Assembly (NCBI GenBank): GCA_019925095.2
Contig: CM034411.1
Span: 12,152,001-12,216,000, forward strand
Origin: Dendrolimus kikuchii
Lineage: Eukaryota > Arthropoda > Insecta > Lepidoptera > Lasiocampidae
Length of the DNA stretch: 64,000 nt
Direction: 5' to 3'
Both the position numbers and the translations under genes were made by a program. This document shows positions 1 to 64,000 of this stretch, piece after piece. Below the pieces are notes generated by a model. The model was given only the letters and a program-made list of their open reading frames with translations. It was not told where the DNA came from and ran no database searches. Each line of letters begins with the position of its first letter. Position 1 is the first letter of the stretch.

Positions 1-594
1 AAAACCAAATAAAATACAGCGCTTAAAATATTTAACATGTAGTTTAATTATAATTATAAATAGCTCCAACATTTTATGAGAAAAATACAGGCAGACGGAC
101 GGGTATGACGATTTCGCAAGCGTTGCATTTTGTTATTAACCCTAAAAATACATAGCTGTTAAATATTGACTGAAATCAGTAGCTTTTTCCATAAAATACC
201 TATTCCAGTAAAACGTAGCAATTTGGAGTCGAAACATTATTATCCCGTACAATTTCAGTGCAACAAACGATATTGCATTGCATAATATTAAAGCGTACAC
301 TTTCTTCCAACAAACTGCTCCGAGGCAGCAAAAACATAATAATTTCTGTGTTCATTTAAAATACCCATCTCCGCTGAAATAGTTTTTCATAATACAGTTT
401 TGGTATCATTTCATTTATTATATAAAAATCTCATTAAATAACTCCCGTGGAGCTTTAAATATTGCACGATAACGGAGATACGTAATATTACAGAATGCAA
501 TGGAAGCATTATTATATTGTATATTAGGAGCTATACACGTGGCTTCGTTCGCGTAATTTAGGATGCATGCTAGTTGTTGTAACCACTGAAGACT
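1..594. other. AT-rich non-coding stretch
   Basis: I see no gene, tRNA or recognisable transposon here. Short open frames are present but have no recognisable motif and look like chance. Confidence 0.5.
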
Positions 595-670
595 GTAGTA
601 GCTTAGTGAATAGCGCATGCGTTCCAAACTAAAAGGACGCGGGTTCGATTACTGGCCGGAAAGCATGTAC
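595..670 (+). repeat. tRNA-derived SINE head
   Basis: The segment carries an A-box-like TAGCTTAGTGAATAGCGC and, about 30 nt later, a B-box-like GGGTTCGATTA, the two internal RNA polymerase III promoter boxes of tRNA genes. It does not fold into a convincing complete tRNA. A tRNA-derived SINE head, probably truncated, is the best reading. Confidence 0.5.
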
Positions 671-716
671 CACTTAGAAAGCTTTCTGAGCTAATAAAGT
701 ACGTTTACGTAATTTA

Positions 717-1000
717 AAGGAACGTTTTGACTTCCTACATCTTTCTCATTCCCGTTATTTGCGCTCTAGTAATAATCTCTTCTTAATGACACCTATACAC
801 ACTTCTTCCTTTGTTGACAACTCCTTCACAGTACAGGCTGTCCGTTTATGGAACTCACTGCCACTCAACATCAGACAAGCTAAGTCAGTATCCTCTTTTA
901 AAAACATGGTTTTTAATTATTTTTGGTCCTCTCAGGTATAATAGTGCTGTATGTATTATGATATGTACTGTGTTTATATAGTATATAATAAAGATTTTTA
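717..1000 (+). pseudogene. non-LTR retrotransposon 3' fragment
   Basis: An open frame from 717 to the stop at 941 ends in a block containing VRLWNSLPLNIRQAKSVSSF. Such a VRLWNSLP..IR...S..SFK block is typical of the extreme C-terminus of the second ORF of insect non-LTR retrotransposons, after the reverse transcriptase. The upstream RT is missing, so this is a 5'-truncated copy. An AATAAAG signal and an AT-rich tail follow near 986. Confidence 0.6.
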
Positions 1001-1269
1001 TTTATTTTATATATTTTGAACATTTTATATTATTTATTGTCTACACCGCCACTGTCATGTTTTAATATTTTCCTTAGTTTAAGGGGTTGCCTGGAAGAGA
1101 TCGCTTTAAGCGATAAGACCGCCCTTTGTTCAACATTTATTGTATCTAGTTTTTAAGTTTAAATTTTGGTGAACAATAAATACGGCTAGCATTTTGGGAA
1201 CGCTTTCAACCGACAACGATTTGGTGTCAATTTTTAACTTATAAATAAATATATTTTTCTTCATTGCGT
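1001..1269. other. no gene seen
   Basis: AT-rich sequence between two repeats. Nothing recognisable apart from a short GC-richer patch around 1085-1130. Confidence 0.4.
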
Positions 1270-1567
1270 TAGTTCAGCAGACAGGCAAACGGACCACCTG
1301 ATGGAAAGCAGTTACCATCGCTTATAGACATTTGTAGCACCAGAGGTAACAAATGTAAAAATGCCGCTCTCTAAAAGGAGACTGGAGCCTAATCACTAAT
1401 GCCGGAACACGATTAAAAGTTGTTATGGCGGCATGCACTAAACCAGCGGTGGTAGCCGTCCAGACGAGCAAATATCCTACCACTTGGCTGTGAGTTGTTT
1501 TGTCGCTACTTATAACTAGCCGCCTGGCCGCTGTAAATTACATTCTTTCTCCGTTCCTGCACGGATA
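1270..1567 (+). repeat. dispersed repeat R1, copy 1
   Basis: One copy of a repeat of about 300 bp that I call R1. It runs from GTTCAGCAGACAGGCA to CGTTCCTGCACGGATA. Fuller copies start with TTGCAGGAG and end TCCTGCAC, giving short imperfect inverted termini. The body includes conserved words such as CTAATGCCGGAACAC and TTGTTATGGC. It carries no convincing ORF. Seven further copies or fragments lie in the window. Confidence 0.8.
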
Positions 1568-1702
1568 ATATATTATATTAAATAAACTAAATAGACTAAT
1601 TTTGAGGCACAAATCTGAAAAAATTCAAGGCTAGAAGTCAAAAAATATTTACAACGCAAATTGATTTTAACAATGGGTATTCGTTTAGTAATTTTTGAAA
1701 AT

Positions 1703-2173
1703 TAGAGATGTGCTGATTACGACTTTGGCCGACTAGCCGATTAGTTGGTAGTAAAGAGACCGTCTAGTCGGCCAAGCCAACCACGGTTTCGGGGATTTCC
1801 GTGACGCTTCGTTTATATCTGATTCGCGCGCAAGTCGCAACCACCGTATACGAGCGTGTCGGAACCTGTTTTGTTTACTTCGCATTGTTTCTTGATTTTT
1901 ACTTTTGTATGGGTCTCAGGGCGGTGTTTTTGTGGAAAAATAAAAAAAATATTTTTGTTTAAAGATAATACTTATTGTTCATTAAAGTGAAAGAACTCAA
2001 TTAAAATATAATCATGTCAAAAAGAAAGTCGTGTATGGATTAAAATGTATTAGTCAAGTATAGACTACAAACTACGAAGTAAGAAGCCGGATAGTCGGTG
2101 CTCTTTGCCGAATAGTCGCCGACTACGGTAGAGGCCGGATAGTCGGCTTTACCGACTAGTCGGCACATCTCTA
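1703..2173. mobile_element. TIR element with subterminal repeats (MITE-like)
   Basis: The segment is bounded by TAGAGATGTGC at the left and its near-exact inverse GCACATCTCTA at the right. Both ends are packed with copies of the short words CCGACTA and AGTCGGC in both orientations. Clustered subterminal repeats are typical binding sites of hAT-type transposases. No transposase frame is present, so it is non-autonomous. A target duplication is not obvious. Confidence 0.7.
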
Positions 2174-3475
2174 ACTTACTTACTTTACTTTACTTATTAT
2201 ACTTTTTATAGTTCCGTAGGCAAATGATGAAAACAGTGAACGTAGTCCAGACCTACGGAACCTTTCACAATTCGAAGACTGTAACACACCAGATTTTATT
2301 GTAATTTGTACCAAAGCTACCAAAACCGTAGACAAGCCTTTAATCAATATTAGTAAGAAATCCATCTACCCTCTCTATCTTATCAAAACACCTGGACGAA
2401 CATAATGACAGCGGTATTTTGTATGTATGCACCCTCATATATCTCATACTGACTTTTATTACTACATATAAAGTGTATTAAGGCTTTATTGCGCATGAGA
2501 CAAGCTTACAAATAGTGTTGTTTGTCTGTATGTGTTTTTTTATGTGTATTATAGTCTATTTTAGGATTCAATTATATCTTAGGGAAACCCGTGCACACGT
2601 GTATTTCTAACAACAGGGACGTATACTTAATACGTTTTATTGTAATCTAAAGTTTACGCGAGCGAAGTCACATAGAATTTTCTCGTATAATATTGTTATA
2701 ATTTAATTTGTGAAATGTTTTTAATCAATAAAATGCGTTATTGATATCACTTATCTTAAAATTAAGCTACACATTTTTTAAATTCTGTATAAAAAATACA
2801 TAGCGTAATGTTCAATTCATTTAATTGTATTTAGAATATCATGTCTATTCAAGTCTTGGGTTTACTTATGGCCGCGTACGCAAAGCCCAACGAATGCTTG
2901 TTGGCGTCCGCCGATAATCCAACGCGTGACGTTAACACTAATGGAATGGAACCGTACGAATTCCGACCGTACAAGGAAAGTCTACATAGAACCAACATAG
3001 GCCAACGAAATTCACTTATTGGGTTTCATGAGCTCTGTCTACTGTATGTCATTAAAAATGAGTCAAGTTGAAATAGAGGGTTAAAAATTAACCGTCCGTT
3101 AATAGTTCACGTAAAATCATTATTTCACAAACTCAGGTTTAAAAAAAATGTCTTAGAATCTTAGATGGTACAAAATGAGTTACAGCTCTCAATTACACAC
3201 GATTTATCGGTTTTTCAAGGCGCTAAAAAATATATCAAAACAAAGAAATAATTTAGTCGCGTCCAACAATACATTATCTAATAAGTTAAAGAGCGGAAGT
3301 ATGAAAAAGTACAACTTACTTATACTACTTATATTGTACTTACATTAATACGACATTAATATCTAGAATAATTAAGTTCATACATTCATATTTTTATATA
3401 TTTTTTTCAAGACAAGAAATCCTTTTGATTTGTTCGACAAGTGCACGATCTAAACTTTATTTTTCTTTTTTTTAT
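2174..3475. other. mostly non-coding; one unexplained small ORF
   Basis: AT-rich. A 76-codon ATG-started frame at 2841-3071 (+) contains a GC-richer patch with words such as NPTRDVNTNG and a hydrophobic start, but I recognise no family and no splice structure. It may be chance or an isolated exon. Confidence 0.3.
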
Positions 3476-3779
3476 TGCAGGAGTTCAGCAGACAGGCAGA
3501 CGGCCCACTTGATGGAAAGCGGTTACCATCGCCAATGGATATTTGTAACATCAGCGGTGTTATAAATGCGCTGCTGCTCTCTTAACGGAGACTGGAAACT
3601 GGTCACTAATGCCGGAACACAAATCAAGGTTGTTATGGCGACATACTTGAGCCCAGAGATGGTAGCCATCCAGCAGAGCAAATGCCCTATCGCCTGGCTG
3701 TGGGTTGTTTTTTGTCGCCTCTTACAACAGGCCGCCCAGCCGCAGGAAATTGTATTCTTTCTCCGTTCCTGCACGGATA
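3476..3779 (+). repeat. dispersed repeat R1, copy 2 (near full length)
   Basis: A complete-looking R1 copy, from TTGCAGGAGTTCAGCAGAC to CGTTCCTGCACGGATAA, preceded by a T-rich run. Start and end contain the inverted words TGCAGGA and TCCTGCA. Confidence 0.85.
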
Positions 3780-4499
3780 AAAATATACGTATGTCGATTT
3801 TAATAATATAATTTGTACTCCATATTAAATTTCATCCTGTACATCTAGCAGCATAAGAGTAACGACGATAGTTAGAAGAAAATGTATGATAATTACAGCA
3901 CTAGAAAAATATAGAGAAAAAACAATATTGTTTTTTTCTCGGCTATAAATTTTTGAAGAACGTAGCGACATTCTCTGTATATCAGAGTATGTCTCCCTCT
4001 CTCTAACTAATAATGATGGTGTAATAATTATTGTAATCTTATACTGTTGCTATAGTGACACTTATTGACGAGCGAAGCTATAACTATCAGCTAGTTTGTA
4101 TAGTTTATCGAAATACTATTTGTTAGAAAGATAAGGTTAAATAAATAAAAGCACAGTCACGTCTCATTTTTGTCTCGAATATAACTGTCCAATAAGATTA
4201 TCTACGTACAGTCGTGGTCAATGTTGTTAAATATTTTTGTTGAGTTGAGGGTTATTACAAGGAATATAATTAATTGCGTTTTTTTAGAATTCTAATATTG
4301 AATTGAAATGAAGTTGAATTAATTCATTTCTCGATTATAAACGATTTCAGGTAGTGTTGGCAGTTTATCGATTTTCATAATATTAGACATGTGTCTCATA
4401 TTGTGAAAGAGTCTTTAAATTAGCTTAGATACACGTATATCTAGTAAAATTATAGCTACTCTATAATGATAATATAGCATTTACGTTAATTTAATTGCT
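3780..4499. other. no gene seen
   Basis: AT-rich sequence between two R1 copies; no recognisable coding or RNA feature. Confidence 0.4.
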
Positions 4500-4724
4500 T
4501 GCCAAGTGGTAGGGCATTTGCCCGAGTGGATGGCAACCACCACTGGTCTAAAGCATGTCGCCATAACAACCTTGAGTTATGTTCCGGCATTAGTGGCCAG
4601 GTTCCAGTCTCCCTTAAGAGAGCAGCAGCGCATTTGTAGCACCTTTGGTGTTGCGAATGTCCATAGGCGATGGTAACCGCTTTCCATGAAGTGCACCGTC
4701 TGCCTGTCTGCTGAACTCCTGCAA
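4500..4724 (-). repeat. dispersed repeat R1, copy 3 (3'-truncated)
   Basis: R1 in reverse orientation, from the CCACTTGGCAAG-like middle to the TGCAGGAG start at 4724. The terminal 80 bp or so of the R1 3' end are absent. Confidence 0.8.
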
Positions 4725-5889
4725 TAAAAAAATAAAAAATAGAACTATGTCAGATTTCCAGCATCCAATTCTTTGATTTTATTCCTTACTTCTTTTCTTA
4801 ATATTTCAATAATTAATCATTTATCTTAACCCTTAATAACTCATTTAATGTATTTTAATCTAAATAAAAGCTTAAATTGCTTTCACTAGTTACCGAGGTT
4901 AAATTCACTGTGTGATTATTGTGATTCATTAATTGGTAGTTAACACTTGTTCATTATCGAATTAAACCAAGTCGCTTTATAAACATCCTTTTTTTTAAAT
5001 AAATGTTGATTAAAAGTGTGACAAGATGTTTTTATATCAATTCAAACGTTAAACATTCTTCTATCTTAGTTAAATATAAGTCAAAAATATTTTTTTTCAT
5101 AAGATTTTTTTTATACAGACCTACTATTGTGTTATAACTAAATGAAGAACAAAAACTGTTTATTTGAAGAAATAGCGATGTAATTTACATGCATATTATG
5201 ATTTTGAAATATAGCATATTTTGAAAATTTGTCACGTGTATTTGAACACGGCATTTTTAGCAAACAATGTGATTTAAAGAATGAATGAAACTGACTTTAA
5301 TTCAATGACTCATATTTCAAATAATATCGTATTATATTAATAAATGTAGTGAAATCCGACATTGGCAGAAAATATAAAACTTAGAATATTAGGGTAGGGT
5401 TCTCCGCGTCCAACCAAGGATCACCATCATTCACCAAAACCAGGCTTTCTTAAAAATATTACAACTTTTTAAGAATCTTTCAGTTTCAACCGCTTTGTTG
5501 ATAACAATTATGAGCGCTAATTAGTGAATTCAAAAATGAATGATCTGACACTCGTTTAAAAAAAATCATGGTAGCGACTAATGATGCGCGTTGGATAATC
5601 GCCCGCCAACAAGGAGAATCACCCATTACTTAAATGTTAGTTACGATCACGACTGTACCCGTCTATCCAAGTAACATTTCGACTGAAACGTCTCAGAGAC
5701 GCCCGTTGGTTTCATTTATTGATACGATTTCACAAATATAACTTATTGATCGGATATTATTTTCGGCTATGACTGTACTTGCAGCTTTGAGCTTTCGAGT
5801 AGCAAAGTATAGAAACCATTCGAATGTTCAGTTCAATAAATTCAACCCTGTGTCCTTTCTAGGGTGATCAGAGGATAAAGAAATATATT
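4725..5889. other. no gene seen
   Basis: AT-rich sequence with no long frame and no recognised repeat. Confidence 0.4.
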
Positions 5890-6104
5890 TATAACTGGCA
5901 TGTGCCAGGGAGACTTCGTTCGCGTTGCATTCACGACGTTGCTTAGTGTGCAATGGTGGCATAAAAAACTCGACCGCCGCGCTATCTTATATTCGTCTAT
6001 ACCACGGCAACGACCTAATTTATCGGGATAAAAAGTATCCTGAGTGTTGAACCGGAATATCAGTTAGATCTGTATCGATTTTCAATTAAATCCGTTGAAA
6101 ACGT
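5890..6104 (+). repeat. dispersed repeat R3, left part
   Basis: Contains words found again near 14.3 kb: CGTCTATACCACGGCAACGAC, GGATAAAAAGTATCCT and AAATCCGTTGAAAACG. The same repeat resumes at 7587 after nested insertions, with GACAGACAAATTTTTAAAG. It is a lepidopteran-type non-coding interspersed repeat whose mechanism is not evident. Confidence 0.6.
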
Positions 6105-6253
6105 AGTGTCGGATGCCCTCTAGGCCGATGGAACGACGAGCGGTGCAAGGTCGCCGGTAGGCGCTGGATGAGTAAATCGGAAAACAGGGATGAGTGGTGC
6201 CGACTTGAAGAAGCCTATATCCAGCAGTGGACTGCGATTGGCTGACAGGCAGA
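6105..6253 (+). pseudogene. non-LTR retrotransposon C-terminal fragment
   Basis: One reading frame gives words such as RCKVAGRRWM and DEWCRLEEAYIQQWTAIG, the typical last residues of one class of insect non-LTR ORF2. Only about 45 codons remain. A related fragment is at 10.4-10.6 kb. It sits inside repeat R3, just left of the hAT-like element. Confidence 0.6.
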
Positions 6254-6359
6254 CGATGCTCTAACACAGTGGTCGGCAACCTTTCAGCAGGCACGGGCCA
6301 CAAGGTGACAAAATTCAGTAAAGGCGAGCCGCACTTGTATATATATACGTGTGTTAGCT

Positions 6360-6827
6360 TTCATGTTAGTAGTTGCAATTCGTAAAATGGCTCTTAAACG
6401 CTTATCTATACCGTATATGGAGTACTGCTCACATCTATGGGCCGGAGCACCCGCTTCCCAGACTGACCCTCGACTTCATCCAGCGTCGCGCCGTTCGTAT
6501 CGTCGACGATCCCATGCTTACACAGGCGGTTTAGACTCGCTTAGCCTTCGGAGAGACTTTGCTTCCCTCTGTGTATTTTACCGCCTGTACAACGGGGAGT
6601 GTTCCGAGCAACTGTTTGATCTGGTGCCAACGTCTCACTTTTACAACCGCACCGCTCGCCAGCGCCGGGATATTCACCCCCATTTCCTTGAGCTCCCACG
6701 CTCAACTACGCAATGGTTCTCTAGGACATTTATTCCGCGTACAACGATGATCTGGAGGGAACTTCCCGCCGCGGTTCTCCCTTTGCGCTATGACATGGGG
6801 TTCTTTAAGAAGGGCGTTATAACATTT
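6360..6827 (+). pseudogene. Jockey-like non-LTR element, ORF2 C-terminus
   Basis: The frame beginning near 6360 reads PYMEYCSHLWAGAP, then after a frameshift-prone stretch SLSLRRDFASLCVFYRLYNG, ECSEQLFDLVP and FIPRTTMIWRELPAAVLP. These are the end blocks of the Jockey-type ORF2 protein, downstream of the reverse transcriptase. The RT and endonuclease are gone, so the copy is 5'-truncated and dead. It lies within the hAT-like element and is split by a second non-LTR insertion after GTTATAACATTT. Its 3' UTR resumes at 7179. Confidence 0.8.
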
Positions 6828-7166
6828 GGTTGGTCTGAAAGAGAGTGTCGGGGTGAAGGTAAGGAAAGGAATGCTCCGGTGGTTCGGGCATGTGGAAAGA
6901 ATGCATGATGAAAGAATGACTAAACAGATATACAATGCAAAAGTGGAGGGATGCAAAAGTCGTGGAAGGCCACGACACACCTTCCATGATCAAATTGATC
7001 GTGTACTAGCAGAAGGTGATGTCCGAAGCCTTAAGAACAGACGAGCGTGCATGACAAGAGTTATGAATGTCAAAGAAGCAAGTGAGGTGTGTAAGAATAA
7101 GCCTAAATGGCGCTCTGTTGTTCGTGCCTACCCCGCAAGGGAACTGGCGTGAAGTTATGTATGTAT
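6828..7166 (+). mobile_element. 5'-truncated non-LTR element with (TATG)n tail
   Basis: The frame reads MLRWFGHVERMHDERMTKQI, then SRGRPRHTFHDQIDRVL and PKWRSVVRAYPAREL, the C-terminal tail of a non-LTR ORF2. The 3' end is a short TATGTATG tail. A 12-bp duplication GTTATAACATTT flanks it at 6816-6827 and 7167-7178, inside the Jockey-like fragment. Further truncated copies of this 3' end are at 12.4 kb and 44.2-44.4 kb. Confidence 0.85.
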
Positions 7167-7178
7167 GTTATAACATTT

Positions 7179-7292
7179 CTTCGAGGTCGGCAACGCCTGG
7201 TGTTGCAAACGTCTACTCGTCGTCTAGGCGAAGGGAACCACTTTCCATCAGGTGGGCCGTTTGCCTGTTTGCCTGCTTCAGGCTATAAAAAA
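7179..7292 (+). repeat. Jockey-like 3' UTR and A-rich tail
   Basis: Continuation of the Jockey-like copy after the nested insertion: GGTCGGCAACGCCTGGTG, GGTGGGCCGTTTGCCTG, then an A-run. The same UTR type occurs reversed at 8165-8275 and near 9.4-9.5 kb, and forward at 46.37-46.45 kb. Confidence 0.7.
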
Positions 7293-7586
7293 AAATATCT
7301 GTGAGACGGGAAGCATATTTATTTTTTCGGCAATTAACGACTGATAAAGTTTGTTCTCATAAATAAGTACTACCACGAATTGTAATTAACTGCTGAGCAA
7401 ACCTTTTCAATTCGCGTATTAGCGTGGTACACTGTAATGCACGCTTTCCCGCCTACTTAATAATTACGTTATAAGTATAATAATTATTTATTTTGGTAGC
7501 ATCCCACAAAAGTTTTATTTATAAAACAGTCATGGGCCGCATGGAGGCATCTCGCGGGCCGCGTGTTGCCGACCGTTGCTCTAACA

Positions 7587-7740
7587 GACAGACAAATTTT
7601 TAAAGTTGCATTTTTGGAATCTATTAATCCAAATTCGCCTCCCGCTATGATTTTTGCACATTTTAGAATTATGTAAATGTACAAACTCGACCGAGGTACA
7701 GATTTATTATAGTACACATTCATAATTATTATATTTCATC
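7587..7740 (+). repeat. dispersed repeat R3, right part
   Basis: Resumes repeat R3 after the hAT-like element. The matching words at 14.41-14.55 kb are GACAGACAAA, a GGAATCT..T..TCCAAATT block and ATTATAGTA. Confidence 0.6.
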
Positions 7741-7917
7741 TTTTATTACGTTTCTTGACGCGGCGTCATGGTTATATGGAAATTTTGGATCCTTATGCCA
7801 GGGCAGATAGGAGCGCTTATGCAACCTCAATGTTTTTAATTTCAAATGTTCATAAAGGACCAAAAAAACATTCTTAAAATTCACATTCATCTCAAGTCTT
7901 ACTTTAGAATCGCTTAG

Positions 7918-8160
7918 CCTTCGGAGGAACTTTGCATTTTTCTGGGTATTCTACCGACTCTACAACGGGGAGTGTTCCAAGGAATTATTGTGTCTGGTGC
8001 CAACGCCTCATTTTTACAACCGCATGGCACCGCTCGACATCGGTGGGATGTTCAATTGTTCACCCCATTTTCTTGAGCTCCCATACTCAACTGCAACGGT
8101 TTCTTATAACATTTATTCCATGTACAACAACGATTTGAAAGGAACTTTCCGCTTAAATTT
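7918..8160 (+). pseudogene. Jockey-like ORF2 C-terminal fragment
   Basis: Reads FYRLYNGECSKELLCLVP-like blocks with a frameshift, closely resembling the copy at 6.5 kb. Truncated at both ends, with no start and no RT. Confidence 0.7.
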
Positions 8161-8164
8161 TCCC

Positions 8165-8275
8165 TTTGCCCTATTTATTTTTTATTGCCTGAAGCAGGCA
8201 TACAAGCAGACGGCCCACCCGATGAAAAGTGGTTACCGTCGCCTGTAGACGTTTGCAACACCAAGCGTTGCCGAA
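8165..8275 (-). repeat. Jockey-like 3' UTR fragment, reversed
   Basis: In reverse complement it matches the 7179-7292 UTR (CAACGCTTGGTGTTGCAAACG, then a TGCCTGCTTCAGGCAATAAA end). A T-run at its left is the reversed A-tail. Confidence 0.6.
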
Positions 8276-8290
8276 CTTTTTTTTTTTAAT

Positions 8291-8589
8291 TGCAGGAGAT
8301 CAGCAGACAGGCAGACGGCGCACTTGTTGGAAAGCGGTTACCATCGCCTATGGACATTTGCAACACCAAAGTTGCTACAAATGCGCTGCTGCTCTCTTAA
8401 GGGAAACTGGAACCTGGTCACTAATGCCGGAACACAACTCAAGGTTGTTATGGCGACATACTTTAGACCAGGGGTGGTAGCCATCCAGTCGGGCAAATGC
8501 CCTACCACCTGGCTGTGGGTTGTTAAGTCGCCTCTTACGACAGGCCGCCCGGCAGGAAATTGTATTCTTTCTCCGTTGCTGCACGGATA
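8291..8589 (+). repeat. dispersed repeat R1, copy 4 (near full length)
   Basis: From TTGCAGGAGATCAGCAGAC to CCGTTGCTGCACGGATA, preceded by a T-run. Nearly complete, with one substitution in the terminal word. Confidence 0.85.
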
Positions 8590-8599
8590 GAACTGCACT

Positions 8600-8880
8600 C
8601 TAAGAAACTTTGTAATGCCCTTCTTAAAAAACCACATATCATAGCGCAACGGGATAACCGCGGCGGGAAGTTCCCTCCCGATCATTATTGTACGCGGAAT
8701 AAATGTTCTAGAAAAGCGTTGCGTAGTGAGAGAAGGGGTTATTTAAGAAGGGCGTAATAAATTTTCGCAGAGGTCTGTAATGGGTTAGCGACATCCTTGT
8801 TGTTGCAAACACCAAGTTTGTAGGTAGGTTTCCATCAATCGAACGAGCAGTTTGCCTGTGACATGTAATAAAAAGAAGTT
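8600..8880. pseudogene. Jockey-like fragment with inverted 5' part
   Basis: On the minus strand 8600-8740 encodes IGRELPAAVIPLRYDMWFFKKG, matching the C-terminal block at 6.75 kb. From about 8740 the plus strand gives the following part and a UTR-like sequence. A head-to-head arrangement of the 5' part and the 3' end of one copy is a known outcome of twin priming in LINE insertion. Confidence 0.55.
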
Positions 8881-9429
8881 TCATTCCCAATGTTCTTGAT
8901 CCGCAAATTCTCCTAAGCGGAGGAAAAAATTAAAATTTCACCTTCGCTCCAACTCCGAATCTCATCTTTACCAAAACTCAATAAAATTCAAAGTCAAATA
9001 GATTAACACAGGCAATTAATTTTTACACGTCCAAATTAAGCCCGAAACAATTTGGCATAATGTCCCGAAATGTCCAAAAACGTCTCCGCCGTACCAGAAT
9101 GTCCTTGAATAACTTACGAGGCTCCATCACCGCGGGGCTCAGAATTTAATTAAACCGACCCCTTTACAGTTTGAACACCTATAAAACTATACAACCGCAT
9201 CACCCGGTACGGTTCGGGGTGTATGATCTAACCGCTAATTCGTTCACAATTCACACCTTGGTGAAGTCACTCCGATGTTTTAGTGGCTCTGCCAACTTAA
9301 AATAAAAGGGGGTACTACCAAGAAATGCTGCATTGACTTCGGAAAGGATATGTATCAACAATCATAACAGTACGTTGAATCTGATTTAAATTCGGAGTGT
9401 TCGCTTCTATAACTGGATCCTGTTTCCCT
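8881..9429. other. no gene seen
   Basis: No convincing coding frame. No element boundary recognised. Confidence 0.4.
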
Positions 9430-9715
9430 TTTTTATTTATTGTCTTAAGATGGCAAATAGGCAGACGGCCCGGCCCACATAGGAGACCGCCTATAGACGT
9501 CTGCAAAATCAGGAGCGGTGCCAACGCGTTGACAGCTTTTACGATAGAAAAGAGGATGGAAGAGGGTGACATAAGAAGGATGGGATAGAGCGAAAAATAT
9601 GAAGGATGGGATAATAATGGAGATAAGATATGGATTGATGGATGTAGATAGGATGGCGGATAGGGAGGGGCGTAGTGAAAGAAATGGCGCCTAGGGCACG
9701 CATCATAGTTGCGCC
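9430..9715 (-). repeat. Jockey-like 3' UTR with GGATGGGATA-type purine tract
   Basis: 9430-9540 resembles the reversed UTR of the Jockey-like copies (GGCAGACGGCCC, CTATAGACGTCTGCAAAATC). It is followed by degenerate GGATGGGATA-like purine repeats. The same pair, in the opposite orientation, is at 46.25-46.45 kb. Confidence 0.5.
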
Positions 9716-9779
9716 CCTTCATTAATTATCATCATAACCTTTTTATTTTGTTGATTGTTTTGTTATGAAATCATAAAGT

Positions 9780-10230
9780 AGTAAGCCAGCACGAAAGTAG
9801 TAAGTAGTTTAGGTGCCATCCGTGAACTACGTCACACGTTCAGAGAAGGGGGGGGGGGGGGGGCTGCTCGACGAGGTGTGACATTGCGTGACAAGCGATG
9901 TTAAGGGTCCTAAATTTCGCGTGACGTCACGTTTCAAAATCTACTATATTTAAGCTTTAAAATACGAAATTTGAACTATCAACGAAAAACTTCAATATAA
10001 TTCCAACTCCTGTATGAGCATAGCGTTTAAATGGTTAAAAAATAATTTCAATGACGACAAAACCAATTACGGAACTGCTGTTTTAATTTAATAATTTCTT
10101 GATATAAAATTGCAAAATATGTGATGTCACACTAGGGAGGGGGGAGTCTCACGAATGTGAGCTGTGACAAGGACGGAGGAGGGGTCAAAAATGAATGAAA
10201 TTCTTGTGACATCATTTTGTGATTTTATGA
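9780..10230 (+). repeat. dispersed repeat R4 with poly-G run
   Basis: Shares TTACGGAACTGCTGTTTTA, AAAATTGCAAAATATGTGATG and TCACACTAGGGAGG-type words with 62.1-62.34 kb. GTCAC and GTGAC words recur throughout, suggesting degenerate inverted ends. It contains a G-run of about 17 at 9848-9864. No coding capacity. Confidence 0.6.
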
Positions 10231-10404
10231 CCCCGTCTACGATAGAAGCCCCGCGCCTTAGGCTAGTACTCTACTTGTCCCATCTTAGCTACGCCTCTGC
10301 GGGTAGGATAGGGGAAGGAGAAAGTGGACCACTGGAAATCGCACTCACCGCATGAAACACGACTAGCTCTAGGCTAAAGACTTTACGAGATCTTTAGCTA
10401 ATAG

Positions 10405-10612
10405 CTCGCAAAATTAGCAAGTTGAAGAGGCAGTGGGCTGGTCACATCTATCGCAGGACCGATGGCCGATGGTGCAGACGAGTCTTGGATTGGTAACCGG
10501 GTCTCAGTTAACATAGTGACTGGCACTGGATGAGGTAAGCGGAGGACCGGGATGAATAGCGCCGACTTGGGGAGGGCTACGTCCGGCGCTGAACTATGAT
10601 TGGCCGATGACG
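10405..10612 (+). pseudogene. non-LTR retrotransposon C-terminal fragment
   Basis: Broken frames include KRQWAGHIYRRTDGRWCRR and RRLGEGYVRR, the same C-terminal class as 6.1-6.25 kb. It contains frameshifts and stops and is dead. Confidence 0.55.
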
Positions 10613-11482
10613 ACGAGATCTTCTTTATTCATTATTGTGAGACTTAACTCGTCTATCGAGACCTGGCGGATGTGATATGGTTATTCAGCCGATCCTCACA
10701 CAACTATCTGATTTTCCTAAAACGTAGCCGTACCAGTGTTGACGACTCCCTTACACTTATCTAAACTACCTAATTGTCACAGAAATAAAAGCTGCTGCGA
10801 ATACGCGAAATTAACTGTTTCTATTTGGTCAACGTATATTATTGAAACCTTGAAGCCTTTGCTAAATTTTCACCACGTAGTAAAAAGCATAGAAAAGACC
10901 CAAAAGATATGAACACACGCCTTCATTAGATTAGTTCATATACCCGGGAAACTTGCAAACAAATATTACATGGTGACAAAATGTCCTTGCAAAAAAAACT
11001 AGTTAAGCAACAAGGCCGGGCCGAGTCTCGAGTCTCGGGCTCGACAGTCTCGAGAACATGTCCCGTAATTGGATACGAGGCTGGAATGACCGCGCCGCGT
11101 CGCACACTGATTGTTCTGGGTTTTTAATAACAACTACATTCTTCTGTGCACAGATATTTATATGTATGGAAGTGGTAATTAATTTATTTTACAACATTTA
11201 GCGGTGATTAAAAGTCGCGCTAGCTCAGCTGTGCAATTTTAAAACCTAGCAGGCGCATCTCAAGAAGCTTTACATCACAGCACAAAGAAATGTCATGAAC
11301 TTTAAAGATATACCATTTCAAAACTTATTAGAAGTGATAACATAGTTTGATACAGTCTGCACATTTTGGCAAACAGCACATTAGTAAATGCCTCGCAAGA
11401 CAATAAATACATTAAAATTTTAATAAGAATATGAAACGTTAGTTTTTGAAATTGTATAGCTGAGTTTAATTGCCTAATCCTT
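10613..11482. other. no gene seen
   Basis: No recognisable feature; one GC-richer patch near 11.0-11.1 kb (GGCTCGACAGTCTCGAG). Confidence 0.4.
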
Positions 11483-11708
11483 AGACCAGGTGGTAGGGTA
11501 TTTGCACGACTGGATGGCGACCACCTCTGATCTAGAGCATGCCGCCATAACAACCTTGTGTTGTGTTTCGGCATTAGTGACCAGGTTCCAGTCTCCCTTA
11601 AGAGAGCTGTAGCGCATTTGTAGCACCTTTGGTGTTGTAAATGTCCTTAGGCGATGGTAACCGCTTTCCATCAAGTGGGCCATCTATTTGTCTGTTGAAC
11701 TCCTGCAA
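11483..11708 (-). repeat. dispersed repeat R1, copy 5 (3'-truncated)
   Basis: Reverse-oriented R1, ending with the TTGCAGGAG-type start at 11708 next to an A-rich run. Confidence 0.8.
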
Positions 11709-12374
11709 CAAAACAAAAAAAAAAGTTTGTATCCTGGCCGGGGAGTATTTAGGTGACATTTCGTGAGTGACATAATGTTATTTTAACGTGTAAAGGATGA
11801 CATGATGATTTGTTTGTGTGACAGAGGACACATGCCAGAATACAATTTCTTGCCTCTGCTACTATTTTGTGATATAACATTAATATTGTGTAAATTCATT
11901 TTCAAAATATCACTACTTATGTATTTTACACGACTCTCTGCGGCACGAATAAAGCGAAGGAGGTTTCTGTGTCGCAGTTGAATATGTTTTATATGAATGT
12001 AAGCATATTGGAAAAAGAATATTACATTATTTGTGTGCAACACAAATCGGCAGCAAGGTTTATGAATTACAAAATCCTTCATTGAGCGTATACTGCGATG
12101 CTGCACATAACCGATTTTACTACTAACTCTTCCAGCAATGTTACATCGGTGTCCTAAGTAGTTTGCAGACCATACGAGGGCGTTTATTGGCCGCGAGCGA
12201 CCCCGCACTACGATTGTGCCTTTCTTATTCCATACTTTTATGCCGCATTATTATATTCCGGTTCTGGCCGACTTACCTTTTTTACGGTAAGGGAAGTAGG
12301 TCATGTCTTACCTTACACTGTTTATTTGTATTGTAAAGAGTATTTAAAAATATACAAATAAATAAAATTAAATT
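11709..12374. other. non-coding, with an unexplained 141-codon minus frame
   Basis: The minus frame at 11783-12208 is open for 141 codons. I recognise no domain. It is basic and His-rich (for example RSIRSMKDFVIHKPCC), possibly eroded transposon coding sequence, but composition alone could explain it. Confidence 0.3.
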
Positions 12375-12444
12375 GTGTGTTGTTCGTGCCTACCCCGCAA
12401 GGGAACCGGCGTGAAGTTATGTATGTATGTATGTATGTATGTAA
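12375..12444 (+). repeat. (TATG)n-tailed non-LTR 3' end, very short copy
   Basis: GTTGTTCGTGCCTACCCCGC and GGCGTGAAGTTATG, then a run of GTAT units. This is the last 60 bp of the element seen complete to its tail at 6828-7166. Confidence 0.8.
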
Positions 12445-12646
12445 ATTGTAACCCCTTCTTCACAATATAAGGCATAGTTATATGATTTTTACAGGCTCGT
12501 TAGAAGAGGTTTATTCATGAAACACCTCTTAATGCGTGATGTCAGAATAAATACAGAAAATTAAGTGCTATTAATTAGAAGATGAATAGCACTTAATAAT
12601 AATTCATTATTTTTTATTTTTAGAATTTTTCATAATATTTTCTTAA

Positions 12647-12803
12647 GTTTTCGCGACTTGTATACATAATAAAACTACGTTTTAACGGTTTTAAGCGCGG
12701 TAATTTTATTTGATTTTGGTTTTTCCGACGTTTCGGCCACTTTTCAGTGGCCGTGATCACGGCCACTGAACGTGAACGTTAAAACGTAGTTTTATTATTT
12801 AGA
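12647..12803. mobile_element. fold-back element with Penelope-type terminal motif
   Basis: The outer words AATAAAACTACGTTTTAACG and CGTTAAAACGTAGTTTTATT are perfect inverses. Inside lies a GC-rich block (TTCCGACGTTTCGGCCAC) containing, on the minus strand, GGCCACTGAAAAGTGGCC, a stem capped by GAAA, next to the palindrome CCGTGATCACGG. Related blocks occur at 43.9-44.1 kb beside a Penelope-like fragment and at 53.27-53.55 kb. Confidence 0.65.
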
Positions 12804-14264
12804 ATTTTTGTTTCGGATTTCAATGACATTTTAAGGGTTTAAATCAGAAATATTATCTTAAATTTTTAAGTATAATGTGTACGTACAGCACAAAGTGGCA
12901 AGCGTAATTCGCCATACATTGTTGTAAACAATATCAATTAAAAATTCAATTCGTAATAAGTCTAAGTATTAAAATAATATGCTACAACAGATTTGTGAAT
13001 GAGACTGGAAGGCAAAAATCACTCTTCAATTTCTCACCACCAGCCCAAAAGCCTTGACATAAGATTCAGATAGCAGTTATGCTCTGAATGTTTCCAACAG
13101 TACGCCCCACGCCAAAGTGTCTCAAGATAGAAAATAATAAAACTCAGGCATCCACAACACACCTATATATGTATACTAGACTACTTAGTAGATAGTACGA
13201 CCAATTTATAAAGACCCACACTGTCCCGCCCAGTCATTAAGTGTAAGCTATATTGAAGTTAAGATAGGCGGAATGCTAAGTGTCAACGCTAGATGGACGG
13301 GTTACAAGATGAGGTTTGATAGAAACATACGGGTGTTTATTCGCCCCGTAAACGCCTTTAAAATTTGTACATAATTTATCTGTCTCTTTTTTTACATTGG
13401 AAGAAGAAAGAAAGAAAAAGATTTATTTAGAACTAGAGTATTCCCCACAGCTACGCCGCGCGAAAACCCCCCGATAGTAGTAGCTCTATGTTACTTACAT
13501 AAAAACATAATTTTCTTTTTTATATATATAGACCTTCAATGAAAATTTATCTAACTGATGATGAAAATCGCTTAAAAGTCTGAGCCACATTATCATCACA
13601 TCATAGCAACATTTAACGTCATCATGAATTAATATTTATAATATCACATCACAAATAACTCACTCATCGCTATATCTGCGCGAAACAGTCAATAACTATA
13701 ACATTATCTTAGATGAAAAATTAGCTAATCTAAAAGCTCGTGAATTAAACTGCCATTTTTGTTTTAAAGAATGCATAATAACAGGCAGAGCAACTAAATA
13801 ATATCCTATTATGGATGTTAAACTAAAAAAGAACTTATGAAATATGAATAATGATTTCTGATTGGATATTATTATATCTAAATTATAGATTTGGTTAAAG
13901 GAGGAGAATTACATTCTGTAATTTTATAGACCTAAAACTTTACTGTTTATTGTTAAATTCACTACAATAACAAAGAAACTAAGTCCATATAGTCTACACA
14001 ACTGCCCAGCATAACATACAAATGAGTCGACTAACCTGATTTGAAGTAATATAATGAATGAAGTATTTATTATTTGTGACTACGTAAGAATTTATTAGTG
14101 AATTGAAAAACGCGATTGTAGCGGCATCTATTTTACTAATCCGTCTATTCCAGCTAAACGACGTCTTTTATTGAGACGTTTGCTAAGTGTTGATTCGGAT
14201 TATAAGCCAGCATTATGATGAGTTAGAGTCATATAAGCTCAGTAGTTCCCAAAAAAGATGCGAT
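12804..14264. other. no gene seen
   Basis: AT-rich. No convincing frame, RNA or element boundary found. A purine-rich GAAAGAAAGAAAAAGA run lies near 13.41 kb. Confidence 0.4.
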
Positions 14265-14555
14265 CGCAGTGCCATGTTTTTGGCAAATTTCGTCTATCCC
14301 ACGGAAACGACGTCATTTATTGGTATAAAAAGCATCCTAAGTTACTCCCCGTGATATAAGAAAGCTCCGTTTCGAATTTCACTTTAATCCGTTCAGTAGT
14401 TTTCACTTGATGCTCTGACAGACAGACAGACAAAATTCTGAAAATTTCATTTTCGGAATCTGCTGGTCCAAATTAGCCACTCTTTTTTCATATTTTTAAA
14501 CGCATTGTATAAACTCGAACAATTTACAGATTGATTATAGTATAGAGTACAATAA
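14265..14555 (+). repeat. dispersed repeat R3
   Basis: Shares CGTCTATCCCACGGAAACGAC, GGTATAAAAAGCATCCTAAG and CTGACAGACAGACAGACAAA with the interrupted copy at 5.9-7.74 kb. Confidence 0.6.
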
Positions 14556-15764
14556 TACAAATGGGCATAATATACGTGACACTATCATACATAAATAAAT
14601 GTAAAGTGTACTTAATGTAATAAAATACCAAACCTACCTGTCTACCTGGCAAGCGTCGACGCAATTTCCCAGAAAACGTAATCTGCACACCTGCGTAATT
14701 ATGCCTGCGAACGGCCATAAACGAGTACAATACACAATAGGCTGTTTTCTAATTAGAAATTTTAAACATAAAGTAAACAAAAAGAGATAGTCATAAAACA
14801 GTTTCAATGTTATTAGCTCAAATGCCGCGGCAGGTAATAAATGTGCTTTGTCTACAGGTATGCAAGTGGCCCAACTTGGAACAATATTCATAATACAAAT
14901 TGTTTTACAACATTTTATAATCACACATAGGTTTTTCTAAATATTAATACTTGTCGGTCCATTAAACTTATTTTATTAAAGCTTATTAATTGCAAAATAT
15001 GTATATTTTATTTCATAATTTTTAAACATAGCATACAAAATAATGTGCATGATTTTTAACGGTGAAACCTTTACTTACCTAATTTTCACTGGCAAGTAGG
15101 AACATGAGTGCCGGCTTAGTGGCGATATAATGAACCTAAGGCATGATAGTCTTTCTTAAAAAATGAATAAGGACTCCTAGACTAACAAGTTTTACTTATT
15201 AAATCATAGTGCTATTATGACTTTTTTACCGTCAAAAACTGTACGGGACCGTCCCAAATCTCCGTCCCTATACAATTCAATCTCATCTATTCACCCGGCC
15301 ACTTCACAAAAACCTCAACACCACCCTTACTGTACCCATTTAGAGACGATTCGCCCACATTCGGAGTTCAACGTATACTGGTTCCGTAACCCGTAAAATA
15401 TTATACCTGTGCAGTGAAGACAGCCCTAATGCGCCTTTAATGTAACACAAACATAAACTCAAGGACTGCGTTATTTCTTATAATATAAGGAAATGACAGC
15501 GATATATGTATATAAGGCCTCGTCTACATTATGCACACTTCTAGGGCAGCGAGCAGGTGAGTGGCGAGCAAAGTGACGAGGGAAATTGGCAGCGCGAGGA
15601 TGCCGTGTTCGAAATAAGTTGTGTTTACATATTCGCGCTGCCCACAGCCCACGCCATTTCCCTGCTTATTGCCGGGGAAGTGGTGTAAATGCGGCATAAA
15701 ACCAACTTCATACAGGTAACCTGACAGTTTTTTTTCAAACAAGTAAGTGACAGCAATGAATACA
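14556..15764. other. no gene seen
   Basis: Overlapping short minus frames at 14.5-14.9 kb and 15.5-15.7 kb lack any recognisable motif. AT-rich. Confidence 0.4.
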
Positions 15765-15990
15765 TCATCATCAGTCTAGCGTTAAATCTCGGTTGCATTC
15801 CGAGCGTCTGCCTGGGAGCCCGAGATCCGCTCTCCTAGTTTACAACTCCATTTCATTTGGTCTTCGGCATCCCTAATTGTGAGACCATTAAGTACGCATG
15901 ACATCCTTCGCGGCGTCAAGTCAGCATTTCTTGGGCCTACCTCTTCGACCGGGACCTAGCGGAGACGGCATGGCTAAATATTTGTTGCCC
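15765..15990 (-). pseudogene. RTE-like non-LTR 3' fragment
   Basis: In reverse complement it gives a LGPGRRGRPKKC block followed by the shared 3' end CGCAACCGAGATTTAACGCT with a GATGATGAT tail, as in the better copy at 35.8-36.5 kb. Confidence 0.6.
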
Positions 15991-16178
15991 ACGTACAGTA
16001 GGCGCGCGACTTCATGTCCCTCCTGAGGAATACGGTAGTGCTGTGACCACCTAATTAATTATGGTAATGTCGATAATAACTACCGATTTAGTCAGCAGCT
16101 GTCAATTTGGTTTAATGTAACTTAAGGTAATTTTGCAAATTATGAAATAAATAAATATAAGTAATTACATATTTATTT

Positions 16179-16319
16179 CTAATAGAGAAAAATACTGTCC
16201 ATTAGTCCGTCTTTTTGCCAGTAATGCTCTTCCAAACCTTTAACGTGATCATCGAATCCACACCAATCTTTAATAAAAGGTTTTTTTCTACCTGAACTTG
16301 TTGGAAGCGGAGTAGTCAT
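16179..16319 (-). CDS. candidate short first exon (unrecognised)
   Basis: An ATG in a good context (ACCATGA) opens a 46-codon frame starting MTTPLPTSSGRKKPF and continuing with an acidic and aromatic stretch (DWCGFDDH, EEHYWQKDG). Directly upstream on this strand (16380-16500) is a CpG-rich block, unlike the AT-rich surroundings and similar to the GC-rich block before gene C. I recognise no family. A first coding exon ending at a splice donor inside this stretch is possible; so is a chance frame. Confidence 0.25.
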   Translation of the reverse strand: MTTPLPTSSGRKKPFIKDWCGFDDHVKGLEEHYWQKDGLMDSIFLY

Positions 16320-16379
16320 GGTTTATTCACAATGAAATAGCAATAGCGTTAGAGTAAATTTTCGGTATCGATAAGCGCG

Positions 16380-16500
16380 CGTCACAACCGTCAAGGACAA
16401 CACTCGACGTCAGACAAATACGGCGAGGTGGCGAAGGCGGGGCGAGCTGCCCCCCGCGCGTCGCCTCTGGCTCCGATGGACATGAACTCGCGCGCATATA
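16380..16500. promoter_or_regulatory. CpG-rich block, possible promoter
   Basis: GC-rich stretch with many CpG (GGCGAGGTGGCGAAGGCGGG, CCCCCCGCGCGTCGCC) in an otherwise AT-rich region, lying just upstream of the candidate minus-strand exon. Confidence 0.3.
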
Positions 16501-16564
16501 ATATCTATCTAGTCGGTTTCTGTAAAACGTGGTGATGAAACTTATTTTAATGATAAATAGATTC

Positions 16565-16885
16565 GCGTTTAACCACGACCACGCCTAGTATTAGACAATG
16601 ATGCTTTCGAAGATGGAGTACGCTTAACTAGAAAATACCTATTCACACCAGACCTGAAGACATCTGGATTGTACTTTTCGGGAAACAACGACTCTGGTAG
16701 CGCATACCACAGCTTTGCCGCAAGCAGAAGGAACGTGGAGGCAAAACGTTTCGTTCGCAAAGGCGCTCTGGTCCACTGTTAAACGGTGGCGCGCCTTGTC
16801 GTCCGAAGATGGAATGGAATAAGGGGAACCAGGCCGAACAGTTCAATCGCACACTCTCCGAAATGAATCCTGTGCGATGCAACGC
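16565..16885 (-). pseudogene. non-LTR retrotransposon C-terminus
   Basis: Minus-strand frames read HRIHFGECAIELFGLVPLIP, a frameshift, then RTKRFASTFLLLAAKLWYAL and a block with YNPDVFRSGVNRYFLV. These are end blocks of an insect non-LTR ORF2 (the FA.SFL...K.W..LP..VFP..Y....F...VNR pattern). It is 5'-truncated and frameshifted. Confidence 0.65.
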
Positions 16886-17012
16886 AGACAACATTCTTCC
16901 AGTTTATCCCAAATATCACGGATATGAGAGCTGCCGCGGATGTGACTATATCTAACGCGGTTCTTACGCGTGACTCTATACATCCACCGCAGCGTATGCA
17001 TAGATCTATTTG
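16886..17012 (-). pseudogene. RTE-like ORF fragment
   Basis: The minus frame reads HTLRWMYRVTRKNRVRYSHI and DIWDKLEECCLR, equivalent to the MLRWMCGVTRKDRVRN and DIPDKLQECRLRW blocks of the 35.8 kb copy. It joins directly to the other non-LTR fragment at about 16885, so two dead copies are abutted. Confidence 0.6.
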
Positions 17013-17204
17013 TATATACAGACAGACATGGCAAATCAGACACACGAACGGACTCTTGTGTCGATTTTGGTTTCATTTTTGCCAAAATAGGTACGAAGCC
17101 CTGAAAAGTACTATAGCGCACCCCGGGCTTCAGAACGATGTATCAAATCACAACCGGGATTTAAGGCCAAGATATTGGTAATCATTATATCAATGTGTAT
17201 ATGG

Positions 17205-17480
17205 AAAAAGCCGACGTATCTTAGTGGCTAATACACTCGCGTTTCAAAACATACGTGGGTTCGACGAATCAGTATATACCATTCAGGCGGTTTTCTGATG
17301 TAATATCCATATTATAGCAATTACCCATCCTGACGATGTTGGAAAACATCGCGATGAAACCTGTACATAGAGATGTGTCAAACCAGCTAATCCGCCTTGC
17401 ACAAGCGTGACTAGTATATTGCCCGTTCCCTTAAAAATTGAGAAACTCGAACCCAGCAGTAGGATGTTTATGGGCTGTAA
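17205..17480 (+). repeat. tRNA-derived SINE
   Basis: The head has A-box-like TAGTGGCTAATACACTCGCG and B-box-like GGGTTCGACGA. The body continues with TGTCAAACCAGCTAATCCG, CAAGCGTGACTAGTATA and CCCAGCAGTAGGATG. The body recurs at 35.52-35.65 kb. Confidence 0.65.
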
Positions 17481-18800
17481 TGTTCTTTTTCAACACACTT
17501 GCTCATAAAGTGGCTCTATGGTCACCGCAATTAGGCACAGAATGACACCCATTATCAAACTGTGAGTAAAAAACATTATAACTCACTAGTGAGTTACAGA
17601 TTTTTTTTTTAATTTTATTGGTTGAGTTGCTTTGTTCTTAAAAAAGTTTTTATTAAAAAAAAAATATCGTGTTCTATAGAACAAATAAATTAATGTTCCT
17701 ATTGCTTGCTCATTTCATGCAACTTCTTATTTAAATAGATAATTTTAACTCGTACGTGTTTAATAGATAAAACTTTCACTCATATATAACTTTATTAGCT
17801 ACTAAATAAAATGAGGTTTTGTTGTTATTTTATTCACAAGTGTGTTGAAAAACGTCGTATGATACACGTGTGTATTGATGATTACCGTCCTCGGCTCTCT
17901 TAAGACCCTCGCCTACGGCTCGAGTCTCAATGGCGCCTCGGTGGTAATCACCAATGTTACACACTAGTACCATAATGTACTATTATTATGTTATCGTTTG
18001 TGGTGCAACAAAAAACGGTATTCACAAAATCACAAAAAAAATCCTCGTTAAATATCATTCATAAGTAGGCCAAAAAACGTGACCTTGAATCCGGCTAATA
18101 ATGTAGACAGTATGATTCGCTATCTCTGCGTTCCGCATTGATTAGACAGAGATGAAACATCACCCGATACAGAACGATGAATACAAATATATGGTGGTAA
18201 CATTTGGTGCGTTTTCAAATAAAGGGGACGGGAAGTTTTGGGCCATAGAAATGTAATCGGTTGAGATATGGCTTAAAAAGCGTTACATGTTTAACTGACT
18301 TCAAAAAGGAGGAGATTCCAGTATTTTTTTTTTACGTAATGGAAATCGTCAGCCTTAAATTCTATTTGAAAAATGAGAAATCTTGAATTGATAATCGAGA
18401 ATCGGTTTATGTGAATGAATTCTAAAAATTAATAGTATAGATACACTTACATCACACAATTAATTAATTCAAAATAACAAAACCCACTAAAACAATAAAA
18501 AATATGTAGATAATAAAAATAAATCATAACATCACTCTCATCTTTTTACCATTTGGACTCAAGAATATATGAAAGCATATCCATCTCCTTTGGCATACGT
18601 GCTTCTTGACAGTGACTAAAAATGATAGAAGCATATTTTAGAAGAATATTAAAAAATGTGGCAATGCGCGAACGAGATGGTGAACTTAATTTAGGTAGCT
18701 CCTTTATATCCCTGCTGACGTGTAACCTCCTCTCACTTCGGTCCCCCGCGTCGTTTGTATTACTGCGGGCGGGGCGCTGTGCGGGGGGAGACGAGTACAC
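17481..18800. other. no gene seen
   Basis: AT-rich. A GC-rich patch begins near 18.74 kb just before gene C. Short frames here show no recognisable motif. Confidence 0.4.
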
Positions 18801-18953
18801 GGAACCGCACTCTTCACTTCACTTCAGTGTGTTACTACTAACGCTTAGGACTACACGTGTTTTTGTCACGATATACATTTTATGTACGTGCATTTTACCT
18901 TTTAAATTTTGTGATTAGTGCAGTTACACGTATATCGCGAAGAATTTGTCGAT
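18740..18953 (+). promoter_or_regulatory. putative promoter and 5' UTR of gene C
   Basis: A GC-rich, CpG-containing block (GTCCCCCGCGTCG, CTGCGGGCGGGGCGCTG) is followed by the arthropod initiator-like TCAGT at 18824-18828, about 125 nt upstream of the proposed start codon. No clear TATA box at the expected distance. Confidence 0.4.
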
Positions 18954-18969
18954 ATGACAGAGGAAATAT
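18954..18969 (+). CDS. gene C, proposed coding exon 1
   Basis: ATG ACA GAG GAA ATA T is followed at once by the strong splice donor GTAAGT (18970-18975). The exon leaves one base of a codon (phase 1). The acceptor at 19574, after a T-rich run, supplies the other two bases in frame, so the protein would begin MTEEI and run into exon 2. The intron is about 605 bp. The short exon is the weak point; transcript evidence would settle it. Confidence 0.5.
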
Positions 18970-19574
18970 GTAAGTATGATATACATTTATTAAATTTTAG
19001 CATGTTTAATTCTGTCAAGGGCTGTTGGAATACAATATTTATTATATGGTACTTTTTGCGCTGAATATTGTATGTATATGAATAGAATAAATACCTAAAC
19101 AGACAAAGTGTGATTCTAAATAACTTGGTAATATATTTCAATACTTAGCAAATTTGAAATGATTTTGTGATTGATGTTCCGAATCGTCTCCTCTTTTATC
19201 TATTTGTCTAAGAAATCATAGAGCATTTAATCTACAATAAACCATTTCTTAGAAAATAATCAACTGATCTTATTCAAACCAATTTCTTTTAAAGTATTTT
19301 TGGAGGCGTGTCACTTGTTTCTTTTTCAGTCAGTTTTTTACTTCATATCTCAAAGGTACTTTTGATAACCAATTTTTATTATTTCGAAAGCTAATATTAC
19401 TTCAATAAATAATAAAGGTGTAAAAATACTATGATTTTTGAAGACTTGTCAAACAATATCCCTCACACCTATGTACAATCCAATTTTTTGTATTATAATA
19501 AATGAAAATTTATTACAATTCATATTTTTCTCCATAATTACTGAATTTTAATTTACAAACAACTTTTTTTTAAG

Positions 19575-20917
19575 TGGCTGCGAGGTCTCCGGTTGCGTCG
19601 ACGTCATCATGTCAAGGTTCAAAATCTGCAAAGCCTGAAAAATACTATCAAAAATGTGACAACTATAAGTTTGAGATTTATAAGTATCCCGAAGACGTTA
19701 ATGCGAAAATTGATATTGCTAGGAAGATTCTAAAATCATGCGCGGAAAACATAAGATTCAGCGAGACAGCCTCGTTGGATGAAATAAGTCGATTTACTGG
19801 CATAAAATCGAAATTCGAAATTGCAGAATATCAAAATACTTTGAACAGGAGTTTAGATTATTACTTTAAAAGTTATATTGATAGTGATAACCTCGTACCA
19901 ACAACTAGTTACAAAAATTTCCGACAGGTGATTGTTGAGAGTTTCCTGTCTAGATCTGAAAAATTGCCATCTGTATACGAAGTTATGTTTAATTCATGGA
20001 AGCTATTAAATACAGCAAAAAATAATATGTTAGATGTGTATAACTCTGAAAAGGTGAGAATGGATATGGCAATACATGGATTTGTTATGGAGTGCTATCC
20101 CAATACCAACAAGCAATTCATAATTGAAAACCCAAAAAACGTAATGGATAGAATATTTTATCTCGAAAAAATTATACAATACAGAGCGAGTAGCAGGTTT
20201 ATAGTATATATTGAAACCAAAATAGAAAACACATTTATTATAGTATCTCCAGTATCCGAGATAGAGCAACGTTTTGTCAAAGTATTTAATCAAAAAGATA
20301 TTGAAGATGCAATTATGACATGTTTGATACCATTTCTGCAACCGAACAGCGTTGTGGTTTTTGATAAAGATCTGCGAACGAGTGCAACAAAATTACCGAA
20401 TGAGTACGCATCGAAAAAGGATATGGAAAAATGGCTGAACTCGATTGGGATACCCTACAACATCGGCTCGCTAAAAGCAGAACTATATAAACTGGTGATG
20501 AAATATAAAAATTTCGCCAAAGAAATCAGTTACCTGGAGGAAGTTTTAACAGGGTGTGGTCACACCGTGTTATGGGAACCCAGATCAACGAATGTATATA
20601 GTTTTAGCGGGTTGTTGAATTTGTGGTATGAAAAATTGAAGCAGCATGGATATAATGACACGGCACTTACAGAACAATTTCTGGATACAGTAAAAAATAT
20701 GCCTTTGGATGTATGGCAAACTTACAATAAACTAATTGCTAAACAAGAAATACAATGTCTTTCTGAAGATCTTGTGGTGGCGGAAGTTATAGATCACATA
20801 ATACTTGCAGCAAGAAATGGATGCCATTCGAAACCGGGCCTTAATCTTTGTGACTTTAAAATGCCTAGCAAAGATCCTGAATTTCTCAAGAGTATAATAG
20901 TTACAAATGTACAGTAA
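19575..20917 (+). CDS. gene C: DDE_3 transposase-derived protein, triad lost
   Basis: The exon keeps 447 codons open to a TAA; with exon 1 the product is about 452 aa. No ATG begins the frame, and a TTTTTTTTAAG acceptor precedes it. Order seen, numbered with exon 1: an N-terminal part with LDEISRFTGIKS (about 74-85), MDRIFYLEKIIQYR (about 196-209), FIVYIETKIENT where transposases have a VYLDE-type strand, so the first Asp is Glu (E219), NSVVVFDKDL with the middle Asp kept (D269), a KWLNSIGIPY block, GHTVLWEP, then LLNLWYEKLK where the last catalytic Glu should be but is not. The layout matches Tc1/mariner-IS630 (DDE_3) transposases. It differs from A and B in its C-terminal tail. Catalysis is unlikely, function unknown. 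An R1 repeat starts 9 nt after the stop. Family membership is clear; the ancestry is by motif order only. Confidence 0.8.
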
Positions 20918-20925
20918 TCAGATTT

Positions 20926-21180
20926 TATCCGTGCAGGAACGGAGAAAGAATACAATTTTCTGCGGCCGGGCGGCCTGTCGTAAGAGGCGACAAAACAACA
21001 CACAGCCAGCTGGTAGGGCATTTGCCCGACTTGATGGCTACCACCCCTGGTCTAAAGTATGCCGCCTAACAATCTTGATTTGTGTTCCGGCATTAGTGAC
21101 CAGGTTCCAGTCTCCTTTACGAGAGCAGCAGCGCATTTGTAGCACCTTTGGTGTTGCAAATATATATAGGCGATGGTAAC
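20926..21180 (-). repeat. dispersed repeat R1, copy 6
   Basis: Reverse R1 with its TATCCGTGCAGGAACGGAG end only 9 nt beyond the gene C stop codon, truncated before its own start (ends at GCGATGGTAAC). It probably forms part of the gene C 3' UTR. Confidence 0.85.
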
Positions 21181-22196
21181 AGGATCAGAGGATACTGTTC
21201 ACCGCTACTTAACGGATCAGCATAGCAATCCTGTATACATAATTTGTATCATAGAAAGTTTTCTTTACATATTTCCTTCTGGAGCAAAATAAGTTGAACA
21301 GAAAGTATGATTTTAGTTTCGGATTAACTTAGTTTAGAACGTTTTTTGAAACATCGGCAATTCTCTTTGTAAATTGAAGCAGAATAAATTTCTTCATTAC
21401 GTTTGGTACATTTTATTTAAAACAATTATACCACCTGACTGCGAAATGTAAACTCATTTTTACAGTAGCAAAGTATGTATTTACATGGCGCAGTTTTTAC
21501 AGACGTAAATAATAATTAACAACACCTTATCAAACTCTAATTTCTTAGTTACATTAAACTAACGAAAGAAGAGGTATGTACTAAATTGGTATATAAAAAT
21601 CTGGTTCATGTCCTTTAGTTCTGTTACTTTGGTGTTTCATTATTTACTAGGACATGCCCGCGACTTCGTCCATGCTTGCCTTGAAATTCCCGCCTGATTC
21701 CCGGGACAGACTATAACAGCTTTTAAAAAATTATCTAAGCTATCGTTTTAGTGAAAACTGTATCAGAAAAAGCCATTTTTTATGCACTATGCAACTTCAA
21801 ACTGCTCTCGTGAAAATTTCCGCTAGATTCCGGAGATAAAAAGTATTACACAATTTATTATATAATAAAAATTGCAATGAATCGGTGAAAAACTTGCTTC
21901 GGAATTTCAATTTTCTTTTTTCAATTTGGTCACTTATATCTCCCACGAAAATTCTCGCAGGATTCCCAGGATAAAAAGTAGCGCAGTTTTAAATTCTAAG
22001 AATTTGCTGTTGATCAGCGAAAACCGCATCGAAATCGGCCCAGTAGTTTTTACGTGAATCCCGAACAAACAGACAAGAAACATAAAACATCGTTTATATA
22101 GTGTATACCAGTTCTTTTTTTCATAGTTTCAATGTACAGACACAGCATTTTTAGAATATTATAATATTAAAGAAAGTAGACCGCTTATCTTTTTTG
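21181..22196. other. non-coding; interspersed repeat at 21.64-22.1 kb
   Basis: From about 21650 the text has CCCGCGACTTCGTCC, ATTCCCGGGACAG and AGTAGTTTTTACGTGAATCC, the wording of a lepidopteran interspersed repeat, with no coding frame. Nothing seen in 21181-21640. Confidence 0.45.
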
Positions 22197-22382
22197 TCTA
22201 TATTAATATTATAAAAAGGTAAAGTTTGTGAGTTTGTGACGTTGTAGGGGGTAATCTCTGGGTCTATTAAACCGATTTTAAACATTATTTTACTGTTGGA
22301 AAGCTACGTTAACAGGGAGTGTCATAGGCTATATACCACAGGAGTGAGACAGAGCGCGGATGAAACCGTGCCGGGCCGCTAG
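22197..22382 (+). mobile_element. Helitron-like non-autonomous element
   Basis: Begins TCTATATTAATATTATAAA and ends GCCGGGCCGCTAG with T following. A TC start and a CTAG end preceded by a GC-rich potential hairpin, with no inverted repeats and no target duplication, is the Helitron pattern. No Rep/helicase frame. Confidence 0.5.
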
Positions 22383-23792
22383 TGTAGTATAAAACAAAGA
22401 ATCTTCATATCAGTTAGATAATTTTTCATTGAAGGGTTTATATAATTACATAAAAGAACCTAATCAACTTTCCATGTAAGTAAAACAGAGCTACTGAACA
22501 AGGCCAAAAGACACGCGATGTAGCCGCGGGAAAAGCTGTACATATATATACCTATATTTATAGTATTTATTAGGGTGGCGCAAAAACCGACAATTTTTTT
22601 TTGAGTCTCGAGTGAAAAAAAATTGAGTTTTTGATGTTTTAAGAACTCCCTCCAAAGGACAGCTCAAAAAAAAAATCTTAGAGGTCGCTCCAAATTTTTG
22701 AAGATTTCATAAACTGTTTTTTTTTTATTATTATTTTTTTTCTCGTCACGGTATAAATTTATAGACCAAAAAATAATATGTTTCTGAAAGTTTCAGATCA
22801 TAATATTTATTAATTTACCTTAGATCTTTTCGAGCGACCTTTTAATATTCCATATATTTTGTTTCTTTTGTCGTGTAAAACGTATTTAGGTAGTTTAATA
22901 TGATTAACTAATTTTTATTTAAAGGCGATCTTTATGCAAGCGGCCGTAAAAGCTATAAATAAATATAAAACGTTAATTGAAATTAGACCTACACAGTAAT
23001 ACATGACCCTTCAAGTTCCAACTAAAAACTCAATTTCACCTTAATGTGTCTTAACACCGCATTGATTTCAATAGACAATATTAAGCCAGATGCACACTCC
23101 CGTAAAATCCCAAGGGATCATCTCATTACTCAGCGATTTAAATATCAAAGGAATACATTTGGAAATGTTGGATTCAACTCCGCATTCATTATATACCTAC
23201 ACGAGGTTTTATATTCTTATTGCAATCTGGTTCTTCTTCACCTTTGACATTTTGTTAATTTTATTTCAGGAAAACATTTTACATAATTACAATGCATAAA
23301 AATTAAATAAGAGACTTATAGGGGGAAGGAACTGCATAATTTTCACATCTTTGGGGGTCAATATTCCGCCACCTATCTATTGCCTTTGTTGATTAATTTT
23401 GTATGTTGATCACTTTATTCTTGGATCTACGTTGTGTCCATATGTAATGAGTTAATGACGAAAATGGAAGCGGATGGTTTAAGCCCATAGTTCTTCACTA
23501 ATTTAGACAACCGCCAGAGAGAATTAATTAGCATAGCCTAACCAAAGAGTCCAAATCTGCTTTATTTATTATACCCTGCTTTAAAGGAAGGGCCCTGAAA
23601 TCAGTGTAGTGTAATAACCCGCTTAGTTCAGCTTGGCACCCTAATTTGCCGTGAGTGATTCCCACGGTACCTCAATACTTGACCCTGGGCAGCTGAGATT
23701 CTCCTGTCCTGTGTACATCTACAATACACTATCATTCACTTGAATTAAACTCTATCGCTTATAAATACTCCAAAACTTGACAACTGCAACAC
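22383..23792. other. no gene seen
   Basis: A GGGTGGCGCAAAAACCGACA word near 22.57 kb and long A/T runs suggest eroded repeat sequence. No convincing frame. Confidence 0.4.
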
Positions 23793-24648
23793 CGCAATGT
23801 CATGTATTAAGACTATTAACTCTTAACAAATTGAGGGCTTCCCGAAGGCACTCTACAGTGACATTTACTTCAAACTTGTCCGTTATGCGACTTAAACTTA
23901 TTGCTGCTGTTCATATGTTATCTGCAACATCATGATGTCTTCTGATAGATACCGTTTCTCTAGCTTAGCAACAAATTCATCATACATTTTTCAAGTCTCC
24001 AGAGACGTGTTCATGATAGTATTCATTAATTGTTCTTCGAGTGTCAAAGCATCGTATTTATTCATTTTTTGTATGTTACATACAAAAGCGTTAGTATCCC
24101 TCTGAAACAGCTTATATTTGATTATTTCGGTTTCCACAACATCGTGTGGCCATGCCTATCAAAAACTTTCTCTAGACGATATCTCTACTTAGTAAAATGT
24201 TTATGTTTCATAATCAATTTGTATAGTTCTGCTTTATGCGCTCATAAAGCAGAACTATACAAATTCTTTTTTGTATGATATTCCTTATTTTTTCTAACCA
24301 CTTTGCCATAAGTTCTTCCTTTGTGTGGTGAGTTGGTACTCGTCTTCTAATTCTACGCAGGTCGTAATCAAGTACTAAAACACTATTGACTGGTAAAAGT
24401 GGATAGAGGTCGTAAGTCAATGGCAGTTCGAGTACACTTTGGGTTAAATACTTTACTAAAACATTGCTTCATCTCCTTCAATCGAGAGACGGCAATTAAT
24501 AAGTTTTCTAATTATGTTATAATATGCACAATATTTTTGTTACTTTCTTTGTATTGTCTGATAGCTTCAAAGGAAAATATTATGTCCATAACAATTTTTG
24601 GACCCTCAAAAATAAACTTTCCGTAGCTATCAGGCAAGTTTTCAATTA
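23793..24648 (-). pseudogene. decayed B-type family member (pseudogene D)
   Basis: Read on the minus strand from 24648: SYGKFIFEGPKIV, FEAIRQYKESNKNIVHI, EMKQCFSKVFN, a frameshift, NSVLVLDYDLRRI, KWLEKI, MKHKHFTK, RHGHTMLWKPK, then LTLEEQLMNTIMNTSLET and YDEFVAKLEKRYLSED. These align block by block with B1-B3, but at least four stops and several shifts interrupt them. The first 150 or so residues are missing: the LTR of gypsy-1 starts abruptly at 24649. The middle Asp of VLDYD is still readable. A perfect inverted duplication at 24216-24265 replaces the normal codons before the AELYKLIM block. Confidence 0.85.
24216..24265. repeat. perfect 23-bp inverted repeat in pseudogene D
   Basis: Arms 24216-24238 and 24243-24265 are exact reverse complements around CGCT. 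One arm is the family's normal CATAAAGCAGAACTATAC codons; the other is an inverted duplicate of them. Confidence 0.9.
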
Positions 24649-24811
24649 ATTCCGACTCGGTAGCCAGGCCACACATTATGTTTTTTAAATTTATAAACCT
24701 GATATTGTAACTGTCAGTGTCAAAATATAGTGAGAAGAGGTAGTCTATGAATAAACGATGTAAGACTGTTCTAAGGAAGTTTGTTTTGCTTTTCTTCAAA
24801 CAAAACCCACA
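24649..24811 (+). repeat. gypsy-1 5' LTR, missing its first 18 bp
   Basis: 163 bp that match 34945-35107 without a difference I can see. The other copy is longer by TGTGGGATTCGAAGACGC at its left. The right ends are CCCACA, the inverse of TGTGGG. Confidence 0.85.
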
Positions 24812-25091
24812 ACTTTATGGAGGATCGTGCCAGGATCATACCAGGATCATGTAAGAATCCTGCGAAGCATTGTTTTAACGTGAGTTTTGATCTGATGATT
24901 ACGAAACAACCTCGAAATTAAAATTGAAGACGAGTCATTGTGTGCTGTTTTACCGACACTAATTTGCATAATGATACCAGCGCATAAAATTTCCCAGAAT
25001 TTGGAATAAAGACTATTATTTTTCTTTTATGAAGACGTTTTATGAATTGGTTATTTTTTACGACTGAAAGACTTACAACCAATCATACAAG
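24812..25091 (+). other. gypsy-1 leader
   Basis: Region between the LTR and the gag-pol ATG. It should hold the primer binding site and packaging region. The tRNA primer was not identified. Confidence 0.5.
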
Positions 25092-27671
25092 ATGCCACCG
25101 AAGAAAAATAAAGATATCGAAGACTCAGATAGTAATTGTTCAGAAGCTGGTTACAGAGTACGAATTTCATTTAGCGACTTGGAAAAATCAATGACACCGT
25201 TCACAGGCGATGATACCTACCCTATTACGAATTGGCTGACCGATTTTAATGACACTGCAAATTTAATGGAATGGAATAATCTTGAAAAACTTATTTACGC
25301 GAAGAGACTGCTTTCAGGTACAGCTAAATTATTTTTACGATCGCTAGGCTCTATTACGTCATGGGATACATTAAAAGAATCTTTATTAGAAGAATTTGGT
25401 CCGAAATTAAATAGTGCTAGCATTCACAAGAAATTAGCATCACGCAAAATGAAACCGGATGAGACATATCAACAGTATTTTTTACATATGAAAGAACTGG
25501 CGTTGCATGGAAATTTAGAAGATGAGGCACTTATTGAATATGTTATTGATGGAATTCGTGATTCTGAAATAAATAAGGCCATTCTTTACGGAGCCACTGA
25601 TATCAAACAATTTAGAAAGAAACTTGAAGTATATGCACAGATTAAAGAACACAAGATGCAACAAAGACCTATTCAGATGACAAACGGACGTAAAAATCAT
25701 ACCATCAAAAGATGCTACAATTGTGGTGAAACTGATCACCAATCACCAGCTTGTACTAAAGGTATAAAATGCTTCAAATGTAATGGATATGGACATAAGT
25801 CAAAAGAATGCCAAAGTTCTACAAATAAGACACTGAAAATTCAAGATGAGAAAGTTAGTACAGATGTTGTTAAGCCATATAAAGAAGCGAAAATTAACGG
25901 AGTTACAGTTAAAACCTTTATTGATACTGGAAGCGATGCGAATTTAATTTGTGAGAGTTATTACAAACAAAATTTTCCCGAGAATAATGATTATAATATT
26001 AAAGATACTCTCAAATTATCAGGAATAGCCGAGTACGAAGTTTGCACGAAGGGATCTTTTATGGCAAAAGTTGAAATAGACAACGTTCATTTTGAGACCT
26101 TGATGCATGTTATCGACGATGATGTAATACCTGTTAATGTCATACTTGGAAACCCGATATTAAAAGACGTTGAAATTATTTTCTCTGCCGACGGGATCTC
26201 TGTAAAAAGAATATTACACCTTACACAAATTAATGACTACGAAGAAGAATTTGATGAGAAATATGATATCAAGAAGCTGAAATATAAAGACAAGATTAAA
26301 CATTTATTGGATAATTACGATAACTTGAAGACTAGAAAGAAGGAATCAAATGTTAAATTGAAAATCATACTTACTGATGAAGATCCTATACACCAGACTC
26401 CACGAAGGCTGTCACCTCTAGAAAAGGACATAGTTAATAAACAGATACAAGGATGGTTAGATCAAGAAGTAATTAAACCTAGTAAATCGGAATATGCAAG
26501 CCCTATCGTGTTAGCGAAAAAGAAAAATGGAAGCTACAGATTATGTATAGATTTTAGAAAGCTAAATAAGAAGATTATAAAGGAAAGATATCCACTTCCA
26601 CTCATCGAGGATCAAGTAGACAAATTGAAAGAAGCAATACTATTTACATCACTTGACTTGAAGAATGGTTTTTTACATGTTGATGTCTGCGAGGATAGTC
26701 AAAAATACACTTCATTTGTTACTCCACAAGGGCAATATGAATTTAAGAAAATGCCGTTTGGTTTATGCACCGCACCATCTGTATTCCAACGCTTTATCAA
26801 TGATATCTTTCAAGATTTAATGTCAGAGGGCACTGTTCTTGCCTATTTAGATGATTTGATTATACCATCTAGGACAGAAGAAGAAGGATTTGTTAAACTA
26901 GAGAAAGTACTTCGAAAAGCTGAAGAGTTTGGCTTACAATTTAATTGGGCGAAATGTCATTTCTTACAGAACGAGATAAATTATTTAGGTTACATAATTC
27001 GTGATAATCAGATAAGACCTTCCAAGGAAAAGATACATGCTGTTGCAAAATTTAAAAAGCCTCATAATATCAAATCATTACGATCATTTTTAGGACTGAC
27101 TGGCTATTTTAGAAAATTTGTTAAGAACTACTCAATAATAGCAAAGCCACTAACAGAATTATTGAAGACTAATGTTATGTTTAACTTTGATCTAAAGTGT
27201 GAGAGAGCTTTCGAAGAATTGAAACATATTTTATGTTCCTCACCAGTTTTACGAATTTACAACCCTAATTTTGAGACAGAGTTACATACAGACGCAAGTA
27301 TAGACGGATATGGAGCTGTTTTATTGCAAAGGAATCCACACGACAATCAGCTACACCCTGTTCACTATATGAGCAAAAAGACTACTCCTGCTGAGAAGAA
27401 ATACCATAGTTACTACTTAGAAATTTTAGCTATTGTAGAAGCTGTCAAGAAATTCAGAGTTTACTTACTTGGAGTCCGCTTTAAAATTGTGACTGACTGC
27501 TCAGCCCTAACTATGACGTTACAGAAAAAAGACTTACCTCCGAGAGTTGCTCGATGGGCACTCCTTCTTGAAGAATTTGACTATAAGATAGAACACCGAT
27601 CTGGAACCCAAATGAGACACGTAGACGCTTTGAGCAGAAATCCTGTTAGTCTAATACTTACCGAAACTACA
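25092..27671 (+). pseudogene. gypsy-1 gag-pol, cut after RNase H
   Basis: A single frame starts at ATG 25092. Order: Gag capsid-like part (residues about 30-190), two zinc knuckles CYNCGETDHQSPAC and CFKCNGYGHKSKEC (about 207-242), aspartic protease FIDTGSDAN (about 275), reverse transcriptase with SLDLKNGFLHV and the catalytic AYLDDLI (about 583), and RNase H LHTDASIDGYGAVLL (about 730) ending HVDALSRNP. These make viral-type cDNA for Ty3/gypsy elements. At 27672 the frame runs into a BEL LTR, adding 15 foreign codons before a stop. The integrase is found only as remnants at 34468-34913, so the element cannot be autonomous. Confidence 0.9.
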
Positions 27672-27782
27672 ATGCGTGAATGTCTTTACGACGGGTCGAT
27701 TCAGACTGATCGTTGAGACGCGGAAGTGCGGGGTAAATTACTTTTTCGGGGAATCATCGTTCGTTACGCGGTGGCGTGAACA
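27672..27782 (-). repeat. BEL 3' LTR, truncated
   Basis: 111 bp matching 34357-34467 exactly by eye. In element orientation it starts TGTTCACGCC just after the purine-poor GGGCCCCAGGA and stops about 260 bp short of the full LTR length. Confidence 0.8.
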
Positions 27783-27828
27783 TCCTGGGGCCCGGGGAAA
27801 AGGTGACGGCTCCCATTTATAGTGCTGA

Positions 27829-30800
27829 CTAAGTGCTGTTGTCGTCGAGGGGAAGACGAGCAATCTTTGTGACTGGTCTCGTTAAGCTGCCATCCTTGGT
27901 GCTGAGTTCTACGACTCGGACGACGTCATCCTTTCCGGGCAGAATCTTCTTTATTCTTCCCATCTTCCACTGGAGTCTGGGAAGATTATCCTCCTTTATG
28001 AGTACCAGCTCACCAATCTTGGGTCGACTGGTTTCCGTAGTCCATTTAGATCGGGATTGGAGAGTGTGCAGGTAGGATTTCGACCACAAGGTCCAAAATC
28101 GCTGAGCCAACGCTTGCACTAAGCGAAAACGTCGTAGGGTTGATGGAGGAGAGGATTCATGGGAATGTTCGGGTAATGCGGTAAGTGGGCGACCTATAAG
28201 GAAATGACCAGCGGTTAGGACTTCGAAGTCTGTAGGGTCTGAAGACAGAGGGCAGAGTGGTCGAGAGTTGAGAACGGCCTCAATACGGGCTAAGAGTGTA
28301 GAAAATTCTTCAAAGGTCAGATGCTGCTCACCTAATACGCGATAGAGTAATTGCTTAGTAGATTTCACGGCTGCCTCGTGCAGACCGCCAAAAGAAGGAG
28401 CTGAGGGCGGATTGAGCAACCATGTGATCTGCTGTGTGGCTAGCTTGTGCGTAATTCTATCATCATTGGCCTTTAAGAAGTTTTGTACTTCTATGAGCTG
28501 ATTTCTTGCGCCGACATAGTTTGTACCGCAATCAGAGCGAATTAGGGTAGGGATTCCGCGCCGACTAACGAACCTTTGCAATGCCGCAAAAAAGGCGTCC
28601 GTAGAAAGTTCCGAGACAGCCTCTAAGTGCACTGCCTTGGTGGCGAGACAAACGAAAACACAAAAGTAGCCTTTGAGAAGTTTGGCATTGCGTAGAGTAC
28701 TTGATTTAATTAGGAATGGTCCGGCAAAATCCGTGGACACTTGACTAAACACCGGTTGTGGGCTGACTCGATCAGCCGGTAGGTCGGCCATAAAAGGGGG
28801 ATTCGGCTGAGCTCGATGCCTAAAACAGCGTACACATTTAAAGACACGGTGACGAATGACTCGCCTTCCAGATAAAATCCAGTATTGTTGACGGAGTAGT
28901 GCGTGTAGTGTATCTGCGCCCGGGTGGCAGTGTATAGTGTGGAAATGATCTATAATTAGGTCCACAAGGGGGCTTGAACTGGGTAAGATGAGGGGATGTT
29001 GTGTGTCATATCTAAGGGCTGAGTTGGACAAGCGCCCTCCTACTCTAAGAAGACCATCCTTGAGAAAGGGCGAGAGGCGTTGTATTCGCACTGTACATAA
29101 TTTGTTAGTTTGCAGTCGGTGGATGTCTTCAGCGAACATATTTTGTTGGACTGAGCGTACCCAGTGTAAGAGCGCTTTCTTACGTTCGTCTACGGTAATG
29201 GGACCAACGATGCGAGAGTGAGAAGATACCAAGCAATTGTGTGCAAAACGTTTAATACATGCGGTTACGCCTACAAGTGTGTCTAAGGAGCTGAATCTCG
29301 TGAGTAAATCCGTGTCTAGATCAGGAACCGCGATGTGAGCTACCATTTTTCTGGGTTTTAGACCAGGCAGTACGTGATGACCCAAAGCAGGGGGCATCGT
29401 GGGCCAGGTATCAGGTGGGGCCTTGAGCCAAGTAGGCGACCACCATAGGTCATAGGCTAAGAGTTCCTGTGCTGATATTCCCCTGCTAGCACAGTCGGCA
29501 GGGTTAAGAGCTGAGGGTACATGTCTCCAAGTAGGGTTACATGGATTGGCTGCAATGGCAGAGACTCGATTGGCCTCAAAGACCTGTAGGGATTGAGAAG
29601 GAGTTTTAAGCCAGGCGAGTACGATAGTACTGTCTGACCAACAAAAGTGTTGCTGAATGGTAATGTGGGCAGAAAGTTGAACAGAGACGCGAGAAATGAG
29701 CAGCGAAGTGAGGTGTGCAGCTGAAAGTTCCAGCTTTGGTATAGTCTGTCGGGTTTTAATGGGGGCTACCTTGGATTTAGAAACAAGTAGTCTGACGTGT
29801 ACCTGACCCGTGATATTCGTTTCATGAAGATAGACTGCGGCTGCATATCCGGATTCGGATGCATCGGCAAAACCGTGTAGGGTGTAGGTGGAATCTTTGC
29901 TGGTGCAAATTGTTCTGGGGAGTCGAAGAGCAGAGAGTAGAGGTAAGTCTTCAAAAATGTGCTGAAATTGAAATGTGACATCATTGGGAGCCGATTCATC
30001 CCAGTCTAACTTTAGAGTCCATAGGTGCTGAATGAGCAGTTTTGCGCGGAAAATAACTGGGCTGATCCATCCACTAGGATCGTATAAACGAGCGATGGTA
30101 CTGAGTATTGACCTTTTGGTAAATTTTTCCAGTGTAGGTACCGAAATGTGATATGTAAATTCGTCCGTTTGGGGTATCCATTGCATACCAAGTACCTTGA
30201 TTGCATTGGAGTCGGGTACAACATCAAAATCCTTGGGTATGTCACATTGATCATCCGGGAAGCGTTCTAAAAGCTGACGAGAGTTTGAGGTCCACTTTCG
30301 CAAATGAAATCCCCCTAGGGCTAGTAACTCAATGAGTTCAGTCTGCAGAGCTATTGCCTTGTCAACTGAATCATGCCCAGTCAGAATGTCATCCACGAAT
30401 ATGGAGTGCGTAAGAACCTGTGCAGCCTGGGGAAAACGGTGACCTTCATCAGTGACCAGCTGTATAATAGATCGATTGGCGAGGAAGGGGCTGGGTCGTA
30501 GGCCATACGTGACAGTGGACAGGGCGTAAGTGAGCAGAGGTTGATCTGGAGAAGAGCGCCATAGAATGAGTTGGAACCGTCTGTGGTCTGGGTGAACTAG
30601 TATATTTCTAAACATCATCTGGATGTCTGTACTAAAGACCACTTTGTGAGTACGAAAATTTAGAATGATGTCAGTAATATCACGTTGGAGCGGTGGGCCA
30701 GTGTGCAGACAGTCATTAAGACTGACACCATTAGAGCTCTTACAGCTGCCATCAAAAACCGTGCGAAGTTTTTCAGAGTTGGCTTTGAAGATGCCATGAT

Positions 30801-31959
30801 GCGGGACGTAAAAATGGTCTTTTCCTTTGAATGTGCTGGGGTGACAAAGAGCCATGTGGCCCATGTCAATGTATTCCTTCATGAAGTCGATATATTTTGA
30901 GCGGAGGGTAGGATCTCTTTGGAGTTTGCGCTCCAAATTAAGGAATCGTCGTAGTGCAATAGCGTGGGTTGCACCGAGCTTAGGTGCCTTTGTAAGAAAG
31001 GGAAGGGATACTATGTATCGCCCTGTGGGATCACGTGTGGTGGTAGAACGAAAGTTCTCCTCACACTCGTCAGAGGTTGAGTTGTCCTTTGATTGCACTT
31101 CTTCGACTTCCCAGAATCTCTCCAGAGCGGAGTGTATTTCTTTATTTGAGTGTTGGGGTTGTAAACAGTCAATATTTACTAGTGCTGAATTAACTTGAGG
31201 CTCAGGCTTTGTGTAGTTTGGATTGATAGGACCTAAAAGAGCGAAATTGAAGATCGTGCCGAAGGCTATTGGTCTGCCGGGGCCCAAAAAAATTTTGTTA
31301 CCATCCAAAATTTGGCCCAAGACATCAGAACCTAAAATTAAGTCAATAGCGGCTGGAAAACGATAAGACGAGTCTGCTAGGGGAAGCTGTGTCGAGTCGA
31401 GGAGTGGAACAACGTCAGGTAACATTGTTAATGGTAAAAGACCTGTCAAATCTGGTAGAATGTATGCCTTTGCGCTAATTACTGGGACTTCGGTGTGAAT
31501 AGGGCGGAATGTGATGGTAGTTGAAGAACTAGAGTTTTGAGTCTGCTGATTACCGACTCCTGTAATTTTTAGTTCTGTGTGCTCGACAGGCAAACGTAAT
31601 TTTTGTGTCATAGTTTTAGTTAACAAGGTTAGCATGGAACCGCTGTCTAATAATGCTCTTGCCTTATGAAATTCTCCAGCGTTGTCTGCTAGTTCTAGGG
31701 ACACAGTGGGTAATAAAACTGGTGGATCGTGTACTGTAATGTGCTGAGTATGTGCTGAAATATGACTGTCATTTTGGTTAGCTTTATCAGAGGAAGTAAC
31801 AGGGCTGCCGGGCAAGTGATTATTATGATAAACTTTATTATCATAGTGCTGAGTATGAAACTGGGATTTATTTTGTTTACGTGATGTAGTGGATGGTGTA
31901 TATTGTAGCGATGGTATGGGTGGGTGTAGTGTAGTATTGTGTAAGTGAGTAGCAGGTAG
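27829..31959 (-). CDS. BEL/Pao pol polyprotein
   Basis: Continues the gag frame after one UGA, open for 1376 codons. In order: linker of 48 codons, aspartic protease ALLDSGSMLTLL, reverse transcriptase with FSTDIQMMF and catalytic FVDDILTG, RNase H LHGFADASESGYAAAVYL, integrase zinc finger (HCHPGAD then CVRCF), integrase core with TDFAGPF, RSDCGTNYVGARN and SFGGLHEAAVKST, so the D, D and E positions are all present, and a C-terminal domain ending in a run with DDNST. Lengths and order are normal for BEL/Pao. I see no internal stop or frameshift. Outside its cut LTR this looks coding-competent. Confidence 0.9.
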   Translation of the reverse strand, partial: LPATHLHNTTLHPPIPSLQYTPSTTSRKQNKSQFHTQHYDNKVYHNNHLPGSPVTSSDKANQNDSHISAHTQHITVHDPPVLLPTVSLELADNAGEFHKARALLDSGSMLTLLTKTMTQKLRLPVEHTELKITGVGNQQTQNSSSSTTITFRPIHTEVPVISAKAYILPDLTGLLPLTMLPDVVPLLDSTQLPLADSSYRFPAAIDLILGSDVLGQILDGNKIFLGPGRPIAFGTIFNFALLGPINPNYTKPEPQVNSALVNIDCLQPQHSNKEIHSALERFWEVEEVQSKDNSTSDECEENFRSTTTRDPTGRYIVSLPFLTKAPKLGATHAIALRRFLNLERKLQRDPTLRSKYIDFMKEYIDMGHMALCHPSTFKGKDHFYVPHHGIFKANSEKLRTVFDGSCKSSNGVSLNDCLHTGPPLQRDITDIILNFRTHKVVFSTDIQMMFRNILVHPDHRRFQLILWRSSPDQPLLTYALSTVTYGLRPSPFLANRSIIQLVTDEGHRFPQAAQVLTHSIFVDDILTGHDSVDKAIALQTELIELLALGGFHLRKWTSNSRQLLERFPDDQCDIPKDFDVVPDSNAIKVLGMQWIPQTDEFTYHISVPTLEKFTKRSILSTIARLYDPSGWISPVIFRAKLLIQHLWTLKLDWDESAPNDVTFQFQHIFEDLPLLSALRLPRTICTSKDSTYTLHGFADASESGYAAAVYLHETNITGQVHVRLLVSKSKVAPIKTRQTIPKLELSAAHLTSLLISRVSVQLSAHITIQQHFCWSDSTIVLAWLKTPSQSLQVFEANRVSAIAANPCNPTWRHVPSALNPADCASRGISAQELLAYDLWWSPTWLKAPPDTWPTMPPALGHHVLPGLKPRKMVAHIAVPDLDTDLLTRFSSLDTLVGVTACIKRFAHNCLVSSHSRIVGPITVDERKKALLHWVRSVQQNMFAEDIHRLQTNKLCTVRIQRLSPFLKDGLLRVGGRLSNSALRYDTQHPLILPSSSPLVDLIIDHFHTIHCHPGADTLHALLRQQYWILSGRRVIRHRVFKCVRCFRHRAQPNPPFMADLPADRVSPQPVFSQVSTDFAGPFLIKSSTLRNAKLLKGYFCVFVCLATKAVHLEAVSELSTDAFFAALQRFVSRRGIPTLIRSDCGTNYVGARNQLIEVQNFLKANDDRITHKLATQQITWLLNPPSAPSFGGLHEAAVKSTKQLLYRVLGEQHLTFEEFSTLLARIEAVLNSRPLCPLSSDPTDFEVLTAGHFLIGRPLTALPEHSHESSPPSTLRRFRLVQALAQRFWTLWSKSYLHTLQSRSKWTTETSRPKIGELVLIKEDNLPRLQWKMGRIKKILPGKDDVVRVVELSTKDGSLTRPVTKIARLPLDDNST

Positions 31960-31962
31960 TCA
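31960..31962 (-). promoter_or_regulatory. in-frame UGA between gag and pol, UGA-CUA context
   Basis: Gag ends CAA CAA UGA and the next codon is CUA, with pol in the same frame for more than 1370 codons. UGA followed by CUA is a known efficient stop-codon readthrough context. It may let a minority of ribosomes make Gag-Pol. Mutation of a formerly sense codon is the alternative. Confidence 0.6.
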
Positions 31963-33444
31963 TTGTTGTGAATTAATAGGTGAATTACGACGAGAAGAGT
32001 TTCTTGATTCCGTGGTTGGGCGGGTGTGTTCTTGTCCTCTTAGTTGTGGGGGCAAGAGGTGAGAATTGTCATATGTGGGTGATTCAAAGCCACTGCGATG
32101 TAAGGTGGTATGGTGTTTCTCGCTATCACATTCTCTACACCGTCCTGTGGATCTGCACTCGTCAGAGTAATGGGGTCCTAGACACTTACGGCACCGTTCA
32201 TGAGCTTGGATAAAATCCCAGCGCCCTTGCGTAGGCTGTCTTAGGTATTCACCGCAGTTCAGCAACCTGTGTCCTCTAACGTGACACCAAGGGCAGTAAT
32301 AATTATTGGTCGGTGCTGGTGGGTGGGCGGAATCTTGTGCTATGGGCTCGAAATATTGTGTAGACTGTGGGTATCCTTGAGCGTACTGTACAGGGTACGC
32401 TTGACTTTGTAGAGGATATGCAGGGCGCGTTAAAGGTGGGCGGACGGAAGTAGTGGGCTGAAAACGAACGTGCCGAATTTCTGGTCTGGGTGCAGAAGCG
32501 CGTGGTTGGTACCGTGCTGAGGGAGAAGCACGTTCAGTTTGTCTGTATGTCGGGCTGAGGGGAGGGGGGGGTGGGTTATATGTCTCAGTTTCTGTGCAAC
32601 GTGCATGGTCTTCTAAGAATGTGATTACATCCTTTAAGGTGGGCAGAGTGTCTGAAGACCCATGCGTTCGTTCAAATAATGTGCGAAGCTCGCCCTTTAA
32701 CTTCCGCACTACTATTGACACTAGGACGTAGTCTGAGTCATGTAGTGGTAAGTTTAGGTTTTTAAGCGCCGATTGGGTTGAAATAAGAGGGGCTAAAAAT
32801 AACTGTCTGATTTGTGAGCGGGTGGTGATGTGGGGTAACTCTAGTATCATATCTATAAACCTATCAATGAGAACTCGGCGATTTTCGTAGCGATTGGCAA
32901 GTGTTGTCATCGCTACATCGTAGTTCTCATCGGTAACCTTGAGGTGTGATACCATACTGAGAGCTTCTCCGGAGAGGCAAGAAAATAAATAGTGTAATTT
33001 AACTGCACCTGACAAATTACCGGCAGTGTCCGTAAGGCTTTTGAAAATAGTTATGAAAGATGGCCAATCCTCAAGCTTGGAAGAAAATTTGGGTAGATCT
33101 ATTTTGGGCAGAACAGTAGACGTGGAGAATGTGGGCGAGCTTGGTTTGATGCTTGAGCTGATGGTGATGTTTGCCACCAAAATTTTTTCATATGCTTCTA
33201 TAGCCGAGGTGTAGTAGTCAAAGTACCATTTTTCCACTTTGTCGTCAAGGTCTTTAGAGTCCAAGATCTCATAATATACTGTATCCAACTTGCCCTTTAT
33301 ATCGTCCAATTTTGTAAAGCGCCCTATGAAATCGTTTACACTATACTTTTTGTCTCCTTTTAATATAAGGTTAGCTATCTCTAATAGGAAAGTTATGTAC
33401 TTATGGGTTTGCATAAAGATGGCAGATTGCGATTTGGTAGGCAT
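31960..33444 (-). CDS. BEL/Pao gag
   Basis: Starts at ATG 33444 (MPTKSQSAIFMQT) and gives 494 aa. The central part has LPKIDLPKFSSKLEDWPSF and the following helical Gag region typical of BEL/Pao (the DUF1759-like domain), about residues 110-270. A Pro, Arg and Tyr-rich linker follows. The C-terminus holds zinc-knuckle-like motifs CPWCHVRGHRLLNC, CRKCLGPHYSDEC and CRECDSEKHHTTLH (about 375-445). Gag packages the element RNA into particles. The stop is a UGA in line with pol. Confidence 0.9.
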   Translation of the reverse strand: MPTKSQSAIFMQTHKYITFLLEIANLILKGDKKYSVNDFIGRFTKLDDIKGKLDTVYYEILDSKDLDDKVEKWYFDYYTSAIEAYEKILVANITISSSIKPSSPTFSTSTVLPKIDLPKFSSKLEDWPSFITIFKSLTDTAGNLSGAVKLHYLFSCLSGEALSMVSHLKVTDENYDVAMTTLANRYENRRVLIDRFIDMILELPHITTRSQIRQLFLAPLISTQSALKNLNLPLHDSDYVLVSIVVRKLKGELRTLFERTHGSSDTLPTLKDVITFLEDHARCTETETYNPPPPPLSPTYRQTERASPSARYQPRASAPRPEIRHVRFQPTTSVRPPLTRPAYPLQSQAYPVQYAQGYPQSTQYFEPIAQDSAHPPAPTNNYYCPWCHVRGHRLLNCGEYLRQPTQGRWDFIQAHERCRKCLGPHYSDECRSTGRCRECDSEKHHTTLHRSGFESPTYDNSHLLPPQLRGQEHTRPTTESRNSSRRNSPINSQQ

Positions 33445-33487
33445 GACGATGAGAAGTGCACAATAAGAAAAGGAAAAGCAAACGAAG

Positions 33488-33488
<1 letters not shown>

Positions 33489-33525
<37 letters not shown>

Positions 33526-33533
33526 TTTTTTTT
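33489..33533. repeat. long A-run followed by T-run in BEL leader
   Basis: About 33 or more consecutive A followed by about 12 T, in the BEL 5' untranslated region. Read on the element strand it is A-run then T-run as well. Slippage-prone; the exact length may be an assembly artefact. Confidence 0.7.
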
Positions 33534-34084
33534 ACTAATGCTAATAAAGAACACGCAAGAAAGCAGCCAGAGAAACGTAAGAAATACGAAATAAATAAAA
33601 ATGATTAGGAAAAAAAAATATATATCAAACTGTCGTGTGCGCTGAGTCTTAATAAACACGAAGCTATATATAAGCTATAAAAGTTGCACGGCAAGCTAAC
33701 CACACCGAGTGAAACGAATATAATATTCAATATTATTATATCGATCCGATATCACGTTTAGTGCAAGTATTCGAGAATAGGTGTGCTGAATAAAGTACAG
33801 AATACGTACTCGAGGTTATATTAACCTACCTACGTACCAAAAAATAGTTATCGTGTAGCAATTTGCGTAATTATCTGAGGAATGTGGAATGGGTATTCAA
33901 ATATATAAGGGCAGAAGTAATATGTTTATAAGAAAACAAAAAAGAAAAAACAAGGGCAGAAAACGGGTAAATGGGCAGATTGATAATGATTGTTTATTTA
34001 ACTTTTTAGGTATGTGAAAATTTACAATTTGGTTTGAATTAACCATAAAATGGCAAAATACGGTTGTTGCAGACTGTATAAATA

Positions 34085-34092
34085 GGTCGCCA
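34085..34092 (-). promoter_or_regulatory. BEL primer binding site
   Basis: TGGCGACC on the minus strand, directly after the LTR. TGGCGACC-type primer sites are usual in insect BEL/Pao elements. Confidence 0.6.
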
Positions 34093-34467
34093 GTTGGAAT
34101 ATTCGGTTCGAAAGACCATATGATCTGGCCGATTGCCAGATTTCAAGGGTGCAAGGGTAAGAGGGAATGGAGATAAATGGACTCACCCGTAATAATATGA
34201 GCTGAGTAACCGGAGCGTCTGCGATACAGGAGCAGCAGTGCGTGTTCTCTTGTTATATATCTCCCGCTTCACAACTAGATTCACTTGCCACTTATCACCA
34301 AGCTCTTGGAACCCGATTAGTATTGCAATTGGGTGGATATCTCAAATGCGCGCGCGATGCGTGAATGTCTTTACGACGGGTCGATTCAGACTGATCGTTG
34401 AGACGCGGAAGTGCGGGGTAAATTACTTTTTCGGGGAATCATCGTTCGTTACGCGGTGGCGTGAACA
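34093..34467 (-). repeat. BEL 5' LTR
   Basis: Starts TGTTCACGCC at 34467 and runs to just before TGGCGACC, about 375 bp. The first 111 bp are duplicated at 27672-27782. The exact inner end is uncertain by a few bases. Confidence 0.65.
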
Positions 34468-34913
34468 GAAATAATAAGAAAATGTCATGAAAAGGGTCAT
34501 TTTGGAATTTTGAAAACTGAGGAATTAATTAATAGAGATTACTACATAGATAATTGTAAAGAAAAATTTGAAATTCAACGATTAGAACTTATAGAAAGGC
34601 GAGGCAAAATATTCAGAAAATTCAGGAAGAAAATAGGAAAGTTTATAATAAAAAGAGAACACAAGCTATACAGTACGAAATTGGAGATTTAGTTGCGATT
34701 AAGAGAACACAATTTGTACAAGGATATAAGTTAAACCCGAAATATTTAGGACCATATAAAATTATAGAGAAGAAGAAAAATGACAGATACGTTGTAAGGA
34801 AAATTAGCAATGGTGAAGGACCTATGAATACCACCAGTTCAGCAGATTTGATGAAACCCTGGTCGAATGGCGATGAAGATGAAGTATCACATTCATCTGG
34901 GTCAGATGAATAA
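34468..34913 (+). pseudogene. gypsy-1 integrase remnants
   Basis: Frame one opens with EIIRKCHEKGHFGILKTEEL and INRDYY, the start of the integrase zinc-binding domain. Soon after, another frame reads RKARQNIQKIQEENRKVYNK, then NPKYLGPYKIIEKKKND and SADLMKPW, the C-terminal part, ending at TAA 34913. The catalytic core of roughly 200 residues between them is deleted, with a frame change at about 34560-34580. Confidence 0.8.
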
Positions 34914-34926
34914 TGCAGGATAGCCG

Positions 34927-35107
34927 TGTGGGATTCGAAGACGCATTCCGACTCGGTAGCCAGGCCACACATTATGTTTTTTAAATTTATAAACCTGATA
35001 TTGTAACTGTCAGTGTCAAAATATAGTGAGAAGAGGTAGTCTATGAATAAACGATGTAAGACTGTTCTAAGGAAGTTTGTTTTGCTTTTCTTCAAACAAA
35101 ACCCACA
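34927..35107 (+). repeat. gypsy-1 3' LTR (181 bp)
   Basis: Starts TGTGGG and ends CCCACA, perfect 6-bp inverted ends. The last 163 bp match 24649-24811. A frame that crosses the left copy happens to be open into pseudogene D; here the same frame runs into unrelated sequence. Confidence 0.85.
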
Positions 35108-35154
35108 TATTTTCTACGGAGAAGGGAATTAAAGCACTAAATAATCACAAAAAA

Positions 35155-35460
35155 AATAAAAATAATAGTTTAAAAAAATACTAAAAAATACGCTATTATA
35201 GAAAATCCAAATAAATTTGAATTAAAAATAGTGTAAGAAAAAAATATTTTATGAACAGATATGAGTAGAAGGATTATTATATATCCTGGATATAGGATAA
35301 TATCCTGAAAAGCACCCCACGCTTTTTTTACAATAAAATCATTTTTTCTTACACTATTTTTAATTCAAATTTATTAAAATTTATTTTCAATTTTTTTGTT
35401 GGATTTTCCATAAAAGCGTATTTCTTTTTGTTTTTTTTTTAACTATTTTTTTTAAGAAAT
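35155..35460. mobile_element. fold-back element with long inverted arms
   Basis: The left arm near 35175-35255 (TACGCTATTATAGAAAATCC, AATAAATTTGAATTAAAAAT, AGTGTAAGAAAAAA) is matched in reverse complement by the right arm near 35343-35440, which has an extra 25 bp or so. The centre is about 90 bp including TATATCCTGGATATAGGATA. It is a non-autonomous hairpin element. Confidence 0.7.
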
Positions 35461-35514
35461 TTAAATAAGAGTTGTTACAGTTACCACGTGCTAACGGTGA
35501 AGAATAACATCGTA

Positions 35515-35650
35515 ATTAAATCTGCACAACGAGATAACCGATGTGTCAAACTGGCCCAACCGGCTTAAACAAGCGTGGTAGGTATACTGGTCCGTTCCCC
35601 TACAAACGGGAGGCCCGAGCCTAGCAGTGGGACGGTTACAGGCTGTTATT
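35515..35650 (+). repeat. SINE body fragment
   Basis: GTGTCAAACTGGCCCAACCGG, CAAGCGTGGTAGGTATACTGG and CCTAGCAGTGGGACG match the body of the 17.2-17.5 kb SINE. The tRNA-like head is absent. It ends in a TTATTATTATT tail. Confidence 0.6.
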
Positions 35651-35772
35651 ATTATTATTTATTAAATTAGCTTAGTATTATTTTTTTAGTTGACGCTGGA
35701 CATGTATTACTTTTTAGCTGTAACAATTTTTTTTATTTTTGTGTTTTATATTCCCGCAAATGGTTTTTGAAA

Positions 35773-36526
35773 CGTGTAAATGCGTGGAAGAGGTCGCTAG
35801 AGAACGGCGGTCTGAAACTAAATGTGGCGAAGACCGAGTACTTGGCCTGCAACACTACAGATCCCACATCCGTGCGAATAGGGGAAGATACGGTCGAGCG
35901 CACGGATCAGTTTAAATACTTGGGATCTGTACTCAGTGCGTCCCGGGATATCGACTACGACGTCAAGGCCCGTATCACAGCAGCTTGGGCCAAGTGGCGC
36001 GAGATGACAGGTGACCCCAAAATGCCGGTTAAATTAAAAGGACAGGTCTATAAATCCATCATTTAGACCTGTCCTTTTGTATGGCAGTGAAGCGTGGCCT
36101 GTACTTGAGCGACACAAGCAAGAACTGCGTGTCACGGAGATGAATATGCTGCGATGGATGTGTGGAGTGACGCGGAAAGACCGGGTCAGGAACTCCCGCA
36201 ACCGCGGCAGTCTTCATGTCCGTGACATACCAGACAAACTGCAAGAGTGTCGCTTACGCTGGTACGGCCACGTTTTACGGAGACCGGCTAATTATGTAGG
36301 GAACAAATGTCTAGCCATGCCGCCACCGCCAGGTCCCGGTCGAAGGGGAAGGCCCAAGAAATGTTGACTTGACGTTGTGAAGGATAACATGCGTACCAAT
36401 GGTCTCAAAACGGGGGATGCAGAAGACCGCGCGAAGTGGAGTAGAAAAAGTAGGAAAGCGGAGCCTGGGCGTCGAAGTGAACGCTCCGAACGCAACCGGG
36501 ATTTAACGCTCGGATGATGATGATGA
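35773..36526 (+). pseudogene. RTE-like non-LTR element, 5'-truncated
   Basis: Frames give LKLNVAKTEYLACN, DQFKYLGSVLS, then a frameshift at about 36063 and LLYGSEAWPVLERHKQELRV, MLRWMCGVTRKDRVRN, LRWYGHVLRRPANYVG and PGRRGRPKKC. This is the region after the RT catalytic core in RTE-like ORF2. It ends CGCAACCGGGATTTAACGCT with a GATGATGAT tail. A duplication of about 22 bp with two mismatches flanks it (35751-35772 and 36527-36548). It lacks the RT core and is dead. Confidence 0.8.
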
Positions 36527-36548
36527 TTCCCGGAAATGGTTTTTCAAA

Positions 36549-37229
36549 AGCGACATTAAAAAAAACTAACGGTGATATTGTTGTCATAACAATTCAGCAT
36601 GTTTTATTCATCAGTTCTATATGTAAATCAAAGATAAGCATTATGAATTTGAGCTCGTTTTCATAGCATGAGCTGGAAACTGCCTAATATAGTCAATTAA
36701 TATTTGACAGTTAATTCCTAAAGACGGTGTCTTCCTTTATTCGGCAAATCTGTGCTTTACATTAATACAAGAAAAGAAACCGTTGCTCGTATGTTGGCAA
36801 CACCAACGTTGAATTAGAGAATATTTCGTATTGTTTTTTGTTTTCTGTTTGTTCTTTTCGTAGTGTTTGCGATTGACGCAACTCTTTCGTTTCCATCAGA
36901 TATCATTACACCATAACATAATATTTATAAATCACACACGTCAATCGTCTTGCATACGTCTATCAGCAAATATCTAATATTTTTCTATAAAATGTAAAAT
37001 ACAAATGAAAGCTGTGAAATCACTAAAATAAAGAAATACAATTCAAAACCAAGTTTTATTAAATAAAATATCAAATCACGTAGTTCGGCAACACGGACGT
37101 GGTTTCATTTTCTCAGTTTTTCATTTATTGAAGCCGTGAAATCAACACGATTAACCGAGCAATCCACAGTCCACTGCCTCAGGGAATCTTATCCATACTG
37201 TTTCTTACAACATATTAAAATATCATAAT
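36549..37229. other. no gene seen; 3' side of gene A1
   Basis: AT-rich. It probably contains the A1 3' UTR nearest 37229. Nothing else recognised. Confidence 0.45.
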
Positions 37230-38504
37230 TCAGTCACTATCACTGCAGGAAGGTAATTCAGAATCTAAATCATTCGTATCGCTCTCTTCAGAAACTTGGT
37301 AACATTTAGCTCTCACTTCATCCATGATGCTATCAATTTTTATATCTCTCTCAAGCATTTTTATTTCATGACCAGATATATCAGCTAATTTAAGAATGTT
37401 ACACACGTCAAATCGTACCATAGCCATGAATGCTTCATCGTAAGCTTTCAGATTTTTTCCATCGGGTTCTGGTGAGACAATAAGATTACGAGTTACTGTC
37501 TCATCAGACCCTGATGGAACACAAACTTTACCAGACGAATTTATGTGATCTTGAAAAGCTTTTGCAAAAAAATATCCTGGACATAGTTCCTTAATGCAAT
37601 TAGGTATCCTTAGAACAATATGTCCTTGTGCCTCTAATATAATGTCGGCTTTAAATAAGTCCTCGTCAATATCTACGTATTTCTGAGTTAATTCATATAG
37701 ATGGTATTTATTCGCTTCTGGATCATAAGGAATGTTATGCATATCTAGCCACTTCATCAAATCAACTTTTAATGCTCTTAAATTAGGTACTTCGCACACT
37801 CTTTCATTGTGATATTTAGATTTATCATAAACAAATACAGTGGGTGTATTAAAATCTTTTGCCAGATCAGTGACATAACCCTGAAATGAAGTTTCGTCAA
37901 ATTTTTCAACCTTTCTCCAAGTGTAGACACTATTATTAATTATAGTGTAAATCCAGCAGCTTTGTTTAACACTTGGAAATAGCTCATTTAAACGCGTGCT
38001 CTGTTCTATATCGTAACAATTTCCAAGAAAATCGTAAGCTATTTCACATATATTAACTATATTCCTGTGTTCTTTTCTGTAAGAAATTATTTTATTTAAG
38101 TATTCATACCTTTCGAATGTAACCAACGGTCTTTCGAATACGACAAGGCGTTTCTTATTTACGCTAAGCCATACAAAACCCATCTCGATGATAATATTTC
38201 GAAATTGGCCGATATCAATATGTTTTGGAATTTTTCCATATAACTTCATGAACAGTTCCTTCGTCGAAGGCATTTTGTTATCTAAATAAAACGATGTTAA
38301 GGTTTCAAAAATCACAGAACGTCGAATAGTCTGGTTAGAAGAGTTAATAGTTACATCATCAGAATTCCATATTTCTTCCAGAAATTGCGGATGAAGTCCA
38401 GTGTATTGATGCGCTCGTTCAATGAATGTACTATTATCATTTACCAGATGGTATTTTATTTTTCTTATAATTTTCTCCATTATTCGCGTCTTCTCAGATT
38501 TCAT
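37230..38504 (-). CDS. gene A1: DDE_3 transposase-derived protein, triad lost
   Basis: Product 424 aa from ATG 38504 (MKSEKTRIMEKIIR), chosen because A2 starts the same way (MKSKTTRIM) and the upstream codons are not shared. Residues 1-50 look like a helix-turn-helix end (HQYTGLHPQFLEEIW). Then SFYLDNKMPSTKELF (71-85), IEMGFVW (106-112), NKIISYRKEHRNIV (137-150), NICEIAYDF where the first catalytic Asp should be (C153), VFVYDKSKYHNE with the middle Asp kept (D227), MKWLDMHNIPYD, and GHIVLRIPNCIKELCPGYFF where transposases have an NPIE motif; the Glu is Tyr (Y311). An acidic, Ser and Asp-rich tail ends the protein. A is the subfamily closest to active DDE_3 transposases in motif spacing. No terminal inverted repeats seen. 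Function unknown, likely non-catalytic. Confidence 0.85.
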   Translation of the reverse strand: MKSEKTRIMEKIIRKIKYHLVNDNSTFIERAHQYTGLHPQFLEEIWNSDDVTINSSNQTIRRSVIFETLTSFYLDNKMPSTKELFMKLYGKIPKHIDIGQFRNIIIEMGFVWLSVNKKRLVVFERPLVTFERYEYLNKIISYRKEHRNIVNICEIAYDFLGNCYDIEQSTRLNELFPSVKQSCWIYTIINNSVYTWRKVEKFDETSFQGYVTDLAKDFNTPTVFVYDKSKYHNERVCEVPNLRALKVDLMKWLDMHNIPYDPEANKYHLYELTQKYVDIDEDLFKADIILEAQGHIVLRIPNCIKELCPGYFFAKAFQDHINSSGKVCVPSGSDETVTRNLIVSPEPDGKNLKAYDEAFMAMVRFDVCNILKLADISGHEIKMLERDIKIDSIMDEVRAKCYQVSEESDTNDLDSELPSCSDSD

Positions 38505-38519
38505 TTTTGCACGAAAATC

Positions 38520-38720
38520 ACAATGATCACTATATAACTGTACTGAATGGTTAGTCAACAAGATGTCTGCCTTGAGAAAGAGTACAATCAACTGCGTTAT
38601 AAGTCGTCACAGACACGCGACAGCTGAGCCACGAATGGACGAATGGCACGTCACGACACGATGCGGCGCGCCGTTACCCCGCGCACCCTTCCCCCGCACA
38701 CTCTGCATTCCGGTCTCCAA
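38520..38720 (-). promoter_or_regulatory. putative promoter of gene A1
   Basis: Reading on the minus strand, a CpG-rich block (about 38640-38710) precedes CCATTCAGTACAG; the initiator-like TCAGT is at 38542-38546, about 40 nt before the ATG. Gene A2 has TCAGT in the equivalent place. Confidence 0.45.
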
Positions 38721-38839
38721 GGTCACAAGTACCCAGCTCGGCGTCGGACATTTTATAGTTGTAAAAATGTTCGAAGCTATGCGACCATTTTTGTTACTAA
38801 AACTTATAAACAGATAAGTACACATATAAACATTTAGCA

Positions 38840-39667
38840 AGTGTTATGAAAGCAAGAAAGTTTTTGCTTGACGACGTATAGACTCACCGTACTTACAAAA
38901 TTCTTGAAAGTAAAAAATTAAAATAAAATCGGACAAGTGGCAGTATGCGAACAATTAAGGGGTTTCAAAGATATAACAAACATTCACTGTTTTCGTCATT
39001 TAGCTACGGAATCACAAAACAGTATTTAATCAAAAATATCCTATATCACAAAAATAATTAACGGTTATTCTTTATTATGTATATACTATGCACAAAAGTG
39101 TTACTTATATATAATACTATAAAATATTGGTAGTGAAGAAAGGCGAGCTTAACCCTAAGTCCAGCAAACCTATGCGTCTAGCGAGAGAAAAGCAAGAGGC
39201 AGGCTTGAATATATTAAAACATTTTAAAAATAAAAACAATAACACATAAATAATTATATAGCATACGTAAATTATTTTAGAATATATGGTACTGTTCAAA
39301 TTGTTGTTTTCAAATTTGTAAAGTATATTTGATTTGATATTTTTTAGAATTTTCACCCCATAGTTTAAAAGTCAAAGTTTACAATTTTCACAACCTTAGG
39401 AATTAGTATCTAGCAACCTAGTGACTCCTATAAAAAATCACGGAAGTCTGTTTCTTATAGGATGATATGGGAGAAATTATGTAAAAAGAGAAATAAACAT
39501 AGTGACTCTAAGTACATGATTATTATTAAGTTATAACAGAATTATATATATTTTTATAATTATAATTTAATATTTATTTCGTAGGAAAATTCACGATACC
39601 GTCCTATTTGAAATAGACTGCAATGAACATTATTTTGATTTGTTAGCCTAATTATGTTGTTAACAAA
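38840..39667. other. non-coding
   Basis: Near 38.97-39.02 kb the text ATTCACTGTTTTCGTCATTT resembles 61.95-61.98 kb, so an unnamed repeat is shared. No gene seen. Confidence 0.4.
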
Positions 39668-39875
39668 AGTCTTTCTAGCCATTCGGCCTCCGCCAGGTCC
39701 CGATCGAAGGGGAAGGCCCAAAAAAAGGCTGGCTTAATGTTGTGAAAGACGACGTGCATAGGTCTCAAAACAAAGGATACTGAAGACCACGCGAAACGGT
39801 GAAGGTAAAGTAGGAAATCTGACCCTGCGCGTCGAAGCGAACGCTCCGAACGCAACCGGGGCTTAACGCTAGGAT
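39668..39875 (+). pseudogene. RTE-like 3' fragment
   Basis: TCTAGCCATTCGGCCTCCGCC, GGTCCCGATCGAAGGGGAAGG, then GCAACCGGGGCTTAACGCTAG: the same 3' end as 36.3-36.5 kb with shifts and stops. Confidence 0.65.
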
Positions 39876-40557
39876 TATTTTGATTGTTTTGGTTAGTTAA
39901 TTGACTGTGACACATAAAGGCAGACGGACAGACATAACGAAAATACAAGGGTTCAATTTTTGCCAAAACAGCCGTTGACCCCAAAAAATGATTGTGATGT
40001 ACACAGACAGACGGACATGGCGGATGTACAAGCTTGTCACTTTAGCCAACAACGCCATAGAACTCTGAAAATAAGTTAAACAAACTTAGTGAGATATCGC
40101 TCACAGTCATTGATTTTGAATGGCGATTCGGGCTAAGTCATCCAAAAAAGCGGGTCAATATTACGGGGACATTTCATCCCCCAACCCATTTGGCCCCTGA
40201 TTTCGTCAAGTCACCCGTTAATGGACTCCGGGGAGAGGTCTCTGACAATTTTAAAAGGGCCCAACGGAACTGCCGAATAAGTTTTGATGGCATTTTTTGG
40301 GAGACGATGGAGGTACGTTGTTTGACTAAGTTTTACGGAATGTATTGGAAATTCGCAACATGGACACAAGCGTCAGTGACATTTGCCTGCCTTCGATTCG
40401 TGCACCCGGCAATTACTAGTCGACAACACGAACAACCCGACATTAAATACATTCCTTGTAACACAATAGGTAATACCAATGAACACAAGTTTCAAATCAT
40501 TACCAATCAGTAGCTCATTATAATTTCAAACCTCATCGCTTGCAACTCCGAAATGTA
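39876..40557. other. no recognised gene
   Basis: A plus frame at 40190-40513 (107 codons) has no recognised motif. It may be partly 3' UTR of B1 read backwards. Confidence 0.4.
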
Positions 40558-41876
40558 TCATACTCTTAACGTATTAAAAATCCTTCGTAGATTGTTAATA
40601 GAAACATTTTCTTTTATTTGCTTCATTACAACACGCAAATTCCTAGCTGCGGTTTGTATGTTATCTACAATCCCTGTCACCGTGAGATCTTCTGAAAGAC
40701 ACCGCTTCTCTTGCACAGCAATAAATTCGTCATACTCTTTCCAAGTCTCCAAAGATGTATTTTCTATAGTATTTATATATTGTTCTGTAACTGTCGAAGC
40801 ATCACATCCATTAAGCTTTAATTTTTCATACATAAGCGTTAATATACCATGGAAGCAGCATGTATTGGATACATTTGGTTTCCATAACAGTGTGTGGCCA
40901 TGCTTTTTTAAAGTTGGCTCTAGATAGTATACATCTTTAGTCAAATGTATGTGTTTCAAAATTAAACTATATAGTTCTGCTCTATGAGCGTCGTCGTTGT
41001 ATAAGACGCCAATTCTTTTCAACCATTTTTGCATAGACTCTTTCCTTGAGTATGGTTTAGGTGTTTTTATTTTAATGATACGCAAGTCGTAATCGAGAAT
41101 TACAACGCTGTTGGTCGGCAGAAACGGTATAAATTCTTTCTGAATTAGTTTTAGAGCTCTGTTTCGACTCAAAATGTTAGTATAACATGGCTTGACCTCT
41201 TTTAATGGAGGGACGGTAATTAATAACTTTTCTAATCTAACTATATGTATAATATTTCTGCCACTCTCTCTGTATTGTCCAAGTTTCTCGAAGTAAAATA
41301 TTCTATCCTTAACCATGTTTGGGTCCTCAGAAATAAAGTTCCTATAACTGTATGAAAAGCGTTCCGTAACAAATCCTTTAGAGGCCAAATCCCTTATCAG
41401 CCTTTTGAAATTATATTGGCGTCTTCTAGCATTTGGTATATTGAAAAGACTTCTCGCATCATATGTAATTGCGTTTGTAGGCAGCAAAGTTTTATATTTT
41501 TCCATGTAATAACGTAACATCAACTGCTGTAAGACACCATAACCCGTAGTTGAATCTGGCTTATCCACATTGATAGAATCAGGAACACTATTTTTTGTGG
41601 TCTTATTAATAGTAAAGAATGGTTTTGAGTTACCGCCATGACTTGCTCCGGTAAATCTTCTTATTTTATTAACTGTGACTAAAGGCACCAAGTCTAACTT
41701 TTTCACTGACGGTATCACAAATTGCATAGCATTGTCAAATTTCGTATTGATAATGTCTTCAGGCTGTTTGTAGATTTTGAGAGCATAATCCTTATATTCT
41801 GCAGGCTTATTTCTACGTTTTTCTATTATCGAATTCTCGCTTGCAAAAGCCAGTAGTTGTTGACTCTTTCCAGAAA
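40558..41876 (-). CDS. gene B1: DDE_3 transposase-derived protein, triad lost
   Basis: A main exon of 439 codons plus two bases. An ATG lies 16 nt upstream (41892), but the sequence there, TGTTTACTTCCAG, reads as a splice acceptor. Aligning with B2 puts the exon start exactly after that CAG in the same phase, so an unseen upstream exon probably gives the real start. Blocks: KKLDLVPLVTVNKIRRFTG, LMLRYYMEKYKTLLPTNAIT, DRIFYFEKLGQYRESGRNII, HIVRLEKLL (first Asp replaced by Val), NSVVILDYDLRII (middle Asp kept), KWLKRIGVLYND, KHGHTLLWKP, then ILTLMYEKLKLNG without the final Glu, and ENTSLETWKEYDEFIAVQEK. It is about as divergent from B2 and B3 as expected for an older duplicate. Function unknown. 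Confidence 0.85.
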
Positions 41877-43879
41877 CTGGAAGTAAACACATTTTTAATC
41901 AATTAAGATGCTATACATGATAAGGAAAATAAAAATTATAGGCCTAAGCATATGTGAACAAAAGCGTCAATTTTTTTTAACTTGCGTGCTTAAACTTCTG
42001 TAATGTACACGTGGTTTGCGTCCCTGTGGTTAATAGTAATGTATCCAATAGAAACTATCCCACATTTATCCTTACTAATTTAATGATTGAATATCGACTA
42101 CTTGTAACGCACTGCGGTGCGATCGGTATCCTATTCTAAGATCGGCTTACTTAAGCCGGCTTCATTTTGAGGGTCTGAGAGTCATTGTATTAATGGTCTA
42201 AGCCTTAAACTGACAAAATTCTATCATTATTAATAGATATATTTCGTTTATATAATCTATAATTCTTGCTAAAAAAATAAAATAGTTAACTATGTCAAAA
42301 TATATCTATGTTGGCTTTAACTAGCTAAGCCCGCTCCCTTGTTCGCAGAGAGGATTTTGGGACCTCATATTCATATTGTCTTCTAAACTCTGTAAGATAT
42401 TGAACATAAATAGAAATTTATGTTAAAGCTCCTCTTTTAATTTAAATTTTTCATTGGAATCCGTCGGGCCGTTTCGGAGTCTATTCGAAACAATCTTTAA
42501 GACAAGCAGTAGTGTGAAATTTGCTAAAGAAAAAGTTTATACGAACAAGGAATGTTGAAAGCAAACATTTTTATTTATTATAAAATGTGTATAAACTTTC
42601 AAAATTAAAATAATAAAATATAATATGCATTCACTTTTGTCGGCATGTAACAATATAAATAAACTACTATATATACAGTCAGAGACAGTATATAATTTAC
42701 AGAGTTGTCTTTGAAGACACTCTTTACAAAACCCCAAATAGCACAAATTAGTAACGTCTTCCTAAGTTGCCATATTCGTAAATATCGCACTTTTACCGCC
42801 ATTTTATTGAAAGCGAAATTTAGACCTAAGTATATATTTTCTAGCAAAAGGTATTTATAACCATTATGCTGTTTTACGACATTCAGTTTTTAATTTAGTA
42901 GGGTCTAATCTAACTAAAACTGTAAGTCTCAAAACAAAATAATACTTCAAAATACTTTTTGTAGCAAAAATATACTTAGGTACAAATATCGCTAACGATT
43001 GAGGCTCGATATATCAATAATTATATTAAGTGGAGGACATTGCGAGCATTTCATTAAAGCGGGGAACAATGTAAGGTTATCTTATAATTTATATGTTAAA
43101 AATACATTAACTAAATTAATAAAATAAACTGTTCATTGTTTACACCCCTACTGCTACTGTCAAACACATGAAACATAAAAGAAAGGCGATGATTATAGAG
43201 TTATTTTTATATAATTTCTAACAAAAAAAACTTCAATAGGTATATTTTTTCTTTAAATAATAAATTATATTCAGTTTTGACCTATTACTACTAACAGGGC
43301 ATAAGCATAAGTATTGCATTCATTCGTTATCTTATCGCATCCAAAAAATAAAAAACTGATAACATGTGTTTCGACAGATTCATGTATAACAAAAATATAT
43401 CTGTCAACCTTAAAGATTTTAAAGTTAACAAATACGATTAATACTTACGATTTTCGTCCGTCATTTGTCCTGTTGTCCGCTACAATTGCATCTACAATAC
43501 AATATAATAATGACATATGCTACTAATTTAATAAACAATTTTAATAGAGCAACCTCAACTCCATGACGCAACTCGCGATAAAATGAACGCCGATACGAAA
43601 TATGGAATACAATGTAGCAGCACAGTGTTTTTTTAAGTACTAAAATAGAACTCGGCTACACTCTGAATACGAATTAGTAGTTATCGGACCACACACATTG
43701 AAGGATTTCGCAGAGGTACAATATGTTCACTGTTCTGTAAACATTCAATCGAAAATATCCCACATCTTTCTTCAGCCGATATTCTTTAAACTACGGATGC
43801 AAAGATTATCACATTCCGATTACGTTGTTGATTATCGTAATATTATATCGGCTGGGCTTTGAGAATATATTTAATACCT
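41877..43879. other. upstream of B1; no other gene seen
   Basis: This stretch should contain the small first exon and promoter of B1, which I could not locate. AT-rich otherwise, without recognised repeats. Confidence 0.35.
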
Positions 43880-44196
43880 AATATTTTCTTAAGTTTTCGC
43901 GACTTGTATACATAGTAAAACTACGTTTTAACGGTTTGAAGCGCGGTAATTTTATTTGATTTTGGTTTTTCCGACGTTTCGGCCACTTTTCAGTAGCCGT
44001 GATCACGGAAGATAAAGATGTCAAGTGTCAACGAGTATTGTTAAAGTTTTATTTAGCCTACCGCCAATTTGTTAATTTTAATTTTGTGTATGGTTATTAT
44101 TTACTCTATGGGAGCCTAATCTAATTTACTACCGCTTCGCAACATGTTATGGCTTGAAGAGAAGAAGCGGCGTAAGAAACTCTTCAGCAAACATGC
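43880..44196 (-). repeat. Penelope-type terminal repeat
   Basis: Contains AAAACTACGTTTTAACGG, AAGCGCGGTAATTTTATTTG, TTCCGACGTTTCGGCCAC, CCGTGATCACGG and ACTCTATGGGAGCC, all also found at 12.65-12.8 kb or 53.27-53.55 kb. It lies on the 3' side of a Penelope-like coding remnant on the minus strand. Confidence 0.6.
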
Positions 44197-44208
44197 CTAG
44201 CTCTAATA

Positions 44209-44378
44209 CATACATACATACATAACTTCACGCCAGTTCCCTTGCGGGGTAGGCACGAACAACAGAGTGCCATTTAGGCTTATTCTTACACACCTCACTT
44301 GCCTCTTTGACATTCATAACTCTTGTCATGCAAGCTCGTCTGTTCTTAAGGCTCCTGACATCACCTTCTGCTAGTACA
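44209..44378 (-). mobile_element. (TATG)n-tailed non-LTR 3' end, with target duplication
   Basis: Reverse copy of the last 170 bp of the element at 6828-7166. An exact 12-bp duplication CTAGCTCTAATA flanks it at 44197-44208 and 44379-44390. It interrupts the Penelope-like region. Confidence 0.9.
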
Positions 44379-44437
44379 CTAGCTCTAATAATTTTATATA
44401 ATATTAAAATAGGTGAAAGGAAAAATAAAAGTAATCA

Positions 44438-44750
44438 TCAGTCAAGTTGGTTTGTGTTCCGTTGTACGCAGAAAGAGCTCACAGTGTCTTGAGGTCTGGC
44501 AGCTGTTTTTTGTTGGGTTTGGGTCTTAATAGTTTTGATGATTGGATCCCAAACAGTTGGTACTTGCCAACCATCTTCTCTATTGAAATTTGGGTGTTTT
44601 TTGATTTCAATAGCCTCACGCATCATTCTGGGTATGAAACGATTCTCTTTCGCGAGGATATGTGGGTTATCGAATCTGATGTAGTGGTTGGGTTTATCCA
44701 GCGTGTGTTCACTGCTCGCAGACTTCGTAGACCTTGCGTGTTTCATGTTT
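44438..44750 (-). pseudogene. Penelope-like retroelement, endonuclease end
   Basis: The minus frame reads NHYIRFDNPHILAKENRFIP, RMMREAIEIKKHPNFNREDG and WDPIIKTIK, then a stop at 44438. The ILA...RF..R..REAIEI.KH...NR pattern marks the C-terminal GIY-YIG endonuclease domain of Penelope-like elements. The reverse transcriptase is missing. Confidence 0.75.
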
Positions 44751-44789
44751 CATATTTAATACCTGTCATTATTAAAATATATGAACACT

Positions 44790-45400
44790 AGCTCGCTCGC
44801 CTTAATGAGTTATCCCACGGGCACCGTACATTTTTCCGGAATAAAAACCAGCCTATGTGCTGTTCCAGACTATTGTCTATTTCTGTGCCAAATTTCATCA
44901 AGATCCGTTTAGACGTTCTGGCGTAATTGAGCAATAAACCTCCAACCCAACTTTCGCATTTATAATATTGTATACAGTACTAGCAGACCCATGCCCACTT
45001 CGCTGGGAATCATTAAAAAAGACACATCCACCCACGCACACACGCACGTAATAAGTAATACACGCATATCAAGGTTTAAATAAGCTTTGTAACCTTTAAT
45101 TAGTTTATAAACACAGAAAGCACTTGCAGTGTCTCATACGAGGATGTGCGAAATTCTTGCGTGAAACGTTATTCCTGTAACATAATTGACAAGCGATCCT
45201 CTACCCATTTTGCTGGGCTTAAAACATTTTTACTTTTTCTTTTATTAATCGGGACCACAATAAAATATACCCATGTCACTCGGGAATAATATAGCTTTCT
45301 AGTGGTGAAAGAATTTTTAAAATCAGATAAGTAGTACCGCAGATTACCCCGAACATCCAAACTCACAAACTTTACATCTTTATAATATCATACAATTTTT
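44790..45400. repeat. lepidopteran-type interspersed repeats
   Basis: TTATCCCACGGGCACCGTAC, CCAAATTTCATCAAGATCCG (44.8-44.95 kb) and ATGCCCACTTCGCTGGG, CTCGGGAATAATATAGCTTT (45.0-45.37 kb) are wordings of common non-coding interspersed repeats. No coding frame. Confidence 0.5.
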
Positions 45401-46244
45401 TATTTAATTCAAATTACATATAATCGAGTACAATGCAAGAAAACTTAATTTATTTGTATTGTATTCTACTCATAGTCCCTCAAGACTATAAGTAGAATAC
45501 TGAGCCCAGATCACCGTCGTCTATGGGTAAGGTGCCCAGAAGGCTGGCTACGTTTCCTCGCTGGATCGCCATACTGATCCGATATTAGTATAGATATATT
45601 GCTTATTACTCACTTCCCTTTTACTGCTACTTTCTAACCAAGAGATAAGGCAAGGTTTGCAAGTATGCGGGCCATATTAATTGTGGAACAGGCATCCCAA
45701 GTTTTTTTATTCTGTTTTTTTTGGGTGACGTCTATTCACACGGATTTTTTTTCACGCGGGGGAAATGCTATTTACTCACATACCGGGTCCTTTGCAAGGG
45801 ATTAGGCCATTATCAAATTTATCCACACGTACGTCAACCCCGTCGTACCCTAATCTAAATTATTCTAGTTAAAAATAGTGTCAAAAAGCGCCGCAGTCAC
45901 TGATGGAGGACTCCAATTAAACAATGGAGACATTTCAAATATGGGCTCAGACAAAATCGTTTATATAACACCAATATCCATATGATTTAGACTGAAGTCC
46001 CTCATCAGTGCTTTCCGTTCCCTTTTGTGTCCGACTTTATCGACCGTTCACAACGAACCGCTTTACATTCCGATGACATATAATTCAATTCCACTTACTA
46101 AAAAGTGATTTATGGGTAGTTATACGTTTGTCTATATCATGTTTAGTTCCCTCCGATATGAATATAGATAAGCCGTGGTAGCAAATTCGCGTTTCGAATC
46201 CTGGCCACTTTTCTCACGTAAATTGAAGATTATTACAAGAACCA
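45401..46244. other. no gene; one hairpin
   Basis: A near-perfect hairpin at about 45462-45501 (arms GTATTCTACTCATAGTC and GACTATAAGTAGAATAC). A truncated SINE-like word CGCGTTTCGAATCCTGGCC near 46.19 kb. No gene. Confidence 0.45.
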
Positions 46245-46455
46245 CGCGCTTCCACCTCCCCTATCACCATTCCAATCACATATCCCATCTCTTCTATCCT
46301 ATTCCTCTTGTCTGAACCCCTACCTCATCCATTTGTCACCCTTCTTTATCCCATCATTAAAGCTGGCCACGCGCTGGCGTTGCGAACGTTTATAGGCTAT
46401 GGTAAACACCTTCCATGAGCTGGACCGTCTGTCTGTTTGCCAGCTTCACAGCAAA
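46245..46455 (+). repeat. Jockey-like 3' UTR fragment
   Basis: Pyrimidine-rich CTATCCTATTCC and TATCCCATCATT words, then GCTGGCGTTGCGAACGT, GACCGTCTGTCTGTTTGCC and an A-run. It is the counterpart of 9.43-9.72 kb. Confidence 0.55.
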
Positions 46456-46529
46456 AAAGTGGAACCTGTTAATTCGTCTATGACATCAATGTTTCGAATT
46501 GAGGTTATTGTTTATACTTCATAGTTAAA

Positions 46530-46719
46530 TTACCCGTCCCGGCAGACGTTATCCAAGCCCTGAATAAATAAAAATCTAGGACCCGATTCCAGCGCCAACT
46601 ACCGGTTTGAATTGTGAATTTAACCATCCGGAAACTCACTCGAACACACACAAAAAATGTCATCAAGATCGGTCCAGCGGTTTAGGAGATCGATGACAAA
46701 GAAATAACTTTTATATATT
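46530..46719 (+). repeat. interspersed repeat interrupted by copia
   Basis: TTACCCGTCCCGGCAGACG, AAATGTCATCAAGATCGGTCC and CAGCGGTTTAGGAGATCG. A host repeat whose right edge the copia element interrupts. Confidence 0.5.
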
Positions 46720-46724
46720 ATTAT

Positions 46725-46909
46725 TGTTCGACCTACGTGATGATACAATGAGAATACCTGGCAGCATAAGAATAATATATTCAAATATTTATTCTACTGT
46801 CTGACGTACAGACAGACATTAGCTTTCTCAATACTACCAAGTAAATACCTAAAATAAAAATGTCTTGCCTTTACTCTGTTATTTAATTATAATATCTTCC
46901 GACACAAAA
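46725..46909 (+). repeat. copia 5' LTR
   Basis: Starts TGTTCGACC and ends GACACAAAA; the same 185 bp are at 51078-51262. Confidence 0.9.
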
Positions 46910-46919
46910 GGTTATGGGC
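46910..46919 (+). promoter_or_regulatory. copia primer binding site
   Basis: GGTTATGGGC directly after the LTR. Drosophila copia uses a cleaved initiator-Met tRNA fragment and has the same GGTTATGGG core. Confidence 0.7.
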
Positions 46920-46923
46920 AAAC

Positions 46924-49407
46924 ATGTCTAATCCACAAGTAAATTCATCCGAAACGAGCGTAACAGGGAACCTCGTACAGAACGCTGCTGCGGGAAGTTT
47001 AATCCCATCCGGAGTGCCACCAATACCAAAGCTGGAAGGGCGCTCTAACTACGCTTCGTGGAGCTTCGGTATGAAGATGTTTTTAATAGACTGCGGTCTA
47101 TGGAACTGCATCGAAGCACCTGAGGATCTAGCAAGACAGAGGTCAGATTTTAATCGTCTCGACGAACAGGCACGTGCAAAAATATGCCTAAGTGTCTCGC
47201 CCCGCATTTACTCTATTGTCAAATCGGGAAGATCTACCCAAGAAACTTGGAGAAAGCTACAAGTCCAGTATGCTGACAAAGGTTTGGATAGAAAGCTGAG
47301 TTTATTGAAGCAACTGTTCAACACTAAACTAACAGGTGACATAGAGACTTATATTAATACCATCAGGGATGTACAGGAGAAGTTACTCGAAATCAGTGCA
47401 CAACTTGAAGACGAATTTATAGGGGTCATAATGCTTGCCGGACTACCCGATGAATACAAGCCCCTTATTATGGCGTTAGAACACTCGGGCGCACGGATCA
47501 CGTCAGACTCAGTGGCCACAATGCTTTTGAAGGAAGACAGGAGAAATAGCAGTACCACAGTCGGCGAGCCGTCTACTAGCGCATTAGTGACACATTCTAC
47601 AGCCAAAGTTCAATGCAAGTTTTGTAATAAATTCGGTCATGTTATATCTAATTGTCGGAAACGTAAACAACAAAACAAAAAACCAAATGTAATTCAAAAT
47701 TCAAAAACAAATATTACAACAGATATAACACTTTCATCTTCTTCATCATTTCACACTCATCCCTCTGGCTCTGAATCTAATAAAGACTCTTGGTTGTTAG
47801 ACTCTGGAGCAACTTCACATATGTGCAATAACAGAAGTTATTTCCAGGATATGTCTTCGCTCTCAAAACCTGTGTACGTTGCCAATAATGATCGCATTAC
47901 GTGTGAAGGCAAAGGTACTGTTAGTCTGCCTCTACCAAACGATCTAAGCACTATTTCCAACGTGCTTTATGTACCAAGCTTAGCATCAAACTTATTATCA
48001 GTTAGCAGTCTGGTAAGTAATAACTATGTTGTTGTGTTTTCACAGCGCGGTGCAACAGTTTTACGTCGTCAAGACTGTAAAGTTTCTGGACACGTCGTGG
48101 GTACAGCCTCTAATTATAATAATTTATATAAGCTTGATGTTCCCTGCCAAGCTAATTTAATAAATAACAATAAACAAGAGGCGTTACTATGGCACCGTCG
48201 ACTTGGTCATTTAAATGCCAAGTCACTGAACATATTAAAAACTAAAAAGGTAGGCATAGAGTTCACTGACAGGTTGAATGAAACCTGCATACCGTGTTTA
48301 AAAGGAAAATTGTCTAGGAGACCTTTCTTAAACTCAAAAAGTATGTCTACAGAGCTACTACAACTAGTTCATTCTGATTTGTGTGGACCTATGAGTACTC
48401 ATTCATGGGGTGGTTCTCTTTACCTCTTAACTTTCACAGACGACTTTAGTCGTAAAACTTTTGGGTATTTATTAAAATCTAAAGCCGAAGTTTGTACAAA
48501 GTTCGTCGAATTTAAACATTTAGTAGAGAATCAAACGGGTCACAAAATCAAAGTTTTACGCACAGACAATGGTCGCGAGTATGTTAACCGTGACATGACT
48601 ACCTTCTTGAAGGAAAATGGAATCGTACATCAGACCACAGTCCCATATACTCCTCAACAGAATGGAGTTTCCGAACGTGCGAATAGGACTATAATTGAGA
48701 AAGCGAGATGTATGCTACAAGGTGCAAGTCTACCTAAAGCTTATTGGGGAGAAGCGGTAAATACGGCTATTTATCTAAAGAACCGTTCGCCTACGCAAGC
48801 CTTAAAGAATAAAATTCCTGAAGAATTGTGGACTGAAACTAAAGTTAACCTTTCTCATTTGAGGGTATTTGGTTGCGAAGCCCACGTTCTCATTCCTAAA
48901 GAAAAACGGTCAAAACTGGAATCGAAAACGCAATCTTGCATTTTCCTAGGCTACTCTACAGAGAGTAAAGGCTACCGTCTTATTGATCCCAATAATCCTA
49001 GACAAATTATTATTTCTAGAGATGTCGTCTTCATTGAGAATAAAATGTATCAACAACCTGAAATCAATGACGTTCCATCCTCTTTACAGCCCACAGACAC
49101 CCTTGTTCCTATTTATCATCCAGTTCAACAAGTTCAACCTACTGCAGAACCTGAAACTTTAGTCTGTGAACAACATAACACAGAACCTGAAGCATCTACT
49201 TCTGCTGAGCCTACATGCAATGATGATATTATAACTCCTGAAACTAATTGCGATATGGTAGAATCTGAGCAAAGAGAACTGTCATCTGAAAGAAGATATC
49301 CTCTTAGAGACAGACGTCCTCCCGAGAGATATCAAGCTAAACTTTATCTTACTTCTGATTCTGAACCGGAAACATATAATGAAGTTTTAAATCATCCGCA
49401 AAAATAA
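46924..49407 (+). CDS. copia gag, protease and integrase part
   Basis: 827 aa from ATG 46924, 14 nt after the LTR. Gag (about residues 35-215) is followed by a zinc knuckle CKFCNKFGHVISNC, protease WLLDSGATSHMC, the GAG-pre-integrase HRRLGHLNAKSL, and integrase with HSDLCGPMS, RTDNGREYVN and NGVSERANRTIIEKARCML, so the D, D and E residues are kept. The C-terminal linker is Pro and Glu-rich. The frame stops at TAA 49405-49407 in CAA AAA TAA CAA TGG, where the same frame then continues into the reverse transcriptase. Confidence 0.9.
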   Translation: MSNPQVNSSETSVTGNLVQNAAAGSLIPSGVPPIPKLEGRSNYASWSFGMKMFLIDCGLWNCIEAPEDLARQRSDFNRLDEQARAKICLSVSPRIYSIVKSGRSTQETWRKLQVQYADKGLDRKLSLLKQLFNTKLTGDIETYINTIRDVQEKLLEISAQLEDEFIGVIMLAGLPDEYKPLIMALEHSGARITSDSVATMLLKEDRRNSSTTVGEPSTSALVTHSTAKVQCKFCNKFGHVISNCRKRKQQNKKPNVIQNSKTNITTDITLSSSSSFHTHPSGSESNKDSWLLDSGATSHMCNNRSYFQDMSSLSKPVYVANNDRITCEGKGTVSLPLPNDLSTISNVLYVPSLASNLLSVSSLVSNNYVVVFSQRGATVLRRQDCKVSGHVVGTASNYNNLYKLDVPCQANLINNNKQEALLWHRRLGHLNAKSLNILKTKKVGIEFTDRLNETCIPCLKGKLSRRPFLNSKSMSTELLQLVHSDLCGPMSTHSWGGSLYLLTFTDDFSRKTFGYLLKSKAEVCTKFVEFKHLVENQTGHKIKVLRTDNGREYVNRDMTTFLKENGIVHQTTVPYTPQQNGVSERANRTIIEKARCMLQGASLPKAYWGEAVNTAIYLKNRSPTQALKNKIPEELWTETKVNLSHLRVFGCEAHVLIPKEKRSKLESKTQSCIFLGYSTESKGYRLIDPNNPRQIIISRDVVFIENKMYQQPEINDVPSSLQPTDTLVPIYHPVQQVQPTAEPETLVCEQHNTEPEASTSAEPTCNDDIITPETNCDMVESEQRELSSERRYPLRDRRPPERYQAKLYLTSDSEPETYNEVLNHPQK
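49405..49407 (+). other. single in-frame TAA in copia pol
   Basis: The stop separates the integrase from the RT in otherwise continuous frame (49408 onward reads QWLEAMNAEYNSL). The base context is UAA-CAA, partly like the plant-virus-type readthrough context but without its third codon. A fresh nonsense mutation is the simpler reading. Confidence 0.7.
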
Positions 49408-50889
49408 CAATGGCTAGAAGCTATGAATGCTGAGTATAATTCTTTAAAAAAGAACGGAACTTGGATTCTAGTAGACAGACCTTCTGACAGAAAAACAACT
49501 AAATGTAAATGGGTCTATAGAATAAAAAAGGACACAAGCGGACAAATTGTCAAATATAAAGCTAGATTAGTAGCAAAAGGCTTCACTCAAGTAGCTGGAA
49601 TAGACTACAGTGAAACTTTTTCACCAGTCGCCAGACTATCTACAGTACGGCTACTACTAGCAATTGCTGTACAATATGATCTGCAAGTTGACCACCTCGA
49701 TGTGGAAACTGCCTTTTTAAATGGAGATCTGGAAGAGGAAATATTTATGGAACAACCAGATGGCTTCTCAACAGACAAAAAGAGTAAGGTTTGTTTATTG
49801 AAAAAGTCTCTTTATGGACTAAAACAAGCTCCACGTCAATGGAACTTGAAGGTGTGTGAAGCTATGCATAAACTCTCCCTAACTCAGGCATCAAGCGAAC
49901 ACTGTCTATACTACAAACGTGTTGAGAGTGATTTTCTTATAGTAACGGTTTTCGTTGACGATTTTTTCATAATTAGTACAAAGGACGATATGAAAAATCA
50001 CTTTAAAAGTGAACTTAAAAGACTGTTCACTGTGAAAGATCTTGGTCCTCTCAAAGACTGCCTAGGGATGAGAGTTATACAAAGTAGCGGCACCATTACT
50101 CTCGATCAGACAAAATACATCGAGAAACTTTTAACCAAATTCAGTATGATGGACGCTTTATCGGCAAATACTCCGTTGGAACCTGGCTTGAAACTTACAC
50201 CTCCAGAACCTGGAGAAGATAATACTGAAGTACCTTACCAAGAACTCATCGGCTCATTAATGTACATTGCTATCGGTACTAGACCTGACATCGCCTACTC
50301 GGTCTCTTACTTATCCCAGTTCAATGCACATTACGGGGGAGTACACTGGAAAGCCGCAAAGCGAGTTCTAAGGTATCTAAAAGCCACTAAAGACTTTAAA
50401 CTGCATTATAACCACAGTGGTCCTAATTATCCAACCGGATACGTAGACGCTGATTATGGCAATAATTTAGTTGACCGGCGCTCATACACAGGCTTCGTTT
50501 TTATGATGAGCGGAGGCCCCATATCCTGGGAAGCTCGCAAGCAGCGCACAGTGGCACTTTCAACCACAGAAGCCGAATATATGGCTCTGGCAGAAGCTTG
50601 TAAAGAAGCCATATACCTCAAAACCCTCATCGCCGAAGTCTTCGCTGTCACTCATTCCATCACCATTCATACTGACAATCAAAGCTCAATTAAACTGGCA
50701 CATAACAACGCATATCACGCTCACACTAAACATATTGACATTAAACACCATTTTATACGAGACTCTCTTTCACAGCACTATCTCCATGTCATATACATAC
50801 CAACTCAAGACATGATAGCTGATATTTTAACTAAACCGCTCTTAAAAATAAAGCACTACCAGTGCACAAAAGCGTTAGGTTTAAGTTAA
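49408..50889 (+). CDS. copia reverse transcriptase and RNase H
   Basis: 493 codons in the frame of the upstream ORF. RT blocks: KCKWVYRIK, RLVAKGFTQVAGIDYSETF, LDVETAFLNGDLEEEIFMEQ, KSLYGLKQAPRQW and catalytic VFVDDFFII. RNase H: GYVDADYGNNLVDRRSYTGF, TVALSTTEAEYMALAEACKE and HTDNQSSIKL. The C-terminal VIYIPTQDMIADILTKPL is typical of copia. Intact except that it lacks its own start, apart from the internal ATG at 49423. Confidence 0.9.
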   Translation, partial: QWLEAMNAEYNSLKKNGTWILVDRPSDRKTTKCKWVYRIKKDTSGQIVKYKARLVAKGFTQVAGIDYSETFSPVARLSTVRLLLAIAVQYDLQVDHLDVETAFLNGDLEEEIFMEQPDGFSTDKKSKVCLLKKSLYGLKQAPRQWNLKVCEAMHKLSLTQASSEHCLYYKRVESDFLIVTVFVDDFFIISTKDDMKNHFKSELKRLFTVKDLGPLKDCLGMRVIQSSGTITLDQTKYIEKLLTKFSMMDALSANTPLEPGLKLTPPEPGEDNTEVPYQELIGSLMYIAIGTRPDIAYSVSYLSQFNAHYGGVHWKAAKRVLRYLKATKDFKLHYNHSGPNYPTGYVDADYGNNLVDRRSYTGFVFMMSGGPISWEARKQRTVALSTTEAEYMALAEACKEAIYLKTLIAEVFAVTHSITIHTDNQSSIKLAHNNAYHAHTKHIDIKHHFIRDSLSQHYLHVIYIPTQDMIADILTKPLLKIKHYQCTKALGLS

Positions 50890-51068
50890 GTTCAGTTTGT
50901 ATATATGTCTTAGTTTCGGTTGTTTTATAGGAGTGTTGTCTATAGTTAGTGATAGGTTAATGGTAGATATAATGCAAATGTTAGTGTTAAGTTTTGTAAA
51001 GTGTACAGTTAGGATAGGCTTTGATATATATGTTATTTTTATTATATACATGCACAGGTGTTCTCATT

Positions 51069-51077
51069 GCGGGGGAG
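51069..51077 (+). promoter_or_regulatory. copia polypurine tract
   Basis: GCGGGGGAG immediately before the 3' LTR, the primer for plus-strand DNA synthesis. Confidence 0.8.
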
Positions 51078-51262
51078 TGTTCGACCTACGTGATGATACA
51101 ATGAGAATACCTGGCAGCATAAGAATAATATATTCAAATATTTATTCTACTGTCTGACGTACAGACAGACATTAGCTTTCTCAATACTACCAAGTAAATA
51201 CCTAAAATAAAAATGTCTTGCCTTTACTCTGTTATTTAATTATAATATCTTCCGACACAAAA
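51078..51262 (+). repeat. copia 3' LTR
   Basis: 185 bp identical by eye to the 5' LTR, followed by the target duplication ATTAT. Confidence 0.9.
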
Positions 51263-51267
51263 ATTAT

Positions 51268-51718
51268 AACTATAAAGACTACAATAAATAACAAGACTTG
51301 GATATTAAAGATTATAATGAATCATTAGAGAGCAATTTCATTAAGAACAATTTCGTGTGTATACATTTTTTTCCTTGAAGATGAATTTTCACACACACGA
51401 TTTTTGGAATCAATTCACTATTTAACGATGTTTATACATGTCTTAGTGAACTCAAGGAACATTTGAAATTAGTAATGAAAGTAGAAAATATTTAAAATTA
51501 ACCATGTGAACACACAACTTAAGCAATAATATATCCAAAAACTCATCTAGTAAGAAAAACAAGGTAATATCTGTCTAATCAAGCCTGTATTACCTATTAT
51601 CTCAAAGATGGCTCACGTAGTGCGTTTTTGGGCTAATAAGTCTGATCACTGACAGGAGCTGTACATCACATATTACGTCTAATAGTAAACATAACTCTGA
51701 AACTTACTAAAATTTGAA
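51268..51718. other. 3' flank of gene A2
   Basis: AT-rich, probably with A2 3' UTR nearest 51718. Nothing else seen. Confidence 0.4.
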
Positions 51719-52975
51719 TCATTCAGAAACATTGCAAGGTAAATCAGAGACTAAATCTTGTACATCGCGAACCTTAGAAACTTCGTGACGTTTAGCTTTC
51801 ACTTGATCCATAATTCTATCAACTTTTATATCTGTATCGAAGATCTTTGTTTCTTGGCCACATATATCCGCAGTCTCAATAATACTTACTGTGTCAGACT
51901 GAATCATAGTAACAAATTTTTCGTCATATACTTGCAACCGTTTTTGATCATATTCTTGTAAAGCAAACTCATTTGGATCAATGCAATGATTATGCACTTT
52001 AATATTATTTCGCATTTTTTCTGTCAAGTAATATCCTGGAGATATATTTTTAATAGAGTTAGGTAGTCTTAAAACAAGATGTCCTTCCGCTATCAATCTC
52101 CTGTCAACTTTAAATAAACTTTCCACAAAATCTGTTTCTGTTTCTTCATTCTGTTTCTTCTGGATTAGTTGTAACAAATGGTATTTAGACGCTTCTTGAT
52201 CGTAAGGTATGTTATGCAACTCAAGCCATTTAATTAAATCAACTTTCAAAGTCTTTAACTTAGGTGGCGCACACACTTTTTCATTGTGATGTACAGACCT
52301 GTCGTAAATAAATACAGTCGGCGTATTGAATTTCTTAGAAAGTTCAATCACGTAGTTTTGGAATGTATTTCTATCAAATTTATCGACCTTTGTCCAATTG
52401 TAAGCGCCACTACGGGTTATAGCGTACATCCAACAAGTTTGTTTTATTAGTGGAAATACTTTACTTAAACAAGAACTTTGTGTCGCATCGTAACAATTAC
52501 CAAGGAAATCGTAAGCTAATTCACATATATTAACAATGTTCTTCTCTTCCTTCCTATAATTGATTATGTTCTTTAAGTAGTTGAACCTCCGGAAAGTAAA
52601 AATAGGTTTGTCGAAGACCACAGTTGTCTCTTTATTTCTAATCCATGCCATGCCCATGTGCTTCAGTATTTCTCGAAACTCTGGGACATCGATATATTTT
52701 GGAATTTTTCCATGGAGATGCATGAATAGTTCTCTCGTCGTCGGCATCTTATAAGCTAAATAAAACGATAATAAGTGATCCAAAATCACAGAAAGCTGAA
52801 CGGGTTCTTCGGGATCGTCAAGCACGTCGTCAGAGCTCCACAGTTCTTCCAGGAACTTCGGATGGAGACCCGTGTACTGGCACATTCGGTTAATAAATAG
52901 GTCTTTATCATTTATTTGATGGTATTTTAATGCTTTTATAATATTTCCCATTATTCGCGTTGTCTTTGATTTCAT
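51719..52975 (-). CDS. gene A2: DDE_3 transposase-derived protein, triad lost
   Basis: Product 418 aa from ATG 52975. Co-linear with A1 throughout: CQYTGLHPKFLEELW (32-46), SFYLAYKMPTTRELF (70-84), NIINYRKEEKNIVNI (136-150) with Cys at the first catalytic position (C151), VFIYDRSVHHNE with the middle Asp (D225), IKWLELHNIPYD, GHLVLRLPNSIKNISPGYYL where Tyr again replaces the Glu (Y315), and RIMDQVKAKRHEVS near the end. Sequence identity to A1 is moderate, yet the open frame and the same substitutions persist, which suggests selection. It shares the initiator placement with A1. Downstream of B2, as A1 is downstream of B1. Function unknown. Confidence 0.85.
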   Translation of the reverse strand: MKSKTTRIMGNIIKALKYHQINDKDLFINRMCQYTGLHPKFLEELWSSDDVLDDPEEPVQLSVILDHLLSFYLAYKMPTTRELFMHLHGKIPKYIDVPEFREILKHMGMAWIRNKETTVVFDKPIFTFRRFNYLKNIINYRKEEKNIVNICELAYDFLGNCYDATQSSCLSKVFPLIKQTCWMYAITRSGAYNWTKVDKFDRNTFQNYVIELSKKFNTPTVFIYDRSVHHNEKVCAPPKLKTLKVDLIKWLELHNIPYDQEASKYHLLQLIQKKQNEETETDFVESLFKVDRRLIAEGHLVLRLPNSIKNISPGYYLTEKMRNNIKVHNHCIDPNEFALQEYDQKRLQVYDEKFVTMIQSDTVSIIETADICGQETKIFDTDIKVDRIMDQVKAKRHEVSKVRDVQDLVSDLPCNVSE

Positions 52976-53018
52976 TTTTATATGAAAGCACGATTACAAA
53001 GTAAATTAATTGGAGTTA

Positions 53019-53023
53019 ACTGA
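53019..53023 (-). promoter_or_regulatory. initiator-like TCAGT of gene A2
   Basis: TTCAGTT on the minus strand about 45 nt before the ATG, similar to A1. A weak TATA-like TATCAAATA lies a little upstream. Confidence 0.4.
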
Positions 53024-53269
53024 ACAACGCGTATTTGATAAACAAGTCCGCCGGGATTGCGGTCAGCGACTAGCGAAGTGCGATAAAGCAAGCGAATAGT
53101 ATGACGTCACAACTAGAGATGTAAACTATAAATCGATATTAAATATATTGGTAATTTTAAATATCGACATATCGCTCATAAATGTTGTTACATGCGTACA
53201 AAACATTGATATTGAAAATAAAGAATGATTTAAAGTGTTTTTATGAACGATTTATAAATTATATTTTCT

Positions 53270-53548
53270 TAGGTTTCGCGACTAGTATACATAATAAAAC
53301 TACGTTTAACGGTTTTAAGCGCGGTAATTTATTAAATTAGTTTAGGCTCCCATAGAGTAAATAATAACCATAAACAAAATTAAAACTAAATAATTAAAAT
53401 TATCAAGTTGTCGGTAGTCTAAAAAAAAACCTTAACAATACTCATTGACACTTGACATCTTTGCCTTCCGGGATCATGGCTACTGAAAAGTGCCAAAATC
53501 AAATAAATTACCGAGCTTAAAACCGTTACAACGTAGTTTTTTTTATGA
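53270..53548. mobile_element. inverted-repeat element with Penelope-type ends
   Basis: The left end TAAAACTACGTTTAACGG, TTAAGCGCGGTAATTTA is matched in reverse at the right by AATTACCGAGCTTAAAACCG and AACGTAGTTTTTTTTAT. The interior has GGCTCCCATAGAGTAAATAA, shared with 44.1 kb. Confidence 0.7.
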
Positions 53549-53763
53549 TTTATAAATGATGTTTCATGTACGATATTTTATGAAACATGTTCATAAAAGA
53601 ATGTAGACTTTTTTTCTATCATACAAATGAGAAAGAGAACACCTTATTCTTTAAGGGAAATATATAGGTATAGGGAAAATATTTAACTTTTGGTACAAGA
53701 CCCTCCGTCTTTAAAAATACATAAACAATGCAACAAGTCAACCGTACTCTCCATTTTTTTTAT

Positions 53764-53826
53764 ATTGCATGAGTTCAACAGACAGGCAGACGGCCCATCT
53801 GTCTGTCTGCTGAACTCATGCAATAA
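53764..53826. repeat. R1 start fragment as a palindrome (copy 7)
   Basis: TTGCATGAGTTCAACAGACA in one direction is followed after about 20 nt by its inverse, TGTCTGCTGAACTCATGCAA. Two R1 5' ends are joined head to head with no R1 body. Confidence 0.85.
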
Positions 53827-53967
53827 AGGGTACAAGGCGCAGTCGCACCTTTATTCAAAAAGGACAGTTTATAGGTAAGGCATTTATAAGAGAGATGAGC
53901 AAACGACGGCCCTAGTGGTTCAAGTTAATATCCATAATTAATTACAATATTTTTTTAAATATTTTAA

Positions 53968-54227
53968 TTGCATGAGTTCAGCAGACAGGCAAACGGCCCA
54001 CGTAATGGAAAACGGTTACCAACGCATGTGGACATTTGTGACACCAAATGTGCTGCCCATGTCCTGCCGCTCTCTAAGAGACTGGAACCTGGCCGCTGAT
54101 GGCCGGAACACAATTCAAGGTTGTTATGACGGCATACTCTAGACCATAGCTACCAGCTATCCAAACGGGAAAATACCTACCACCCGGTCGCATGAAATTG
54201 TATTCTTTCCCAGTTCCTGCACGGATA
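53968..54227 (+). repeat. dispersed repeat R1, copy 8
   Basis: From TTGCATGAGTTCAGCAGAC to GTTCCTGCACGGATAA, with a deletion before the end. It is about 150 bp from the palindromic fragment. Confidence 0.85.
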
Positions 54228-54586
54228 ATGACATAAAATTATTATATATAATATAATAATTAATAACACTACTTTGTTTAAATGTTAGGTATAAAGTTTT
54301 GATTAACAATGGAAATAGTCACTTTAGTCATAATTTATGATAAAGCTCAAGTGGTGGCTAAGACATAGTCACGTAATCTTCGATTATAGCGAATCTCTCA
54401 TTATTCGACCGTAAGAAGTGGGGGGTGCTGAAGGCATTTGCACTTAGAGAAAAGTGATCTTATGAGAATACAATAAAAGATGTAATCGCAAGCGCAACTT
54501 TATTTTCGGGACCCGGCGTGCACAAGCGTGCAGCTTGTGCCGCGGAGGTGATACAAGTGCAGTGGCATGAATAAAGTTAAAATATC
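54228..54586. other. 3' flank of gene B2
   Basis: Contains a small GC-rich hairpin-like stretch GGACCCGGCGTGCACAAGCG near 54.51 kb. No gene. Confidence 0.4.
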
Positions 54587-55917
54587 TTATAATGTATCAC
54601 TTCTTGACAGCCTGAGAACTCGCCGCAGGCAGTTTAGGGATACATTTACTTTTAATTCGCTCATTATAAGTCGCAAATTTCTAGCAGCTGTTTGTATGTT
54701 ATCTATAATCTCCATCATCACGAGATCATCTGAAAGACATTGCTGCTCTTGCTTAGCAACAAATTCATCATACTCTTTCCAAGTATCCAAAGGAGTATTC
54801 TCTATAGTATTCACAAATTGTTCTTCAAGTGTCAAAGTATCGCTTCCGTTCAGCTGTAATTTTTCATGTAAAAGCGTTAATATGCCCTGGATACAGCTGA
54901 TTTTTGATATTTTTGGTTTCCACAACACTGTGTGGCCATGTTTTTCTAAAGCTTCCTCAAGACAGTAAATTTGGTTACCCAAATGCCTATGTTTCTTAAT
55001 CAAGTTGTATAGTTCTGCTTTATGAGCGTTATTGTCGTATGATACTCCAATTTTTGTCAACCATATCTTCATAGTCTTTTTCGATGTAAATGTTGATGGT
55101 TTTTTAATTTTAATGCTACGCTGGTCGTAATCGACAATCAAAACGCTGTTGGCTGGCAGAATTGGTATAACATATTTCTTAATTACTTTTCGAAATTCTT
55201 TTCGATTAAATACTTTTTTATAACATTGTTTCAACTCGCTCATTGGGGAGACAGTAATTAATAAATTTTCCAATGCTGTGACAACGTGGACAATATTTCT
55301 ACCACTCTCTCTGTACTCTCTAATTTTCTCGAAGTAAAATATTCTATCTATCACAATTTTTGGGTCTTCAGAAGTAAAGTTTCTGTAAGTGTATGCAAAG
55401 CGTTGTGTAACAAATCCTTTAGCGGACAAATCCTTTATTAGCCTTTTAAAGTTATATTGGCGTCTTCTACTATTTGGTATATTGAAAAGACTCCTCGCGT
55501 CATAGGTAATTGCGTTTGTAGGTAGCAAAGTTTTATATTTTTCCATGTAGTAACGTAACATTATTTGTTGTAAGACACCGTAGCCCGTCGTTGAAACTGG
55601 CTTATTCATATCAATAGAATTAGGAACACAATTTTTGGTAGTCTTATTAAAAATAGAAAACGATTTTGAGCTACCGCTATAAGTTGTACCACTAAATTTC
55701 TTTATTTTATTAACCGTGACCAAAGGCACCAACTCTAACTTTTTCACTGATGGTAATACAAATTTCATGGCACTGTCAAATTTTGTATTAATAATATCTT
55801 CGGGTTGTTTGTAGATTTTGAGCGCATAGTCCTCATATTCTGCAGGCTTATTTCTACGTTTCTTAGTTGTCGATGGTTCGCTCGCATAAGTCAATAGATC
55901 TTGGGTCTTTTCTAGAG
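54587..55917 (-). CDS. gene B2: DDE_3 transposase-derived protein, triad lost
   Basis: A main exon of 443 codons plus two bases, beginning after the acceptor TATTTTATTTCAG. It has no ATG at its start, so a small upstream exon is expected, as in gene C. Blocks: KKRRNKPAEYEDYALKIYKQ, LVPLVTVNKIKKFSG, MLRYYMEKYKTLLPTNAIT, DRIFYFEKIREYRESGRNIV, HVVTALENLLI (first Asp replaced), NSVLIVDYDQRSI (middle Asp kept), KIWLTKIGVSYDN, KHGHTVLWKP, ILTLLHEKLQLNG (no Glu), then ENTPLDTWKEYDEFVAKQEQ, the usual transposase C-terminal helix. The basic KKRRNK near the start could be a nuclear signal. Very close to B3 in its first half. Function unknown. Confidence 0.85.
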
Positions 55918-56607
55918 CTGAAATAAAATATGTAACTAGTTAAAAATTAACACCAACTAAAATCGATCAAAAATTTGGATAAAACTATGATACTTTCGTT
56001 CACAGCGACCTCTACGCATAGTTGACACTAGAGTTCTGATTTTTGAGTCAATCGCATATTCGCTATGTGGCTTACGTTATGTTCGGCTAGGAATGTGCGA
56101 CCACACTTCTGACAGGGCAATCCTTTACCACAATAATTATTTATTTGTTTAAAGCTCTAGGTATTGGTAAGGTTTTATGTACACTTCGACAGCTGTCTGA
56201 CGGAGTTGGATGGGATTTAGCTTCTATTTCTTTATTTTTAGAGTGAAAACTTCTGTTTCGATTCTCATATTCTGAAAGGACGCTTGAAGTTGCCTGATCA
56301 CAGGATAAAAACAGTATTTTCGTTCCTGGGAAACGATATTTCCTGCTGTCGAAACATTTAAAAACTATGCGAACCATAGACAATAATGACGACTCCTACC
56401 TAATACGACTCATATTACTACATTTTTTTACAGCCATTGTTAAATCACAGCATATCTTGTAGTCGTAATAAATAAAAAAACAACAATTTTGAACCACCAT
56501 TTTATATTTGGGTAAAAATTACTTTCACTAAATTATTATTTAATTTACATTTTGAACTAAATATTTACTATTATCAGTTACAAAAAAATACGGCTTGGTA
56601 GAATGTT
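55918..56607. other. upstream of B2; first exon not found
   Basis: The minus strand should carry the small first exon and the promoter of B2. A donor-like ACGTAAGC lies near 56.08 kb with no ATG close before it. No other feature recognised. Confidence 0.35.
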
Positions 56608-56683
56608 AACCATTGTTTGTCAGATTGCAACTGATTTTTATTAACTACCTACATAGATATTTTATACCAATAAATGACACTAC
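56608..56683 (-). repeat. gypsy-3 3' LTR (76 bp detected)
   Basis: On the minus strand it contains GGTATAAAATATC, then AATAAAAATCAGTTGC. Identical to the other copy by eye. GATGGGAAAGATG just before it could be the polypurine tract. Confidence 0.75.
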
Positions 56684-57022
56684 ATCTTTCCCATCGAAAG
56701 GAAGAAATCCATTAAATAAAAGTTAAACAAAAGAAAGTATTAAACACAAACCAAAATTAAATTGAACTTAAAATACTATTACCAATCACCTTATAAAACT
56801 TGTTTCATACCTAATAAAGCAAAGAATAATAATTAAACATATGCATACATATATACACATACATATTTTTTTAAAGTTATAACTATATATGAAAATAAAA
56901 TATAATAACTGAAAAGTTGACGATATGTAATAAAAATAATTATATTATCTATAAGAGTACACTAACTAGCTAGTTTACAGTATTTTAACTATTATCACGT
57001 ACTTAAGTAAGTATATTTCATA

Positions 57023-60000
57023 CTAATTAGAACTGAAATAACCCTTAAGTTTATCGCGAGCCTGGAGAGCAGCTTTTCTGGTTTTTGCTTTATTGCTACT
57101 ATAATCTGGTGCATTGTCATCAGAGCTACTTGCATCCATACCAGACTCTGCTCCTTTCTCCGTGTAGTCCTCTTCAGCATCACTATAAAGACTTACACGA
57201 TCTGGACTATTGTTATCACCATCATTCTTCCTGGCATGTGAAGAAGGAGGTAATATTCGCTTTATAATGTGTCGCCTATTACGGCGGAAGCGCTTGCCTG
57301 ACTCGTCAGTAAGAAAATATGAGCGTGGATGTTGCGAAGGTGCTTCCACATACATATGACGCCTGAGTTGGCCGTCTGCCACTACCACGCGATCTCCTCT
57401 ATATAGTTTAGGCAATTCATGTGCATGTTTGTCATAATATTTTTTGCTTTGAATGTGATTATTTATTATTTTGTTATAATCAGTACTGTTATTGCGTTCA
57501 GGTCGCAATTTATTTTCGTGTATTGGAAGACTGGTATTTAGTCTTCTACCCATGAGTAATTGGGAAGGAGAACCGATACCATCTCGAGGAGTTGCCCTAA
57601 AGCTTAATAGTCCAAGATAAAAGTCTGTTCCGCTATCTAAAGATTTCTTTAAGATATTTTTAACAGTCCTTACTGCCCTTTCACTAAGACCATTAGATTG
57701 TGCATACATTGGAGAACTTGTAATGTGTTTGAAAGACCATTTCCTTGCGAAATCTCGAAATTCCTTCGAGAAAAATGCAGGTCCATTGTCCGTTATTAAT
57801 TCTGCAGGAATTCCATGTCTGGCAAATTGATCTTTCATGGCGGTTACCACTGCTTTTGTGCTGATACTTTTTAAAGGACTAACTTCAATAAAATTTGAAA
57901 AATAGTCTACAAGCAACAAAAAGTTCTTTTGCCTTAAAGTGAAAATATCAGAACCCACCTTTCTCCAAGGTAAATCAGGAACCGAATGGCATAACATTGG
58001 TTCTCGTGAAGGTCTGTCAGCATATTTTGCACAAATGTTGCAAGATCGAACTGTATTTTCAACTTGACGCGACATTCCTTTCCAAAACATGACATCTCTT
58101 GCACGTCTCTTACATCGGTCAATTCCTAGGTGACCCTCATGTATTTTTACAAGCATCTCTCCCCTTAATTCTTTTGGAATAAAGACTAAATTATCTTTAA
58201 ACAAAATCCCATCAACATATTCAAAGCCATATCTATATTCCCAATGACATTGTACTTTTTGATTAACATCTTTTTTGTATTTTGGCCATCCGTTTAAAAT
58301 ATATTTTATTAGTATATTACATTCACTATCTTTAGAAGTTGCTTCTTTTACTTTATGTAATTTATTATCGCTGAATTGTACATTGTCTATAAGAAAACAG
58401 GATTGTTGTTCAACTTCTTCTACAACTTTATCATGCATTAAATCTGGAAGTGGAGCTCTAGACAACGAATCTGCTATATACATATATTTTCCTGGTTTAT
58501 AAATGACACTAAAACTGTAACACTGTATTCTTAGCATCATTCTTTGCAAACGAGCAGGAACTGAGTCTAGAGCCTTTTTAAACAATGCTTCCAACGGTTT
58601 GTGGTCGGTTTCGACCACCACGTCCGGCCTGCCATATACATATTGATGGAATCGTTCCATAGCAAAGACAATTGCAAGCAACTCCTTCTCGATTTGTGCA
58701 TATCTAATTTGTGTCTCTGAAAGTGTAAGTGAAGCAAACTCAACAGGGCGACCTGCTTGTAATAATGCCGCACCAAGAGCTTTAGCACTCGCATCTACTG
58801 TAACAACTACCGGTTGATTGGAAGAATATATTGCTAATACTGGGGCATTGCATAGAGCCTCCTTGAGTCTTTCCACAGCGGATTCATGGGTTTTATCCCA
58901 TGTCCACTCAGAACCTTTTTTGAGTAAACATCTAAGCGGCGATGAAAGCTCAGAAAAATTAGGGATAAATTTGGAAAGGTAGTTTACCATTCCCAAAAAT
59001 CTTTCCAAGGATAGCTTATCCTTAGGATTGGGCATTTCTTTAATGGCTCTTAGTTTTTCTTTGTCCACTTGCATGCCATGTTTATTAAAAGTATGACCTA
59101 GATATGTGATTTGCTCAACACAAAACTCACATTTATCTCTATTAAACTTGATACCTACTGCGCGGGCTTTTTCTAGTAGTTTTGTTAATCGTTCATCATG
59201 TTGAGACTTTGACTCGCCCCAAACTATAATGTCATCGACAAAGGAGTCTACGCCGTCCAGACCTTCAAGCAATTGTCGAATTTTTGCATGAAAAATTTCG
59301 CTTGCACAACTTATACCATATGGAAGACGTAAAAATTGGTATCTTCCAAACGGTGTTCCAAAAGTACACAAATCGGCACTTTCGTCATCTAACTCCACCA
59401 TCCAGAATCCAGATCTAGCATCCAGTTTACTGAAATATGTAGCATTGTGCAGCTTAGTAGATATTTCTGTTAATGTAGGTAAAGGGTAATGAGCTCGTTT
59501 TATAACACGATTCAGCGGACGTGGATCTAAGCAAATTCTAAAGCTACCGTCTTTTTTGGCAGGTAAAACTATTGCATTAACCCATTGTGTAGGATGTTCG
59601 ACTTTCCTAATAATTTGCATATTTTCCATGCGATCTAACTCATTTTTTAATTTTTCCCGTACCCCTAATGGAATCTTTCTAACAGGACATATCGAAGGAC
59701 ATGCATTCTTATCAATTATTATTCTATATTTCCCCGGTAATTTACCTATTCCAGTAAATAAATCTTTATAATTATTCATATCAATCAATGTGTATATACG
59801 TTTTACAAAATTCAGCTTTTCACAAGTATCTTTACTTAAAACACTTTGACAATTAGTTGTAGCAATAACAAATTCAATTAAAAACTGTTTATTTTTACTT
59901 GACCAAAACATATCACATTTTCCCATTATTGGAACATAATTTCCACAAAAAGATTGAGCGCGTATGTTAGACTGCTTAATGTCATTAACGGAATAACCTG

Positions 60001-61120
60001 TTTTTATAAATGACTGAAAAGATATCACATTTAAATCAGATCCCGTATCCAGCTTAAATAACTCACTGGCCCCGTTTTTACACGATACTAACATTTCAAA
60101 CCACTTACTGCTACAACCTTGTTTACTGTTCTCTAAAGATGAAACATAGAATAATTCTCCTTCACTGTTTTCATCCTCACATAACTCGTACACGCGCCGC
60201 TCGATTTTATTCGGACACACTTTCTTAAAATGACCTCTAACATTACAAAAAAAACATTTTGCAGTACGAGCCGGACACCGGTTAAAATTATTATAGTGAA
60301 AATCACCACATCCATCACAAAAAACCCGCGAAACATTGTCACGCACACGATTTGACTTTATACCGCTATCCAATCGCTTGTTGTCGCCGCTAGACTCGGT
60401 ACGCGCGCGCCACAGGGCACCGCCACCCCCGCCGGCGCCGGGCGCGCCAGCCGCGCCGAGCGAGCGCCCGCGCCCGCGCCCATGGTCGCCGCGTTGCCCG
60501 CCGTACCCGCCGCGCCTCGCCGTACCGTATACAGCATCGATCGACCCGCTCGACGTACATTCCACTTTAGTGCATTCAATCTGACGACTTTCTTCGTTGG
60601 ACACCTCTTTAGCTTGGCATATTTTTACCGCCTTTTCCAGAGTAAGATCTTCCGCTCGTAGCAATCTATCCCGTACGTTGCTATCTGTGATTCCACAAAC
60701 AATGCGGTCACGTATAAGCCCTTCTTCCAAGTGTTCAAATTCACAATGTTGGCTGAGTAACCTCAAGGCCGTTACATAGTTGTCTATAGTTTCTGCTGAT
60801 TCTTGATTTCGAGTGAAAAAACGAAATCTTGCCATCGTCGTATTCTGTTTGACACAGAAATAACTATTAAATTTTTGTATAAGCAAGTCGATATTGTCTT
60901 GATTTTCAGCTGTGGTGAACTTAAAAGTTGAATATACGTCATATCCATCGGCTCCTATAAGGTTGACCAGCAAGCTTGCCTGCACGTCTTTGTCTTCTTT
61001 ATGAATTCCAGATGCCTTAATGAACACCATGAACTGCTTATGCCATTTGCGCCACGCATCCGCCCGGTTAGCCGGTCCGCCTTCAAGCACCAACTCCGCA
61101 GGAGGCCTTGCGTGTTCCAT
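57023..61120 (-). CDS. gypsy-3 gag-pol polyprotein, coding-intact
   Basis: 1365 aa from ATG 61120 with no stop or shift. Gag capsid-like part (about 20-180), an Arg-Gly stretch (201-240), Cys/His motifs CDGCGDFHYNNFNRC and CFFCNVRGHFKKVC (268-302), protease LDTGSDLNVISF, reverse transcriptase with KLDARSGFWMVEL and catalytic SFVDDIIVWG, RNase H TVDASAKALGAALLQAG, integrase zinc finger (HEGHLGIDRC then CNICAKY), and core with GSDIFTL, ITDNGPAFFSKEF and SNGLSERAVRTVK, so D, D and E are present. The tail is acidic. All activities needed for retrotransposition look intact. Confidence 0.92.
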   Translation of the reverse strand: MEHARPPAELVLEGGPANRADAWRKWHKQFMVFIKASGIHKEDKDVQASLLVNLIGADGYDVYSTFKFTTAENQDNIDLLIQKFNSYFCVKQNTTMARFRFFTRNQESAETIDNYVTALRLLSQHCEFEHLEEGLIRDRIVCGITDSNVRDRLLRAEDLTLEKAVKICQAKEVSNEESRQIECTKVECTSSGSIDAVYGTARRGGYGGQRGDHGRGRGRSLGAAGAPGAGGGGGALWRARTESSGDNKRLDSGIKSNRVRDNVSRVFCDGCGDFHYNNFNRCPARTAKCFFCNVRGHFKKVCPNKIERRVYELCEDENSEGELFYVSSLENSKQGCSSKWFEMLVSCKNGASELFKLDTGSDLNVISFQSFIKTGYSVNDIKQSNIRAQSFCGNYVPIMGKCDMFWSSKNKQFLIEFVIATTNCQSVLSKDTCEKLNFVKRIYTLIDMNNYKDLFTGIGKLPGKYRIIIDKNACPSICPVRKIPLGVREKLKNELDRMENMQIIRKVEHPTQWVNAIVLPAKKDGSFRICLDPRPLNRVIKRAHYPLPTLTEISTKLHNATYFSKLDARSGFWMVELDDESADLCTFGTPFGRYQFLRLPYGISCASEIFHAKIRQLLEGLDGVDSFVDDIIVWGESKSQHDERLTKLLEKARAVGIKFNRDKCEFCVEQITYLGHTFNKHGMQVDKEKLRAIKEMPNPKDKLSLERFLGMVNYLSKFIPNFSELSSPLRCLLKKGSEWTWDKTHESAVERLKEALCNAPVLAIYSSNQPVVVTVDASAKALGAALLQAGRPVEFASLTLSETQIRYAQIEKELLAIVFAMERFHQYVYGRPDVVVETDHKPLEALFKKALDSVPARLQRMMLRIQCYSFSVIYKPGKYMYIADSLSRAPLPDLMHDKVVEEVEQQSCFLIDNVQFSDNKLHKVKEATSKDSECNILIKYILNGWPKYKKDVNQKVQCHWEYRYGFEYVDGILFKDNLVFIPKELRGEMLVKIHEGHLGIDRCKRRARDVMFWKGMSRQVENTVRSCNICAKYADRPSREPMLCHSVPDLPWRKVGSDIFTLRQKNFLLLVDYFSNFIEVSPLKSISTKAVVTAMKDQFARHGIPAELITDNGPAFFSKEFRDFARKWSFKHITSSPMYAQSNGLSERAVRTVKNILKKSLDSGTDFYLGLLSFRATPRDGIGSPSQLLMGRRLNTSLPIHENKLRPERNNSTDYNKIINNHIQSKKYYDKHAHELPKLYRGDRVVVADGQLRRHMYVEAPSQHPRSYFLTDESGKRFRRNRRHIIKRILPPSSHARKNDGDNNSPDRVSLYSDAEEDYTEKGAESGMDASSSDDNAPDYSSNKAKTRKAALQARDKLKGYFSSN
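60385..60520 (-). repeat. GC-rich RGG-coding tract in gypsy-3 gag
   Basis: More than three quarters G or C, in a genome region that is mostly A or T. It encodes GGYGGQRGDHGRGRGRS and a Gly and Ala-rich run. RGG tracts often bind RNA; here it precedes the zinc knuckles. Confidence 0.75.
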
Positions 61121-61236
61121 ATTATTTTTACGTTAAAATCGACGACACACGACTAAACACGTTATTTATTATTCGAATATTACTATTTTGAACAGAATAC
61201 TAATTAAAAATGCGCACCGCTGTCACCATGAAATGA

Positions 61237-61312
61237 AACCATTGTTTGTCAGATTGCAACTGATTTTTATTAACTACCTACATAGATATTTTATACCAAT
61301 AAATGACACTAC
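61237..61312 (-). repeat. gypsy-3 5' LTR (76 bp detected)
   Basis: Matches 56608-56683. A primer-site-like TGGTGACAGCGG follows on the minus strand after 8 nt. Confidence 0.75.
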
Positions 61313-61570
61313 TAATATATAAAGCTGAAGAGTTTGTTTGTTTGCTTGAACGAGCTAATCTCTGGAACTACTGGTCTGATTTGAAAAATTATTTCAGTGT
61401 TAGATAGCCCATTTATCGAGGAAGGCTATAGGCTATATTTGGTATCATCACGCTAAGACCAATAGGAGCGGAGCACCAATGAAGAATGTTTCAAAAAGGG
61501 TTTTTTTTTAACTTACTTTTTTTTTTACTATTCCACGCGGGTGAAGTCGCGGGCAGAAGCTGATTTCATA
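61313..61570 (+). repeat. lepidopteran-type interspersed repeat
   Basis: TAATATATAAAGCTGAAGAG, GTTTGCTTGAACGAGCTAATC to GGTGAAGTCGCGGGCAGAAG. A non-coding family, possibly Helitron-related, abutting gypsy-3. Confidence 0.5.
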
Positions 61571-62099
61571 TTTTTCAACGTCGGCATATGAGTATAATAA
61601 TATTCGATCGGTTTGGAAATTATAAGTTAATTTTATTTCTATCTTGTTCATACGTATAACCACGTCTCGTTTACGCATGAGGAACAGGCCGTGGCGGGTG
61701 GGGGTTCTAATTTTTAAAATTGCTCCGTATTGCATGGTATTGTGTGGCCGTATCTCAGCAACAGCTTACTGCATATTACGATGGCTCTAAATTACTTGAT
61801 GTAGTCGTCACGGCATAGTTGACGAGAATTAACCATGACTGAGCAATTTTAGTTGCCCGTGTAAGAGCACCTTAAAAACGCAACACTAACACACTGTGAA
61901 TACAAATTAGCCAAGTACGTTTCTGGCTACGCAGATTTAAGGGTTCTGCAGAGTTCAACGTTCACTGTCTTCGTCATTTGACTATAGAATAATAAAAATT
62001 ATAGTTAAAAATAAATAATAAAACACGCTTTGATAGCAAACTTAACTAAAAGCTAGAAATATTTTTTTATATGGGGGACATGTATGAATTATTATTTCT
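61571..62099. other. no gene seen
   Basis: A 75-codon minus frame here has no motif. The text near 61.95 kb resembles 38.98 kb. Confidence 0.4.
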
Positions 62100-62345
62100 T
62101 CTTTTATTTTAAGCGTTTAGACAGTTCACGGGCCGCCCACAAATTATGTCACACTGTAATCAAAATATTAAAAAATATTTCCAGCTCTATCTGTATTTTT
62201 AAATGGAAATAAAACTAATTACGGAACTGCTGTTTTAGTTCAATAATTTTTTGAAATAAAATTGCAAAATATGTGATGTCACATTGGGAGGGAGGAGTGT
62301 CACGAAAGTGACAATCGTGACATTCGCGTGACGTAATTTGTAGAT
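62100..62345 (+). repeat. dispersed repeat R4
   Basis: Second copy of the repeat at 9.78-10.2 kb (TTACGGAACTGCTGTTTTAG, TTGCAAAATATGTGATGTCAC, GTCACGAAAGTGAC). It lacks the long G-run. Confidence 0.6.
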
Positions 62346-62695
62346 GGATGGATATTAAGGGGCCTTAATATCTAATTTAAGATGTTAATTAACGACCGGT
62401 TTCTATATCTTACCGACCGTCAATTTGCGTTACTATCGGTTAAAAATTTGACATAAGCTCCATATACAAGTCATGCCAAAATTCAACCGATGGTAAGGCA
62501 ATTGTTACTTCATATTCGCTTCATGCAATTCTTACTTCATATTCGTGTTCAGCGGGAAAAAATACGGCAAAAATCATAGTCTGTGTTGGGACACACACAT
62601 TTTTTTGTAGACCTGTGTAATTGTATCTATACATAAGCATTTACATAAATAGTTGCAATTCTTTCAAAGATCGTCACTTGCAACCTACCGATATA
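62346..62695. other. 3' flank of gene B3
   Basis: No gene. An imperfect internal duplication, TTACTTCATATTCGCTTCAT and TTACTTCATATTCGTGTTC, lies near 62.5 kb. Confidence 0.4.
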
Positions 62696-64000
62696 TCACA
62701 TTCTTGACATATTTAAAATCCTCCGCAGACAGCTTAGAGACATATTTACTTTCAATTTACTCATTACGAGACGTAAATTTCTAGCTGCTGTTTGTATATC
62801 ATCTACAATCTCCATCGTCATGAGATCTTCTGAAAGACACCGCTGCTCTTGCTTAGCAACAAACTCATCATACTCTTTCCAAGTCTCCAAAGGTGTATTC
62901 TCAATAGTATACATAAATTGTTCTTCAAGTGTCAAAGCATCGCATCCGTTCAGCTGTAATTTTTCATGCAAAAGCGTTAGTATACCATGGAAACAGCTGA
63001 GTTTTGATATTTTCGGTTTCCATAAAACTGTGTGGCCATGTTTTCCTAAAGATTCCTCAAGACAGTAAATTTCTTTCCTTAAATGTTTATGTTTCCTGAC
63101 CGATTTGTATAGCTCTGCTTTATGAGCGTGCTTGTGGTATGGTACCCCAATTTTTCTCAACCATATCTTCATAGCCTTCTTCGATGTGAGTGTTGTTGGC
63201 TTTTTTATTTTAATGCTACGCTGGTCGTAATCGAGAATCAAAACGCTGTTAGCAGGCAACATCGGTATAATATCATGCTTAATTGCTTTCCGAACTTCTT
63301 TTCGATTAAATATTTTCTTAAAACATTGCTTCATCTCACTCAATGGAGAGACGGTAATTAATAAATTTTCCAATGCTGTTACAATATGCACAATGTTTCT
63401 ACCACTCTCTCTGTACTCTCTAATTTTCTCGAAGTAAAATATTCTGTCCCTCACGATTTTTGGGTCCTCAGAAATAAAGTTTCTGTAAGTGTATGCAAAG
63501 CGTTGTGTAACAAATCCTTTAGCGGACAAATCCTTTATCAGCCTTTTAAAGTTATATTGGTGTCTTCTACTATTTGGTATATTGAAAAGACTCCTCGCGT
63601 CATAGGTAATTGCGTTTGTAGGTAGCAAAGTTTTATATTTTTCCATGTAGTAACGTAACATTATTTGTTGTAAGACACCGTAGCCCGTCGTTGAAACTGG
63701 CTTATCCACATCAATAGAATTAGAAATACAGTTTTTGGTAGTCTTATTAAAAATAGGAATCGATTTTGAGCTACCGCTATAAGTTGTCCCACTAAATTTC
63801 TTTATTTTATTAACCGTGACCAAAGGCACCAACTCTAACTTTTTCACTGATGGTAACACAAATTTCATGGCATTGTCAAATTTTGTATTAATAATATCTT
63901 CGGGTTGTTTGTAGATTTTTAACGCATAGTCCTCATATTCTGCAGGCTTAATTCTACGTTTTTTAGATGACGAATATTCGCTCGCATGAGTCGATAGATA
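62696..64000 (-). CDS. gene B3: DDE_3 transposase-derived protein, triad lost (runs off window)
   Basis: The frame stays open to the window edge, and the ATG at 63868 is internal: codons beyond it (KPAEYEDYALKIYKQPEDII and ASEYSSSKKRRI) match B2. By comparison with B2 the splice acceptor should lie about 10-20 bases past 64000. Blocks: DRIFYFEKIREYRESGRNIV, HIVTALENLL (first Asp replaced), NSVLILDYDQRSI (middle Asp kept), KIWLRKIGVPY, KHGHTVLWKP, ILTLLHEKLQLNG, ENTPLETWKEYDEFVAKQEQ. The first half is almost identical to B2 at the DNA level, the second half less so. Function unknown. Confidence 0.85.
   Translation of the reverse strand, partial: YLSTHASEYSSSKKRRIKPAEYEDYALKIYKQPEDIINTKFDNAMKFVLPSVKKLELVPLVTVNKIKKFSGTTYSGSSKSIPIFNKTTKNCISNSIDVDKPVSTTGYGVLQQIMLRYYMEKYKTLLPTNAITYDARSLFNIPNSRRHQYNFKRLIKDLSAKGFVTQRFAYTYRNFISEDPKIVRDRIFYFEKIREYRESGRNIVHIVTALENLLITVSPLSEMKQCFKKIFNRKEVRKAIKHDIIPMLPANSVLILDYDQRSIKIKKPTTLTSKKAMKIWLRKIGVPYHKHAHKAELYKSVRKHKHLRKEIYCLEESLGKHGHTVLWKPKISKLSCFHGILTLLHEKLQLNGCDALTLEEQFMYTIENTPLETWKEYDEFVAKQEQRCLSEDLMTMEIVDDIQTAARNLRLVMSKLKVNMSLSCLRRILNMSRM

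Follow-up and report, generated by a model that had tools for sequence, protein, structure and literature searches.

Probable domestication of Sailor transposases that have lost two residues of the catalytic triad in a tandem gene array

We found that an array of related genes in a 64-kb window (the whole stretch of DNA analysed, which a named protein match assigns to the pine moth Dendrolimus kikuchii) probably consists of domesticated, cleavage-dead Sailor transposases, which are kept as putative DNA-binding proteins. The ancestral protein would have carried a pair of helix-turn-helix units at its N-terminus, the second of them a winged helix; an RNase H-like catalytic domain containing the Sailor-specific insertion would have come next, and a C-terminal tail last. 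The lineages A and B/C, which separated long ago, have each lost the last Glu of the catalytic triad as well as its first Asp, and their reading frames have stayed open under purifying selection across several duplications.

Layout of the array and its Sailor origin

When the copies themselves were used as tblastn queries (E up to 0.01), seven family loci were found in the window: six long-frame genes (C, A1, B1, A2, B2 and B3) and one broken B copy (Table 1). The original prediction of six long-frame genes and one pseudogene in a single family is borne out by these loci and by Sailor profile scores far above those of shuffled sequences. Gene C and the broken B copy lie outside the interval 37230..64000 to which that prediction was assigned.

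Table 1. Exons and copies of the array, with positions in the window.
Feature	Position	Strand	Basis or score
Gene C, predicted 5' coding exon (MTEEI, phase-1 donor GTAAGT)	18954..18969	+	B exon 1 pattern, 4 mismatches
Gene C, main exon (Glu-Asp-Ser at triad positions)	19575..20917	+	tblastn/blastp to B copies; Sailor profile 71 bits
Broken B-type copy	23809..24772	-	matches in three frames, stops present
Gene A1, single coding exon (424 aa, MKSEKT start)	37230..38504	-	Sailor profile 95 bits
Gene B1, main exon (Val-Asp-His at triad positions)	40558..41876	-	Sailor profile 58 bits
Gene B1, short first coding exon (MTDEN)	43449..43464	-	spells start of deposited gene model P0003
Gene A2, single coding exon (418 aa)	51719..52975	-	Sailor profile 73 bits
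Gene B2, main exon	54587..55917	-	tblastn; Sailor profile 80 bits
Gene B3, main exon, runs off window end	62696..64000	-	Sailor profile 71 bits

The tblastn locus of gene C spans 19574-20917 (+), and its main exon is counted from 19575, to which the predicted 5' exon splices in frame. B1 and C appear to share a predicted 5' intron, which measures 1572 bp between the MTDEN exon and the main exon of B1. A search with the B exon 1 pattern found no recognisable first exon of B2 between B2 and B3. The deposited gene model P0003 fuses parts of B1 and A1. Amino acid identity is 52% between A1 and A2, 84% between B2 and B3, 67% between B1 and B2, 35-39% between B and C, and 23% between A1 and C (blastp E 6e-12). 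Three homologues, P0002, P0004 and P0005, were found on short contigs, all of them without the triad, and scans of viral contigs found no relatives. Retrotransposons surround the array.

We compared both branches of the family with a profile built from 104 genuine Sailor (DD82E) transposases. The homology takes in the helix-turn-helix part as well as the catalytic domain. In hhalign it matched branch A at E 1.6e-33 over 370 columns and branch B+C at E 3.6e-25 over 325 columns, whereas the controls (50 per branch, 49 column-shuffled and one reversed) reached no better than E 0.024 for A and 0.072 for B+C. In hmmsearch the same profile matched all nine family proteins with 58 to 141 bits; the best of 900 shuffled sequences scored 8.1 bits. 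Of 120 single Sailor proteins, the number matching was 119 for A1, 116 for A2, 111 for B3, 109 for B2, 107 for C, 101 for B1 and 1 for the broken copy, with no other match in the 64 kb.

None of the nine family proteins matched DDE_3 (PF13358) in a Pfam scan at E up to 10, whereas three of three Sailors scanned for comparison did. No relevant entry turned up when PDB sequences were searched with B2, with A1 or with the family profile. The family is therefore distant from the canonical profile. Because the Sailor profile covers most of the protein in both branches, the DDE_3-like origin proposed originally was correct in kind, and Sailor is the precise name of the source. The K..WL....I.F/Y block, which had been taken for a general Tc1/IS630 block, is present but lies within a Sailor-specific segment inserted after the second Asp and ahead of the Glu; this insertion could be aligned in A1, P0005, B2 and C. 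Matches to DUF507 in Pfam, to histone H2B in the PDB (best E 0.26) and to FeoB (E 0.45) were dropped as weak, and HeH/Ish1 matches were seen below the cut-off.

The Sailor profile matches Sleeping Beauty (5cr4) at E 1.8e-6, and by homology the family proteins may have an RNase H fold. AlphaFold models were poor, with pLDDT of 43.7 and 44.7; the family alignments from which they were built were shallow, at 4 and 5 sequences. Foldseek with these models gave no match at E 0.001, and its lists were set aside because of the quality of the models.

Catalytic residues, selection and flanking sequence

Among 74 Sailors, the first Asp is kept in 73, the second in 73 and the Glu in all 74. In the nine family proteins the corresponding counts are zero, nine and zero, so that, as predicted, only the middle Asp is retained. 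The first Asp is replaced by Cys or Asn in the A branch, Val in B and Glu in C; within the window it is Cys in A1 and A2, Val in B1-B3 and Glu in C, just as the original prediction stated. The triad positions of A1 are C153, D227 and Y311. The last Glu had been described as Tyr in A and hydrophobic in B and C. It is indeed Tyr or Phe in the A branch, but the residue is Gln or His in B and Ser in C, where the alignment around this position is uncertain. Since neither lineage retains the first Asp or the last Glu, the A and B/C proteins most likely cannot cut DNA.

Nuclease activity could have survived in B/C if displaced acidic residues took over catalysis. Three candidates are invariant in all five B/C proteins (E212, D258 and E347 of B2), namely a Glu four residues past the first Asp position, the middle Asp, and a second Glu lying eight residues past the position of the catalytic Glu. 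However, many further Glu and Asp positions are invariant too, eight residues of a helix amount to about two turns, and no equivalents of the candidates were seen in the A proteins. In RNase H-fold enzymes the catalytic positions are fixed by the fold. We regard such a rescue as highly improbable.

Maximum-likelihood omega was 0.31 for A1-A2, 0.35-0.41 for three B pairs and 0.49 for C-B2, and the likelihood ratio statistics against omega = 1 were 16.9-54.9 for the five pairs. The dN/dS of the paralogues is thus not neutral and indicates purifying selection, in agreement with the earlier proposal that the intact frames are under selection. The state at the first Asp position is common to A1 and A2 and likewise to B1-B3, and the Glu is lost in each group; therefore, selection acted after the loss.

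This timing bears on the view that the copies are functionless, decaying Sailor transposons whose frames are open by accident and only recently arisen. The position of the array amid retrotransposons and the broken B copy would fit decay, but omega is well under 1 on divergences later than the triad loss. The family frames are open at dS of 0.25-0.96, whereas a neutral simulation with substitutions only left 3, 0 and 0 stop-free frames of 1000. In addition, no terminal inverted repeats clearly above chance were found within 1500 bp on each side of the five genes other than B3 and of two A+B blocks. The best arms were 11-20 nt long, AT-rich and unlike each other, and their scores were reached in 1 to 37 of 60 shuffles, or in 2 to 53 of 60 when the scoring was looser. 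The lowest counts were 1/60 for A1 and 2/60 for A2, and 2/60 for the A2+B2 block under the looser scoring. Similarity between copies can be aligned only to the end of the coding exon or to within about 40 bases of it, and the remaining matches between blocks are dispersed repeats. The combination of inverted repeats with neutral dN/dS, named beforehand as the mark of decaying transposons, was not seen. Decay is strongly disfavoured by the dN/dS values, the simulation and the repeat search, and we consider it very improbable.

Conservation of the winged helix, possible roles and number of captures

Winged-helix identity minus Glu-motif identity was calculated per protein pair, the pairs not being phylogenetically independent. 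It was +0.05 to +0.26 in all 12 pairs within A (6/6) and within B (6/6), whereas among 2,701 Sailor pairs the mean was -0.25 and the maximum 0.04. The shift within B is strong, and no other long part evolves as slowly there as the winged helix. That within A is slight (+0.05 in four of the six pairs) and comes chiefly from decay of the Glu motif. The four B-C pairs all go the other way, with the Glu motif better conserved than the winged helix (-0.18 to -0.24), as in Sailors. Across all pairs within A and within B+C the shift was therefore found in 12 of 16, and the four contrary B-C pairs rule out a uniform change of constraint in the family. In line with the suggested selection for the DNA-binding part, constraint has moved toward that part strongly within B and slightly within A; between B and C the shift is reversed.

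It is plausible that the family proteins bind DNA via the helix-turn-helix part, while the dead catalytic domain may serve as a scaffold for pairing. They could act as site-specific regulators or chromatin proteins, like CENP-B and the TIGD genes, or as repressors sitting on Sailor ends, and gene C, with the most divergent winged helix, may have other targets. Alternatively, the genes could serve specifically as anti-transposon repressors: a dead transposase would bind Sailor ends, or pair with an active transposase and block it. The moderate omega, the paralogues and the divergent winged helix of C would then reflect a changing set of targets. Retention of both the DNA-binding part and the degraded core is consistent with such a role, as are the several divergent paralogues, the low winged-helix identity between B and C (18-23%) and the presence of Sailors in Lepidoptera (Zerene, Helicoverpa, Parnassius, Pieris and Maniola). 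However, no Sailor element was found in the 64-kb window, and the slow winged helix within B is unlike an arms race there. A specifically anti-transposon role is in our judgement rather unlikely, and the broader reading of domestication as DNA-binding proteins is preferred.

The earlier idea that a transposase was captured is supported as to transposase origin, but a single capture is not. In a joint tree A was grouped with B+C at 99%. When the subfamilies were treed separately, A stood beside Acanthoscelides P0111 (91) and B/C shared a clade (92) with Ixodes and Mercenaria, the support labels being taken after re-rooting. Because the separate trees attach the subfamilies to different Sailor clades, the 99% grouping is possibly due to long-branch attraction. 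One could go further and suppose that A and B/C came from different Sailor elements, that both were disarmed and now form a repeated B-then-A pair, and that their products make up a joint cleavage-dead DNA-binding complex; these would be the first host genes known to derive from Sailor. Taken as a whole, this proposal is distinctly unlikely.

Comparison with known systems

Host genes made from transposases are known in several superfamilies. Our search of a literature collection with few subscription journals turned up no paper on a host gene from the Sailor superfamily. This array brings together a broken copy, two lineages that have been disarmed and paralogues that differ in age, so it can be asked which parts of a transposase are useful after cutting is lost. 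The winged-helix shift, found within A and within B and absent between B and C, is a concrete, testable pattern.

Sailor (DD82E) is a superfamily of IS630-Tc1-mariner transposons that has YLDET, DNA and NPIE motifs, a D-to-E spacing of 78-111 owing to inserted segments, TATA target duplications and terminal inverted repeats measuring at least 18 bp (PMC8533490). The family resembles it in block order, in the winged helix before the core, in length (418-453 aa) and in a D-to-E distance that is likewise long (by hand count, 83 residues for A1 and 80 for B2), with a segment inserted after the second Asp and ahead of the Glu. It differs from Sailor in that all nine proteins have lost the first Asp and the Glu, terminal inverted repeats are not clearly present, B1 and C have a predicted 5' intron, and the Glu motif is no longer better conserved than the winged helix in pairs within A or within B.

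The vertebrate host genes CENPB, JRK, TIGD2-7 and POGK are derived from pogo (PMC7386202). Like the family, they come from transposases, keep the DNA-binding part and are under purifying selection, and in the sections of that source considered the DDE triad is altered or unrecognisable in several of them. They differ in superfamily, in being vertebrate, in being mostly independent domestications and in their lower Ka/Ks, 0.055-0.207 among the table rows considered (PMC7386202).

LPLG1, LPLG2 and LPM2 are domesticated PIF/Harbinger genes of Lepidoptera (PMC9710019). As described in the portion of that report used here, they likewise descend from transposases, occur in moths and butterflies and lack both TIRs and TSDs, and in one case a co-domesticated gene adjoins. 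That neighbour is a MADF protein, whereas in the present array it is a second transposase copy. These genes are single-copy, unlike those of the present array. Their transposase dN/dS is 0.037 and 0.038 (PMC9710019), so the omega of 0.3-0.5 in the family represents a much weaker constraint.

Gene array, exon structure and insertions

Similarity searching of the window agrees with the original prediction that six long-frame genes and one pseudogene, a broken copy, form one family. A1 and A2 belong to the A branch, B1, B2, B3 and the broken copy to the B branch, and C is a separate relative of B. The first coding exon of B1 is 16 bases long (MTDEN) and lies 1572 bp upstream of the main exon, and the deposited model K1T71_013344 (P0003) agrees with this. 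The model joins the B1 start to the second half of A1, which could reflect either misannotation or read-through transcription. A similar exon of B3 (MTNEN), beyond the window, is implied by the sequence P0001. For C, a first exon (MTEEI) is predicted 605 bp upstream, with a GTAAGT donor and a phase-1 junction as in B1. A pattern from the B exon, searched with up to five mismatches on both strands of the 64 kb, gave four matches including B1; among the other three, only the C match combines a GTAAG donor with a position shortly upstream of a family gene on the same strand. With this pattern, no comparable first exon of B2 was found in the B2-B3 interval. A1 and A2 each have one coding exon, starting with MKS.

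The array is broken up by LTR retrotransposons. The Ty3/gypsy-type insertion between B2 and B3 is probably recent, because its frame is uninterrupted and its flanking repeats, which look like very short LTRs, are identical. It may have parted B2 from its first exon. The dispersed repeat near C recurs at six other places in these 64 kb (near 1.3, 3.5, 4.5, 8.3, 11.5 and 54.0 kb; 77-92% identical).

Family members and surrounding elements in the window
Feature	Position	Strand	Basis
B3, B2, A2, B1, A1 (order of transcription)		-	
B2	54587-55917	-	
B3	62696-64000	-	
C	near 20-25 kb	+	
Broken B copy	near 20-25 kb	-	
K1T71_013344 (P0003)	37230-43464		Deposited model
Dispersed repeat just downstream of C	20925-21180		
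Gypsy-type LTR retrotransposon	25068-27716	+	Pfam domains
BEL/Pao-type LTR retrotransposon	27829-33531	-	Pfam domains
Copia-type LTR retrotransposon, two adjoining frames	46858-50889	+	Pfam domains
Ty3/gypsy-type element, uninterrupted frame, between B2 and B3	57023-61132	-	Pfam domains
Two identical 76-base direct repeats flanking it	56608-56683 and 61237-61312		

The stretches of DNA that the copies share match the coding exons in extent, with an overhang of 12 to about 36 bases in some. Outside exons, five matches were seen between the A/B blocks, with two more downstream of C, and all that were tested are dispersed repeats with more window copies, except the 76-base pair. The exons of B2 and B3 differ at 132 of 1,298 positions (about 10%), against 64 of 99 positions in a stretch of 100 alignment columns that spans the stop codon and the DNA following it. 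Their post-stop DNA is not alignable and the edge is abrupt. Simple duplication does not explain this edge; exon-limited gene conversion is one possibility.

Flanking terminal inverted repeats, together with neutral dN/dS, had been named as the sign of decaying transposons. For the best arms around five genes and two A+B blocks (60 shuffles each), scores were matched by 1 to 37 shuffles under strict scoring (lowest A1 1, A2 2, B2 4) and by 2 to 53 under looser scoring (lowest A2+B2 2, B2 7). None of these repeats stands clearly above chance.

Sailor homology and family history

Pfam scans of nine family proteins (A1, A2 and the homologues P0004 and P0005; B1-B3 and the homologue P0002; C) found no DDE_3, and PDB searches with B2, A1 and a family profile gave no relevant match. 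Sailor is the DD82E superfamily of IS630-Tc1-mariner, for which PMC8533490 gives the motifs I/VVYLDET, VIIMDNA and HCELNPIEL and a D-to-E spacing of 78-111. A Sailor consensus matched 1,760 proteins, with DDE_3 in all 120 listed, and the 104 of these that are 290-450 aa long made up a profile. This profile matched A with an E-value of 1.6e-33 and B+C with 3.6e-25; the best of 50 controls each (49 column-shuffled and one reversed) reached 0.024 and 0.072. The alignment spans the first helix-turn-helix through into the tail. When the 120 Sailors were used as single queries, six of the seven copies were matched by 101 to 119 of them and the broken copy by one, while none matched the rest of the window. 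In the PDB, the profile matched Sleeping Beauty transposase (E 1.8e-6) and SETMAR (E 0.02), which gives a purely homology-based link between the family and the RNase H fold. The predicted DDE_3 transposase origin is therefore upheld by the Sailor profile and not by Pfam.

Because P0004 is nested beside A2 (support 100), the duplication that gave A1 and A2 preceded the split from the lineage to which P0004 belongs. B1-B3 cluster apart from P0002 (93). A and B/C group together in a joint tree (99), yet they join different Sailor clades in separate trees (91 and 92); they may stem from one capture or from two.

Triad loss and selection on the reading frames

Among 74 Sailors aligned with the nine proteins, the first Asp (D1) is retained in 73, the middle Asp (D2) in 73 and the last Glu (E) in all. 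In the family, D1 is Cys in A1, A2 and P0004, Asn in P0005, Val in B1-B3 and P0002, and Glu in C, and D2 is Asp in all nine, as had been predicted for the window genes. The E position is Tyr in A1, A2 and P0004 and Phe in P0005. The claimed Tyr of A1/A2 was thus confirmed, but the claimed hydrophobic residue of B and C was not: it is Gln in B2, His in B1, B3 and P0002 and Ser in C, these B/C residues being alignment-dependent. An invariant Glu lies in B/C eight residues past this position.

ML omega (LRT against omega = 1) was 0.31 (54.9) for A1-A2, 0.38 (37.9) for B1-B2, 0.41 (30.9) for B1-B3, 0.35 (25.4) for B2-B3 and 0.49 (16.9) for C-B2, with NG86 dS from 0.25 (B2-B3) to 1.01 (C-B2). The proposed dN/dS check on A1-A2 and B2-B3 is thus non-neutral. 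Since D1 states are common and E is lost in each, selection within A1/A2 and B1-B3 post-dates the loss of cutting; this argument does not extend to C-B2. Neutral simulation with substitutions only left stop-free frames in 3, 0 and 0 of 1000. PMC9710019 gives omega of 0.037-0.038 for the domesticated, PIF-derived LPLG1 and LPLG2 of Lepidoptera, clearly below our values, so constraint here is real but moderate. These results show that a disarmed transposase family has been preserved intact.

Location of constraint and possible function

We subtracted Glu-motif identity from winged-helix identity for each pair, a shift first noticed on nine chosen pairs and then counted over all; the pairs have common ancestry, so their counts are not probabilities. 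The difference averaged -0.25 in 2,701 Sailor pairs (maximum 0.04), and was +0.05 to +0.16 within A (6/6 pairs), +0.12 to +0.26 within B (6/6) and -0.18 to -0.24 for B-C (4/4). The winged helix is the most conserved long segment within B (0.76-0.97). Within A, identity is 0.42-0.48 in the Glu motif and 0.47-0.62 in the winged helix, and the A shift is mostly Glu-motif decay. Winged-helix identity of B to C is only 0.18-0.23; therefore either C has another binding target or this segment is misaligned.

In the Sailor insertion (B2 residues 293-315), five of the nine proteins (A1, A2, B2, P0002 and P0004) resemble HeH/LEM or Ish1 (SAP-like) domains at the same place, with Pfam scores that are weak and below the cut-off; none of three Sailors scanned showed this. 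The Sailor insertion may, from such profile matches, be a small DNA-binding domain.

We infer that the proteins would bind DNA through their helix-turn-helix units, with the dead catalytic core as a scaffold, and may act as a regulator, a chromatin protein or a Sailor repressor. A limited literature search listed no Sailor-derived host gene; the one mention of domestication seen in a Sailor paper was a general remark. Published parallels among transposase-derived host genes come from pogo (PMC7386202) and, in Lepidoptera, from PIF (PMC9710019).
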